DNA of 49,411 nt from Actinophytocola xanthii. Lineage in GTDB: Bacteria > Actinomycetota > Actinomycetes > Mycobacteriales > Pseudonocardiaceae. The translations under genes were made by a program, and so were the position numbers. The stretch spans positions 1 to 49,411 of the forward strand of contig NZ_MSIE01000077.1 of assembly GCF_001921205.1 (NCBI RefSeq), in the 5' to 3' direction. Below the pieces are notes generated by a model. The model had not been told where the DNA came from. It did no database searches and saw nothing but the letters and a program-made list of their open reading frames with translations. Shown here one piece after another: positions 1-49,411 of this stretch (positions are counted from its first letter, which is position 1; each line of letters begins with the position of its first letter).

Positions 1-284
1 GCGTCGGCCGCGGCCAGCGCGGGCCGGACCGCCCGCCAGCGCCCGGCGCCGGCCGCGACGGCCGAGGCGAGCGTGGGGTGGTCCCGCGTGCCGTGCCGGA
101 GCTGGTCGACCAGGAGCGTCGCGCTCACCGGGTCGCCGGCCTCGCCGAGGACGGCCACCCCGAGCCCGGCGAGAAGCCGCGGCGACTCCAGCCCCATCAG
201 CAGCACGCCGAGCTCGGTGTCCGGGTCGTCGTCCACCGACGGGAGGGAGAAGGCCGTGTCGTAACCGTCGGCCGGTTCAGACAT
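1..284 (-). CDS. Partial hypothetical protein (3' end outside window)
   Basis: This is the 5' end of a gene read leftwards off the window edge; 94 residues are visible. The start is the ATG at 284, which overlaps the stop of the preceding flavoprotein gene by 8 bases, so the two are likely translationally coupled. The visible part begins MSEPADGYDTAF and has an acidic DDDPDTE stretch, followed by a Leu/Ala/Gly-rich, probably helical region. I recognise no domain. By position it is the last visible gene of the minus-strand oxidative module of the enediyne locus, and its function is unknown. Confidence 0.6.
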   Translation of the reverse strand, partial: MSEPADGYDTAFSLPSVDDDPDTELGVLLMGLESPRLLAGLGVAVLGEAGDPVSATLLVDQLRHGTRDHPTLASAVAAGAGRWRAVRPALAAAD

Positions 285-1569
285 GGGCGGCCACCTCCGC
301 CCGCAGCCGGGCGGCCACGGTCGCCACGATCCGCGCGCTGGCGACCCGGTGGCCGTCGATGTTGCGAGCCGCCGGACCCAGCACCATGCAGGCCGCCGCC
401 CCGGCGGCGAACACCCGGGGCGCGCGGCGGTAGGCGAGCGTGCGCTCGTCGAGGTCGGGCCAGCCGTCGCGGGCGCCGACCAGCCGGTCGGGCAGCAGGC
501 CGGTGCCGATCGAGGGCACCGTGCCCAGCGCGAGCACGACGTGGTCGCCGGCCAGCCGCCGTCCGTCGCCGAGCACGACCGCTCCGGCGTCGACCGAACC
601 GACCGGCCGACCGCGGTGCACCCGCAGCCGACCGTTCGCCTCGGCCTCGGCCAGGATCGGCCGGAACTCGAACATGACCGACGCCCGCCGCTCGCGGGCC
701 ATCAGGGCCAGGCGCCGCTCCCAGGGCACGCCGTCGAAACGGGCTCTGCCCTCGGCGCGGAAGAACGAGGCGTTGACGTCGGAGCACTGGTAGCGCTCGG
801 ACTCCGCGCGCAGCACCCAGTCGACCTCGCCACCCCGGGCGAGCGCGTTGTGGATCACGTGCGCGGCCGTGAGCCCGGCGCCGACGACGACCACCCGCCG
901 GGCGTCCGCCGGCACCGGCTCGTCCCAGTAGCCCACCCGCGCCGGCCGGTCGCCGGTCCACCAGCCGGCGGGCGCCGCGCGGCGCTCCTCCCCCTGGCAC
1001 AGCACGACGTACCGCGCGTCGAGGTCGAACCCCTCCGCCCGCACCGCGACCCGGTCCTCGCCGACCTCCAGCGCGCGCACCTCGGCCGGCCAGAGCCGGT
1101 CCGGCACGTGGTGAAGCTCGGCGGTGTGCCGGCAGTAGGCCTCGAACACGTCGACCGGCACCACCGAGCGGTGGCCTGCCTGGGACATACGGACCTCGCC
1201 GCGCTCGACAGCGGTCAGCACACCCCAGTGCACCCTGGCGAAGTCGCGCAGCTCGCAGTCGCGGTAGCCCTCGACGCCGGGGTGGTGCTCGTAGGGCGAG
1301 CGCAGCACCCGCTGCTCGAGCCGGTCGACCCGGTCCAGGAACCGGCCGGCCGGTCGGCCGTCCCGGTCCAGCAGGACGACGTCGCGCACCCCCACGTGCC
1401 ACAGCGCGGCCGTGACGGCGAGCCCCGCCGGCCCGGCGCCGACGACGACCACCTGGGCCGCGGTGGGCGGCCGGTCGGCGCGTACCGGCCGCGCCGGTTC
1501 TGGCCAGCGCGGCCACGGCCGGTGGCGGGGTGAGCCCAGCAGCCGGGGGTGGGGGACGAACCGGGTCAC
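277..1569 (-). CDS. FAD/NAD(P)-binding oxidoreductase, lysine/ornithine N-monooxygenase-like
   Basis: A 430-residue flavoprotein. An N-terminal Rossmann motif VVVVGAGPAGLA (about residue 40) should bind FAD. A second motif, VVVVGAGLTAAH (about residue 210), should bind NAD(P)H. A late ALGTVPSIG segment and a C-terminal NIDGH segment fit the single-component flavin monooxygenases near SidA/IucD/PvdA, though the actual substrate is unknown. The GTG start at 1569 overlaps the upstream TGA as GTGA, so the gene is coupled to the 182-residue protein before it. In this setting it probably hydroxylates or oxidises an enediyne intermediate or a peripheral group. That role is inferred from position only. 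Confidence 0.7.
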   Translation of the reverse strand: MTRFVPHPRLLGSPRHRPWPRWPEPARPVRADRPPTAAQVVVVGAGPAGLAVTAALWHVGVRDVVLLDRDGRPAGRFLDRVDRLEQRVLRSPYEHHPGVEGYRDCELRDFARVHWGVLTAVERGEVRMSQAGHRSVVPVDVFEAYCRHTAELHHVPDRLWPAEVRALEVGEDRVAVRAEGFDLDARYVVLCQGEERRAAPAGWWTGDRPARVGYWDEPVPADARRVVVVGAGLTAAHVIHNALARGGEVDWVLRAESERYQCSDVNASFFRAEGRARFDGVPWERRLALMARERRASVMFEFRPILAEAEANGRLRVHRGRPVGSVDAGAVVLGDGRRLAGDHVVLALGTVPSIGTGLLPDRLVGARDGWPDLDERTLAYRRAPRVFAAGAAACMVLGPAARNIDGHRVASARIVATVAARLRAEVAAHV

Positions 1570-2114
1570 CCGATGACCGTGACCGGCACGATCACCTCGA
1601 TGGTCGACCGCTCGGGCATGCCGTCGGTGACCACCTGCTGGAGCAGTTCCTCGGACCTGTCCGCGCCGTCGGAGGAGACCGGGCTGTAGCGCGCGTGCGC
1701 GTAGGCCGGCCGGCGCTGCTCGGTCTCGATCTCGAACACCTTGAGCACGGCCTCCCCGGGCCGCACCTCGCCGTCGTAGAAGGTCAGCCGGCGCATGTCC
1801 GGGGTGAGGAACGTCTTGGCGAACTGGCGCGACATCACCATCGCCTCGCCGCCCTCGACGAAGTGGGTGTACTCGTCGGTGGTGACCTGCATGGCGACCC
1901 AGGTCTGGTCGGTCAGGTTGGTCTCGGACTTGATGATCTGCCAGCGTCCCGGCTCCGGCAGGTTGATCGAGACCGAGACGTCGTAGTCGACCGCGTCGAT
2001 GGCCCCGGAGATCATCAGCACCCGGCGTCGCAGGTCCGCGACCCCGGCCATCTGGATGTCCCTGGCCCGTACCCGGCCGGAGACGTCCAGGCCGGGAACC
2101 TCCAATGACGACAT
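1566..2114 (-). CDS. Conserved-looking hypothetical protein of the enediyne module
   Basis: A 182-residue soluble protein with no signal peptide or membrane segment. The start is the ATG at 2114, six bases after a clear GGGAGG ribosome-binding site. Alternating hydrophobic segments (for example DYDVSVSINLP and EVIVPVTVIG) suggest a mainly beta fold. I do not recognise the family. It lies between the GMC oxidoreductase (119 bases upstream) and the flavoprotein it overlaps, so it is probably part of the same tailoring module, perhaps a small partner protein or a cyclase/isomerase-like fold. No catalytic residues can be assigned. Confidence 0.6.
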   Translation of the reverse strand: MSSLEVPGLDVSGRVRARDIQMAGVADLRRRVLMISGAIDAVDYDVSVSINLPEPGRWQIIKSETNLTDQTWVAMQVTTDEYTHFVEGGEAMVMSRQFAKTFLTPDMRRLTFYDGEVRPGEAVLKVFEIETEQRRPAYAHARYSPVSSDGADRSEELLQQVVTDGMPERSTIEVIVPVTVIG

Positions 2115-2233
2115 GGCGCACCTCCCAGCAACGGGCGGACGCGGGTCGTCCACCCACCACGCTCGTGTCCGCCCAAGCGTGGCACACGTCACACCGCCGC
2201 TCAATACTCCACGTGGTCCATAGTGGACCTCCG
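2115..2233 (-). promoter_or_regulatory. Spacer with GGTCCA-TAG-TGGACC palindrome
   Basis: This 119-base gap separates the GMC oxidoreductase from the 182-residue gene. It holds a perfect 6-base inverted repeat with a 3-base centre at 2215-2229, immediately next to a CCACGTGG palindrome (2209-2216). It could be an internal operator or a weak hairpin after the oxidoreductase. No convincing -35/-10 pair was found. Confidence 0.35.
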
Positions 2234-3871
2234 TCAGGCAGCCGGTTCCGCGGTCGGCGGGGAGGTGGCGGCCGCCCTCGGCAGCGGCGCGCCGTAGGTC
2301 ACCTCGACACCACGCTCGCGCGCGGCGCGGACGATCCCGGGCACCGCCCGCTCGGCCAGCGCGGCGATGGTCAGCGCGGGGTTCACGGTCAGCGCGCCGG
2401 GCACGGCCGAGCCGTCGGTGACGAAGATGCCCGGGTGGCCGCGCAGTTCGTGCCGGTCGTCCAGTGCCGAGGTCGCGGGGTCGTCCCCGATCCGGCAGGA
2501 GGACAGCGGGTGCACCGTGTACGCCCCGACCACGTCGTTGGTCCACGGCGCGACCGTGGCCAGGCCGTCCCGCTCGAGGATCTCCTTCACCTGGGCGTCG
2601 GCCTCGGCCCACCCGCGCAGCGTGTTCGGCGTCGGGTCGTAGCGCAGCGGTCCGCGACCGAGCATCTGCTGGGAGATGCGGTAGGCGTTGCCGGTGGGCG
2701 GGGGCGCGCCGAACACGCCCTCGTTGTCGTCCTCGGTCATCAGGAAGACGGTGAGCCACGAGCGCCAGCGCTTGAGGATCTCCTTCTTCTCCCTGCCGAA
2801 CCAGCTCGGCCCGGTCGCGCCCGGCGCCTGGGCGAGGATCGTGCCCAGGCCCGGTGGGAAGTACAGCTGCTCCAGGGAGAACCGGGAGTACTCCGGACGG
2901 GCGGCGTCCAGGTAGTCCCAGCAGGCGACGACCGGGCCCTTGCCGATCTGGTTGGCCTCGTAGACCGACCCGTCCGGCCGGCGCAAGCCGAGCAGCTCGC
3001 CCGCCCGCTCCTCGTTGACGATGGCGGTGTTGAGGCGTTCGCCGTTGCCGGAGAAGTACCGGCCGACCGCGTGCGGCATCCGGCCGAGCGTCTCCTCCGA
3101 GCGCTGCAGGATCACCGGGGTGGCGCCCGCGCCAGCGGCCAGGATCACGATCTTCGCGTCGATCTCCCCGGCGCCGGTGGTGACCCGGTAGTCCTCGCCG
3201 TCGATGTGGTTGTAGTGCACCCGGTAGCCGCCGTCCTCGGTGCGCGAGATCCGCTGCACCTCGTGCAGGGGCCGGATCCGCGCGCCGTGCGCGACGGCCG
3301 CCGGGAGGTAGTTGAACAGCAGCGACTGCTTCGCGTCGAACTTGCAGCCGGCCATCATCCAGTTGCAGTTGACGCACTTGGCGTTGTCGATGCCCACGGG
3401 CACCGGGTTGGCGCTGCGGCCGGAGTGGTTGCACGCCGCGGCCCACAGACCGCCCGCGTAGGTCACGTCGCCCCACCCCTGCTGGCGCACCGGCATGACC
3501 TCGGAGACCCGGTCGTACCAGGGGTCGAGGCTGTCCCGGTCGATGGCCGACGGCCACATCCGGCGGCCGATCGACCCGTGCCGTTCGAAGACGAACCGGG
3601 GTGCCCTGGGCAGCGCGGCGAAGTAGACGACGCTGCCGCCGCCGACACAGTTCCCGCCGAGCACGCTCATGCCGTCGCCAGCGACGAAGTCGAACACGCG
3701 TGTGTAGGACTTGCCGAGGAGGTAGTCGTGGTCGAAGTCCTTGCCCTCCAACCAGGGCCCGCGCTCGAGCACCGTCACCTTCGCCCCGCCCGCGGCGAGG
3801 TGGTAGGCGGTGATCGAGCCGCCGAAGCCGCTGCCCACGATGAGGACGTCGGTGCTCTCGGTGGCGCTCAT
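2234..3871 (-). CDS. GMC-family FAD oxidoreductase (enediyne E9 type)
   Basis: A 545-residue flavoenzyme of the glucose-methanol-choline/cholesterol-oxidase group. The N-terminal GSGFGGS motif (about residue 13) binds the FAD ADP moiety. A GGGSVVY segment and the C-terminal VTDGSAVPGALTVNPALTI block are GMC signatures, and the late HPLSSC segment carries the usual active-site histidine region. Cysteines in CVNCNWMMAGC resemble the cysteine cluster of bacterial GMC dehydrogenases. Length and type match the E9 oxidoreductase of nine-membered enediyne clusters such as SgcE9, a comparison made from memory. The start ATG at 3871 overlaps the upstream stop as ATGA. The likely role is oxidation of the enediyne core or an alcohol on it. 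Confidence 0.85.
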   Translation of the reverse strand: MSATESTDVLIVGSGFGGSITAYHLAAGGAKVTVLERGPWLEGKDFDHDYLLGKSYTRVFDFVAGDGMSVLGGNCVGGGSVVYFAALPRAPRFVFERHGSIGRRMWPSAIDRDSLDPWYDRVSEVMPVRQQGWGDVTYAGGLWAAACNHSGRSANPVPVGIDNAKCVNCNWMMAGCKFDAKQSLLFNYLPAAVAHGARIRPLHEVQRISRTEDGGYRVHYNHIDGEDYRVTTGAGEIDAKIVILAAGAGATPVILQRSEETLGRMPHAVGRYFSGNGERLNTAIVNEERAGELLGLRRPDGSVYEANQIGKGPVVACWDYLDAARPEYSRFSLEQLYFPPGLGTILAQAPGATGPSWFGREKKEILKRWRSWLTVFLMTEDDNEGVFGAPPPTGNAYRISQQMLGRGPLRYDPTPNTLRGWAEADAQVKEILERDGLATVAPWTNDVVGAYTVHPLSSCRIGDDPATSALDDRHELRGHPGIFVTDGSAVPGALTVNPALTIAALAERAVPGIVRAARERGVEVTYGAPLPRAAATSPPTAEPAA

Positions 3872-4449
3872 TCTGGGCTCCCCGACTCGGTCGTGTTCGG
3901 ATGGCGCTTGGCGAGCTCCTGGCCGTAGCCGTAGTCCGGGAAGCGCCACAGGCCGTCGGCGTCCGGTTTGGCGAAGCCCATCGCGAGCAGCCCCGGGTGT
4001 CCGTCGGCGATGGCCTCGGCCGTGCTGCGGTGCGCCGCGCTGTCGTAGGCCATGTTGCTGAACAGGGCCAGCAGCACCCAGCCGTCGCGCTCCGGGTGAC
4101 CGGGGGCGGTCAGCTCCGCGACCAACGCCGCGCGATCGTCGTAGGACAGCGCCACGAACGGCGGCACGTCGGTGTCCACCACCCGCCCGTGCCGCTCCGC
4201 GAACGCGCTCGCGTGGGCGTTGAGGGCCTGCGACAGCGGGGTGAGGCCCTCGCTGACGCCGGTCGCGGGCGTCGCGAGCAGCTCGAGCGCGCCTGCCTCG
4301 ACCGCGCCCGGATCCTCGCACACCCCGGCGATCGCGCGATCTCCAGGGAATCGTTTCACGCCCGGGACGATCGTGTCCGCGAATGCCTCCAGGGTAATGG
4401 TCCGGACCTGCTCGTCGAATTCTTCGGCTGAGCTCACGGTTTCTCCCAT
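3868..4449 (-). CDS. Small partner of GMC oxidoreductase (DUF5987/E8-like)
   Basis: A 193-residue protein. The start ATG at 4449 is chosen because GAGGAG lies nine bases upstream; a longer reading frame from 4623 would run into the divergent regulatory region. The segment TLEAFADTIVPG recalls gluconate-2-dehydrogenase subunit-3-like proteins that accompany GMC oxidoreductases. Gene order (directly before the GMC gene, ATGA overlap) and length agree with the E8 protein of enediyne clusters. The DUF5987 label is a recollection, not a search result. It is probably required for folding or activity of the oxidoreductase; no catalytic residues are evident. Confidence 0.6.
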   Translation of the reverse strand: MGETVSSAEEFDEQVRTITLEAFADTIVPGVKRFPGDRAIAGVCEDPGAVEAGALELLATPATGVSEGLTPLSQALNAHASAFAERHGRVVDTDVPPFVALSYDDRAALVAELTAPGHPERDGWVLLALFSNMAYDSAAHRSTAEAIADGHPGLLAMGFAKPDADGLWRFPDYGYGQELAKRHPNTTESGSPE

Positions 4450-4693
4450 CGCTACCGGCTCCTCATTTTGTCCGGGCGGCCCACGTCGCTGCATCTTCGT
4501 CCGTGCCCAGCCAGAAAGGACGCCCGCACCTGCACGGACGCACTCCGCTGAAGCATCCCTTGACCACCGTTGACCCGGCAGTAGTGGGGTCGTCGAACAG
4601 GACAGGACCATGGTTGTAACCAATTACCAGCCGACCTACCGTCACTTTCAGACGAGCTTTCGAGCCTCCCTATACCATGAGCGGTGCCATCAA
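4450..4693. promoter_or_regulatory. Divergent control region, E8-like gene / araC-type gene
   Basis: The region holds a direct repeat TTGACC at 4560-4565 and 4570-4575, spaced one helical turn, as expected for AraC-family half-sites. It also holds the inverted repeat TGGTT-GT-AACCA at 4611-4622. A TATACC (4671-4676) 18 bases before the ATG at 4694 could be the -10 of the regulator gene. The region is clearly less GC-rich than its flanks. All assignments are by eye. Confidence 0.4.
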
Positions 4694-5524
4694 ATGGACG
4701 ACGTTATCGAGAAGGCAGTCGAGCGGGTGATCCGGTCCATGCACGCCAATCTGGGCGAGCCGATCACAATCGACGACATGGCCCGGACCGCGATGTTCAG
4801 CAAGTTCCACTTCTCGCGGATCTTCCAGCGGGTCACCGGGATCTCCCCCGGGCGGTTCCTGTCCGCGCTGCGGCTGCAGCGGGCCAAGTACCTGCTGCTG
4901 ACCACCGACCTGACCGTCGCCGACATCAGCCATGTGGTCGGCTACAACAGCATCGGGACGTTCAGCTCCCGGTTCCGCACCAGCGTCGGCGTCTCGCCGA
5001 CCGAGTACCGGCAGCACCGGGGGTGTGTGCCCCCGCTGGCCGGCTGGGACCCGCTGCCCAAGCCCCGCCGAGAGCAGCAGGACCGGCGGCCGAGCGTGCG
5101 CGGCCGGGTCTGGCAGCCGCCGGCCTGCCGGCCGGGACGGGTCGTGGTGGGGCTGTTCCCCGACCGCATCGCCCAGGGCACGCCGGTCCGGCACACGACA
5201 CTGCCCGCGGCGGGCGAGTTCGTCCTGGAGGACGTGCCCCCGGGGACCTGGCACCTGCTCGCGCACTCGATGGAGAGCGACGGCGAGGCGGGCGAGGACA
5301 ACGGTCTGGCCGAGTACGGCGAGCTCACCGCCAACCAGGCCTACGTCGGCGCGTTCGGGCTGGACGTCGCGTCCGGCCGCGCGGTGCACGAGGTCGACGT
5401 CTGGTTGCGCGCCCGGCGGATCTTCGACCCGCCGGCGCTGCTCGCCCAGGTCGACGCGCCGATGTGGACGACCGAGGCACGGGCTGCTGGCAGGGTTGAG
5501 CACGCCGCCCTGCCAGGAGCCTGA
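4694..5524 (+). CDS. AraC-family transcriptional regulator with N-terminal HTH
   Basis: A regulator of 276 residues from the ATG at 4694. The double helix-turn-helix is at the N terminus (about residues 6-105), with TIDDMARTAMFSKFHFSRIF and the C-terminal signature GYNSIGTFSSRFRTSVGVSPTEYR. The remaining 170 residues look like a beta-sandwich sensor (VVVGLF, GEFVLEDVPPGTWHLLAHS). In most AraC proteins the HTH is C-terminal, so this is the reversed order. The in-frame ATG at 4610 has a fair AGGA site, but codons 4610-4693 have only about 60 percent GC in third positions, unlike the rest of the gene, so I reject it. It probably controls the divergent oxidative module. Confidence 0.85.
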   Translation: MDDVIEKAVERVIRSMHANLGEPITIDDMARTAMFSKFHFSRIFQRVTGISPGRFLSALRLQRAKYLLLTTDLTVADISHVVGYNSIGTFSSRFRTSVGVSPTEYRQHRGCVPPLAGWDPLPKPRREQQDRRPSVRGRVWQPPACRPGRVVVGLFPDRIAQGTPVRHTTLPAAGEFVLEDVPPGTWHLLAHSMESDGEAGEDNGLAEYGELTANQAYVGAFGLDVASGRAVHEVDVWLRARRIFDPPALLAQVDAPMWTTEARAAGRVEHAALPGA

Positions 5525-5540
5525 CCAACACCGTCGGCAG

Positions 5541-5591
5541 ACCACGAGGAGGCGCCCGCGGCCAAAGCCGCGGGCGCCTCCTCGTCGTGGT
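5541..5591. terminator. Bidirectional terminator between araC-type gene and P450 gene
   Basis: A perfect 18-bp GC-rich stem (5545-5562 pairs with 5567-5584) around a CAAA loop, extended by ACCA/TGGT on the outside. It sits between two convergent genes and ends both transcripts. Confidence 0.85.
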
Positions 5592-5603
5592 CGCCGCGGG
5601 GGC

Positions 5604-6992
5604 TCACCGCCTCGACACGCGCATCGGCAGGCCGCCGCGCAGCCGCAGGGACAGCATCGGCTCGGCGACGACCTCGTGGCCCGGCACCTTCGTCAGCCGC
5701 AGCTCGCGGGCGAGCATGGCCAGCACGAACGTCGCCTCCATCAGCCCGAGGTGGTTGCCGACGCAGAACCGCGGCCCGGCGCCGAACGGGATGAACGCGT
5801 ACCGCGGCCGGTCGTTGGGCCGGTCGGGGTCGAACCGGTCGGGGTCGAACCGGTCCGGCTCGGTCCAGAACGAGGGGTGCCGGTGCATCGTGTACGGGCA
5901 CACCATGACGTCGGCACCGGCCGGGACGCGGTAGCCGCCCACGACGTCCTCCCCCAGCGCGCGGCGGGTGAGGATCCAGACCGGCGGGAACAGGCGCATC
6001 GACTCGTTGATCACCATGGCCGTGTAGCGCAGCCGAGCGAGGTCGGCGAAGGTCGGCAGCCGGTCGCCCAGCACCGCCACCGCCTCCTCGTGCAGCCGCT
6101 GCGCGACCTCGGGGTGGTCGTCGACCAGGTGCAGCGCCCAGCCCAGCGTGCTCGCCGTGGTCTCGTGCCCGGCCAGCAGCAGCGTGGTCAGCTCGTCGCG
6201 CATGCGCCGGGCACCGACGCGCGGGTCCCGCTCCAGGCTGGTCGAGTGGATCAGCCGGGTCAGCACGTCGTCGCCGTCCGGTCGCGGGTTGGCCAGCCGG
6301 TCGGCGACCAGGGTGTCGACGATGCGCTGCAGGTCCCGGCGGGCCCGGCGGAACCGGCGCTGCTTGGGCAGCGGCAGCCACAGCGGGACCATGCCCATCG
6401 ACTCCATCTCGAACATGGCCTGGTCCTGCACGGCCTCGAAGCTGTGCCCGATCGAGTCGAACGCGCCGAGGTCCGCGTCGAGCAGCGTGTGGCCGAGGAC
6501 GCCGAGGGTGAACCCGGTGACCTCACCCAGCACGTCCACCGGCGGGCCGCCGGCGTGCGCGCGCAGCCGACCGAGCAACGCCTGCGCCTCGGTGGCGACC
6601 ACGTCGGCCAGTCCGGTGATGCGCTTGCTCTGGAACACCGGCTGGATGGTCCGCCGCTGCTTGCGCCACAGCTCGCCGGCGCTGGTGAGCAGCCCGTCGC
6701 CGAGCGCCCGCTTGGCCTCCTGGTACCCGATGCCCTTCTCGTAGTTCCCGGCGTTGTCCGCCAGTACGTACTTGGCCGTGTCGGGGTGGTTGAAGAAGTA
6801 GAGCGTCTTCGGGCCGATGCTCACCTTCACCGCGTCGCCGTAGGTGCGTGCCGCGGTGGACATGAGTGTCAGCCGGTCGCCGGCCAGCTGGCGCAGGAGC
6901 GTGAGGGTCGCGCTGCGCGGCGGGCCGGGCGGCACCCGGGGCTCCCCGGATGCCGCCCGGCCGCCCGCGACCGCGTCGTCGACAGCGGTCAT
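5604..6992 (-). CDS. Cytochrome P450 (enediyne E7 type)
   Basis: A 462-residue P450. The I-helix oxygen-activation motif is AGHETTAS, the ExxR motif is ESMRLFPP, and the heme loop FGAGPRFCVGNHLG supplies the cysteine thiolate ligand. There is no membrane anchor. It is the last gene of the minus-strand operon led by the SARP and overlaps unbU as ATGA, so it is co-translated with the enediyne core genes. E7 P450s are a recurring part of enediyne clusters and are thought to oxidise the core. The region before the heme loop reads PDRFDPDRFDPDRP because of a 15-bp tandem duplication. The substrate is not known. Confidence 0.9.
   Translation of the reverse strand: MTAVDDAVAGGRAASGEPRVPPGPPRSATLTLLRQLAGDRLTLMSTAARTYGDAVKVSIGPKTLYFFNHPDTAKYVLADNAGNYEKGIGYQEAKRALGDGLLTSAGELWRKQRRTIQPVFQSKRITGLADVVATEAQALLGRLRAHAGGPPVDVLGEVTGFTLGVLGHTLLDADLGAFDSIGHSFEAVQDQAMFEMESMGMVPLWLPLPKQRRFRRARRDLQRIVDTLVADRLANPRPDGDDVLTRLIHSTSLERDPRVGARRMRDELTTLLLAGHETTASTLGWALHLVDDHPEVAQRLHEEAVAVLGDRLPTFADLARLRYTAMVINESMRLFPPVWILTRRALGEDVVGGYRVPAGADVMVCPYTMHRHPSFWTEPDRFDPDRFDPDRPNDRPRYAFIPFGAGPRFCVGNHLGLMEATFVLAMLARELRLTKVPGHEVVAEPMLSLRLRGGLPMRVSRR
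5821..5850 (-). repeat. 15-bp perfect tandem duplication in the P450 gene
   Basis: The unit CGGTCGGGGTCGAAC occurs at 5821-5835 and 5836-5850, followed by a partial third CGGTCC. It duplicates five residues (PDRFD) in the conserved PxRF region ahead of the heme loop and keeps the frame. Confidence 0.9.
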
Positions 6993-8008
6993 GCCGCCCT
7001 CGCCTCCCGGCCACCGGCCGGCTCGGCGACCGGCTCGAGCGCGGGTTCGCTGTCCGGCCGCGGTGCCGCCTCGGCCGCCCTGTCCCGCGCCGCCTGCTCG
7101 CGTGCCTTGTCGACGAAGTGCAGCGACCACAGGAACAGCCCGCGGATCAGGCAGACCGCGGCGGTGGCGAAGAACAGGCCGTAGGCGATGTGGGCCACCA
7201 TGAAGAACCCGTACATGACCGCGATGCCGGCGCCGAAGGCGAACTGCGCGGCCGGTTTGGACGGTGTGGTCCCGGGGTCGGTCACCATGTAGTTGGTGTA
7301 GAGCACGAACGCCACACCCGTCGCCATGGCGAGCGCCCCGGGGATCGACGTGCCGAACAGCAGGCCGCGGACGACGGCCTGCAGCACGAAGAACGAGAGC
7401 CAGCCGGCGATCAGCCACATGCGGTTGGTGAGCATCGCGTTGAGCACCGTGCCCGAGGCGAGGATGACGCCCACGATCACCCAGCCGACCCAGTGGTCCA
7501 CCTGCTCGGTGAAGTGGTAGGGCGGTGCGATGCTGGCCCACGCGGGGAACAGCACCAGGATCATCGCGATCCCGAGGTTCGACGGGTTCATGTAGTGGCG
7601 CAGCTTGCCGCGCACCGGCGCCCGCAGCACCCACTTCGCGCTCACCGCGACGAACACCCCGAAGACCATCACCCAGATCCGGTCGTTCACGTAGATCAGC
7701 ATGTTCAGCGCCAGCGCCGTGATGTGCGCGGGGAACAGGAACTCGACCATGCCCCGGACGCCGTTCCCGATGTACCTCGGCGCTCGTTTCTCGACGCGGG
7801 CACCGACCCACTCCAACGCGATCTCCGTCGTGTACGCGGTCAGCAGCGCGACGAACGGCCAGCTCCACGGCTGCTCGAACCCGAGGAACAGGTAGCCGAC
7901 GATGTTGAAGACCGTGATCGAGATCGCGAAGCGGCGCAACGCGATGACGACCTTCGGGTCGTGCCGGGCCGGCGCCTTCTGCTCTGGTGTTCCAGCCACC
8001 TTGCTCAT
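6989..8008 (-). CDS. unbU: Enediyne biosynthesis membrane protein UnbU (E5)
   Basis: A 339-residue polytopic membrane protein with seven or eight hydrophobic helices from about residue 28 to 290, a cytoplasmic Arg/Lys-rich start and a charged Ala/Glu/Arg-rich tail. Invariant-looking polar stretches such as HYMNPSNLGIAM and TNYMVTDPGTTP resemble the RnfD/NqrB membrane-subunit fold to which UnbU proteins are related. UnbU (E5) is one of the five genes that define enediyne loci, together with the PKS, thioesterase, UnbL and UnbV. Its biochemical role is unsettled; an electron-transfer or membrane-assembly role is inferred. It overlaps unbV and the P450 gene by ATGA. Confidence 0.9.
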   Translation of the reverse strand: MSKVAGTPEQKAPARHDPKVVIALRRFAISITVFNIVGYLFLGFEQPWSWPFVALLTAYTTEIALEWVGARVEKRAPRYIGNGVRGMVEFLFPAHITALALNMLIYVNDRIWVMVFGVFVAVSAKWVLRAPVRGKLRHYMNPSNLGIAMILVLFPAWASIAPPYHFTEQVDHWVGWVIVGVILASGTVLNAMLTNRMWLIAGWLSFFVLQAVVRGLLFGTSIPGALAMATGVAFVLYTNYMVTDPGTTPSKPAAQFAFGAGIAVMYGFFMVAHIAYGLFFATAAVCLIRGLFLWSLHFVDKAREQAARDRAAEAAPRPDSEPALEPVAEPAGGREARAA

Positions 8009-9936
8009 CCTTCCTTGGCCTGGCTGCCGAGCTGGATGTCATGCCAGCCGGCGCTCAACTCGAGGTCCTGTTCGTGGGTCTGGCCGTCGCGGTCCCGCCA
8101 CCGCAGCGTGGTGTCGAGGTCCCCGCCGGACTCACCGAGTCCGATGTGGATGTCGGTACTGCGCTTGCCCGAGTGGCCGCTACCGCCGTCGACCCGCTGG
8201 ATGAACCGCCGCCCATCCGCCGTCACCACCTCGACCTGGGCGCCGACCACCGGTGCGCCGTCCTCATGGGACAGCCGCAGCCCGAGGAAGTCGCCGTCGC
8301 CGGGGCTGGTGTTCTGGTAGAACACCGGAGCGGCGAACTGCCGCGCGACGGCGAAGTCGAGCAGCCCGTCGTCGTCGGCGTCCGCGGTGGCGATGCCGCG
8401 GGTGGGAACCGGGACAGCGAGACCCAGGTGCGGAGCGATGTTGGCGTACCGGCCGTCCTCGTCGCTCCTGGCGAACAGGTGCAGCGTCTGGTCGCCGGCG
8501 AGGTCGTCGCCCTTCTCCACGTTGGGCCAGAACAGCGGGTCGGACACGAGGCTGTCGTTCGCCGTGGCGAGCTCCTGCAGGTTTGGCCAGCGGTTGGTCT
8601 CACCCTGGACGAACCCCGTCGTCTGGGTGATCTCCAGCTCGCCGTCGTTGTCGAAGTCGGCGAACTTGACGTCCCACGCCCAGCCGGACCATCCCGTGCC
8701 CAGTTCGGCGCTGTGGTCCTCCCAGGGGGCCTCACCCGCGGCGAGCCGGGCCCGCACGTCCTTCTGGTCGTCCACGGTGGACAGGAAGTGCAGGTTCGAC
8801 TCCTGGATGCCCCAGGGCGTGGTGATGTTGGAGACGAACATGTCGTAGACGCCGTCGTGGTCGAGGTCGCCGAAGTCGATCCCCATGCCCTTGAACGAGT
8901 CGTTGCCGAGCTGCTTGGACTTCGGAACACCAGGGGTGCGGTTCTGCTTCACGCCCCCGAACTCGATCCTGCCCGGCTTGGACTTGTTGTACAGCAGGTG
9001 GTCCACGCCGTGGTCGTTGGCCACGTACAGCTCGGGCAGCAGATCGCCGTCCAGGTCGTTGGCGGCGGCGGCGAGCGTCCAGCCCCACTGCGCCCCGTCC
9101 GGGAAGACCGAGTCGGGCGCCCGCATGAAGCTGACCGAGCTGGAGGTCGCCCCCTCGAAGCAGAAGATCATCTTCTTGCCGCTGTTCTTCGCGTGGGACA
9201 GCGAGTCGTTCATCTCCACGCCGCCGTCGACGGTCGGGTCGAGGACGGGGCTGTCCGGGAAGTAGTTCGCGACGAAGATGTCCACGTGCCCGTCGCCGTC
9301 GAAGTCGTCCACGGCGACGGCGTTGGTGTTCCACTGCGCGTCGGCGTACTCGCCGTCGACGACCTTGGGGTCGGGCACGAGCTCGGTCGGGGTGAACGCC
9401 GCGGAGTCGAGCTCGGTGGCGCCGGCACGGCCGAGGAAGACCACCGCCGTCCGGCCCCAGTAGTAGGCCAGCAGGTCCATCCGGCCGTCCTCGTTGAAGT
9501 CTCCCGGCGTGCAGCCCATCGGCGCGACGGCGTCGTTGGTCGGCAGCGGCGCCAGGTCGAGCTCGAACGGCTCGTACCGCTGGTCGCCCTCACCCGGCGT
9601 CGGCGTGACCACCACCTGGTCGGTCCGCGTGTCCACCAGGCACAGGTCGTTCGGCCGCCCGTCGCCGTCGAGGTCGTTGATCGCGATCCCGGCGCCGACC
9701 GAGGAGATCCAGGCCTGGATCCGCTCGTACTCCTTGTTCACCGGTCGGATCGTCTGCTGCTTGTCGGCCTCCGGCAGCGCGATGGTCATCGCCGTGAAGC
9801 CGTACCGGCTCGCCATGCGGTCCTGCTCGGCCGCCGACACCGACGGCAGGCTGACCACGACGTAGCCGACCACGGCCACCACCACGGCGATGACCCCGGG
9901 CAGCTGCCGGCGTAGCCGGCCCAACTTCGTGGTCAT
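8005..9936 (-). CDS. unbV: Enediyne biosynthesis protein UnbV (E4), FG-GAP/ASPIC type
   Basis: A 643-residue exported, membrane-anchored protein. Residues about 12-35 form a signal-anchor helix. The rest is a beta-propeller built of VCBS/FG-GAP repeats with calcium-type loops (DLDGDGRPND, FDGDGHVDIF, DLDHDGVYDMF, ADDDGLLDFA), ending in the ASPIC/UnbV module (RLSHEDGAPVVGAQVEV...RRFIQRVDGGSGHSG). UnbV is one of the conserved enediyne cassette proteins, with no established enzymatic role. The loops suggest calcium binding outside the membrane, near UnbU. ATGA overlaps on both sides show tight coupling with unbL and unbU. Confidence 0.93.
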   Translation of the reverse strand: MTTKLGRLRRQLPGVIAVVVAVVGYVVVSLPSVSAAEQDRMASRYGFTAMTIALPEADKQQTIRPVNKEYERIQAWISSVGAGIAINDLDGDGRPNDLCLVDTRTDQVVVTPTPGEGDQRYEPFELDLAPLPTNDAVAPMGCTPGDFNEDGRMDLLAYYWGRTAVVFLGRAGATELDSAAFTPTELVPDPKVVDGEYADAQWNTNAVAVDDFDGDGHVDIFVANYFPDSPVLDPTVDGGVEMNDSLSHAKNSGKKMIFCFEGATSSSVSFMRAPDSVFPDGAQWGWTLAAAANDLDGDLLPELYVANDHGVDHLLYNKSKPGRIEFGGVKQNRTPGVPKSKQLGNDSFKGMGIDFGDLDHDGVYDMFVSNITTPWGIQESNLHFLSTVDDQKDVRARLAAGEAPWEDHSAELGTGWSGWAWDVKFADFDNDGELEITQTTGFVQGETNRWPNLQELATANDSLVSDPLFWPNVEKGDDLAGDQTLHLFARSDEDGRYANIAPHLGLAVPVPTRGIATADADDDGLLDFAVARQFAAPVFYQNTSPGDGDFLGLRLSHEDGAPVVGAQVEVVTADGRRFIQRVDGGSGHSGKRSTDIHIGLGESGGDLDTTLRWRDRDGQTHEQDLELSAGWHDIQLGSQAKEG

Positions 9937-10913
9937 TTCCTCTCACCTCCAAGGGACATCAACTCGTTCGCTGTGCGCTGCCGCCACTGCTCGTAGCTGG
10001 GTGGCAGGTCGTTCTTCGCTCGCCGCGGCCGCGTCTGGACGCTGCACCGTGCGGCGGTCTCGGGGTCGGTCCCGCACAGCACCCGGGTGGCGACCTCGGT
10101 CTGCGGGATCACCAGGCCCGCCCGCACGCGTGCCTCCGCGGCGAACGCGGAGCCCTGCGCGAGCTGGGGCCGGAACTCGCCCGCGTGCTCGGCGAGCCGG
10201 GCCAGCTCGTCCGGATCGGCGCCGCAGGCGTAGGTCGCGGCCAGGCCGACGCCGGCCCACAGGTCGGCGTGGCGGCCGGCGGGGAACGCCGAGAGCAGCC
10301 GGATCACCTCCGCCACGTCGGTACAGCCCACGAACCACAGCGCCCGGCCGATGCCCTGGTCCACCGCGCGGTTGGAGTACGCCCGGGAGGCGTCGTCCGG
10401 CCACGAAAAGCGCGGGTCCTGGTAGTGCTCGTGCACGTAGCGGCGGGTGTGGAAGTAGGCCTGGTGGAAGCCGTAGCCGTCCAGGACCAGCCAGCGCAGC
10501 AAGGGGTCCAGGCTCTCCGCGGCCGGCCAGCGGAACCGCGGCAGCCGCGCCATCGCCCAGCCGATGCCGCAGTAGACGATGTAGACCTGGTCGCGTGCCG
10601 GCCCGGCGAGGAAGTCCTCGGCGTGGTGGCGATGGCCGAAGGGGAGGCCGTCGAGCATGGCGTAGCCCATGCCGGCGCCCTCGTAGGCGAAGCCGCGGAA
10701 GCGGACCGGGACCTCGGCCAGCCGGGCCGCGGCGTCGTCGAGCGAGCCGGCCTCGACCGCGTCCCCGTAGCCGCCGAGGAAGACGCGTCCGATCCGCTCC
10801 AGCAGTTCCTGGGACGGCCCGTCCTTCCGGTGGAACCCACGTTCCTCGAGCAACGTGTTCTTCTCGCTCGGTGTGAGAATTCTACGCCTGAACGCGCGCA
10901 GACTTGTGCCCAA
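9933..10913 (-). CDS. unbL: DUF1702 protein UnbL (E3), copy 1
   Basis: A 326-residue DUF1702 protein of the enediyne cassette. Family blocks are RGFAYEGAGMGYAMLDG (about residue 75), GWAMARLPR, LDGYGFHQAYFHTRRYV, RAVDQGIGRALWF and ADLWAGVGLAATYACG. The start is a TTG at 10913 preceded by a strong GGGGGAG site; no ATG or GTG lies nearby in frame. The function of UnbL is not known. It overlaps unbV and follows a second DUF1702 gene after a 106-base gap. Either copy could be the canonical UnbL; I favour this one because it is fused into the unbL-unbV-unbU overlap chain. Confidence 0.88.
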   Translation of the reverse strand: MGTSLRAFRRRILTPSEKNTLLEERGFHRKDGPSQELLERIGRVFLGGYGDAVEAGSLDDAAARLAEVPVRFRGFAYEGAGMGYAMLDGLPFGHRHHAEDFLAGPARDQVYIVYCGIGWAMARLPRFRWPAAESLDPLLRWLVLDGYGFHQAYFHTRRYVHEHYQDPRFSWPDDASRAYSNRAVDQGIGRALWFVGCTDVAEVIRLLSAFPAGRHADLWAGVGLAATYACGADPDELARLAEHAGEFRPQLAQGSAFAAEARVRAGLVIPQTEVATRVLCGTDPETAARCSVQTRPRRAKNDLPPSYEQWRQRTANELMSLGGERK

Positions 10914-11019
10914 CAGACTCTCCCCCTATCGGGTGGAATGCAGGGGTTAATAGAAAATTACTTTCCCAATTCGGCGGCAAGGCGTCTACTCCGACTGTGC
11001 GAGCTTTCGCCCCGCGTTT
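10914..11019 (-). promoter_or_regulatory. AT-rich spacer between the two DUF1702 genes
   Basis: This 106-base gap includes a markedly AT-rich island at 10944-10972 (TTAATAGAAAATTA). Read on the minus strand it offers a TATTAA -10-like element upstream of the TTG start at 10913, but I see no matching -35. It may be an internal promoter of the operon. Confidence 0.35.
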
Positions 11020-12018
11020 TCACGCGGCTTTCAGCGCCGCCTGGGAGAAACTGTCACGGATTCGCCGGCGCCACACCTCGTAGGCCGGGCTCCCGTCCTC
11101 GCCCACCGTGTCCGGCGCGACGGCCGTCTCGTCGGCGAGGGCGACGGCGGAGGGGACCGGGAGTCCGGTGAGCACCTCGACGCCGACCCGACTGTGCTCG
11201 GGCACGTGCCCGGCGTAGGTCCTGGCCCTGGCGGCGAACACCGCACCCAGCGCCACCTCGCCCGCGTGCCGCCCGGCGGCCGCGCGCAGCTCGGCGAGCC
11301 CGGCCGGTCCACAGCCCCCGGCGAACGTCGCGGCCAGGCCGACACCGGCCCACAGGTCGGCCCGCCGGGGGCCGGCGAACCGCTCGACCGCCGCGGCCAC
11401 CCGGTCCGGCACGCCGGCGTCGATGAACCAGAGGGCGCGGCCGATGCCCTGGTCGACGGCGCGGGGGAAGTAGTCCGGGGCGCCGGCCCAGGGGTAGGGC
11501 CGTGGCTCCCGCTGCTCGTCGACCACCCGCCGGGTGTCGAAGTAGGCCCGGTCGAAGCCGTAGCCGTCGACCGCGAGCCAGCTCATCGTCGGATGGAACG
11601 GCGAGCCGGGCAGCTCGGGCAGCACCCCGCGCCACAGCGCCCTGGGCAGCCGCGCCATCGCGAACCCGATGCCGATGTAGGTGAGGAAGATGTGTGGCTC
11701 GCCGGGGCCGGCCAGGAGCTCCCTGGTCCGGGTGCCGCGCCCGCCGGCCATGGCGTCCCGCACGACGGCGGCCATCGCGGCGCCCTCGTAGGCGAACCCG
11801 CGCAGCTCCGGCGAGACGGTCTCCAGCCTGCGTTCCACGTCCCACAGCCGGCGGTGCTCGATGCCCCACTCGAACCCGCAGACCACGGACTGCGGGATCG
11901 CCTCGAGCGACGTCGCGGCGGGGGCACCGGCGCCGGGGAAACCGCGCTCGGCGAAGGTGACGGCACGCAGCCTCGGTGTCAGCAGCAGTCTGCGCAGGGT
12001 GCCCAGGATCGCGGGCAT
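11020..12018 (-). CDS. DUF1702 protein, second UnbL-like paralogue
   Basis: A 332-residue protein sharing the DUF1702 blocks of its neighbour: RGFAYEGAAM, GFAMARLPR, VDGYGFDRAYFDTRRVV, RAVDQGIGRALWF and RADLWAGVGLAATF. The ends of the two proteins differ more, so they are old paralogues rather than a recent copy. The ATG at 12018 has GGAGGAG five bases upstream and lies 30 bases after the SARP gene. Having both copies in one operon suggests a heteromeric UnbL or two sequential functions. The function is unknown. Confidence 0.85.
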   Translation of the reverse strand: MPAILGTLRRLLLTPRLRAVTFAERGFPGAGAPAATSLEAIPQSVVCGFEWGIEHRRLWDVERRLETVSPELRGFAYEGAAMAAVVRDAMAGGRGTRTRELLAGPGEPHIFLTYIGIGFAMARLPRALWRGVLPELPGSPFHPTMSWLAVDGYGFDRAYFDTRRVVDEQREPRPYPWAGAPDYFPRAVDQGIGRALWFIDAGVPDRVAAAVERFAGPRRADLWAGVGLAATFAGGCGPAGLAELRAAAGRHAGEVALGAVFAARARTYAGHVPEHSRVGVEVLTGLPVPSAVALADETAVAPDTVGEDGSPAYEVWRRRIRDSFSQAALKAA

Positions 12019-12048
12019 CGCTCCTCCAGGTTCGGGATCGGTGGGGGC

Positions 12049-12885
12049 TCAGGCGCCCTGGCTGGCCATGGCGTCCGGTGCCCAGCTGTTGGCCAGGTAG
12101 GTGGGGTCGTCCAGGAGCGAGTCGCCGTTCAACATCGCCTGGTGCAGCTCGCGCAGCCGGGCCGAGGGGCCGACGCCCAGGTGGTCGCGGATCGTCGACC
12201 AGGCGTCGTGGTAGGCCTCGAGGGCCTGGCCGGGCCGGCCGCACCGGTGCAGCGCGAGCATGTACTGCGCCCGGAAGTTCTCCATGTACGGGTGCCGGGC
12301 GCACAGCGCGGCGAGGTCGCCGAGCAGCTGGTGGTGCCGGCCCAGGTAGAGGTCGGCGTCGATGCGCAGCGCGAGGTCCGCGAGCCGGCTCTCGGTCAGG
12401 CGCATGACCTCGATCTCCAGCTGGGGACCGGCCGGGACGTCCACCAGGACCGGCCCGTGCCACAGGTCGAGCGCGGCCGACAGCAGCCGCCGCGCCTCGG
12501 CGAAGTCCCCGGCGGCCCCCGCGGCACGGCCCGCGGCGGCGAGCCGCTCGTACCGGACCGCGTCCACGTCGCCGGCGTCGACCGCGAGCAGGTACCCGGT
12601 GTGCCCGGTCGCCAGCAGCTTCCTCGCCTGGTAGCGCTGGTTGCCGGGCAGGGCCGCGGCGATCAGCTTGCGGAGCAGCATCACGTAGGTCTGCAGCGTG
12701 CTCACGGCGCTGCGCGGCGCGCTCGCGCCCCACAGCTCCTCCATCAACATGGAGCCGGTCACCACCCGGCCGGCGTTGACCGCGAGCATGGCCAGCAGCT
12801 GGCGTGGCTTGCTCGCGGTCGGCACCACCGAGACTCCGTCGATGGTGACCTGCAACGCGCCAAGAACCTTGATTTCAGCTCGCAT
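12049..12885 (-). CDS. SARP-family pathway activator
   Basis: A 278-residue Streptomyces antibiotic regulatory protein. Residues about 1-100 are an OmpR-like winged helix (IKVLGALQVTIDG, SKPRQLLAMLAVNAG, LMEELWG, STLQTYVMLLRK). Residues about 105-255 are the bacterial transcriptional activator domain (ARRLLSAALDLWHGP, YMENFRAQYMLALHRCGRPGQALEAY). There is no NB-ARC ATPase part, so it is a small SARP. It is the first gene of the minus-strand operon that contains both DUF1702 genes, unbV, unbU and the P450 gene, and it is divergent from the PKS. It probably activates both directions from the shared region. Confidence 0.92.
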   Translation of the reverse strand: MRAEIKVLGALQVTIDGVSVVPTASKPRQLLAMLAVNAGRVVTGSMLMEELWGASAPRSAVSTLQTYVMLLRKLIAAALPGNQRYQARKLLATGHTGYLLAVDAGDVDAVRYERLAAAGRAAGAAGDFAEARRLLSAALDLWHGPVLVDVPAGPQLEIEVMRLTESRLADLALRIDADLYLGRHHQLLGDLAALCARHPYMENFRAQYMLALHRCGRPGQALEAYHDAWSTIRDHLGVGPSARLRELHQAMLNGDSLLDDPTYLANSWAPDAMASQGA

Positions 12886-13076
12886 CAGTCAACTCATTTC
12901 ACCGGTAGACCTCTTCGAGAGTAGGTCGGACCGCATTACGCCGAATCTCCTGAAATGCGGCCGTGGCCCTCGTCGGGCCCACTCCGCGCCCAGCGCACAA
13001 CGGGAGTAGGCGCGCTCGTCGGCGCTGTTGCACGCTGGGTCTAATCGAAATTGTGCCCGGTCTTAGGCGGTGAACG
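12886..13076. promoter_or_regulatory. Divergent control region, SARP operon / enediyne PKS
   Basis: The region contains heptamers TCGAGAG (12915-12921) and TCGGACC (12926-12932) with start-to-start spacing of 11 bp, the geometry of SARP boxes. It also holds a 7-bp inverted repeat CCGCATT (12931-12937) / AATGCGG (12954-12960). It is the only untranscribed stretch between the two core transcripts, so it is the expected switch of the pathway. No clear -35/-10 pair was found for the PKS direction. Confidence 0.5.
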
Positions 13077-16000
13077 TTGATTAGCGAGCGGATCGCCATC
13101 GTTGGCATTGGCCTGCGTTATCCGGACGCGTCCTCTCCCCAGGAGCTGTGGGAGAACGTGTTAGCCGGACGACGGGCGTTCCGGCGGTTGCCAGACGAAC
13201 GAATGCGACACGCCGACTACTGGTCGGAGGACCCGCAGGCACCCGACCGGTTCTACTCGAGTCAGGCGGCGGTGCTGCGGGACTTCGAGTTCGACCGGGT
13301 GAAGTACAAGATCGCCGGCAGTACGTACCGGTCGACCGACCTCACCCACTGGCTAGCCCTGGACACCGCGGCGAGGGCGCTCGCCGACGCGGGCTTCGCC
13401 GACGGCGAGGGCCTACCGCACCGGGCCACCGGCGTGGTGCTGGGCAACAGCCTCACCGGCGAGTTCTCCCGGGCCAACCTCATGCGGCTGCGCTGGCCCT
13501 ACGTGCGGCGCACGATCGCCGCGGCGCTGGGCGAGAAGGGCTGGTCGGACGAGGAGACCGGGGAGTTCCTGCGCGACCTCGAACCGAGGTACAAGGCGCC
13601 GTTCCCCGCGATCGACGAGGACACCCTCGCCGGCGGGCTGTCGAACACGATCGCCGGCCGCATCTGCAACTACTTCGACCTCGCCGGCGGCGGGTACACC
13701 GTCGACGGCGCCTGCTCCTCCTCGCTGCTGTCGATCGCGACCGCGGCGCGGGCGCTGACCGAGGGCGACCTCGACGTGGCGCTCGCCGGCGGTGTGGACC
13801 TGTCGATCGACCCGTTCGAGGTGATCGGCTTCGCCAAGACCGGCGCACTCGCCACCGGCGAGATGAAGGTCTACGACCGCGGCTCGAACGGCTTCTGGCC
13901 CGGTGAGGGCTGCGGCATGGTCGTGCTGATGCGGGAGAGCGAGGCCATCGCCCGCGGCTGCCGGATCTACGCCTCGATCGCCGGCTGGGGCGTCTCCTCG
14001 GACGGCAAGGGCGGCATCACCCGGCCCGAGGCCGCCGGCCACCGGCTCGCGCTCACCCGGGCCTACGCCAGGGCCGGCTACGGCGTGGAGACCGTCGGCT
14101 ACTTCGAGGGGCACGGCACCGGAACCGCGGTCGGCGACGAGACCGAGATCGAGGCGCTGTCCTCGACGCGGCGCGAGGCCGACCCGACCGCCGCCCCCGC
14201 GGCGCTCAGCACGGTCAAGGGCAACTTCGGGCACACCAAGGCGGCCGCCGGCATTGCCGGGCTGATCAAGGCCGCGCTGGCCGTGTACCACCAGGTGATC
14301 CCCCCGGCGACCGGCCACGTCGAGCCCCACCCGAAGCTGACCGAGCCCGACACGGCGATGTACGTGCCGACCGAGGCCGCGCTGTGGCCGGCGGAGGGCC
14401 CCGTCCGCGCCGGCGTCTCCGCCATGGGCTTCGGCGGGATCAACTCGCACGTCGCGCTCGCGGAGGCGCCCGGGCGGGCCCGGCGCACCGAGCTGTGCCA
14501 GCGCACGACCACGCTGGTCGCGGGCCGCCAGGACGCCGAGGTGCTGCTGGTCGACGCGCACAGCGCCGAGGACCTGATGGCGCGGCTGAACCGGCTCGCC
14601 GGGCTGGCCGAGCGGCTCGCCATCGCCGAGCTCGCCGACCTCGCCGGCACCCTCGCCGCCGAGCAGAGCGGCGGGCGGCACCGGGCGGCGGTGGTGGCCG
14701 GCACGCCGGCCGACGCGGCCCGCAGGCTGCGGCGTGCGGCCGAGGAGCTCGCCGAGGGCCGGAGCACCCTGCACGCGCCGGCCGACGGGGTCTTCCTCGG
14801 TCACTCGACCGAAGCGCCGCGGGTCGCCTACCTGTTCCCGGGCCAGGGCTCGGGGCGGGGCGCGGTCGGCGCGATCCGCCGCAGGTTCACCGCGGCCGAG
14901 AACATCTTCCGTACCGGGGAGGTGCCGACCGGGGGCGACCACACCGCGACCGAGGTCGCCCAGCCCCGGATCGTGGCCGGGTCGGTAGCCGGCCTGCGCG
15001 TGCTCCACGCGCTGGGCATCGACGCGGACGTGGCGGTCGGGCACAGCCTCGGCGAGCTCACGGCGCTCTCCTGGGCCGGCGCCCTCGGTGGCGGCGACCT
15101 GCTCCGGCTGGCCGGGGTGCGGGGCCAGGTGATGGCCAGGGCCAGCCGGACCGGCGGCGCGATGGCCGGCCTGTCCGCGGCTCCGAGCACCGTCGAGGCA
15201 CTGGTCGGCGACCGGAACGTGGTGATCGCCGGCTACAACGGGCCAGAGCAGACCGTGGTCGCCGGCCCCGCCGCCGAGGTCGACGAGGTGTGCGAGCAGG
15301 CGCGGGCCGACGGGCTGACCGCGACCCGGCTCAACGTCTCGCACGCCTTCCACTCCCCGCTCGTCCAGCCGGCCGCGGACGCCATGGCCGAGCGGCTCGG
15401 CGAGTTCGAGTTCGCCGCGCCGCGCCGCAAGGTGGTCTCCACGGTCACCGGTGAGCCGCTGGACGCCGACAGCGACCTGCGGGCGCTGTTGGTCGAGCAG
15501 ATGGTGCGACCGGTCCGCTTCCACGAGGCCGCTGCCGCCGCGGTCGCCGACGCGGACCTGGTGATCGAGGTCGGCCCCGGCCGGGTGCTGGCCGGCCTGG
15601 TCGCCCAGCACGCGCCGGACAAGGCGGTGCTGGCCCTGGACACCGACAACGGGTCGCTCACCCCGCTGCTCGCGGCGGTCGGCGCGGCCTACGCGCTCGG
15701 CACCGAGGTCGACCCGACCGTGCTGTTCGCCGACCGGGTGGTGCGGCCGATGGACGAGGACGCCGAGCCGACGTTCCTGGCCAGCCCGTGCGAGACCGCG
15801 CCGGACATCGAGGCCGGCCGGACCGAGGAGATCGCCGCGGCGACGACCGAGGGCGCGGCGGAGACAGGGACGGAGACAGGGACGGAGACCGGGACCGGGG
15901 ACGGCCCGTCGGCGACCCTCGACGTGCTGCGCCGGCTGGCCGCCGATCGGGTCGAGCTGCCCCTGGAGACCGTCACCGCGCAGAGCCACCCGCTTGACGA

Positions 16001-18914
16001 CCTGCACCTGAGCTCGATCACCGTGGGGCAGATCGTCAACGAAGCCACCCGCGAGCTCGGCCGCCCGGCACTGGCCGCGACGGCGAACTTCGCCACGGTC
16101 ACGCTCGGCGAGCTGGCCGAGATGATCGACCAGCTGGACGAGACCGAGCAGGACGGCGCCGCCGGCCCGACCGAGGTGGCCGGGTTCGCACCGTGGGTGC
16201 GCCCGTTCTCCGTCGACCACGTGCCGGCGGCGAGGCCGAGCCTGACGATCGGCACCGGCGGTCAGGGCAGCTGGGCGCTGTTCGCCCCGCCGGCCCACCC
16301 GCTGGCCGAGCGGCTGCGCGCGGCCCTGGTCGAGGCCGGCGTGGGCAGCGGCGTGCTGCTCTGCCTGCCGGCGAGCGGCGAGTCCCATGTGGACCTGCTG
16401 TTGCGGGCCGCCCAACAGGCCGCGGCCGACGCGCCGGAGACCCGCTTCGTCGTGGTGCAGCAGGAGCTGGGCGCCTCCGGCCTGGCGAGGACGCTGCACC
16501 TGGAACACCCGTCCGTGCCGACGACCGTCGTCGAGCTCGCCGACGTCGTCCCGACCGACCCGGCCGACGTCGAGGCGGCGGTGGACCGCGTCGTGGCCGA
16601 GGTCTCCACCACCACGGCCGGGTACCGCGAGGTGCGCTACACGGCCGAGGGTGAACGGACCATCCCCGTGCTGCGGGCGCTGCCCGAGCGCGCGGCCGCC
16701 GGGCCCGCACCCCTCGGGGAGCAGGACGTGCTGCTGGTCAGCGGGGGCGGCAAGGGCATCACCGCGGAGTGCGCGCTGGCGATCGCCCAGGACTCCGGCG
16801 CCGGGCTGGCGCTGCTGGGCCGGGCCGACCCGGACACCGACGAGGAGGTCTCGGCCAACCTCGCCCGGATGCGCGCCGCGGGCGTGCGGGTGAGCTACGA
16901 GCGGGCCGACGTCACCGACGCCGAGCAGGTCGCCGCGGCGGTCGAGCGGGCCGAGGCCGAGCTGGGACCGGTCACCGCCGTGCTGCACGGCGCGGGCCGC
17001 AACGAGCCGAGCGCGCTGGCCAACCTGTCAACCGAACAGGTCGAGCGCACGCTGGCGCCCAAGGTCGCCGGCCTGCGGGCCGTGCTGGCGGCCGTGCGCC
17101 CCGAGCGGATCAAGCTGCTGGTCACCTTCGGCAGCATCATCGGCCGGGCCGGCCTGCGCGGGGAGGGCCACTACTCCACCGCCAACGACTGGATGACCGA
17201 GCTCACCGTGCGCTTCCAGCGCGAGCACCCGAACGCCCGCGCGCTGGCGCTGGAGTGGTCGGTGTGGTCCGGCGCCGGCATGGGCGAGCGGCTGGGCGTG
17301 GTCGAGGCGCTGATGCGCGAGGGCATCACGCCGATCTCCACCGACGCCGGCATCGCGGTGCTGCGCCGGGTGCTGGCCGACCCCTCGGCCGGGCCGGTGC
17401 TGGTCATCAGCGGCCGGGCGGCCGGGCTGCCCACGTTGGACCTCGCCCGCGAGGAGCTGCCGCTGACCAGGTTCATCGACCGGGTGCTCGTGCACTACCC
17501 CGGCATCGAGCTGGTCACCGACGCCGAGCTGAGCGCGGGCAGCGACCCCTACCTCGCCGACCACCTGCTCGAGGGTGACCTGCTGTTCCCGGCGGTGCTC
17601 GGCATGGAGGCCATGACCCAGGTGGCCACGGCGCTGACCGGGCACCCGGTCCCGCCGCTGCTGGAGGACGTCGAGTTCCTGCGGCCGATCGTGGTCCGCC
17701 AGGGCGAGTCGACCACCGTCCGGGTGGCCGCGCTGGCGGCCGACGGCGAGGTGGTCTCGGTGGCCATCCGCAGCGAGGAGACCGGGTTCGGCGCGGACCA
17801 CTTCCGCGCACGCCTGCGCTTCCCCCGCCCGGACCTGCCTGCCTCGACCGCGACTCCCGACCAGGGGCTGCCGGCCGTGCCGGTGGACCCGGTGGCCGAG
17901 CTCTACGGCGGCGTGCTGTTCCAGGGCAAGCGGTTCCAGCGGTTGCAGGCCTACCGCACGGCCCGCACCCGGCACGTGGTCGCGGAGCTGTCCACCACCA
18001 CGCCGGCGCCCTGGTTCGCCGCGTTCCTCTCCCAGGAGCGGGTCCTGGCCGACCCCGGCACCCGCGACGCGGTGATGCACGCCCTGCAGTGCTGCGTGCC
18101 CGACGCGACGCTGCTGCCGCAGGGGATCGACCGGCTGTACCTGGCGAACCCGGGCGACCAGGACGCCGAGGTCGTGGTGATGGAGGCCTGGGAACGCGAG
18201 CAGGACGGCGACAGCTACGTCTACGACATCGACGTCCGCGACACCGGCGGCGAACTCGTCGAACGCTGGGAGGGGCTCACCCTGCGCGCCGTGCGCAAGC
18301 GCGGCGGCGAAGGCCCGTGGGTGCCCTCGCTGCTCGGCTCCTACCTCGAGCGCTCGGCCGAACGGGTCCTCGGCGACAGCCGCGCCGTCGTGGTGGAGCC
18401 CGACCCGGTCACCGGTCTGGTCGAGGCGGCCGACCGGCGGGCACAGACCGAGCTCGCGGCCAGCCGCGCGCTAGGCCGCCGGGCCGGGATCCGGTACCGC
18501 CCGGACGGGCGGCCGGAGGTCGACGACGGGGTCGTGTCCGCCTCCCACGGCGCCGGGGTGACCCTGGTCGTCGCCGGGGCGGGACAACGCCTCGCCTGCG
18601 ACGTCGAGGTCGTCCTCGACCGGGAGCAGCGCGACTGGGTGGACCTGCTCGGCGAGCGGCAGCTGCCCCTGCGCGACCTGGTGGCGCAGGAGACCGGTGA
18701 GTCGCCGTCGACTGCCGCGACCCGCGTGTGGAGCGCGCTGGAGTGCTTGCGCAAGACCGGCGTCACCACGCAGGCGCTGACCCTCGACCGGATCGACGAG
18801 GAGGGCTGGGTGCTGCTGTCGGACGGCGACACCCGGATCGCCACCTGGGTGACCACACTCAACGGCTCGCCCGACCCCGTGGTCTTCGCCGTCCTGTCCG
18901 GGAAGGAGAACTGA
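13077..18914 (+). CDS. pksE: Iterative enediyne polyketide synthase (PKSE)
   Basis: A 1945-residue type I iterative synthase that builds the polyene precursor of the enediyne core. The ketosynthase has Cys213 (DGACSSS), His346 (EGHGTGT) and His386 (GNFGHTK). The acyltransferase-like domain has Ser657 in GHSLGE. A TETG-repeat linker is followed by the central ACP, DDLHLSSI, whose second serine (about 980) takes the phosphopantetheine arm. The ketoreductase starts at SGGGKGI (1222) and has FGSIIG...YSTANDW. The dehydratase has His1496 (YLADHLLEG). The C-terminal PPTase-like domain (about 1750-1945) has VSASHG, CDVEVV and WSALECLRK. The only usable start is TTG at 13077, because an in-frame stop lies two codons upstream. 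Codon 29 is TTA. Confidence 0.97.
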   Translation: MISERIAIVGIGLRYPDASSPQELWENVLAGRRAFRRLPDERMRHADYWSEDPQAPDRFYSSQAAVLRDFEFDRVKYKIAGSTYRSTDLTHWLALDTAARALADAGFADGEGLPHRATGVVLGNSLTGEFSRANLMRLRWPYVRRTIAAALGEKGWSDEETGEFLRDLEPRYKAPFPAIDEDTLAGGLSNTIAGRICNYFDLAGGGYTVDGACSSSLLSIATAARALTEGDLDVALAGGVDLSIDPFEVIGFAKTGALATGEMKVYDRGSNGFWPGEGCGMVVLMRESEAIARGCRIYASIAGWGVSSDGKGGITRPEAAGHRLALTRAYARAGYGVETVGYFEGHGTGTAVGDETEIEALSSTRREADPTAAPAALSTVKGNFGHTKAAAGIAGLIKAALAVYHQVIPPATGHVEPHPKLTEPDTAMYVPTEAALWPAEGPVRAGVSAMGFGGINSHVALAEAPGRARRTELCQRTTTLVAGRQDAEVLLVDAHSAEDLMARLNRLAGLAERLAIAELADLAGTLAAEQSGGRHRAAVVAGTPADAARRLRRAAEELAEGRSTLHAPADGVFLGHSTEAPRVAYLFPGQGSGRGAVGAIRRRFTAAENIFRTGEVPTGGDHTATEVAQPRIVAGSVAGLRVLHALGIDADVAVGHSLGELTALSWAGALGGGDLLRLAGVRGQVMARASRTGGAMAGLSAAPSTVEALVGDRNVVIAGYNGPEQTVVAGPAAEVDEVCEQARADGLTATRLNVSHAFHSPLVQPAADAMAERLGEFEFAAPRRKVVSTVTGEPLDADSDLRALLVEQMVRPVRFHEAAAAAVADADLVIEVGPGRVLAGLVAQHAPDKAVLALDTDNGSLTPLLAAVGAAYALGTEVDPTVLFADRVVRPMDEDAEPTFLASPCETAPDIEAGRTEEIAAATTEGAAETGTETGTETGTGDGPSATLDVLRRLAADRVELPLETVTAQSHPLDDLHLSSITVGQIVNEATRELGRPALAATANFATVTLGELAEMIDQLDETEQDGAAGPTEVAGFAPWVRPFSVDHVPAARPSLTIGTGGQGSWALFAPPAHPLAERLRAALVEAGVGSGVLLCLPASGESHVDLLLRAAQQAAADAPETRFVVVQQELGASGLARTLHLEHPSVPTTVVELADVVPTDPADVEAAVDRVVAEVSTTTAGYREVRYTAEGERTIPVLRALPERAAAGPAPLGEQDVLLVSGGGKGITAECALAIAQDSGAGLALLGRADPDTDEEVSANLARMRAAGVRVSYERADVTDAEQVAAAVERAEAELGPVTAVLHGAGRNEPSALANLSTEQVERTLAPKVAGLRAVLAAVRPERIKLLVTFGSIIGRAGLRGEGHYSTANDWMTELTVRFQREHPNARALALEWSVWSGAGMGERLGVVEALMREGITPISTDAGIAVLRRVLADPSAGPVLVISGRAAGLPTLDLAREELPLTRFIDRVLVHYPGIELVTDAELSAGSDPYLADHLLEGDLLFPAVLGMEAMTQVATALTGHPVPPLLEDVEFLRPIVVRQGESTTVRVAALAADGEVVSVAIRSEETGFGADHFRARLRFPRPDLPASTATPDQGLPAVPVDPVAELYGGVLFQGKRFQRLQAYRTARTRHVVAELSTTTPAPWFAAFLSQERVLADPGTRDAVMHALQCCVPDATLLPQGIDRLYLANPGDQDAEVVVMEAWEREQDGDSYVYDIDVRDTGGELVERWEGLTLRAVRKRGGEGPWVPSLLGSYLERSAERVLGDSRAVVVEPDPVTGLVEAADRRAQTELAASRALGRRAGIRYRPDGRPEVDDGVVSASHGAGVTLVVAGAGQRLACDVEVVLDREQRDWVDLLGERQLPLRDLVAQETGESPSTAATRVWSALECLRKTGVTTQALTLDRIDEEGWVLLSDGDTRIATWVTTLNGSPDPVVFAVLSGKEN
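13161..13163 (+). promoter_or_regulatory. TTA leucine codon 29 of the PKS gene (possible bldA control)
   Basis: TTA is the rarest codon in high-GC actinomycetes and is read by the bldA-type leucyl tRNA. Its place near the start of the key biosynthetic gene would make translation depend on that tRNA. The regulatory meaning is inferred. Confidence 0.6.
15861..15896 (+). repeat. 12-bp tandem repeat coding an ETGT linker
   Basis: GAGACAGGGACG occurs twice exactly (15861-15872, 15873-15884), then once with two changes (15885-15896). It encodes a Thr/Glu/Gly linker between the acyltransferase and ACP domains of the PKS. Confidence 0.9.
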
Positions 18915-18917
18915 GAG

Positions 18918-19397
18918 ATGTCCGGCTACTACGAGATCCGCCACACGGTGGGCTTCGAGGAGACCAACATCGTCGGCAACGTCTACTACGTCAACTACCT
19001 GCGCTGGCAGGGGCGGTGCCGGGAGATGTTCCTCAAGGAGCACGCCCCGGACGTGCTGGCGGACCTACAGCAGGACCTGAAGCTGTTCACGCTCAAGGTG
19101 GAGTGCGAGTTCTTCGCCGAGATCACCGCGTTCGACGAGCTGTCCGTGCGGATGCAGCTGGAGGAGCTGACCCAGACCCAGGTCCAGTTCAGCTTCGACT
19201 ACGTCAAGCTCGAGGACGGTCTGGAGAGCCTGGTGGCCCGGGGCCGCCAGCGGATCGCGTGCATGCGCGGGCCGAACAACGACACCGTGCCGACCCGGGT
19301 TCCGGCCGCTCTGCGTACCGCGCTCGAGCCGTACTCGGCCGACTCGGTGAACGCGGCGGCCGGGGCCGAGTCCGCCGGCGTCAGGACCGGGCGGTGA
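18918..19397 (+). CDS. tebC: Enediyne thioesterase TEBC (E10), hot-dog fold
   Basis: A 159-residue hot-dog thioesterase that releases the polyene from the PKS. The active-site stretch ETNIVGNVYYVNYLRWQGRCREMFL carries Asn17 and Arg33/Arg35, matching the Asn/Arg pair described for CalE7-type enzymes; the catalytic Asp/Glu of other 4-HBT enzymes is absent, as is usual here. The gene begins three bases after the PKS stop and its own stop overlaps the flavin reductase start as GTGA, so PKS, thioesterase and reductase form one transcript. Length is typical; the last 25 residues are a low-complexity tail. Confidence 0.95.
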   Translation: MSGYYEIRHTVGFEETNIVGNVYYVNYLRWQGRCREMFLKEHAPDVLADLQQDLKLFTLKVECEFFAEITAFDELSVRMQLEELTQTQVQFSFDYVKLEDGLESLVARGRQRIACMRGPNNDTVPTRVPAALRTALEPYSADSVNAAAGAESAGVRTGR

Positions 19398-19969
19398 CCG
19401 CGGCGCGGCGGGAGCCGGCCGCGGCTCCCGCCCAGCCGGTCGCCCGGCTGCGCCCGGACCAGGACCCGGAGAGCGCGAAGCTGGCGCTGCGGGACGTGAT
19501 GTCCCACTTCGCCACGGGGATAACCGTGCTCACCGCACGCGGCGAGCGCGCCCACGGGATGACCGCGAACGCGTTCACGTCGGTCTCGCTCGACCCGCCG
19601 ATGGTGCTCTGCTGCGTCGCCCGCACCGCCCGCATGCACGAGGCCATCCTGGGCGCCCGCAACTTCGGGGTGTCGGTGCTGTGCGCGGAGCAGGAAAGCG
19701 TCGCCCGCTACTTCGCCAGCCGGGAACGGCCGGCGGGGATGGCCCAGTTCGAGCGGGTGGACTGGTTCCCCGGCCGGCACACGGGCGTGCCGCTGCTGGT
19801 CGGATCGCTGGCCTGGCTGGAGTGCGACCTGACCGAGGTCTACGAGGGCGGCGACCACTCGATCTTCCTCGGCACGGTCCGCGGGGCCGGCCGGGGCGGC
19901 GGCCAGGCGCTGCTGTTCCTCGGCGGCGGCTTCCACCGCCACGGCCACCCCACTGCGCGCAGCGCCTGA
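19394..19969 (+). CDS. Flavin reductase (enediyne E6 type)
   Basis: A 191-residue NAD(P)H:flavin oxidoreductase of the HpaC/split-barrel family (LRDVMSHFATGITVLTA, GMTANAFTSVSLDPPMVLCCV, FGVSVLC, F.R..W, GGDHSIFLGTV, GGGFH). It supplies free FADH2 to a two-component monooxygenase; no such partner is seen in the window, so it may lie further left or elsewhere. The GTG start at 19394 overlaps the thioesterase stop. It corresponds to the E6 gene of known enediyne clusters. Confidence 0.9.
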   Translation: MTAARREPAAAPAQPVARLRPDQDPESAKLALRDVMSHFATGITVLTARGERAHGMTANAFTSVSLDPPMVLCCVARTARMHEAILGARNFGVSVLCAEQESVARYFASRERPAGMAQFERVDWFPGRHTGVPLLVGSLAWLECDLTEVYEGGDHSIFLGTVRGAGRGGGQALLFLGGGFHRHGHPTARSA

Positions 19970-19988
19970 CCCGACGAGGAGTGTGGCG

Positions 19989-21017
19989 ATGTTGGTGTGC
20001 GTGACGGGCGGTACCGGGTTTGTCGGTGCCCACACGGTCGCCGCGGTCCTCGCGGCCGGTCACCGGGTCCGCCTCCTGGTCCGCGAAGGTTCCGCTGTGG
20101 ACAGTCCACTCGCCGCGGTGGGGGTTCCGCCCGGCGCGGTCGAGGTGGTCGCCGGCGACGTCCTCGACGAGGCGGCCGTCGCGCGGGCCGTCCGCGGCGC
20201 CGACGCGGTGCTGCACGCGGCCGCGGTCTACTCGTTCGACCCCAGGGACCGGGCGCGGGTCCGCGCGACCAACCGCCGCGGGACCGAGGTGGTGCTCGAG
20301 GCGGCGTGGCGGGCCGGCACCGGGCGCGCGGTCCACGTGTCCAGCGTCGCGGCCCTGTACCCGGCCGCCGGACCGGTCGACGAGAACTCCCCGGTGGGCC
20401 GCGCCCGCGAGCCGTACTCGGCCAGCAAGGCGGCCGCCGAGCGGGTGGCCCGCCACCACCAGAAGCGGGGCGCGCCGGTCGCGATCACCTACCCACCCGC
20501 GCTGCTCGGGCCGCACGACCCCCGGCTCGGCGACCAGACCCGCCGGCTGCGCGACACGCTGCGCGGCCTGATGCCGGTCTGGCCGGACGGCGGGTTCCCC
20601 CTCGGGGACGTCCGGGACACCGCGGCCCTGCACGCCGAGGTGCTCACCGGGTCCGGCGCGGGTCGCCACTTCGGCCCCGGCCGCTACCTGACCACCCGCG
20701 AACAGCTGCGGACCCTGCGCGAGGTCACCGGCCGCGCGCTCCCCGCGGTCCACCTCCCGGCCCGGGCGCTGCTGCCGGTGGGGCTGTTGGCCGGGCTCGC
20801 CCAACGGGTCTGGCCCTGGCACCTCCCGGTGGAGCACGGCGCGATCCACACCTGCGCCACCGCCACCCCGGTCGCCGCCTCGGCCGCCCGCGGCCGGGTC
20901 CCGGCACGGCCGGTGGCCGAGACGGTCGCCGACACCGTGGCCTGGCTGCACGAAGCGGGCCACATCTCCGCCCGGGCCGCCGGCCGGGCCGTCACCCGGG
21001 AGGTGCGGATCGGATGA
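19989..21017 (+). CDS. NAD-dependent epimerase/dehydratase (extended SDR)
   Basis: A 342-residue extended short-chain dehydrogenase. TGGTGFVGAHT near the N terminus binds NAD(P). The catalytic set is SSVAAL and YSASKAAAE (Tyr-x3-Lys). The dihydroflavonol-reductase-like subgroup is suggested by VLHAAAVYSFD. The ATG at 19989 is preferred to the GTG at 19983 because GAGGAG lies eight bases before it. It is downstream of the flavin reductase and overlaps the carboxylase gene by ATGA. A role in reducing a ketone on the core or an attached unit is possible; sugar epimerisation is less likely because no sugar genes are present. Confidence 0.85.
   Translation: MLVCVTGGTGFVGAHTVAAVLAAGHRVRLLVREGSAVDSPLAAVGVPPGAVEVVAGDVLDEAAVARAVRGADAVLHAAAVYSFDPRDRARVRATNRRGTEVVLEAAWRAGTGRAVHVSSVAALYPAAGPVDENSPVGRAREPYSASKAAAERVARHHQKRGAPVAITYPPALLGPHDPRLGDQTRRLRDTLRGLMPVWPDGGFPLGDVRDTAALHAEVLTGSGAGRHFGPGRYLTTREQLRTLREVTGRALPAVHLPARALLPVGLLAGLAQRVWPWHLPVEHGAIHTCATATPVAASAARGRVPARPVAETVADTVAWLHEAGHISARAAGRAVTREVRIG
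20097..20109. repeat. 13-bp palindrome GTGGAC-A-GTCCAC
   Basis: A perfect inverted repeat with a 1-base centre, 108 bases inside the SDR gene. A sister copy with another centre base lies at 21068-21080, early in the next gene. It could be a binding site or a constrained codon run. Confidence 0.5.
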
Positions 21018-22660
21018 GCTCCGCAGAGTACGACTACGTCCCACCACCGCCACCGCCGCTGATGTCGGTGGACGGTCCACACCGGAAACGGCAGCGGCCG
21101 CAACAACGGCCCGCGTCCATGCGGGCGCTGCGCGCCCGGCTCGACGGGCTGCGCGAGCAGGTGCTCGACGGGCGGGCCGAGGCCGTCGAGCGACAGCGCG
21201 CGCTGGGCAAGCGCACCGCGCGCGAGCGGCTGGACCTGCTGCTGGACGAGGACTCCTTCCTCGAGGTCGACATCTACCGGCGGCACCAGGCCAGCGGGCT
21301 GAAGGTCAGCGAGAGCCGGCCGCACACCGACGGGGTGGTCGCCGGGTCGGGCACGATCGACGGGCGCCGCGTCTTCGTCTACGCGCAGGACTTCACCATC
21401 TTCGGCGGCTCGCTGGGTGCCGCGCACGCGGCCAAGATCCACAAAGTGATGGACCTGGCCCTGAACGCGGGCGCTCCGCTGATCGGCCTCAACGACAGCG
21501 GCGGCGCGCGGATCCAGGAGGGCGTGCCCGCCCTCGACGGGTACGGCGGCATCTTCCGCCGCCACGTCGCGGCGTCGGGCATCATCCCGCAGATCAGCGT
21601 GATCCTCGGGCCGTGCGCGGGTGGCGCGGCCTACTCTCCCGCGCTGACCGACTTCGTGTTCATGGTTCGTGAGACCGCGCAGATGTACCTCACCGGCCCG
21701 GACGTGATCGCCTCGGTCACCGGTGAGCAGGTGAGCCACCAGGAGCTCGGCGGGGCGGACGTGCACGGCACCCGTTCCGGCGTGGCCACGTTCGTGCACG
21801 ACGACGAGGAGAGCTGCCTGGCCGACGTGCGCTACCTGGTGTCGATCCTGCCGCCCAACAACATGGAGCCGGCACCCGAGTTCCCCGCCTGCGACGCCGA
21901 ACGCGACGAGCGCCCACGACTGGCCGAGATCGTGCCGGCGGACCTGTCCAAGCCCTACGACATGCGCGCGGTCCTCGCCGAGGTCGTCGACGACGGCGAG
22001 TACCTGGAGATCCACGAGCACTGGGCCACGAACGTGGTCTGCGCACTGGCCCACATAGACGGTCGGCTGGTCGGCGTGGTGGGCAACCAGCCGGCCGTGC
22101 TCGCCGGCGTGCTGGACATCCCCGCCTCGGAGAAGGCGGCCCGGTTCGTGCGGTTCTGCGACGCGTTCAGCATCCCGCTGGTGACGCTGGTGGACGTACC
22201 CGGGTTCCTGCCCGGGACCGGCCAGGAGTACGACGGCATCATCCGCCACGGCGCCAAGCTGCTCTACGCCTACTGCGAGGCGACGGTCCCGAGGATCCAG
22301 GTGATCGTCCGCAAGGCCTACGGCGGGGCCTACATCGTCATGGACTCCCGCTCGGTGGGTACCGACCTCTCCCTCGCCTGGCCGACCAACGAGATCGCCG
22401 TACTGGGCGCGGAGGGCGCGGTCGACGTGCTGTTCCGCCGCGAGCTGGCCGCCGCGGAGGACCGCGTGCGGCTGCGCGGGGACCTCGTGGCGCAGTACAC
22501 CGAGCAGCTCATGCACCCCCAGTACGCGGCCGAGCGCGGCCTGGTCGACGACGTCATCGACCCGGCGTGGACCAGGGCGGTGGTCGCCAAGGGCCTCGCG
22601 ATGCTGCGCACCAAACGGAAGCACGCACCACGCCGCAAGCACGGGAATATTCCACTGTAG
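21014..22660 (+). CDS. Acyl-CoA carboxylase beta subunit (carboxyltransferase)
   Basis: A 548-residue biotin-dependent carboxyltransferase of the PccB/AccD type, with both crotonase-fold halves complete. Signatures are GGSLGAAHAAKIHKVMDLAL, NDSGGARIQEG and GPCAGGAAYSPALTDF in the first half, and VDVPGFLPGTGQEYDGIIRHGAKLLYAY and RKAYGGAYIVMDSRS in the second. The extra N-terminal 35 residues are proline-rich. It would transfer CO2 from biotin to acetyl- or propionyl-CoA, so it probably boosts malonyl-CoA supply for the PKS. No alpha/biotin subunit is in the window; it must borrow a chromosomal one. It overlaps the SDR gene. Confidence 0.93.
   Translation: MSSAEYDYVPPPPPPLMSVDGPHRKRQRPQQRPASMRALRARLDGLREQVLDGRAEAVERQRALGKRTARERLDLLLDEDSFLEVDIYRRHQASGLKVSESRPHTDGVVAGSGTIDGRRVFVYAQDFTIFGGSLGAAHAAKIHKVMDLALNAGAPLIGLNDSGGARIQEGVPALDGYGGIFRRHVAASGIIPQISVILGPCAGGAAYSPALTDFVFMVRETAQMYLTGPDVIASVTGEQVSHQELGGADVHGTRSGVATFVHDDEESCLADVRYLVSILPPNNMEPAPEFPACDAERDERPRLAEIVPADLSKPYDMRAVLAEVVDDGEYLEIHEHWATNVVCALAHIDGRLVGVVGNQPAVLAGVLDIPASEKAARFVRFCDAFSIPLVTLVDVPGFLPGTGQEYDGIIRHGAKLLYAYCEATVPRIQVIVRKAYGGAYIVMDSRSVGTDLSLAWPTNEIAVLGAEGAVDVLFRRELAAAEDRVRLRGDLVAQYTEQLMHPQYAAERGLVDDVIDPAWTRAVVAKGLAMLRTKRKHAPRRKHGNIPL
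21068..21080. repeat. 13-bp palindrome GTGGAC-G-GTCCAC
   Basis: The second perfect copy of the GTGGAC-N-GTCCAC element, 54 bases inside the carboxyltransferase gene, in the part coding its variable N-terminal extension. Confidence 0.5.
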
Positions 22661-22675
22661 ACATCGGGGGATGCA

Positions 22676-23392
22676 ATGGACGCGAACCTCAACGAGGTGG
22701 GGAGGCCGACCCTGCGCGGCACCCGGGTGCCCAACCAGGTCAGCTACCGGCAGGTGCGCGAGAACGTCACCGAGCTGCTGCTCGCCGGCCGCCCGGACGA
22801 GCGGTCACCCGTGCCGGCCTGTCCCGAGTGGAGCATCAGGGACCTCGTCGAGCACCTCGTCGGGGTCGCCGCACTGGGCATCGGACGGCTCTCCGGGTGG
22901 CCGGCCGACAGCTCGCGCCCGTCGACGGCGATGGACCTGGCCGAGCTGCTCGAGGAGTGGGCTCGACTCGGGGAGGTCGCCGACCGGCTGCTCGCCGACC
23001 ACGGCGGCCGCGCGGGGACGATCCTGGTGATGGACGCGTTCACCCACGAGCTGGACCTCCGCTTCGCGCTCGGCACCCCGCTGCCCGACGAGCACCCGGC
23101 CTTCGCCGGCGCCTTCGGGGTGCTCGCCGCCGGCTTCGCCGCCTCGGTCGCCGCGCACCACCTGCCCGGCGTGCGGCTGTCGGTCGGGCCCACCCAGTGG
23201 ACGGTCGGCGACGACGAGCCGGCCGCCACGGTGCACGCCGACCGCTTCGACCTCTACCGCTCGCTGGCCGGCCGGCGCACCCATGAGCAGATCGCCGAAC
23301 TGGGCTGGGACCGCGACTCCCACCGCTGGCTCCCCGCGTTCACCTGGGGGCCCTTCACCCCGCCGGCGTCGCCTGTCGAGCGCGCCCGCTGA
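22676..23392 (+). CDS. Maleylpyruvate-isomerase/DinB-fold protein (TIGR03083 type)
   Basis: A 238-residue protein of the mycothiol-dependent maleylpyruvate isomerase group. The N-terminal four-helix bundle has CPEWSIRDLVEHLVG, with the first metal histidine, and VMDAFTHELDLRFAL, with the D-x3-H pair where the family usually has E-x3-H. A small C-terminal domain follows. Such enzymes use or bind mycothiol. Enediynes are activated by thiols, so a protective or thiol-linked tailoring role is attractive but unproven. The ATG at 22676 follows a GGGGG site 15 bases after the carboxylase stop. The 3' end overlaps the convergent TetR gene by 38 bases. Confidence 0.75.
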   Translation: MDANLNEVGRPTLRGTRVPNQVSYRQVRENVTELLLAGRPDERSPVPACPEWSIRDLVEHLVGVAALGIGRLSGWPADSSRPSTAMDLAELLEEWARLGEVADRLLADHGGRAGTILVMDAFTHELDLRFALGTPLPDEHPAFAGAFGVLAAGFAASVAAHHLPGVRLSVGPTQWTVGDDEPAATVHADRFDLYRSLAGRRTHEQIAELGWDRDSHRWLPAFTWGPFTPPASPVERAR

Positions 23393-24059
23393 CCTCCGCC
23401 GAGGCCGGCGCCGACGCCGGCTTCGACGCCCGCACCGACGCCCGCACCGACGCCTCGGCCGCAGCCGTCGAGTCGCCCGCCCCGACCATCAGCGTGACCA
23501 GCTGGGTCTCGAAGCACCGGTCGGGGCCGCACGGGTCCACCAGGTACTCGCCGATCTCCATCGTGACCAGCCCGTGGACGGCGAGCCACATGTGGTGGGC
23601 CACCAGCTCCGGCTCGACGTCGCGGAACCGTCCTGCCTCGACGCAGCTCCGGGCGCACTCCACGACGCGGCTCAGCGTGAACCGGCCGTACTGGCGGTCC
23701 TCCTCGGTGAGTCGGAACCCGGCCAGCGTGCGGCCGCCGAACATCACCGAGTACAGGTCGGGGTTGTCCACCGCGGTCCGGCGGTAGGCGCGGCCGAACG
23801 CGGCCAGGTCCGCGACCGGGTCGTCGGACTCCGCAATCTGCGAGAAAGCCCGCTCCAACCTGCTGAAACCCTCGTGGACGATCTCCCGCACGAGGCCGCT
23901 CATGCTGCCGAAGTGGGTGTAGACCGCCATTGTCGAGGTACCCGCTTCAGAGGTGATCCGCCGGGCCGACAACGACTCGGGGCCCTCCTCGGCAAGCAGC
24001 CGGGCGGCGATCTGGACCAGTTCGACGCGGGCTGCGGGATCCCGCCGGCGAGGACTCAT
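23355..24059 (-). CDS. TetR-family repressor
   Basis: A 234-residue TetR regulator. The HTH lies at about residues 12-58 (ITSEAGTSTMAVYTHFGSMSGLV). The ligand domain has WLAVHGLVTMEIGEYL, and the C-terminal tail is an Ala/Ser/Arg repeat (ASVRASVRASKPASAPAS) coded by imperfect tandem 12-bp units at 23401-23460. No Shine-Dalgarno site precedes the ATG, so the transcript may be leaderless. A perfect palindrome (24068-24081) nine bases upstream is its likely operator. It probably represses itself and the divergent small gene and downstream DinB-fold gene, in response to a toxic ligand such as the pathway product. Confidence 0.9.
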   Translation of the reverse strand: MSPRRRDPAARVELVQIAARLLAEEGPESLSARRITSEAGTSTMAVYTHFGSMSGLVREIVHEGFSRLERAFSQIAESDDPVADLAAFGRAYRRTAVDNPDLYSVMFGGRTLAGFRLTEEDRQYGRFTLSRVVECARSCVEAGRFRDVEPELVAHHMWLAVHGLVTMEIGEYLVDPCGPDRCFETQLVTLMVGAGDSTAAAEASVRASVRASKPASAPASAEVSGRARQATPAG

Positions 24060-24061
24060 GT

Positions 24062-24090
24062 TTGACAGTGTTACATAACACCCGTATCTT
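24062..24090 (+). promoter_or_regulatory. Consensus promoter with TetR operator in its spacer
   Basis: TTGACA (24062-24067), a 17-bp spacer and TATCTT (24085-24090) form a near-consensus sigma-70-type promoter, rare in such GC-rich DNA. The spacer contains the perfect inverted repeat GTGTTA-CA-TAACAC (24068-24081). A TetR protein bound there would block polymerase. The site also lies at the start of the TetR gene. Confidence 0.75.
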
Positions 24091-24153
24091 TAGAAGTACA
24101 ACGGCGTTATGGATAAGGAATCCGACGTCTTCCGTACAGATGAGGCGAATGCC

Positions 24154-24465
24154 ATGAGAGAACACGACGTGGGCGGTGCGCTTCCCCGCTCCCGTTTTCG
24201 GATGGAGACCGGCCTCGAGGTGCTCGAGGAGTGGACGCAGACCGCTTCCCAGTCCCAGAAGAACGCCGTGTACGAGGCGCTGTTCGCCATGCTCGACGGC
24301 TCCCTGTTCCGCCGGTACCGCATCGTGGACGACTTCCAGCGGCCGAGCGAGCTGTTCGTGATCGTGCGCGACGACCTGGTCGTGAAGATCCGGGTCAACT
24401 GCTTCGACTCCTTCGGCGTCGTGCACATCGGCGCCTGCGGGCCCCGACAGGGCATCTGCGGATAA
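24154..24465 (+). CDS. Small hypothetical protein (103 residues)
   Basis: A soluble protein from the ATG at 24154, chosen because GAGG lies eight bases upstream; the ATG at 24109 has no ribosome site and falls in promoter DNA. The segments RMETGLEVLEEWTQTAS, KNAVYEALFAMLDGSLFRRY and ELFVIVRDDLVVKIRVN suggest an alpha/beta domain related to small actinobacterial DUFs (possibly DUF6235, from memory). It is transcribed from the TetR-controlled promoter, so it may belong to a stress or self-protection response. The function is unknown. Confidence 0.65.
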   Translation: MREHDVGGALPRSRFRMETGLEVLEEWTQTASQSQKNAVYEALFAMLDGSLFRRYRIVDDFQRPSELFVIVRDDLVVKIRVNCFDSFGVVHIGACGPRQGICG

Positions 24466-24529
24466 GACTCCGCGTTCCCCGCCCGGTCATGCTTGAGGCG
24501 GACCTGACACCGGGCGAGAGGACAGACAC

Positions 24530-25321
24530 GTGATCCAGCGGGACGTGATCTCCGACCTGACCGCGGAGGCGAACGAGGTCGACCAGCTCGTCGCCGGTCT
24601 CGACGCGGCCGGCTGGCAGCGGCCGACGCCGGCCCCCGGCTGGACGGTCGCCCACCAGGTCGCCCACCTGGCCTTCATCTTCCGGCTGGCCGGGACCGCC
24701 GCCGCCGACCCAGAGCTGTTCACCGCGATGACGGCCAAGGTCGGCCAGGACTTCGAGGCGGCGGTGAACGGCGCCCTGCGTGAGTACCTCGACGACCAGC
24801 CGGAGGTGCTGCTCACCCGCTGGCGGGCCGAGCGGGACGGGGCGATCAAGGCGCTGGCCGCGGTGCCGGCCGACCAGGTCGTGCCGTGGCTGGTCCGCCC
24901 GCTGCCGCCGGCGGTGCTGGCCTGCGCGGGAATCATGGAGCTGTTCGGGCACGGTCAGGACATCGCCGACGCGCTCGCGGTGACCCGAACCCGCACCGAC
25001 CGGCTCTGGAACCTCGCCTGGTTCGCCACGCTCACCTGGGACTTCGGCTACCAGTCACGCGGGCTGACCCCGCCGGACGTGCGGTTCCGCTACGAGCTCA
25101 CCGCACCCTCCGGGGAGATCTGGGAGTTCGGTCCCGCCGACGCCGAGCAGCGGATCAGCGGTCCCGCCGAGGACTTCTGCCTGCTGGTCACCCGGCGCCG
25201 GCACCGCGACGACCTCGCCCTGACGGCGGTCGGCGCCGACGCCGACCACTGGCTGGACATCGCCCAGGCCTACCGCGGGCCGGCCGGCGAGGGCCGCCGA
25301 CCGGGCCAGTTCTCGGCCTGA
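24530..25321 (+). CDS. DinB/MDMPI-fold putative metal enzyme (TIGR03084 type)
   Basis: A 263-residue protein starting at GTG 24530 behind GAGAGGA. The N-terminal helical bundle has WTVAHQVAHLAF and the intact metal set E-x3-H-x2-D in IMELFGHGQDIADAL. The C-terminal beta domain includes ISGPAEDFCLLVTRRRHRDDLALTAVG. This matches the TIGR03084 branch of maleylpyruvate-isomerase-like proteins, whose reactions are mostly unknown but are linked to mycothiol or divalent metal. It is the second protein of this fold within 2 kb and lies downstream of the TetR-controlled promoter. A detoxification role is inferred. Confidence 0.8.
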   Translation: MIQRDVISDLTAEANEVDQLVAGLDAAGWQRPTPAPGWTVAHQVAHLAFIFRLAGTAAADPELFTAMTAKVGQDFEAAVNGALREYLDDQPEVLLTRWRAERDGAIKALAAVPADQVVPWLVRPLPPAVLACAGIMELFGHGQDIADALAVTRTRTDRLWNLAWFATLTWDFGYQSRGLTPPDVRFRYELTAPSGEIWEFGPADAEQRISGPAEDFCLLVTRRRHRDDLALTAVGADADHWLDIAQAYRGPAGEGRRPGQFSA

Positions 25322-25348
25322 GGCCGAGGCGGACCCGGGAGCGGGCAC

Positions 25349-25711
25349 ATGTCGGTCCGAGCCGTCCGCGGCGCGACCCAGGTGGACCGGGACGACCCGG
25401 CCCTCATCGCCGAGGGCACGACCGAGCTGCTCACCGAGGTGATCGGGCGCAACGGGCTGGACCCGGATGACCTGATCAGCGTCGTGTTCACCGTGACACC
25501 AGACCTGACCAGCGGCTTCCCCGCCGCGGCCGCCCGGGCGCTCGGGCTGACCGACCTGCCCCTGTTGTGCGCCACCGAGATCGACGTTCCGCACGCCCCG
25601 CGGCGGGTGGTCCGGCTGCTCGCCCACGTGGAGAGCGACCGCCCGCGGGCGGCGATCCGGCACGTGTACCTGCGCGGCGCGGCCGCACTGCGACCCGACC
25701 TGGCCGCGTAG
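25349..25711 (+). CDS. aroH: Chorismate mutase, AroH class
   Basis: A 120-residue monofunctional chorismate mutase of the trimeric AroH fold, converting chorismate to prephenate. Active-site residues line up with the Bacillus subtilis enzyme one position off: Arg7 (VRGATQ), Cys74 and Glu77 (LLCATEIDVP), Arg89 (or Arg86) and Tyr107 (HVYLRG). It starts 28 bases after the DinB-fold gene and is followed at once by a terminator, so it is probably the last gene of that transcript. It may be housekeeping or may feed an aromatic unit of the enediyne. Confidence 0.9.
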   Translation: MSVRAVRGATQVDRDDPALIAEGTTELLTEVIGRNGLDPDDLISVVFTVTPDLTSGFPAAAARALGLTDLPLLCATEIDVPHAPRRVVRLLAHVESDRPRAAIRHVYLRGAAALRPDLAA

Positions 25712-25746
25712 GCGGTGTGCCGCCCCGGTGGGGGCGGCACACCGCC
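25711..25746. terminator. Bidirectional terminator after aroH and the GH95 gene
   Basis: A perfect 16-bp stem, GGCGGTGTGCCGCCCC (25711-25726) with its complement at 25731-25746, around a 4-base loop. It lies between two convergent genes and marks the right boundary of the enediyne region. Confidence 0.9.
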
Positions 25747-25759
25747 TCGGTGCGTCGGC

Positions 25760-28700
25760 TCAGCCGAACGCGTGGTCCCGCCACCTCGGGACCTCGGCCG
25801 CGCTCAGGGCGACCGGCAGGATCGCTGTCCGGTCGACCGAGCCGGTCAGCCGCTGACCGCCGCCCTGGTCCGCACCGAAGCGCAGCTCCCGGGTGGCGCA
25901 GCCGTTGATGCCGTCGTCGGGCACCGAGCCGGTCCCGGCCCGTACCCCGTCGACGTAGACGGCCAGCTCGCCCGCGTCGGTCATCGTGACCACGAGGTCG
26001 ACCCACCGGTCGCGCGGGACCACCGCCGAGGTCGTCGTGCCCGTGCCCGACCCGATGAACCGCAGCTGGTCCGATGGGGTCAGGTCGATCAGCACGCCGT
26101 CGGTGCCCGGGTCGCCGCTGCGCTGCCAGTCGAACAGGCGGCGGTAGCCGGCGCCGGAGACCTTCACCTCGGTCGCGAACGTCGCCTGGCGGAGGAAGCC
26201 GAGCGAGGTCGGGGCGGTGGCGAGGTAGGTGTCGCCGTCCAGGACGGCGCCGCTCCCGGTGGGCGCCGTGCTGTCGTAGGTCGCGCTACCCCGGACCGTC
26301 GCGTCCCTGCCGTTCGCCGAGAGGTCCTCCACACCGGACCCCGCGGACGGGTCCCAGGCCACCAGCGGGGTGTCGGCCGGCGGCACCGGGCAGGGCGGCA
26401 GCGGCTCGATCGACACGCCGGTCCGACCGGTGTGCCGCCACCCCTGCCCGGTCAGTGTGACCGCCAGCGGCTCGAACTCGCTCTGCCCGGCCCGCGGCGT
26501 CACCGCGATCGTGAACGTCCGCGAGCGGCCCGGGCGGAGCGCCGGGACCTCGACCGCGACCGGCTCCGCCGTCCAGCCCTCGGGCAGGGTCACGGCCAGC
26601 CGGCCGGCCGGCAGCGTGCGGTGCAGTGCCGAGACCGTCACCTCGAGGTCGAACGGGGTCTGGGCGAGCGCCGCGTCCGGCGCCTCGACCCGCACCGAGG
26701 CGAGTGCTCGGAGAACGTAGCTCCGGCCTCGCTGCGCCGCGATCGTGATGGTGCCGTCGGCCTCGGTGACCCGGACCGGACGGCCTCGCGAGTCGACCAC
26801 CTCGTAGCGGCCGGCGAGCAGGTCCGAGGACACCGTGATGGGGCCGGAACGACCGGCGGCGAGCTGGATCCGGGTCGGCGTGCCACCGGTCCAGTCGACG
26901 TCGACCGTCACGTCGCCGCGCGCCCGCAGGCCGCGGACCGACCCGTCGGCCCACTGGTCGGGCAGGGCCGGCAGCACGTCCACCACGCCGGTGTGGCTCT
27001 GCAGCAGCATCTCGGCCACGCCCGCGGTCGCGCCGAAGTTGCCGTCGATCTGGAACGGCGGATGGGTGTCCCACAGGTTGTCCAGCGTGCTGGTCTTCAG
27101 CAGCTCGGAGAGCATCAGGTGGGAGTGGTTGCCGTCCAGCAGCCGAGCCCAGAAGTTGATCTTCCAGGCCTTGCTCCACCCGGTGCCGCCGTCACCCCGG
27201 GCCTCCAGCGAGGTCCGCGCCGCCTCGACCAGCTCCGGGTCGCGCCGAGGAGTGATCTGGCGGCCGGGGTGCAGTGCGAACAGGTGCGACACGTGCCGGT
27301 GCTCGTTGTTCGGGTCGTCCCAGTCGAGCTTCCACTCCTGCAGCTGACCCCACGAGCCGACCCGCAGGCCCGGGTCCAACCGGTCGAGCGTGGCCTTCGC
27401 CTCTGCGGCGAACGCCCGGTCCCCGAGCGTGTTCGCCGCCTCGACGGTGTTGGTCAGCAGGTCCCACACGATCTGCTGGGACATCGAGGCGCCGGCCGAG
27501 AACGGCCCCTGCTCGGGCGAGTAGCTCGGGGTGACCACGAGCTTGCCGTCCCGCGGGTCGACGACCAGCTCGTCCATCCAGAACTCGGAGAGCGACCTGA
27601 GCATCGGGTAGGCCCGTTCACGCAGGAACCGCTCGTCCCGGGTGAACAGGTAGTGCTCGTAGTAGTGCTGGGCGAGCCAAGCGCCGGACTCGGGGAACCA
27701 GAACGCGGTCGCCCAGTCGTGCACCCCGGTGAAGCCGAACGGGTTGGTCTCGTTGTGCACCACCCAGCCCCAGTTGCCGAACATCTCCCGGGCGGTGACC
27801 TCACCGGCCGGCACCAGGGAGTCGACGTAGTCGAACAGCGGCGCCGTGGTCTCGGACAGGTTCGTCGTCTCCGCCGGCCAGTAGTTCATCTGCAGGTTGA
27901 TGTTCACGTGGTAGTCCGCGCTCCACGGCGGGGACGTCGAGTTGTTCCAGACGCCCTGCAGGTTGGCCGGCAGCGAACCCGGCCGCGAGGACCCGATCAG
28001 CAGGTAGCGGCCGTACTGGAAGTACAGCGCCTCCAGGGCCTTGCGGTGCGCCGCCGGGGTGGCCGGGTCGCGGTAGGCCCGGAGCAGGTCGTCGGTCGGG
28101 ATGTCGGGCATCTCCTGGCCGATGTCCAGGCTCACCCGGTCGAAGAGCTCCCGGTAGTCGGACACGTGCGCCGAGCGCAGCCGGCCGAACCCCTTGCCGG
28201 CGGCCCGGTCCACGCGCTGGGTGACCTCCTGGTGCGGGTCGCGGCCGGTGCGGTAGGTGGGGTACTCGGTCGAGTAGTCGGTGCCGGCGGCGAGGAGCAG
28301 CGTGACCGCGTCCGCCCCGCTGACGGTCACCGAGCCGTCGGCGTTGTCGGTGCGCCGACCACCCTCGTTGAGCACCTGGATCTGCGACTCGAACCGCATC
28401 CCGTTGTCGTTGAGCGCGCCGGCGAAGGTGATCCGGCCGCCGCGCGCGGTGATGTTCCGGGACCGGTTGTCCGGCGCGCTGACCGAGGCGGTGAACCCGA
28501 CCTGGCCCGGCCGGTCCGCCGAGATCCTGGCCACGATGACGTGGTCCTCGCCGGAGGCGAAGTACTCGCGCGAGTGCCGGACGCCGTCGGCGGTGTAGCC
28601 GACCCCCGCGACGCCCTCGGCGATGTCGAGGTCGCGGCGGTAGCCGGTCACCTCGCCGGGCGCGGTCGGCTGGGTCAGCCGGAGGTCACCGAAGAGCTGG

Positions 28701-29161
28701 TAGGCGCCGAAGCCGGTCTTGGGCTGGCCGAGCTGGTCGGCGACCCACTCCGGGTCGGCCTGGCCCTGCGCCCAGATCCGGTCCTGGACCGCCTCGAGGG
28801 CGCCCGGGCGGGGCTCGCGCCAGTTGCCGAAGTCGTAGCCGGGTGAACCCGGGCCCCCGGTCCACAGCGTCTTCTCGTTGAACTGCACCAGCTCCGACTG
28901 CACGCCGCCGAAGATGTTGGCCCCCAGCGCGCCGTTGCCGACCGGCAGTGACTGGGACTCCCAGTCGGTGGCCGGCTCGTCGTACCACAGCGTCAGGTCA
29001 GCATCGCGACCGCCGCCGCCCCCACCGTGGCCGTGGCGTTGCCCCCCTTCGGAAGCCGAGGCGCTGCCTGCGACCAACGCGGTTCCGGCGAGCGCGGTGG
29101 TCGCGACCACCACCGCCGCCAATGCCCTCGTCGTCCTCTCGCGTAAGCGTTTGCTCGTCAT
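25760..29161 (-). CDS. Secreted GH95 alpha-L-fucosidase with LamG-type domain
   Basis: A 1133-residue exported glycosidase that cleaves terminal alpha-L-fucose (or L-galactose). Residues about 10-38 are a signal peptide. The GH95 catalytic region spans about 55-770, with WYDEPATDWESQSLPVGNGALGA, the paired asparagines of NINLQMNYWPAE, the SPEQGP glutamate region and the aspartate of QIDGNFGATAGVAEM. An NEW3-like beta domain and a C-terminal LamG/concanavalin-like domain follow. ATG 29161 is preferred to GTG 29164 because of GAGGAG spacing. Codon 6 is TTA. It is the last gene of the fucose operon, behind a hairpin. Confidence 0.93.
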   Translation of the reverse strand: MTSKRLRERTTRALAAVVVATTALAGTALVAGSASASEGGQRHGHGGGGGGRDADLTLWYDEPATDWESQSLPVGNGALGANIFGGVQSELVQFNEKTLWTGGPGSPGYDFGNWREPRPGALEAVQDRIWAQGQADPEWVADQLGQPKTGFGAYQLFGDLRLTQPTAPGEVTGYRRDLDIAEGVAGVGYTADGVRHSREYFASGEDHVIVARISADRPGQVGFTASVSAPDNRSRNITARGGRITFAGALNDNGMRFESQIQVLNEGGRRTDNADGSVTVSGADAVTLLLAAGTDYSTEYPTYRTGRDPHQEVTQRVDRAAGKGFGRLRSAHVSDYRELFDRVSLDIGQEMPDIPTDDLLRAYRDPATPAAHRKALEALYFQYGRYLLIGSSRPGSLPANLQGVWNNSTSPPWSADYHVNINLQMNYWPAETTNLSETTAPLFDYVDSLVPAGEVTAREMFGNWGWVVHNETNPFGFTGVHDWATAFWFPESGAWLAQHYYEHYLFTRDERFLRERAYPMLRSLSEFWMDELVVDPRDGKLVVTPSYSPEQGPFSAGASMSQQIVWDLLTNTVEAANTLGDRAFAAEAKATLDRLDPGLRVGSWGQLQEWKLDWDDPNNEHRHVSHLFALHPGRQITPRRDPELVEAARTSLEARGDGGTGWSKAWKINFWARLLDGNHSHLMLSELLKTSTLDNLWDTHPPFQIDGNFGATAGVAEMLLQSHTGVVDVLPALPDQWADGSVRGLRARGDVTVDVDWTGGTPTRIQLAAGRSGPITVSSDLLAGRYEVVDSRGRPVRVTEADGTITIAAQRGRSYVLRALASVRVEAPDAALAQTPFDLEVTVSALHRTLPAGRLAVTLPEGWTAEPVAVEVPALRPGRSRTFTIAVTPRAGQSEFEPLAVTLTGQGWRHTGRTGVSIEPLPPCPVPPADTPLVAWDPSAGSGVEDLSANGRDATVRGSATYDSTAPTGSGAVLDGDTYLATAPTSLGFLRQATFATEVKVSGAGYRRLFDWQRSGDPGTDGVLIDLTPSDQLRFIGSGTGTTTSAVVPRDRWVDLVVTMTDAGELAVYVDGVRAGTGSVPDDGINGCATRELRFGADQGGGQRLTGSVDRTAILPVALSAAEVPRWRDHAFG

Positions 29162-29238
29162 CACGACTCCTCTGTCACGACACGAAACCGCTGATAGCAG
29201 GGTGTGCAGCTGGTTGTGCGGTAGAGAAGAGCGGAGCG

Positions 29239-29260
29239 GCCGGGCCCATCCGGGCCCGGC
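29239..29260 (-). terminator. Hairpin between binding-protein gene and GH95 gene
   Basis: GCCGGGCCC (29239-29247) pairs with GGGCCCGGC (29252-29260) over an ATCC loop, 13 bases after the binding-protein stop. It is likely a partial terminator or mRNA stabiliser that sets the fucosidase level. Confidence 0.6.
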
Positions 29261-29273
29261 CGCCGCCGGTGGA

Positions 29274-30257
29274 TCACTCGTAGAGGACCGCCTTGATCTC
29301 GGCGTCGTCGATGTTGCTCTTGTCGTACCACTTGAAGCCGGTGTCGATGGACTTCGGCAGCTCCTCGCCGTCGATCGCCTTCATCGCGGCGATCACGAGC
29401 TCGCGGCCCATGTTGACCGGGTCCTGGGTGACCGCGCCGGCCATGGAGCCGTCACGGATCGCGTCCACCTGGGCCTTGCCCGAGTCGAAGCCGACCAGCT
29501 TCAGGCCGGTCTTGCCGCTCTCCTCGACACCCTTGATGACGCCGATCGCGGAGCCCTCGTTGGCGGCGTAGATGCCCTTGAGGTCGGGGTTCGCCGAGAT
29601 GATCGACTTGGTGATGTTGGCCGACTCCAGCTGGTCGCCACCGCCGTACTGCGGCTCGAGCACCTCGATGTCGGGTGCGTTCTGCTCCATCCACTCCATG
29701 AAGCCGTCGCGCCGGTCGGTACCGGACTTGCTGGTCTGGTCGTGGACGACCAGCGCGACCTTGCCCTTGCCACCGACGAGCTCGGACATGTGCTTGGCGG
29801 CCTCGGCCGCGGCGGCCTTGTTGTCCGTGCTGACCGTGGTCACCGGAACGTCGCTGTCCACACCGGAGTCGAAGGCGATAACCGGGATGTTCTGCGACTT
29901 CGCCTGCTGGAGCAGGGGCTCGGCGGACTGGCTGTCGAGCGCGGCGAAGCCGATGGCGGCCGGCGACTTGGCGAGGTCGTTGGTGAGCATGTTGATCTGC
30001 TCCTCGACGTCCGACTCGGTCGGCGGGCCGACGAAGGTGACGCGTGCGCCCTGCTTCTCGGCCTCCTCCTCCGCGCCGTTCTTGACCGCCTGCCAGAACT
30101 GGTGCTGGAAGCCCTTGGACACGATCGCGATGTACGGCTGCTCGCCGTTCCCGCCACCACCACCTCCGCCGGCGTTGCCGCCGTCCTCACCGCACGCGGT
30201 GAGCGAGAGTGCCAGGGCGGCACCGGCCATGATGGCGCCGGCCTTCCGAATCTTCAT
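29274..30257 (-). CDS. Sugar ABC transporter substrate-binding lipoprotein
   Basis: A 327-residue lipoprotein with lipobox LTAC at about residue 22, then a Gly-rich linker (GGNAGGGGGGGNG) and a periplasmic-binding type I fold of the ribose/xylose class (PYIAIVSKGFQHQFWQAV, VIAFDSGVDSDVPVTTVSTDN, GIYAANEGSAIGV, LVGFDSGKAQVDAIRDGSMAGAVTQDP). It would capture a pentose or deoxyhexose outside the membrane. With L-fuconate dehydratase and a fucosidase in the operon, L-fucose is the likely ligand. It starts four bases after the permease stop. Confidence 0.9.
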   Translation of the reverse strand: MKIRKAGAIMAGAALALSLTACGEDGGNAGGGGGGGNGEQPYIAIVSKGFQHQFWQAVKNGAEEEAEKQGARVTFVGPPTESDVEEQINMLTNDLAKSPAAIGFAALDSQSAEPLLQQAKSQNIPVIAFDSGVDSDVPVTTVSTDNKAAAAEAAKHMSELVGGKGKVALVVHDQTSKSGTDRRDGFMEWMEQNAPDIEVLEPQYGGGDQLESANITKSIISANPDLKGIYAANEGSAIGVIKGVEESGKTGLKLVGFDSGKAQVDAIRDGSMAGAVTQDPVNMGRELVIAAMKAIDGEELPKSIDTGFKWYDKSNIDDAEIKAVLYE

Positions 30258-30260
30258 TGA

Positions 30261-31262
30261 TCAGGCCTCTTTCTTTCGGAGAATGTCGGTGTAGACGGCT
30301 ACGAGGATCACGCAGCCGAGGATGACGTTCTGCCACTCCTGCGGGATGGACATGATCTGTAGTCCGTTGTTCAGCGTGGAGATGATCAGCGCGCCGATGA
30401 GCGTGCCGAGGATCGAGCCCTTGCCGCCGGACAGGGAGGTTCCCCCGATGACCACGGCGGCGATCGCCTGGAGCTCGTAGCCCATGCCGGTCGCGGGCTG
30501 GGCCGACCCGAGCCTGGCGGAGATCATGATTCCGGCGAGGCCGGTGAACAGTCCGGCGAACGCGTAGATCGCGATCTTCCACTTGCGCACGTCGATGCCC
30601 GACAGCGCGGTTGCCTCCTCGTTGCTGCCGATCGAGTAGGTGTAGCGGCCGAGCACGGTCTTGGTGAGCAGCACGCCGGCGATGACCGCCACGACGATCA
30701 GCACCAGCACCGCGTTCGGGAACTCCACGCCGGGGATGAGGTTCCCGGTGGAGATCTTGGTGTAGCTCGGCTCCTCGCTGAAGTAGATCGGGGCGCTGTC
30801 CGACACCACCAGCGCGAGCCCTTCCGCCACGAGCATCATCGCGAGGGTCGCGATGAACGGCGGGATCTTCAGCAGGGCGATGTTGATGCCGTTGATCAGT
30901 CCCATCATTCCTCCGAAGAGGACTGTCGCGACCAGACCAACGACCAGTGGTAAGTCCATGTTGACGATGAACACGCCGGACATCACCGCGCACAGGGCCA
31001 TCCCGGTACCGACCGCCAGGTCGATACCGCCGGTGATGATGACGAAGGTGGTGCCGATCGCCAGCGTTCCGATGACGACCGTCGAGAACAGGATCGCGGT
31101 GAAGTTGCCGTAGGTGAAGAAGAACGGGCTCGCCACCGAGAAGAACGCGAAGATCGCGATCAGGCTGGCGAACGCCAGCAGCTGCTGCAGCCGTCCCTTG
31201 GCGACCGCGGCGAAGCCGCCGCCGGCCACCGACTCGCGTGGCGGCGTCTCGAGGGCGGTCAT
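30261..31262 (-). CDS. Sugar ABC transporter permease (RbsC type)
   Basis: A 333-residue permease of the CUT2 (ribose-type) family with eight to ten membrane helices and the conserved motifs VIITGGIDLAVGTGMAL and AAVVIGGTSLSGGKGSILGTLIGALI. The ATG at 31262 follows GGAGG. A single permease forms the homodimer typical of CUT2 systems. A TTA leucine codon lies at 30951-30953. Confidence 0.92.
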   Translation of the reverse strand: MTALETPPRESVAGGGFAAVAKGRLQQLLAFASLIAIFAFFSVASPFFFTYGNFTAILFSTVVIGTLAIGTTFVIITGGIDLAVGTGMALCAVMSGVFIVNMDLPLVVGLVATVLFGGMMGLINGINIALLKIPPFIATLAMMLVAEGLALVVSDSAPIYFSEEPSYTKISTGNLIPGVEFPNAVLVLIVVAVIAGVLLTKTVLGRYTYSIGSNEEATALSGIDVRKWKIAIYAFAGLFTGLAGIMISARLGSAQPATGMGYELQAIAAVVIGGTSLSGGKGSILGTLIGALIISTLNNGLQIMSIPQEWQNVILGCVILVAVYTDILRKKEA

Positions 31263-31296
31263 GGCGCCTCCGCGGTTGCGCGTACGTCGGCCCTGG

Positions 31297-32907
31297 TCAT
31301 GGCTTCCCTTCCTCTTCCGCCTCCGCCGCACCGGTGTCGACGGGGTCGAGCCCGAGCTCCACCGCGTCCTCGACGTTCTCGTCCGGACGCAGCGTGGCGT
31401 AGTGCATGATGCTCTCCTGGGTCGCCTCGCCGGCGTCGAGGATCCTGGTCACCCGGCCCTCGCTCATCACCACCACGCGGTGGGACATCCGCAGGACCTC
31501 GGGCAGCTCCGAGGAGATCATGATGATCGACTTCCCCCGCTCGGCGAGCTCGTTGAGCAGCTGGTAGATCTCCTCCTTGGCACCGACGTCGATGCCCCTG
31601 GTCGGCTCGTCGAAGATCAGGATGTCGCAGTCACGCGCCAGCCACTTCGCGATGACGACCTTCTGCTGGTTCCCCCCGGAGAGGAACTTCGTCGTCTGGT
31701 CCACCGAGGGCGTCTTGATGCGCAGCGAACCGACGTACTCGCTCGCCCTCGCCCGAGCGGCCCGGTCGTGGATGAACCCGGCCGTGGTGAACTTCTCGCG
31801 CAGCGCGCCGAGCGTGACGTTCGCCTTGACGTCCTTGTCGAGCAGCAGGCCGTAGCGCTTGCGGTCCTCGGACAGGTAGCCGATGCCGTGGCGGACCGCA
31901 TCGGCCGGATGCCCGACGCGGATCTGCTCGCCCCGCAGGGTGATCACGCCGGCGTCGACCGGGTCGGCACCGACGATGGCCCGCGCGGTCTCGGTCCGGC
32001 CGGCCCCCATCAGACCCGCGAACCCGAGGATCTCCCCCGCCCGTAGGTCGAACGAGACGCCCTTGAGCAGGGTCCTTGTCGACAGGCCGGTCACCTCGAG
32101 CAGCACCTCGCGGTCGGGCCGGACGCCCCGCGGGCCCGCGCCGTCGGCCAGCATCCGGCCGACCATCATCGCGATGATCTCCCGGGTGCTGGTGGACCCG
32201 ACGTCCACCGTGTCGACGTACTGCCCGTCCCGGATGACCGTCACCCGGTCGGCGATCCGCTTGATCTCCTCCATGCGGTGGGAGATGTAGATGACGCCGG
32301 TCTCCGGCCGGACGAACCGCCGGATCAGGTCGTGCAGGGTCTCGACCTCGACGTCGTTGAGCGCCGCCGTCGGCTCGTCCATGATCAGGACCCGGGGGTC
32401 GTATGACAGCGCCTTGGCGATCTCGACCATCTGCTGGTTCGCCACGGTCAGGTCGCCCACGACGGCGGTCGGGTCGAGCGGCAGGTGCAGTCGTTCGATG
32501 AGCTCCCGCGCCTCGCGGACCAGCCGACGCTCGTCGAGCAGCAGCCGCATCCGCCGCGGCTCGCGGCCGATGAAGATGTTCTGCGCGACGGTGAGGTGCG
32601 GCACCAGGTTGAACTCCTGGTGGATGATGCTGATCCCGAGCTCGGTGGCGTGCTTGGGCCCGGTGATCTCCAGCTGCTCGCCGTCCAGGGAGAACGTGCC
32701 GGTGTCCGGGGTGTAGATGCCGGAGAGCAACTTCATCAGCGTGGACTTGCCCGCGCCGTTCTCGCCGACCAGCGCGAGGACCTCGCCCGCGCGCAGGTCG
32801 AGGCGCATGTCCGACAGCGCCCGCACCCCGGGGAAGGACTTGTTCACCCCGACCACCTCGAGCAGGGGCAGCGAGGCGGTCGGGGGCCTCGTGGTACTGG
32901 TCACCAC
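31297..32907 (-). CDS. Sugar ABC transporter ATP-binding protein (RbsA type)
   Basis: A 536-residue double ATPase. The first domain has Walker A GENGAGKST, a Q-loop (IIHQEFNLVPHLTVAQNIF), the signature region DLTVANQQMVEIAKAL and Walker B VLIMDEPTAAL. The second has the altered AGLMGAGRTE P-loop, LSGGNQQKV and ILIFDEPTRGIDVGAK, as in all CUT2 fused ATPases. The start is GTG 32907 (or the next GTG) after GGAGG. The C-terminal 40 residues are acidic. It energises the adjacent permease. Confidence 0.93.
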   Translation of the reverse strand: MVTSTTRPPTASLPLLEVVGVNKSFPGVRALSDMRLDLRAGEVLALVGENGAGKSTLMKLLSGIYTPDTGTFSLDGEQLEITGPKHATELGISIIHQEFNLVPHLTVAQNIFIGREPRRMRLLLDERRLVREARELIERLHLPLDPTAVVGDLTVANQQMVEIAKALSYDPRVLIMDEPTAALNDVEVETLHDLIRRFVRPETGVIYISHRMEEIKRIADRVTVIRDGQYVDTVDVGSTSTREIIAMMVGRMLADGAGPRGVRPDREVLLEVTGLSTRTLLKGVSFDLRAGEILGFAGLMGAGRTETARAIVGADPVDAGVITLRGEQIRVGHPADAVRHGIGYLSEDRKRYGLLLDKDVKANVTLGALREKFTTAGFIHDRAARARASEYVGSLRIKTPSVDQTTKFLSGGNQQKVVIAKWLARDCDILIFDEPTRGIDVGAKEEIYQLLNELAERGKSIIMISSELPEVLRMSHRVVVMSEGRVTRILDAGEATQESIMHYATLRPDENVEDAVELGLDPVDTGAAEAEEEGKP

Positions 32908-32928
32908 CTCGCCTCCTTCCCGTCGGTC

Positions 32929-34206
32929 TCAGCCATGGGTGTACTCCACAATGGATTCCTCGAGTAGCTGGGCACCCGCGCCGGGCGCCTTCGGGGCACG
33001 GTATCGCCCGCCGGTCACCTCGACCGGGGTGACGAAGTGCTCGTGCAGGTGATCCACGAACTCGATCATCCGGTTCTCGGTCGTGCCGGACACCGCGACG
33101 AAGTCGAACATCGCCAGGTGCTGGACGACCTCGCAGAGCCCCACCCCGCCCGCGTGCGGGCAGACCGGGACGCCGAACTTGGCGGCCAGCAGGAGGATCG
33201 CGAGGTTCTCGTTGACCCCGGCGACCCGGGTCGCGTCGAGCTGGAGCACCTGGAGCGCACCGGCCTGCAGGAACTGCTTGAACATGATCCGGTTGGCTGC
33301 GTGCTCGCCGGTGGCCACCGGCACCGGCGCGACCCCCCGGGCGATCGCGGCGTGCCCGAGGACGTCGTCGGGGCTGGTGGGCTCCTCGATCCAGGCCAGG
33401 TCGAACCGCTCGAGCTCTTTCACCCACCCGATGGCCTCGTCGACCTCCCATCGCTGGTTGGCGTCCACCGCGATCCGGATGTCCGGCCCGCACACCTCCC
33501 TGGCGATGGCCATTCGTCGGATGTCCTCACCGAGGTCGGCACCGACCTTGAGCTTGATCTGACCGAACCCGTCGGCGACGGCCTCCCGGCAGAGCCGGGC
33601 GAGCTTGGCGTCGTCGTACCCGAGCCAGCCCGGCGTGGTGGTGTAGGCGGGGTAGCCCCGCGCCAGCAGCGCCGCCTCCCGTTCGGCCCGGCCGGGCTCC
33701 GCGGCGCGCAGGATCTCCAGCGCCTCCTCGCGGGTCAGCGCGTCGGTGAGGTAGCGGAAGTCGACCAGGTCGACCAACTCCTCGGGGGACATGGCCGCCA
33801 GCAGCTTCCACAGCGGCCGCTCGGCGCGCTTCGCCTTGAGGTCCCACAGGGCGTTGACCACCGCCCCGACCGCCATGTGCATGACGCCCTTCTCGGGGCC
33901 GAGCCAGCGCAGCTGTGAGTCGTGGACCAGCTCCCGCCATACCCCGCCGAGGTCGGCCAGCAGCTCCTCGGCGTCGCGGCCCACGAGGTGGGGTGCGAGC
34001 GCACGGATCGCGGCGACCTGCACGTCGTTGCCGCGGCCGATCGTGAAGACGAACCCGTGGCCCTCGAGCCCGTCGGGTGCGTCGGTTCGGAGGCGGACGT
34101 AGGCCGCCGAGTAGTCGGGGTCGGGGTTCATGGCGTCCGACCCGTCCAACGTCAGTGACGTGGGGAATCGCACGTCACTCGTGTCCAGCGCAACGATGCG
34201 AGTCAC
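32929..34206 (-). CDS. fucD: L-fuconate dehydratase (enolase superfamily)
   Basis: A 425-residue dehydratase that converts L-fuconate to 2-keto-3-deoxy-L-fuconate. From the GTG at 34206 the catalytic and metal residues are Lys218-Leu-Lys220, Asp248 (VDANQRW), Glu274 (WIEEP), Glu301 (TGEHAAN) and His351 (CPHAGG). These agree, from memory, with the numbering of Xanthomonas L-fuconate dehydratase. TPGWLGY is another family block. The GTG start has AGGAG six bases before it; the upstream ATG at 34254 lies inside the promoter. It heads the fucose operon. L-fucose dehydrogenase, lactonase and the later enzymes are not in the window. Confidence 0.92.
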
Positions 34207-34243
34207 GACGCTCTCCTGCTCCGGGGGGCGAGATCTGCTCGGG

Positions 34244-34273
34244 AGGTTAGACATCCGATGTATAGGGAGTCAA
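34244..34273 (-). promoter_or_regulatory. Fucose-operon promoter with palindromic operator in spacer
   Basis: On the minus strand: TTGACT (34273-34268), 18-bp spacer, TAACCT (34249-34244), about 38 bases before the GTG. The spacer holds ACATC-G-GATGT (34251-34261; flanks extend it to TTAnACATCnGATGTnTA). This suits a GntR-type repressor; no such gene is in the operon. Confidence 0.7.
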
Positions 34274-34511
34274 GGCTGCGATCACGGCTCGCCACACACT
34301 GCAACTTACCGTGACCACTCGCCCACGCAAACCGCTCATTCGTCCGATCTCTCGGACCCAAAGCTCAGCGGGAACCTGCGCAACCCCTCCAGCAGCGCCA
34401 CGGCGACCTCGGCGTGAGGACCGCGGGTGCAAGCGCGAACCCGACACTGCCGCCGAGCGCTCGGCTACACCCCCGGACGCCACCGGGGCCAGGTCAGGTG
34501 AGCGGACCGGG
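34274..34511. other. Intergenic stretch with no recognised element
   Basis: With the promoter, the gene-free gap 34207-34511 is 305 bases. Beyond the promoter I see no ORF with coding bias, hairpin or further operator here. Confidence 0.6.
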
Positions 34512-36539
34512 TCAGGGGGTGGCGCGTTCCCAGGTCTGAAGGTAGGTCTCGGCCCCGCGCGCCATGTCCGCGGTGACCTGCTCGCCGTCGGCGCCGGCCG
34601 CGAGGCGCAGGTCCGCCAGCCAGTCGGGGAGCAGGCCGTAGTGGGCCATGCCGTCGACGTTCAGGTCGTAGACCCGTTCGCCGGTGTGCTGCTGGTCCAC
34701 TGTGGAACCGCCGTCGAAGGTCTCGAACGGGTACTCCAGGGGGTGCGCGGCGGCATCCGCGCGCGGCGGGGGTTGGTGGCCGAAGCCGCCGGTGTCGAAC
34801 CCCGCGCCGGTGCCGAACGGGTAGCGGGGGTCGGCGGCGGCGCGGATCGTGCGCCACTCCCGCACGAACTGCGCGGTGCCGTGACCGTACGGGCCGGCCA
34901 CCCCGCCCAGGGACAGGATGCGCGGGTAGAAGCTCGGGTCCAGCCACGAATGGCTCGACACCACGCCGGGATACTCGTTCGCCTCCAACAGGTCCAACGC
35001 CTCGTCCATGGCCTTCACGCTCATGTGGTCGACGTCGATCAGCATGCCCCTGGCCATCATCCCCTCGATCGCGTAGCGACCGAGGTCGGTCAGGCCGTGC
35101 ACGTTGCAGTGCGGGGCACTCGGGTACACCGGCAGCGTCACGCCCGGCGGCAGCAACGCCTGCAGCGGCCCGGCCAGCACGTCGCTCTCCACCGCGATCG
35201 TGTTGTCGCTGGCTGGCCCGGTGCACCGCTGTGCCTCCCAGAACCGGCCGGTGGAGTAGAAGTTCGCCGCGTTCACGACAAAGCCCGAGGTGCCCGCGTC
35301 GAACCGCACGCCGCACAGCGCGTTGTCGAACTTGTGGCAGACGAACATCCGGCGCACGCCCAGGTCGTACAGCTCGTCCAGGCCGGCGTCGATGTCCGCG
35401 CGGTCGCACAGCGGCTGCCCGTCGCGGATCCCGCAGCCGAACGGCTGGGACACCTCCACGCCCAGCACCACCGCGAGCTTGCCCTGCTCGATGACCTCCC
35501 GCGCCTGCGCAGGGTCGGTCACGATCCGGAACCAGCCCCGGCCCGGACCGCCCCACTGGGTGTCGATGAAGTCCTGTAGCTCGTAGATCCGTTGCGCCTG
35601 CAGCCGGACCGAAGCCATGTCCTCGCACGGGTTGCGCTTCAACGGGTAGATCTCGCACAGCGCCGCGTTGTTCACGAACAGGTTCGTGTAGACACGCAAC
35701 CCGCCCCGCCACGCGCGCTCCAGCCACCGGTAGTAGGAGGCCTCGTGGGTCCACGAGTTGTGCTTGGGCCAGTCGCGGAACGTGGGCCAGCCCCGCGTGT
35801 CGTGGGTGAACGTCGGGTAGCCGCCGCCGGCCAGGTTCTCCCACCAGGCACCGAGCCCGTTCGGCTCGTGGTCGGGACAGTCGACCAGCGCGTCGGTGAT
35901 CCCGTACCGGCTCCACGGTTGTCCACAGTGGATCTCGCCGCCGATGAACTCGAACGCGGTCAGGTGGTTGTGCAGGTCGACGACCCCGCGCACCTCGCCG
36001 TCGGGCGTGGTGCCGGTGAACGGGGTGCCCTCGATGTTGAGGTCCGCCTCGGGCGCGTCGGCACATCCCGACGCCGGTTCCGGCGTGAACGGGGTGGCTG
36101 TGGTCCGCAGCGCGAGCGTGGCGAGCAGCGGGTCCACCGCGAGCTGCCGGTTGGTCGACACCGAGGTGATCGTGACCGTGTCGCCGGAGCCCGCGGCGAG
36201 CCGCCAGTCCGTGCTCGGCCCCGCGGCCCTGGCCGAGAGCACGCCGAGCGTGCCGAGCCCGGTGCCGAGGAAGTCCTCGCCGGTCCCGTACAGCAGGTAG
36301 GTCGAGGAACCCGTGCCCTGCAGGCGGAACGGCTGCGTGGGCCCGGCGCCGGTGGCCTGGTACCCGCCGAGCGCGTTGCGCACGACGTACTTCCCGGACG
36401 GCGCGCGCAGGGCGACGCAGGCGCCGTCGAGCGCCGTGACATCGGTCTGTGCGACCGCGACCGGCGCCGGCGCACTCACCACCCCGGCGAGGAGCACCGC
36501 CGAGACCACACCCAGAACCCGCGCGCGGTAGGACGTCAC
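34512..36539 (-). CDS. Secreted M19-type dipeptidase-like metallohydrolase
   Basis: A 675-residue exported protein. A signal peptide (residues about 5-32, ending near VAVAQ) is followed by a beta-trefoil, fascin-like domain (about 40-160). The large hydrolase domain follows, with metal-site motifs DLHNHL, MLIDVDHMS and VVSSHSW resembling renal-dipeptidase family M19. Several cysteines suggest disulfides. The start is GTG 36539 with a purine-rich GAGGGTGG site; the long upstream open frame belongs to antisense of the next gene. The substrate is unknown (a D-amino-acid or peptidoglycan dipeptide is a guess). Confidence 0.75.
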   Translation of the reverse strand: MTSYRARVLGVVSAVLLAGVVSAPAPVAVAQTDVTALDGACVALRAPSGKYVVRNALGGYQATGAGPTQPFRLQGTGSSTYLLYGTGEDFLGTGLGTLGVLSARAAGPSTDWRLAAGSGDTVTITSVSTNRQLAVDPLLATLALRTTATPFTPEPASGCADAPEADLNIEGTPFTGTTPDGEVRGVVDLHNHLTAFEFIGGEIHCGQPWSRYGITDALVDCPDHEPNGLGAWWENLAGGGYPTFTHDTRGWPTFRDWPKHNSWTHEASYYRWLERAWRGGLRVYTNLFVNNAALCEIYPLKRNPCEDMASVRLQAQRIYELQDFIDTQWGGPGRGWFRIVTDPAQAREVIEQGKLAVVLGVEVSQPFGCGIRDGQPLCDRADIDAGLDELYDLGVRRMFVCHKFDNALCGVRFDAGTSGFVVNAANFYSTGRFWEAQRCTGPASDNTIAVESDVLAGPLQALLPPGVTLPVYPSAPHCNVHGLTDLGRYAIEGMMARGMLIDVDHMSVKAMDEALDLLEANEYPGVVSSHSWLDPSFYPRILSLGGVAGPYGHGTAQFVREWRTIRAAADPRYPFGTGAGFDTGGFGHQPPPRADAAAHPLEYPFETFDGGSTVDQQHTGERVYDLNVDGMAHYGLLPDWLADLRLAAGADGEQVTADMARGAETYLQTWERATP

Positions 36540-36582
36540 CGATCCACCCTCACCCGGGACTGGGACCGAGTCAATCGGCTGA

Positions 36583-37401
36583 TCAGCGGCGATTGGCGTG
36601 CGCCAGGAGGATGTCGCGGCTGTGGGCGAACGCGTCCGGCGTGAGCCCGGCCAGGCGGTCGCGGACCGCCTCGAGGAACACCTCGCGCGCCGCCCCCGGC
36701 ATTCGGGACAGCCTGCGCGAGGTGACGCCGAGCGTCCGGCGGTGCCCGACGAACTCCTCCAGATCCGGATGGTAGGACCACGGCACGCGCAGGACCCGGA
36801 TCTCGCCGAACCCCGAGCCGCCGAGCAGGGTGGACAGCTTGTCCTCGCTGTCGACCACCGCGTGCCGGCTGAACAGCGAGGAATCCGAGGGCGCGCCGTG
36901 CCGGTCCAGCTCCTCGTTCCAGATCTCCAGCGCCGGCACCGGGGTCTCAGGGCCCCACACGGCGACGCCGAGCGCGCCGCCCTGGCGCAGCACCCGATGT
37001 GCCTCACGCACCCCCGCCGCCGGCTCGGGCAGGTGGAAGAGCATGAACGCCTGCACGACGACGTCGAACGCCCCGCCGGCGAACGGCAGCCGCGCCGCGT
37101 CGGCGACCAGGCGCGGGAAAGCGGCCGGGGCGCGGCGCACCATCCCCGCGGCGCGGTCGGCCGCGACCACGAGCGCCTCGGGCGCGTGCCGGCGCAACGC
37201 CGGCAGCAAGGTGCCGACCCCCGAGCCCAGGTCGAGCACGGCGCCGGCCCGCGTCAGCGGCAACTCCTCGAGCAACCGCAGGCTCGCCGGGTTCAGCAAC
37301 CCCGCCCACCGCCGCTCGTAGTCCCCGGCGGAGCCGGAGTAGTGCTCGGCGAGCGCGCGGACGGCACCGTCGCCGGCCGGCGGGCTCTCCGGCTTCCCCA
37401 C
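36583..37401 (-). CDS. SAM-dependent methyltransferase (class I, type 11)
   Basis: A 272-residue methyltransferase with motif [16 protein letters not shown] (about residue 55), an acidic post-I region, [15 protein letters not shown] and [28 protein letters not shown]. The GTG start at 37401 lies three bases after the parC stop. No substrate can be assigned. Confidence 0.85.
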
Positions 37402-37404
37402 GTG

Positions 37405-39891
37405 TCAGCTCCGCTCGACCAGCCGCCCGACCACGTCCGGACCGGGGTGCGCGGTGCCCGAGCCGTCGCGGCGCGGATCGGGCTCGGGCAGCTCGACCGA
37501 CGAGCCGTTGCGGGCCATCCCGGCCGGGCGCGGACCGACCCAGGCCAGCATCAGCCTGGTCTCGCCCTTGAGGAACCGGTGGGTCCGCACGCCGCCGGTC
37601 GCCCTGCCCTTGGCCGGGTACTTCGCGAACGGGGTGACCTTGACGCTCTGCCCGGTGGCGGTGACCACCATCGGCTCGCCGTGCTCGTCGTCGTCGGTCC
37701 GCACCGCGCCGAAGAACACGGCCTGCTCGCCGGGGGCGAGGTTGACCCCGGTCATGCCGCCGCCCTTGAGGCCCTGCGGGCGAACGAGCGAGGCGGGGTA
37801 GCGCAGCAGCGAGGAGTCCGAGGACAGGAACACGCAGGTCTCGGTGCCGTCGGTGAGCCAGGTCGCGCCGATGACCTCGTCGTCGCCCTTGAGGCCGATG
37901 ACCTCGAACTCGTCGGAGCGCACCGGCCAGTCGGGCGAGCAGACCTTCACCATGCCCGAGCGGGTGCCCAGGGCGAGCCCGGGCGAGCCCTCGGCCCGCT
38001 CGCCGAGCGGGGCGATGCCGACCACCCGCTCACCTTTCTCCAGCGGTACCAGCTCGCTGGCCGCCATGCCGCCGCCGAGCGAGACCGTGCCGGCGTGCTC
38101 GGGCAGCACCGGCAGCGGGAGCACGTCAGTCTTGAACGCCCGGCCGCGGCTGGTGACCACGAGGATCTGCCCGCGGGCCGTGGTGTGCACCAGCGCCGCC
38201 ACCGCGTCGTGCCTGGCGCGTCCGCTGCGCCGGCGCGCCTCGGTCGCCTCCTCGGACTCCGCGGCCGTCCTGGCCACCAGGCCGGTGGCCGACAGCAGCA
38301 CCTGGCAGGGGTCGTCGGCCACCTCGAGCGGGCCGGCCGGCTTGGAGGCGGCGAGCACCTCCTTGAGGTCGCCGTCGATCAGCGCGGTCCTGCGCTCGAC
38401 GGCGAGGTCCTTGGCGACCTTGGCGAGCTCGGTGGAGACGAGCTTGCGCAGCACGGACTCGTCGTCGAGGATCTTGGAGAGCTCGGCGATCTCGGCCCGC
38501 AGCCGCTCCTGCTCCTCCTCCAGCTCGATCCGGTCGTACTTGGTGAGCCGGCGCAGCGGGGTGTCGAGGATGTAGGTGGCCTGGATCTCGGAGAGCTTGA
38601 ACCGCTTCATCAGGCCTTCCTTGGCCTCGGCGGCGTTCTCGCTGTTGCGGATCAGCCGGATCACCTTGTCGATGTCCAGCAGGGCGATCAGCAGACCCTC
38701 GACCAGGTGCAGCCGCTCCTCGCGCTTGCGCCGGCGGAAGCGGGTGCGGCGGGTGACGACCTCGTAGCGGTGGCGGAGGAAGACCTCGAGCAGGGCCTTG
38801 AGCCCCAGGGTCTGCGGCTGCCCGTCGACCAGGACGAGGTTGTTGATGCCGAAGGACTGCTCCATGGGCGTCAGCCGGTAGAGATCGGCCAGCAGCGCCT
38901 GCGGGTTGACCCCGACCTTGCACTCGATGACCAGACGGGTGCCGTTCTCACCGTCGGTGAGGTCCTTGACGTCGGCGATCCCGGTGAGGCGCTTGGACTT
39001 GGTCACCTCGTCGGTGATCTTCTCGATGATCTTCTCCGGGCCGACCGCGTAGGGCAGCTCGACGACCGTGATGGCCTGCCTCCCCCGGCTCCCCTCCAGC
39101 GGGCCGATCTCGACCTTGGCCCGCATGCGGACGACGCCGCGACCGGTCTCGTAGGCGCGGCGGACCTCGTCGAGGCCGAGCAGCATGCCCCCGGTCGGCA
39201 GGTCGGGCCCCGGGACGAACTCCATCAGCTTGTCGAGTGTCGCGTTGGGATGGTTGATCAGCCACCGCGCGGCCCCGATGACCTCACCGAGGTTGTGCGG
39301 GATCATGTTGGTCGCCATGCCCACGGCGATCCCGGAGGTTCCGTTCACCAGCAGGTTCGGGAAGGCCGCCGGGAGTACGACCGGCTCGGCCAGCGACCCG
39401 TCGTAGTTCGGCCGGAAGTCGACGGTCTCCTCGCCCAGCTCCCCCACCAGCAACATCGCCTCGGGCGAAAGCCTCGACTCGGTGTACCTGCTGGCCGCCG
39501 GGCCGTCGTCCGGGGAGCCGAAATTGCCATGCCCGTCGATGAGCGGGGCGTTCATCGAGAAGTCCTGGGCCAGCCGGACCATGGCGTCGTAGATCGCCAT
39601 GTCGCCGTGGGGGTGGTAGCGGCCCATGACGTCGCCGACCACGCGGGAGGACTTCACGTAGGCGTGGGTGGGCCGGTAGCCGTTCTCGTGCATCGAGTAG
39701 AGGATGCGGCGGTGTACGGGCTTGAGGCCGTCCCGGGCGTCGGGGAGGGCGCGGGAGTGGATGACCGAGTAGGCGTACTCCAGATAGGAGTCCTCGATCT
39801 CGGTCTTCAGTGAGTTGTCGAAGACCTGCGCGCCCGCCCGGTCGAACGCGGCGGGGTCGACCCGGGTCGTGCGGGCCTTGCGGCGTGCCAT
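37405..39891 (-). CDS. parC: DNA topoisomerase IV subunit A (ParC-like)
   Basis: An 828-residue type IIA topoisomerase subunit. The catalytic Tyr136 lies in SRYTESRLS. The winged-helix region has [14 protein letters not shown], where the serine usual for quinolone binding is Met98. A coiled-coil tower follows ([20 protein letters not shown]). The C-terminal beta-pinwheel has only a degenerate GyrA box ([13 protein letters not shown]), which favours topoisomerase IV over gyrase. It resolves linked chromosomes. It is 28 bases downstream of parE. Confidence 0.9.
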
Positions 39892-39919
39892 TCTCGATCC
39901 TGCCCTGTCGTCGCTGTGC

Positions 39920-41971
39920 TCAGATGTCGATCGCGGACTGGTCCACGCGGGCCGAGGACTCCACCAGCCAGGCCCGCCGGGGTTCGACCTTCTCCCCCAT
40001 CAGCAACTCCAACGCCGCCTCCGCGGCCTCGGCGTCGTCGAGGGTGATCCGGCGTACCGATCTGGTCGCCGGGTTCATCGTGGTGTCCCACAGCTCGTCG
40101 GCGTCCATCTCGCCGAGCCCCTTGAACCGGGGCACCGGCGTGACGATCTGCTTGCCGGCCTTCTCCAGCTCGGCGAGCTTGGTCTCCATCTCGCGCTGGG
40201 TGAAGGTGAAGTAGGTCTGCGGGTTCTTGCCCTTGGTGGTGATCTTGTGCAGCGGCGGCATGGCGGCGAACAGCCGGCCGTCCTCGATCACCGGCCGCAT
40301 GTAGCGGGCGAACAGGGTAATCAGCAGCGTACGGATGTGCGAACCGTCCACATCGGCGTCGGCCATCAGGATCACCCGGCCGTAGCGCATGGCCGGCAGG
40401 TCGAACGTGCGTCCGCTTCCCGCGCCGAGCACCTGGACGATCGAGGCGATCTCCGCGTTGCGCAGGGTGTCGGCGAGGCTCGCCTTCTGCACGTTGAGGA
40501 TCTTGCCGCGCAGCGGGAGCAGGGCCTGGTACTCCGACACCCTGGCGTGCCGGGCGCTGCCCAGTGCGCTGTCGCCCTCGACGAGGAACAGCTCGCTGCG
40601 GGAGATGCCGGTGGCACGGCAGTCGACGAGCTTGGCCGGCATGGCGGCGCCCTCGAGCGCGGTCTTGCGCCGGGCCGCGTCCTTCTGCTGCTTCTGGGCG
40701 AGCCGCACCCGGGACGCGTCGACGATCTTCTGCAGGACCGTCTTGGCCTCGGTCTTGGTCTTGCGGTTCTCGGTCCAGGCCTTGATCTGCTGCTCGACGA
40801 TGCCCTGCAGCACCCGGGTGATGCCGGCGGTGGACAGCTCGTCCTTGGTCTGCGAGGTGAACTGCGGCTCCGGCAGCCGGACGTGCACGACCGCGGTCAT
40901 GCCCTCCTGGACGTCCTCCAGCGTCGGCGGGTCCTCCTTGGGCTTGAGCATCCCGCGGGTGCGCCCGATGGCGTCCTGCACGGCCTTGAGCACCGCGCGG
41001 TCGAACCCGCGGCGATGGGTCCCGCCGTGCACGTTCCGGATGGTGTTGGTGAAGCACTCGACGGTGCGCTCGTAGCCCGTGCCCCAGCGCAGCGCGACCT
41101 CCACCTCCGCCCGACGCTCTACTTTGGACTGCATGACGCCGTTCTCGTCGGCGGCGTTCTCCCGGTAGGTGCCCTCACCGGTGATCATCAGGGTGCCGGA
41201 GACCGCCTTCTCGTCCGACGGCGCGAGGAAGTCCACCATGTCGGCGAGGCCGTTGGGGTAGGAGAACGTCTCCTCCCCGATGGCACCGTCGGTGGCGTTG
41301 CGCAGCACGTAGGTCACGCCGGGCACCAGGAAGGCGGTGTTGCGCAGCTTGGCCCGCACGGCCTCGACGTCGAGCGCGGCGCCGTTCTCGAAGTAGCGGG
41401 CGTCGTACCAGTAGCGGGTGGACGTGCCGGTGGCCTCGCCCCGCTTCATCTTCCGGACCACCTGGAGGCCGGAGCGCTTGGTGAACTTGGCCTTGGGGCC
41501 GGGACCGTCGAACTCGCCGGGCACGCCCCGGGCGAACGACATCTGGTGGACCTTGCCCTCGCGCTTGACCGTGACGTCGAACCGGTGGGACAGCGCGTTG
41601 ACCGCGGAGGCGCCGACGCCGTGCAGGCCGCCGGAGGTCTTGTAGCCGGAGCCGCCGAACTTGCCGCCGGCGTGCAGCCTGGTCAGCACGAGCTCGACGC
41701 CGGAGAGCTTGGACTTGGCGTGGACGCCAGTGGGGATGCCGCGGCCGTCGTCGTCGACCTGGACGCTGCCGTCGGCGTGCAGGGTCACCACGACCTTGGT
41801 GGCGTGGCCGGCGACGCCCTCGTCGGTCGAGTTGTCGACGATCTCGTTGAAGAGGTGGTTGATGCCGCGGCTGTCGGTGGACCCGATGTACATGCCCGGC
41901 CGCTTGCGCACCGCCTCGAGTCCCTCGAGATGCGTCAGATCGTCGGCCCCGTACACCGTCTCCGCAGTCAC
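39920..41971 (-). CDS. parE: DNA topoisomerase IV subunit B (ParE-like)
   Basis: A 683-residue GHKL ATPase subunit. The N-terminal domain has [21 protein letters not shown] and [15 protein letters not shown]. The Toprim domain has [12 protein letters not shown] and [15 protein letters not shown], followed by the C-terminal [17 protein letters not shown]. The GTG start at 41971 has AGGAG seven bases upstream. It pairs with the adjacent parC. It is a standard chromosomal gene, not an antibiotic-cluster resistance copy as far as sequence shows. Confidence 0.92.
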
Positions 41972-42233
41972 CGTCAGCTCCTGTGTCCCTCGCCACGCCC
42001 TGCTCCGGCCACCCACCGGCGGCGCGGCACCACCGTAGACGAGGGTATCGGCACGGCCCGACAATCCCGTGCATTCGCCGGGGCCGGTCCGCGGGTTCGG
42101 CCACGGCCTCCGAGTTGACCTGCGCTTTCGCCTCGGTATCTCCACGATAGGCCCTGCTCGGCGCGCGCGCCGGCCGCGGTCACGCTGGGTGAGGCCGACC
42201 GGTCCTGTTCGGACCTTTCCCTGGCGGGCGATC
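41972..42233. other. Intergenic region upstream of parE
   Basis: This 262-base gap is presumably the parE promoter region. The one promoter-like pair I find (TTGACC 42115, TATCTC 42137) points away from parE, so the true promoter is not assigned. Confidence 0.4.
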
Positions 42234-43163
42234 TCACCCGGGGGTGAGGCGCCGGGGGCCGACCAGGGCCGCGACCCCGCTGAGCACGAAGCCCAGCGCG
42301 GGGCCGTAGGCCCCGATGTCCAGCGTGGCGGGGTCACCGGCGAAGTCGCGGACGGCGAGCACGTGCACCGCGGCCAGGGCGAGCAGCACCAGCCCGGCGA
42401 CCCGCCGGAACATCGCCATCGCCGTGCGCAGCATGAAGATCACCAGAACCAGCACGCCCACCGCGACGCCCACGGTGATGATCTCCGCGCGGGAGAGGTC
42501 GGGCCCGCCGTCGCCGAACAGCTCGAGCAGGCCGTAGCGCAGCACGAGGTACCCGACGCCCAGGATGGCGAGGCCGGCCCAGACCACCTTCATCGCCACC
42601 GACTCCAGTACCGACACCAGCGCCAGCAGGATGCCCAGCGCGGCGAGCGGGTAGCTGAACAGGAACACGTACCAGCCCCCGAACCCGCTCGCCCCGACCC
42701 CGGTGACCAGGTCCCACAGTTCGGGCAGCGGCACGGACTCGCCACCGGTGGCCGACGCGGAGACCCATGGCAGCACGAGCAGGCTCAGCACCTGCACGAC
42801 GAGGCCGAGCAGGGTGAGCAGCAGCCCCAGCCCGGGCAGCCGCAACCGTGGGCCGTCGTCGTCATAGGCCTGCCGCGGAGGCGGCGCTGGCGGGCGCTGC
42901 CGCCTCTCGGGCGGGTACGGCTCACCGTGGTACCGCTCGAACCCGCCGGACGGCCCGTAGCCCTCCCGAGAGCCGCCCTCCCGAGAACCGTAGCCCTCCG
43001 ACCGGCCGTAGCCCTGCGGCGGCCCATAGCCCTGCGCGCGCCCGTAGGTCTCCTGCTGGCCGTAGCCCTCCGGCGGCCCGTAGTCCTGCGGCCGCTGCCC
43101 CTGCCGCGGCCGGTACCCGGGCTGCCAGTCTGGTTCGCCCTGGTAGGGGCCGGAACGCGACAT
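42234..43163 (-). CDS. Membrane protein with YG-rich repeat N terminus
   Basis: A 309-residue protein. Residues 1-100 are cytosolic, disordered and built of degenerate GYGPPQGYGR-type repeats. Then come about six membrane helices (LLLTLLGLVVQVLSLLVLP, WYVFLFSYPLAALGILLALVSVL and so on). It resembles actinobacterial membrane proteins with proline/tyrosine-rich tails. The function is unknown. Confidence 0.75.
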   Translation of the reverse strand: MSRSGPYQGEPDWQPGYRPRQGQRPQDYGPPEGYGQQETYGRAQGYGPPQGYGRSEGYGSREGGSREGYGPSGGFERYHGEPYPPERRQRPPAPPPRQAYDDDGPRLRLPGLGLLLTLLGLVVQVLSLLVLPWVSASATGGESVPLPELWDLVTGVGASGFGGWYVFLFSYPLAALGILLALVSVLESVAMKVVWAGLAILGVGYLVLRYGLLELFGDGGPDLSRAEIITVGVAVGVLVLVIFMLRTAMAMFRRVAGLVLLALAAVHVLAVRDFAGDPATLDIGAYGPALGFVLSGVAALVGPRRLTPG

Positions 43164-43209
43164 GCGGGCACCGTACCCGTCGGTGGGCCAGGAGCCCAGC
43201 CGAAACCTC

Positions 43210-44034
43210 TCAGTCCCCCTCGGCCCAGAACTTCTGGACGAGCGCGGCGAACTCCTCCGCCCGCTCGATCTGGGGCATGTGCCCGGTGTCCGGGAACAGG
43301 TGGGTACGCACGTGCGGCAGCAGCGTCCTCGCCTCCGCCAGGTGCGCCGCCGGGAGGATCAGGTCGTGCGAGCCCCACACGACCAGGGTCGGCGCACCCG
43401 CCCGCGCGGTCGCGGTCAGCAGCAGCTCCCGCCAGCCGGGCCGCACCCCACGGAAGGTGCCCAGCGACCGGCACAGCTCCAGCATCACCCGCGCCCCGTG
43501 CGGGCGACGGGCGAAGGCGAGGGAGCGCTCCACCCGTTCCTCGGTCACGAACGACCCGTCACGGAAGAGCGCGCGTTCCATCCGGCGCGCGCCGGCGCGC
43601 GAAGGCCGCAGCAGCAGCCGGCCGACCGGGCGCAGCGCGAGCAGGCGCAGCGCGATCGTGACCTCCCGACCGAAGCCGGCGCTGGCCACCAGCACCATGC
43701 TCCGCACCCGGTCGGGGTGGCGCAGGGCGAGCAGCATGGCGACGGCCCCGCCGAGCGAGTTGCCGACCACGTGCACCGGCTGCCGCTCGCCGACCGCGTC
43801 GAGGAAGCCGCGGACGTGCTCGGCGTAGGGCGGCAGCGTGGCCCGGCCGGGCAGCGGGTCGGACTCGCCGAAGCCGGGGAGGTCGACGCTGTAGACCCGG
43901 AACCCCTCGAGCAGCTGGTGCTGCTCGGTCCAGTCCTCGAGGCTGCGGGCGATGCCGTGCAGCAGCAGCACGGGCGGGCCGTCCCCGGTGACCCGGTAAC
44001 GCACCCGCAGGCCGTCCACCCGGACCTCGGTCAT
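43210..44034 (-). CDS. Alpha/beta hydrolase
   Basis: A 274-residue hydrolase with oxyanion motif LLLHGIARS, nucleophile elbow GNSLGGA, acid region WGSHDLILP and histidine DTGHMPQIE. The ATG at 44034 overlaps the flavin monooxygenase stop (ATGA). It probably cleaves the ester or lactone produced by the monooxygenase. Confidence 0.88.
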   Translation of the reverse strand: MTEVRVDGLRVRYRVTGDGPPVLLLHGIARSLEDWTEQHQLLEGFRVYSVDLPGFGESDPLPGRATLPPYAEHVRGFLDAVGERQPVHVVGNSLGGAVAMLLALRHPDRVRSMVLVASAGFGREVTIALRLLALRPVGRLLLRPSRAGARRMERALFRDGSFVTEERVERSLAFARRPHGARVMLELCRSLGTFRGVRPGWRELLLTATARAGAPTLVVWGSHDLILPAAHLAEARTLLPHVRTHLFPDTGHMPQIERAEEFAALVQKFWAEGD

Positions 44035-45524
44035 CCAGTCCGTCCACTGAGGACGGAGCTGCGGAACGCCATGTCGTCGTCCACCGGGCCGTAGCGCATC
44101 AGCAGGACATCCCGCGGGTAGTTCTGGTAGAGCCGCCACGGTGCGGCCGCCCCCTGCTTGGGCAGGCCCTCGACGCTGCGCAGGACGTACCCGGAGCGCA
44201 AGTCGACCAGCGGCACGGTGGCCGCGGTGCCCGGGGGCGGGGTGGGCGTCGCGACCCGCAGGCCGCGCGCCGCCATGTGCTTGAGCAGCCGGCAGACGTA
44301 CCGGGCCACCAGGTCGCTCTTGAGGGTCCAGGAGGCGTTGGTGTACCCGATCGTGAGCGCGAAGTTGGGCACCCCGGAGAGCATCATCCCCTTGTAGGCG
44401 AGGGTGTTCCCGAGCTCGACCGGGTCGCCGTCGACGGTGAGTGACATACCGCCGATCGGCAGCAGGTTCAGGCCGGTCGCGGTGACCACGATGTCGGCGG
44501 GCAGCTCGGTGCCGGACTCCAGCCTCACCCCGCCGGCGGTGAAGCCGGCGATCCGGTCGGTGACGACCGACGCCCGTCCCTCCCGCAGCGCGGCGAACAG
44601 GTCGCCGTCGGGGACGAAGCACATGCGCTGGTCCCACGGCTGGTAGCGGGGCCGGAAGTGCGTGTCGACGTCGAAGCCGGCGGGCAGCAGCCGCAGCGCG
44701 CCCCTGCGCAGCAGGGCCTTCATGAGCGTGGGCGCCCGCCGGGAGAGCTGGTACGCCGCCTGTGCGCCGAGCACGTTCTTCCACCGCACGAGCGGGTAGA
44801 GCAGCCGGCCGGGGACCCGGTCGCGCAGGATCCGGGCGAGCGGGTCGATGGCCGGCAGCGCCAGGACGTAGCTCGGCGAGCGCTGGAGCATCGTCACGTG
44901 GGCCGCGGTCTCGGCCATCGACGGCACGAGCGTCACCGCGGTGGCGCCGCTGCCGATCACCACCACCCGCTTGCCGGCGTAGTCGAGGTCCTCGGGCCAG
45001 TGCTGGGGGTGGACCACCGTCCCGCCGAACGCCTCGATGCCGGGGAGCTCCGGGGTGTAACCCCGGTCGTAGCGGTAGTAGCCGGAGCAGACGAACAGGA
45101 ACGAGCAGGTGATCGTCACCTCCTCGCTCCCCTCGGGGCGCTCGTGCCGGGCGCGCACGGTCCACCTGGCGTCCTCGCTGGACCACTCGGCGCCCAGCAC
45201 GCGGTGGCGGAACCGGACCAGCTCGTCCACGCCGTACTCGCGCGCGGTGTCCCGCACGTACTCGCGGATGGAGGTGCCGTCGGCCATCGTGCGGGACTTG
45301 GTCCAGGGGCGGAACGAGTAGCCGAGGGTGAACATGTCCGAGTCCGACCGCACGCCGGGGTAGCGGAACAGGTCCCAGGTGCCGCCGATCGCGTCCCGCG
45401 CCTCCAGGACCGCCACCCGCCGGTCGGGGCACTCGCGCCGCAGGTGGCAGGCGGCGCCGACGCCGGACAGGCCGGCACCGACGATCAGCACGTCGACGTG
45501 GTCGACGGAGGTCGCAGCAGACAT
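44031..45524 (-). CDS. Flavin monooxygenase / Baeyer-Villiger type (EthA-like)
   Basis: A 497-residue class B flavoprotein with GAGLSGVGAACHL (FAD), the NADP site VVVIGSGATAVTLVPSM, the family motif region around FLFVCSGYYRYD and an EthA-like RYPGVRSDSDMFTLGYSF. It uses NADPH and O2 to oxygenate ketones or sulfides. Its coupling to a hydrolase suggests a ketone-to-ester-to-acid route. It is divergent from a TetR gene, the ethA/ethR arrangement. Confidence 0.88.
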   Translation of the reverse strand: MSAATSVDHVDVLIVGAGLSGVGAACHLRRECPDRRVAVLEARDAIGGTWDLFRYPGVRSDSDMFTLGYSFRPWTKSRTMADGTSIREYVRDTAREYGVDELVRFRHRVLGAEWSSEDARWTVRARHERPEGSEEVTITCSFLFVCSGYYRYDRGYTPELPGIEAFGGTVVHPQHWPEDLDYAGKRVVVIGSGATAVTLVPSMAETAAHVTMLQRSPSYVLALPAIDPLARILRDRVPGRLLYPLVRWKNVLGAQAAYQLSRRAPTLMKALLRRGALRLLPAGFDVDTHFRPRYQPWDQRMCFVPDGDLFAALREGRASVVTDRIAGFTAGGVRLESGTELPADIVVTATGLNLLPIGGMSLTVDGDPVELGNTLAYKGMMLSGVPNFALTIGYTNASWTLKSDLVARYVCRLLKHMAARGLRVATPTPPPGTAATVPLVDLRSGYVLRSVEGLPKQGAAAPWRLYQNYPRDVLLMRYGPVDDDMAFRSSVLSGRTG

Positions 45525-45557
45525 GTGGTCCCCATCCACGATCCGGGCCGTCGACCC

Positions 45558-45624
45558 ACGGTATCGACAGGGTGTCGAGTGGGTCAACACAGTGTTGAGC
45601 GGATCTGGCGGCCGGCGGTAGCCT
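45558..45624. promoter_or_regulatory. Twin 15-bp operators overlapping divergent promoters
   Basis: The palindromes TCGACAGGGTGTCGA (45564-45578) and TCAACACAGTGTTGA (45584-45598) have centres 20 bp apart. Minus-strand promoter: TTGACC (45587-45582), 18 bp, TACCGT (45563-45558), with the first palindrome in the spacer. Plus-strand promoter: TTGAGC (45595-45600), 18 bp, TAGCCT (45619-45624), then six bases to ATG. Confidence 0.75.
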
Positions 45625-45630
45625 GCGGGC

Positions 45631-46269
45631 ATGGGCCCCGCCACGTCGAAGCGCGGCCGGCGCTCCCCCCGGCCCTCCGGCGACGACCGCGAGGGCGCGA
45701 TCCTGGCCACCGCCGAGCGCCTGCTCGGCGAGCGCTCGATGCGCGACATCTCCATCGACGACCTCGCCCGCGGCGCGGGGATCTCCCGGCCCACGTTCTA
45801 CTTCTACTTCCCCTCCAAGGACGCCGTGCTGCTCGCGCTGCTGGACGGCGTGGTCCAGGAGGCCGACGCGGCGCTGGCCGCGGTATCGGCGGACATCCTG
45901 GCCGCCGACCCCTCCCGTTACTGGCGCGACTGCATCGCCACCTTCCACCGGACCTTCGGCGCGCACGCGGCGGTCACGCTGGCGTGCGCGGAGGTTCGGC
46001 TGACCAACACCGAGGTGCTCGAGCTGTGGTCGCGGGTCATGGACTCGTGGAACCAAGCCGTGGCGGCCGCGATCGAGGGCGAGCGGGTGCGCGGCGCCGC
46101 GCCGCCGGGCCTACCGGCCCGGGACCTGGCCATCGCGCTGAACTCGATGAACGAGCGGGTGCTGTACTCCTCGTTCGCCCACGACGTCCCGACCGTCGCC
46201 GCCGAGGACGTGGTGGACGTCCTGCACACGGTCTGGCTCAACGCGATCTACCAGACCACGGACCCGTAG
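45631..46269 (+). CDS. TetR-family repressor, EthR-like
   Basis: A 212-residue TetR protein with HTH SIDDLARGAGISRPTFYFYF at about residues 40-62 and an EthR-like ligand domain (SYTRAILLE equivalents such as LALLDGVV, NERVLYSSF). The start ATG lies only six bases after the -10, so the mRNA is probably leaderless. It should repress the divergent monooxygenase gene and itself through the twin operators. Confidence 0.9.
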   Translation: MGPATSKRGRRSPRPSGDDREGAILATAERLLGERSMRDISIDDLARGAGISRPTFYFYFPSKDAVLLALLDGVVQEADAALAAVSADILAADPSRYWRDCIATFHRTFGAHAAVTLACAEVRLTNTEVLELWSRVMDSWNQAVAAAIEGERVRGAAPPGLPARDLAIALNSMNERVLYSSFAHDVPTVAAEDVVDVLHTVWLNAIYQTTDP

Positions 46270-46277
46270 CCGGCGGG

Positions 46278-46556
46278 TCAGGTGCCGCCGCTGAGCTGGA
46301 AGCGGATCGTGCCGGTGACCGAGTCGTCGACGTCGAGGACCTTGTCCGCCAGGTACTCGGCGGTCGAGGAGTCCACCAGCACCCGGGCGCCGGTCGTCGC
46401 CTCGGTCACCACCAGGTCCGTCTCCTCGGGAAGCGTCGCGACCGAGAGGGACAGCCTGCCCTCGCCCGCCCTGGCGTGTACCCGAAGCCCTGCCCGGCTC
46501 CGTCCCGCGACGAGCCGCTTGATCGCCGTTCCGGCCGCCGGCGTTATCCGTAACAC
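46278..46556 (-). CDS. HesB/adhesin-like small protein without cysteines
   Basis: A 92-residue protein from GTG 46556. The fold resembles A-type iron-sulfur carriers (VLRITPAAGTAIKRL, LRVHARAG, VLVDSSTAEYLADKVLDVDDS, GTIRFQLSG), but all cysteine ligands are missing. It is therefore not an iron-sulfur carrier of the usual kind. Codon 2 is TTA and codon 4 ATA, both rare here. It converges on the TetR gene with eight bases between stops. Confidence 0.7.
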   Translation of the reverse strand: MLRITPAAGTAIKRLVAGRSRAGLRVHARAGEGRLSLSVATLPEETDLVVTEATTGARVLVDSSTAEYLADKVLDVDDSVTGTIRFQLSGGT

Positions 46557-46703
46557 CGTCCACCACCTCCATCGGTCGGCGGACACGCTGCATACCCGGC
46601 CCAGCCGCGGCCAACCACCGATGTTTCGCCCGCCGCCTCCCGGGTAGGCCAGCACTCCGACCAGGAGGACGTGATGTGCCATGAGGCACCCGAACACGAG
46701 CCG

Positions 46704-47431
46704 ATGAACAGCGCCGGCCTACGGGTCGAGGAGCACGACCTCGCCGGTGCGTGCGTGCTCGAGCCGCGCGGCGTACTCGAAGGACTCGCCTGCGGTGCGC
46801 TGAGCGAGTCCCTGGTGCGGACCGGGGCCGGCGAGCCGAGCGCGGTGATCGTCGACCTCGCCGGGCTCGAGATCCCGCCGACTCCGCCCTGTCGCTGTTC
46901 CGCTCGGTTGGCGACCAGCTCGCCCAGTGGCCGGGTGTGCCGCTGCTGCTGGTCGCCGGTCGTGCCGAGCACCGCAGGATGCTGGACCGGTACGAGGCGT
47001 GCGCCCACCTGCCGGTACACCCGTCCGTGTCGGCCGCCGCCGCGGCGGTGGGCCGTCCGCCACCGCGCCGCGTCGCGCGGCTCACCCTGCCCAACGACCT
47101 GGTCAGCGCCCGGCTCGCCAGGGCGTTCATCCTGCGTACCTGCGCGGAGTGGGACGAGGTGGGCAAGGCGCTGGACGCGGTGACGGTGGTCAACGAACTG
47201 GTCGAGAACACCCTGCTGCACACCTACAGCGCGCCCTCGGTTCGCCTCGAGCTGCGCCACGGCCTGCTGACCGTCGCGGTCTACGACGACGACCCGGCAC
47301 CTCCCCTGATGGTCCCGCCGACCCCGGGCACGACGGGGCGGCGGGGCCTGGTGCTCATCGACCGGCTGGCGGCGGTGTGGGGCTGCTCGCCGACCCGGTC
47401 CGGCGGCAAGGCGGTGTGGGCGGTCCTGTGA
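46704..47431 (+). pseudogene. Frameshifted STAS plus anti-sigma (HATPase) gene
   Basis: The first frame (46704 to about 46876) codes the start of a STAS domain, ending VIVDLAGLEIP. The continuation (ADSALSLFRSVGDQL, PLLLVAGRAEH) and an RsbW-type HATPase domain (VVNELVENTLLHTY, GTTGRRGLVLIDRLA) lie in another frame up to 47431. Adding one base in the CCC run at 46874-46876 restores a single protein. It would act in sigma-factor partner switching. The break is a real mutation or a sequencing error. Confidence 0.75.
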
Positions 47432-47439
47432 GACGCCGC

Positions 47440-48387
47440 TCAGGCGGCCAGCGCGGCCCGCAGCGAGCGGTACAGCAGGGCAGCGTCGCCCAGCCGGTGG
47501 CGGAGCTGGCGCTCGAGGCCGCCGATCGGCACCAGGTTCTGCGGGGCCCGCGGGTCCTTGTGCGGGGAGCTGGCCAGCCGGGGCAGGACGAGCGCGGTCA
47601 CGTCGGCGAGCGCGGCCGCCTCCTCCGCGCGCAGGTCCGCCGAGCACTCCAGGCGCACGACCCCGGCCCACGGCGCGCGAGCGGCGCCGGGCAGCCGCAG
47701 GTACCAGGAGGTGCGCTCCCAGGAGGTGCCCATGCCGAACACGGGGCTGCGCTGTCCTGGCTCGAGCGCCGCCACCACCGCCGCCTGCTCGGCCTGCAGG
47801 TAGGACTTCTGGTGGGTCTTGACGTAGCCGACCGTGCGGGCGAGGTGGGTCCGGCCGCGCAGCGGGCCGTCCACCACGAGCAGGTCGTCCTCGACGTTCC
47901 CGTGCCGTCGCCAGGCCGTCGCCAGCTCCACCTCCAGCGCCGCCAGCCGGCCCTGGACGCCGAGGGTCAACGCGTCCAGCCCGCCGGGGGTGTGGCGGAA
48001 GGCGTAGGTGGCGTGCCGGGTCTTGATGTCCTCGCCGGTGGCGGCGTAGAGCCCGCGGTCGACGGCGACGTCCACGATCCGGGCGGCGCCGTCGCAGCAC
48101 ACCAGGCCGGCCGCGAGCGAGGCGACGACGCCGGGCTGCGGCTCGGGTTCGCGGGCGTGCACCCAGACCCGGGCGTCGATGCGCCGCACGCCGTCGAGGA
48201 ACAGCACCGAGCCCGGCACCGTGCCCTCCCGCGGCGTCAGCGGGCGCCACCGCGAGGCGGGCAGCTCCAGGTCGAGGGTCAGCGTCGCCGAGGACTCCCG
48301 ACCGTCCAGCTCGTCGCCCCGCGCGACCCCGTAGCCGGGGTCCCACGGGTCCACCGTGTAGGACGGGGGCGACAACAACGCGGTCAT
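47440..48387 (-). CDS. NurA-like nuclease domain protein
   Basis: A 315-residue protein with features I associate with the NurA fold: an acidic FLDGVRRIDARVWVH strand (motif I), VGYVKTHQKSYL, the arginine/glutamate strand VVRLECSAD, and a C-terminal DPRAPQNLVPIGGLERQLRH. NurA is a 5'-3' nuclease that works with HerA in end resection. It starts ten bases after the sbcC stop, so the two are co-transcribed. The family assignment is by motif memory only. Confidence 0.6.
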   Translation of the reverse strand: MTALLSPPSYTVDPWDPGYGVARGDELDGRESSATLTLDLELPASRWRPLTPREGTVPGSVLFLDGVRRIDARVWVHAREPEPQPGVVASLAAGLVCCDGAARIVDVAVDRGLYAATGEDIKTRHATYAFRHTPGGLDALTLGVQGRLAALEVELATAWRRHGNVEDDLLVVDGPLRGRTHLARTVGYVKTHQKSYLQAEQAAVVAALEPGQRSPVFGMGTSWERTSWYLRLPGAARAPWAGVVRLECSADLRAEEAAALADVTALVLPRLASSPHKDPRAPQNLVPIGGLERQLRHRLGDAALLYRSLRAALAA

Positions 48388-48397
48388 GGCGCCACCC

Positions 48398-49411
48398 TCA
48401 CACCTCGACCCGCCGCAGCCGCGACGACGCGCCGTCCCGGGTCACCGCGAACTGCACGGGCACCCGCTCGGCCAGGGCCGGGACGTGGGTGACGATCCCC
48501 ACCATCCGGTCGGTCTCCTCGGCGAGCCGCTCGAGCGTGGCCGCGACCGTGTCCAGCGTCGCCTCGTCCAGGGTGCCGAAGCCCTCGTCGAGGAACATCG
48601 AGTTGAGGTCGCGCTTGCCCCCGGAGAGCCCGACGACCTGGTGGGACAGGGCCAGCGCGAGGGCAAGCGAGGCCTGGAAGGTCTCCCCGCCGGACAGCGT
48701 GCTGACCGGCCGCCGGGTCCCGGCGTCGTTGTGGTCGATCACCACCAGCTCGTTGCGCTCGGCGCGGTGCAGCTCGTACTGCCCGCCGGAGAGCTGCAGG
48801 AGGATCTCCGAGGCCTCGGTGACCAGCGAGTCCAGTGCCTCGGCGCAGAGCCAGGCCTCGAACCCGTTGGACTTGAGCAGGTTGCCCAGCGTGCGGGCGA
48901 CCCGCTCCTCCTCGCGGCACTGCTCGACCTCCTGGGCCAGCGCCGCCGACCGGGAGCGGCGGGCCTGGAGATCGTCGAGGTCGCGCCGGGCCTCGGCCAG
49001 GTGGGTGGCCAGCACGACGTCCGGCTTCGCCTCCCGGGGGAGCGCGATCCCGTGCCGGTCGAACAGCTCGGTCAGCGTCGCCCGGGCGGCCCCGCCGCTG
49101 GCCCGCAGGTCCTGCTCGGCCCGCTCCAGCTCGGCCACCCGGCCGGACAGCTCCTCGCGGTGTGCCCTGGCCCAGTCGAGCAGGGCCTGCCACGCCCTGG
49201 CCAGGTCGTCGCCCTCGACCGGCGGCGCCCCCGCGGCCGTGAACCTGTCGCGTGCCGCCCGCAGCGCCGCCCACGCCCGCCGCTCCTCCTCGACCAGCTC
49301 GGTGCGCTGGCGCTGGGCCCGCTCGACGGCGGTTCGAGCGGCCCTGGCCTTGGCGCGGGCGGCCTCGGCCGCGGCGTCCGCGGCCTGGCGCTCGGCCAGC
49401 GCCGCGTCCAC
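48398..49411 (-). CDS. sbcC: SbcC/Rad50-type exonuclease ATPase, C-terminal part
   Basis: The last 337 residues of the SMC-like subunit of nuclease SbcCD; the 5' part lies outside the window. The visible part is Ala/Arg/Glu-rich coiled coil, then the signature STLSGGETFQASLALALAL, Walker B LNSMFLDEGFGTLDEATLD and the H-loop GIVTHVPALAERV. It acts on double-strand DNA ends and hairpins with SbcD. Confidence 0.95.
   Translation of the reverse strand: MDAALAERQAADAAAEAARAKARAARTAVERAQRQRTELVEEERRAWAALRAARDRFTAAGAPPVEGDDLARAWQALLDWARAHREELSGRVAELERAEQDLRASGGAARATLTELFDRHGIALPREAKPDVVLATHLAEARRDLDDLQARRSRSAALAQEVEQCREEERVARTLGNLLKSNGFEAWLCAEALDSLVTEASEILLQLSGGQYELHRAERNELVVIDHNDAGTRRPVSTLSGGETFQASLALALALSHQVVGLSGGKRDLNSMFLDEGFGTLDEATLDTVAATLERLAEETDRMVGIVTHVPALAERVPVQFAVTRDGASSRLRRVEV

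Follow-up and report, generated by a model that had tools for sequence, protein, structure and literature searches.

Gene content of the locus

The window analysed here is one entire contig (C180) of 49,411 bp. At the left it breaks off within a DUF6187 gene, as that edge is simply the end of the contig. From this point the following genes were identified, with percentages giving identity to the C-1027 counterpart unless stated otherwise.

3 to 284, minus strand: DUF6187, cut by the contig end and continuing on C171 (PF19685, 96.5 bits; 27-bp overlap with C171; Actinophytocola gossypii synteny)
277 to 1569, minus: NAD(P)/FAD flavoprotein, Lys/Orn monooxygenase-like (Pyr_redox_2, 45 bits; PF13434, 22 bits; 64–67% to 10 relatives)
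1566 to 2114, minus: DUF6423 (PF19987, 265 bits)
2234 to 3871, minus: E9, GMC oxidoreductase (78%, to the GMC protein)
3868 to 4449, minus: E8, DUF5987 (PF19449, 299 bits; 64%)
4610 to 5524, plus: AraC-type regulator (51%)
5604 to 6935 (start may be 6992), minus: E7, cytochrome P450 (PF00067, 273 bits; 63.5%)
6989 to 8008, minus: E5, UnbU (PF03116, 26.3 bits, slightly below the cut-off of 27.7; 67%)
8005 to 9936, minus: E4, UnbV, FG-GAP/ASPIC (55%)
9933 to 10913, minus: E3, UnbL (DUF1702), gene G10 (PF08012, 421 bits; clade with C-1027 copy 2 and CB01950)
11020 to 12018, minus: E2, second DUF1702, gene G11 (PF08012, 454 bits; clade with C-1027 copy 1, support 100/100)
12049 to 12885, minus: SARP regulator (BTAD, 153 bits)
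13077 to 18914, plus: E, iterative enediyne polyketide synthase (PKSE), 1945 aa (56%)
18918 to 19397, plus: E10, hotdog thioesterase (PDB 4i4j, 246 bits; 75.5%)
19394 to 19969, plus: E6, flavin reductase (50%, to annotated SgcE6)
19983 to 21017, plus: SDR/epimerase-family oxidoreductase (PF01370, 108 bits)
21014 to 22660, plus: biotin-dependent carboxyltransferase, an extra copy (PF01039, 623 bits)
22676 to 23392, plus: DinB/MDMPI-fold protein (family profile)
23355 to 24059, minus: TetR regulator (family profile)
24109 to 24465, plus: DUF6235 (PF19748, 118 bits)
24530 to 25321, plus: TIGR03084 metal-binding protein, perhaps to be taken as E11 (TIGR03084, 316 bits; 64%)
25349 to 25711, plus: chorismate mutase, AroH type (TIGR01796, 145 bits)

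All of the genes named in a preliminary description of this DNA are present, with open frames and no internal stops. Family profiles bear out its PKSE, thioesterase, UnbL, UnbV, UnbU and E6–E9, and likewise its SDR, carboxyltransferase and lysine-monooxygenase-like flavoprotein. Both of its DinB-fold proteins were also found, but the second is the TIGR03084 protein, a counterpart of a C-1027-cluster gene. A plus-strand operon at 283–3928 was ruled out by codon-position GC and Pfam.

Enediyne PKSEs comprise KS, AT, ACP, KR and DH domains. Pfam identified KS, AT, KR and DH in the window PKSE, and motifs were found for the KS (DGACSSS at 210, HGTGT at 346, KGNFGH at 381), the AT (GHSLG at 655), an ACP-like site (DDLHLSSI) and the DH (H1496); domains and motifs together are thus those of an enediyne synthase. 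A putative C-terminal PPTase domain is placed by alignment with C-1027. In the sections of PMC5181780 consulted, enediyne clusters are recognised by the five-gene cassette E3/E4/E5/E/E10, and all five genes are present in the window, at 52–75.5% identity to C-1027. Family profiles, open frames and PKSE motifs therefore show a real and intact enediyne locus.

Ring class and relation to known clusters

The preliminary description had left the enediyne class undetermined and had counted a single UnbL gene, whereas the window carries two. In a tree of DUF1702 proteins these fall into two clades, both with support of 100/100: G11 groups with C-1027 copy 1, without CB01950, whilst G10 groups with C-1027 copy 2 and the only copy of CB01950, whose locus is predicted to be ten-membered (PMC5181780, consulted in part). 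We read these clades as E2 and E3, which would make C-1027 copy 1 an E2, and with it G11; the same part of that source gives E2 as a marker of nine-membered enediynes. Judged from gene content, this E2 and an E6–E9 set common to the window and C-1027 as reciprocal best matches resolve the class as nine-membered. R3 is the marker of the ten-membered class, and our call is based on E2 and gene content, not on R3.

A ten-membered cluster of the calicheamicin or anthraquinone-fused type would fit a PKSE that is nearly equally close to C-1027 and to CB01950 (56% each), and also a PKSE tree, proposed earlier as a check on class, in which the window does not group with C-1027. C-1027 forms a long branch in that tree, making it uninformative for nine versus ten members, and the class therefore rests on E2 and gene content. 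Some loci of CB01950's PKSE clade (G017, G024, G025 and G027) lie in genomes with two to three DUF1702 copies, which also counts against the class call. Set against this are the E2 gene itself, the single DUF1702 copy of the CB01950 genome, the E6–E9 and TIGR03084 genes common to the window and C-1027, and a thioesterase that in a PDB sequence search is nearer to 4i4j (246 bits) than to CalE7 (216) or DynE7 (142). On E2 and gene content we reject the ten-membered class as highly improbable.

The only characterised cluster compared was that for C-1027 (lidamycin), on plasmid SGLP1 of Streptomyces globisporus C-1027 (NZ_CP013739.1). The window shares with it E, E2–E10, AraC and TIGR03084 at 50–78% identity, each pair being reciprocal best matches within the set of proteins examined, but gene order differs. 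SgcC4, SgcC, SgcC5, SgcD and SgcG have no counterpart on C180, C171 or C173. The SDR, carboxyltransferase, DinB protein, DUF6423 module and chorismate mutase are extra in the window. Moreover, the genes that border the window cluster are collinear with those of another genome of chromosome size, and it is on no known plasmid, unlike the plasmid-borne C-1027 cluster. With C-1027 as the one characterised cluster compared, none of the same gene order was found.

Closer in arrangement are two clusters, neither of them characterised, from Actinophytocola MAG Dino_bin25 and from A. gossypii, in which the core order from E9 to E6 is the same as in the window and the PKSE is 80% and 78% identical to the window's, respectively. 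The MAG contig has no carboxyltransferase match and carries SgcC-, SgcC5- and SgcF-like genes. The cluster of Amycolatopsis sp. CA-126428 (L067) shares the core, SDR, carboxyltransferase, DUF6235 and DUF6423 module but differs in having SgcF (71%), SgcJ and further C-1027-like periphery. The amycolamycin cluster (acm) of Amycolatopsis sp. HCa4, with core genes E and E2–E11 and sugar genes, can be likened by description only (PMC8037709, consulted in part). Among papers listed for Actinophytocola and enediyne none appears, from the listings, to concern this cluster, and for diiodotetrayne only unrelated work was found. The cluster is a new relative of known enediyne clusters in a soil actinomycete, and its product would be an antibiotic that cuts DNA.

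Continuation onto contigs C171 and C173

Extending the contig leftwards had been proposed as a check, and doing so yielded further enediyne genes. Of 45 pairs among 10 contig ends tested, three overlapped by at least 9 bp: C171/C180 (27 bp), C171/C173 (84 bp) and C160/C173 (15 bp). The joins agree with A. gossypii synteny. From end overlaps and synteny, the cluster extends left onto C171 of the same genome and probably onto C173. In the proposed order C173-C171-C180 it would span roughly 66–71 kb. At 27 bp the C171/C180 overlap is short, which we counted against that join.

C171 matches C-1027 genes at both 0.2–10.3 kb and 29–38 kb. Its peripheral genes include an ACAD (61% to C-1027), three SgcJ-like proteins (61, 44 and 44%), a glycosyltransferase (37%) and an MFS exporter (53%), as well as AhpD (50%) and CMD (37%), the latter two again reciprocal best matches within the protein set examined; methyltransferases are also present. 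The ACAD, SgcJ-like/SnoaL, glycosyltransferase and MFS genes each have matches in 7–10 enediyne loci once overlapping entries are merged, and matches of at least 50% were found in 7 loci for the ACAD, 8 for the first SnoaL, 1 for the glycosyltransferase and 4 for the MFS gene. The earlier statement that sugar genes are absent is thus true within the window, but it is an edge effect, given the glycosyltransferase and other peripheral genes on C171. For the sugar genes of C173, membership in the cluster is weak, since near other enediyne loci they have one 34% match and otherwise almost none.

Taken together, the sequence data make it very probable that the window carries the right-hand half, which builds the core, of a nine-membered enediyne cluster on the chromosome of an Actinophytocola species, the rest lying on C171 and, less surely, C173. 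We infer all chemical steps, and the product, by analogy with C-1027. The iterative PKSE would make a linear polyene, which E10 would release, and E2–E5, E6–E9 and the TIGR03084 protein would convert it into a nine-membered enediyne core. Genes of C171 and, less surely, C173 would attach a sugar, through the glycosyltransferase, as well as methyl groups, and would also serve export; the regulators of the locus would switch the cluster on.

Two other accounts concern how much of this DNA belongs to a working pathway. The cluster could be decayed or core-only, making no mature decorated enediyne: beta-tyrosine, benzoxazolinate and NRPS-like genes have no counterpart on C180, C171 or C173, no close tyrosine aminomutase occurs genome-wide, and the genome has no match to the apoprotein family. 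We consider this quite improbable, as the core frames are open, the PKSE active-site motifs are present, C171 has the glycosyltransferase, methyltransferases, SgcJ-like proteins and exporter, and a full-length PKSE is retained in all six genus genomes examined. The remaining account concerns C171 at 11.8–28.9 kb, where YcaO, TfuA, JmjC and PLP enzymes lie between the two stretches of enediyne-type genes, a position that would suit a hybrid pathway placing a sulfur- or amine-bearing piece on the enediyne. This is unlikely: YcaO, TfuA, JmjC and the PLP decarboxylase are unmatched, and the rest of the block reaches at most 35%, in the enediyne loci examined, most of which extend only 10 kb from the PKSE, whilst the block is equally well explained as a separate cluster that lies next to this one or was inserted into it. 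As this stretch has no strong counterpart there, there may be a break within the nine-membered cluster, or two clusters may lie end to end.

Accessory genes, aromatic supply and the DUF6423 module

The preliminary description could match its gene combination to no known enediyne; in fact, enediyne synthases of Pseudonocardiaceae and of some other families repeatedly have the same genes nearby. An SDR or carboxyltransferase lies near 52 of 78 enediyne synthases, the SDR being matched in 34 loci (30 over at least 40% of its length) and the carboxyltransferase in 38 (37 over at least 40%), and the DinB/MDMPI-fold gene occurs in 23/78. The class of a cryptic cluster is settled, and its odd genes are seen to be recurrent in Pseudonocardiaceae enediyne clusters. 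On the simplest view of such recurrent enzymes, the carboxyltransferase would serve precursor supply and the SDR a redox tailoring step. The carboxyltransferase is not the sole copy in the genome, where 11 stretches match the family and two others score higher. Both genes vary within the genus, being absent, along with chorismate mutase, from the stretch of A. gossypii read, and for the SDR and carboxyltransferase we counted this against our reading.

The chorismate mutase is the sole CM_1 match in the genome. It lies on the PKSE contig in 5/5 genus genomes having it, 6 to 50 kb away, and adjoins the TIGR03084 gene in four of six, the window's included; we therefore ruled out an unrelated neighbour. 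Counting against a link, just two of the 78 PKSE genes at large have it nearby, and both are from Actinophytocola. In A. gossypii a DAHP synthase takes its place, and this and a LigA gene lie around the TIGR03084 gene. Chorismate mutase, or DAHP synthase in A. gossypii, would feed a shikimate/tyrosine route to an aromatic side group. A congener's tyrosine aminomutase has a best genome-wide match of 38%, which we counted against identifying that group. Among papers listed for enediynes with chorismate mutase none, judged by title, was about such a cluster. This putative shikimate feeder gene beside the core is one of two testable leads, the other being an ordered gene module.

The module has the strict order DUF6423-flavoprotein-DUF6187-AhpD-like, usually with DUF6235 upstream. 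The placing of DUF6235 we counted against our reading: G030 has it on the opposite strand, G032 has it at a distance of 4.5 kb, and in the genome of the window it is far from the remainder. DUF6423 is predicted to be an all-beta fold, with no firm structural match to its model: its best VIA Z was 7.2, to the copper protein YcnI, and such a value could mean no more than a common arrangement. PDB sequence searches with DUF6423, the flavoprotein and a flavoprotein alignment gave no match within the E limits applied, nor did Foldseek with the predicted DUF6423 and DUF6187 models at E <= 0.001. The 50 matches listed for the predicted models include no neocarzinostatin-type chain, though a likeness to one may still exist. 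The names DUF6423, DUF6187 and DUF6235 occurred in no paper of the literature searched.

Nine-membered producers are described in a review as protecting themselves by an apoprotein (PMC9854587, consulted in part); the part of PMC5181780 consulted gives the gene in 7 of 21 predicted nine-membered clusters. Here, the absence of an apoprotein gene noted earlier holds for the window and extends to family PF00960, the mark of a chromoprotein-type enediyne, in the whole genome (97.7% complete). The module is one candidate for self-protection. Of 30 DUF6423 genes, 26 are near enediyne genes; the other four, whose modules have no enediyne genes nearby, all belong to a single other genus, and we counted these against our reading. 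Tentatively, and as a reading we hold to be doubtful, DUF6235-DUF6423-flavoprotein-DUF6187-AhpD-like may form a portable unit for the handling of nine-membered enediynes, either protecting the producer, by quenching the reactive core through redox chemistry or by binding it, or carrying out a shared late redox step. The single genus may then have kept or gained the module without an adjacent enediyne cluster, as is often the case with resistance genes, and the module would take the place of the absent apoprotein. Counted against our reading, apoprotein-family matches above the cut-off were found in two congeners, A. gossypii (on another contig, 78.8 bits) and G030 (26.7 bits), as well as in one Amycolatopsis.

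Core genes, class and right border of the cluster

The window is the whole of contig C180 from the draft genome of an Actinophytocola (Pseudonocardiaceae), which totals 8.34 Mb over 204 contigs with a completeness of 97.7%. Gene calls drew on Pfam/NCBIfam matches as well as on GC by codon position, start codons and gene overlaps, and number 22 between 3 and 25711. As a characterised yardstick we used the C-1027 cluster of Streptomyces globisporus, present on plasmid SGLP1 (NZ_CP013739.1) in the plasmid collection. The comparison took in 45 C-1027 proteins, 24 encoded in one stretch and 21 in a second, and set them against the window genes and the first 20 kb of contigs C171 and C173 of the same genome. 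Counterparts of 11 core C-1027 proteins and of its AraC regulator were found in the window; the two on C171 bring the total to 14, each of them a reciprocal best match.

Identity of the 14 counterparts to C-1027
Two DUF1702 proteins (E2/E3): 61% and 52%
UnbV (E4): 55%
UnbU (E5): 67%
Enediyne polyketide synthase (PKSE): 56%
E6: 50%
E7: 63.5%
AraC regulator: 51%
E8: 64%
E9: 78%
E10 (thioesterase): 75.5%
TIGR03084 protein: 64%
AhpD, on C171: 50%
CMD, on C171: 37%

Within the same search space the remaining 31 proteins gave only three broad-family matches (one for a further P450, one for a further peroxidase-like protein, and one between RfbB and the C173 epimerase at 33%), and 28 of the 45 had no match at all.

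The thioesterase scored 246 bits against structure 4i4j, which we take to be SgcE10, 216 against CalE7 and 142 against DynE7, scores that also fit a nine-membered class. PMC5181780 tells nine- from ten-membered clusters by E2 versus R3, and describes CB01950 (our locus L065) as predicted ten-membered. One DUF1702 gene is present in the CB01950 genome and two in the window's, copy number not being a clean sign of class, as some genomes from the PKSE clade of CB01950 carry two or three. A tree built from 49 DUF1702 proteins places the two window copies in separate clades (support 100/100). The first contains one window copy and C-1027 copy 1 and none of the comparison loci L059, L060, L065, L070 and L076; the second contains the other window copy, C-1027 copy 2 and all five loci. 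We read the clade with C-1027 copy 1 as the probable E2. The 45-member PKSE tree was of no help on class because C-1027 forms a long branch there. The preliminary description was right as to the genes and the enediyne family. It was too cautious in leaving the class undetermined, since the DUF1702 clades and the C-1027 counterparts assign the nine-membered type. The cluster is a real, intact, nine-membered-type enediyne cluster and belongs to a known kind.

To its right lie GH95, sugar ABC transporter, gyrase/topoisomerase-like and other genes. Because most of this flank is collinear with Actinophytocola gossypii (DNA identity 84-85% over 25760-32873 and 36608-40559), the predicted right border is set at about 25.7 kb. 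The gyrase/topoisomerase A- and B-like pair (37405-42337) is found 12-17 kb right of the cluster, and at least its A-side is collinear in A. gossypii.

Contigs to the left of the window

The DNA of A. gossypii around and left of its DUF6187 gene matches C173, C171 and C160 of our genome. Ten contig ends were compared end to end (45 pairs), and three overlaps of at least 9 bp were counted.

Overlaps between contig ends
Left ends of C171 and C180: 27 bp, within DUF6187
Right end of C171 and left end of C173: 84 bp
Right ends of C160 and C173: 15 bp

From these overlaps we propose the order C160-C173-C171-C180. C171 carries two AhpD-like genes, both with a CxxCxxxH motif, SARP and HxlR regulators, and a membrane protein 64% identical to a C-1027 gene. 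Its 29-38 kb region encodes an ACAD (61% to C-1027), an MFS exporter (53%), three SgcJ-like proteins (61, 44 and 44%) and a glycosyltransferase (37%); a GMC oxidoreductase and two methyltransferases accompany them. The earlier view of the periphery, that no sugar genes were visible, was thus misled by the contig edge.

Between these enediyne-type flanks, C171 11.8-28.9 kb (L136:11834-20000 and L140:1-8876) holds a YcaO-TfuA pair with two JmjC proteins, a PLP decarboxylase, aminotransferases, a CrtO-like oxidase, an SDR and an exporter. Against the enediyne loci examined, which mostly extend no more than 10 kb from the PKSE, its matches stayed at or below 35%; the block may be a separate cluster inserted here, or may make this a hybrid pathway. 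C173 encodes in its first 5.3 kb an NDP-sugar dehydrogenase (341 bits to TIGR03026) next to an epimerase-type partner whose NCBIfam matches all fall below their cut-offs; the pair possibly supplies a sugar and is not conserved with enediyne loci.

Accessory genes and the DUF6423 module

Scanning the genome collection for PKSE genes left 78 loci, most of them covering 10 kb on either side. Matches were found to the carboxyltransferase in 38, SDR in 34, TIGR03084 protein in 27, DinB protein in 23, and DUF6423 and the flavoprotein in 18 each. Counting matches that span at least 40% of the protein, SDR or carboxyltransferase occurs in 52/78 and both in 15/78. Of the 35 loci that score both flavin reductase and carboxyltransferase, 32 have the latter starting within 1.5 kb downstream of the former and in the same orientation. 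These counts argue that the window's combination is a recurrent set.

Among the family's 297 genomes, 30 carry a DUF6423 gene, each of them just one copy. Surroundings were fetched for 25; the other five (G000, our genome, and G028, G029, G159 and G168), covered by the PKSE loci and the window (G159 and G168 through agreement of their contig coordinates with those loci), all have it near enediyne genes. The 25 contained the flavoprotein (25), DUF6235 (24), AhpD-like (24), DUF6187 (22), E9 (18), thioesterase (18) and PKSE (at least 50%; 16), the G043 contig being only 3.5 kb and the PKSE of G240 lying slightly further out. The one-strand order DUF6423-flavoprotein-DUF6187-AhpD-like held in 22/22 loci scoring all four, with DUF6235 upstream on the same strand in 23/24, mostly less than 1 kb away (exceptions: 4.5 kb in G032, opposite strand in G030). 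In our genome DUF6235 lies at 24.1 kb of the window, the remaining module genes at its left end and on C171. Overall, DUF6423 is near enediyne genes in 26/30 genomes and away from them in 4/30. The latter, from one genus, carry the module with DUF6235 (genomes G129, G216, G227 and G254; loci L246/L247, L260/L261, L266/L267 and L270/L271) and no core enediyne gene in the 40-60 kb fetched each side. DUF6423 is predicted to be all-beta and DUF6187 all-helical, and neither predicted structure gave a firm structural match; self-protection and a shared redox step are the two leading guesses at function.

Chorismate mutase was present in 2/78 PKSE loci; within the genus 5/6 genomes have it, in each case on the same contig as the PKSE. 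It lies 27 bp from the TIGR03084 match in the window and 10-50 bp in G028, G030 and G032; in the Actinophytocola MAG Dino_bin25 it is on the PKSE contig, which lacks a TIGR03084 match. No chorismate mutase was found in A. gossypii, where the TIGR03084 gene is directly followed by a DAHP synthase that passes the cut-off of PRK08673 (459 bits) and stays below that of BagF/FevY (595 bits). Since both enzymes serve the shikimate route, this position looks like a shikimate feeder slot. In and beside the A. gossypii cluster (L103:4236-8335), an NAD-dependent DNA ligase LigA and the DAHP synthase flank the TIGR03084 gene; LigA might be relevant to DNA repair in a producing strain.

C-1027 periphery elsewhere and loci in relatives

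The tyrosine aminomutase of a congener is 73% identical to C-1027's copy, and its best match in our genome reaches 38%. A MAG stretch with SgcC and SgcC5 found no close DNA match over SgcC in our genome, nor did apoprotein family PF00960 match there. SgcF-like epoxide hydrolases (49% and 45%) lie on C191 and C149, neither joined to the cluster. A 237,379-bp contig (L229, L230, L293, L294) holds genes that closely match much of the C-1027 periphery (TAM 78%, SgcD 64%, SgcG 77%, SgcF 74%, SgcC 75%) and the DUF6423 module, and its organism is likely a C-1027-like producer. Lastly, a second, short PKSE-like piece in G032 (L207; contig C12, ~481.8-482.7 kb), some 55 kb away from the full PKSE, is a split or decayed second copy; it adjoins TE, flavin reductase, SDR, DinB, DUF6235 and an FMO 82% identical to the window gene at 44031-45794.
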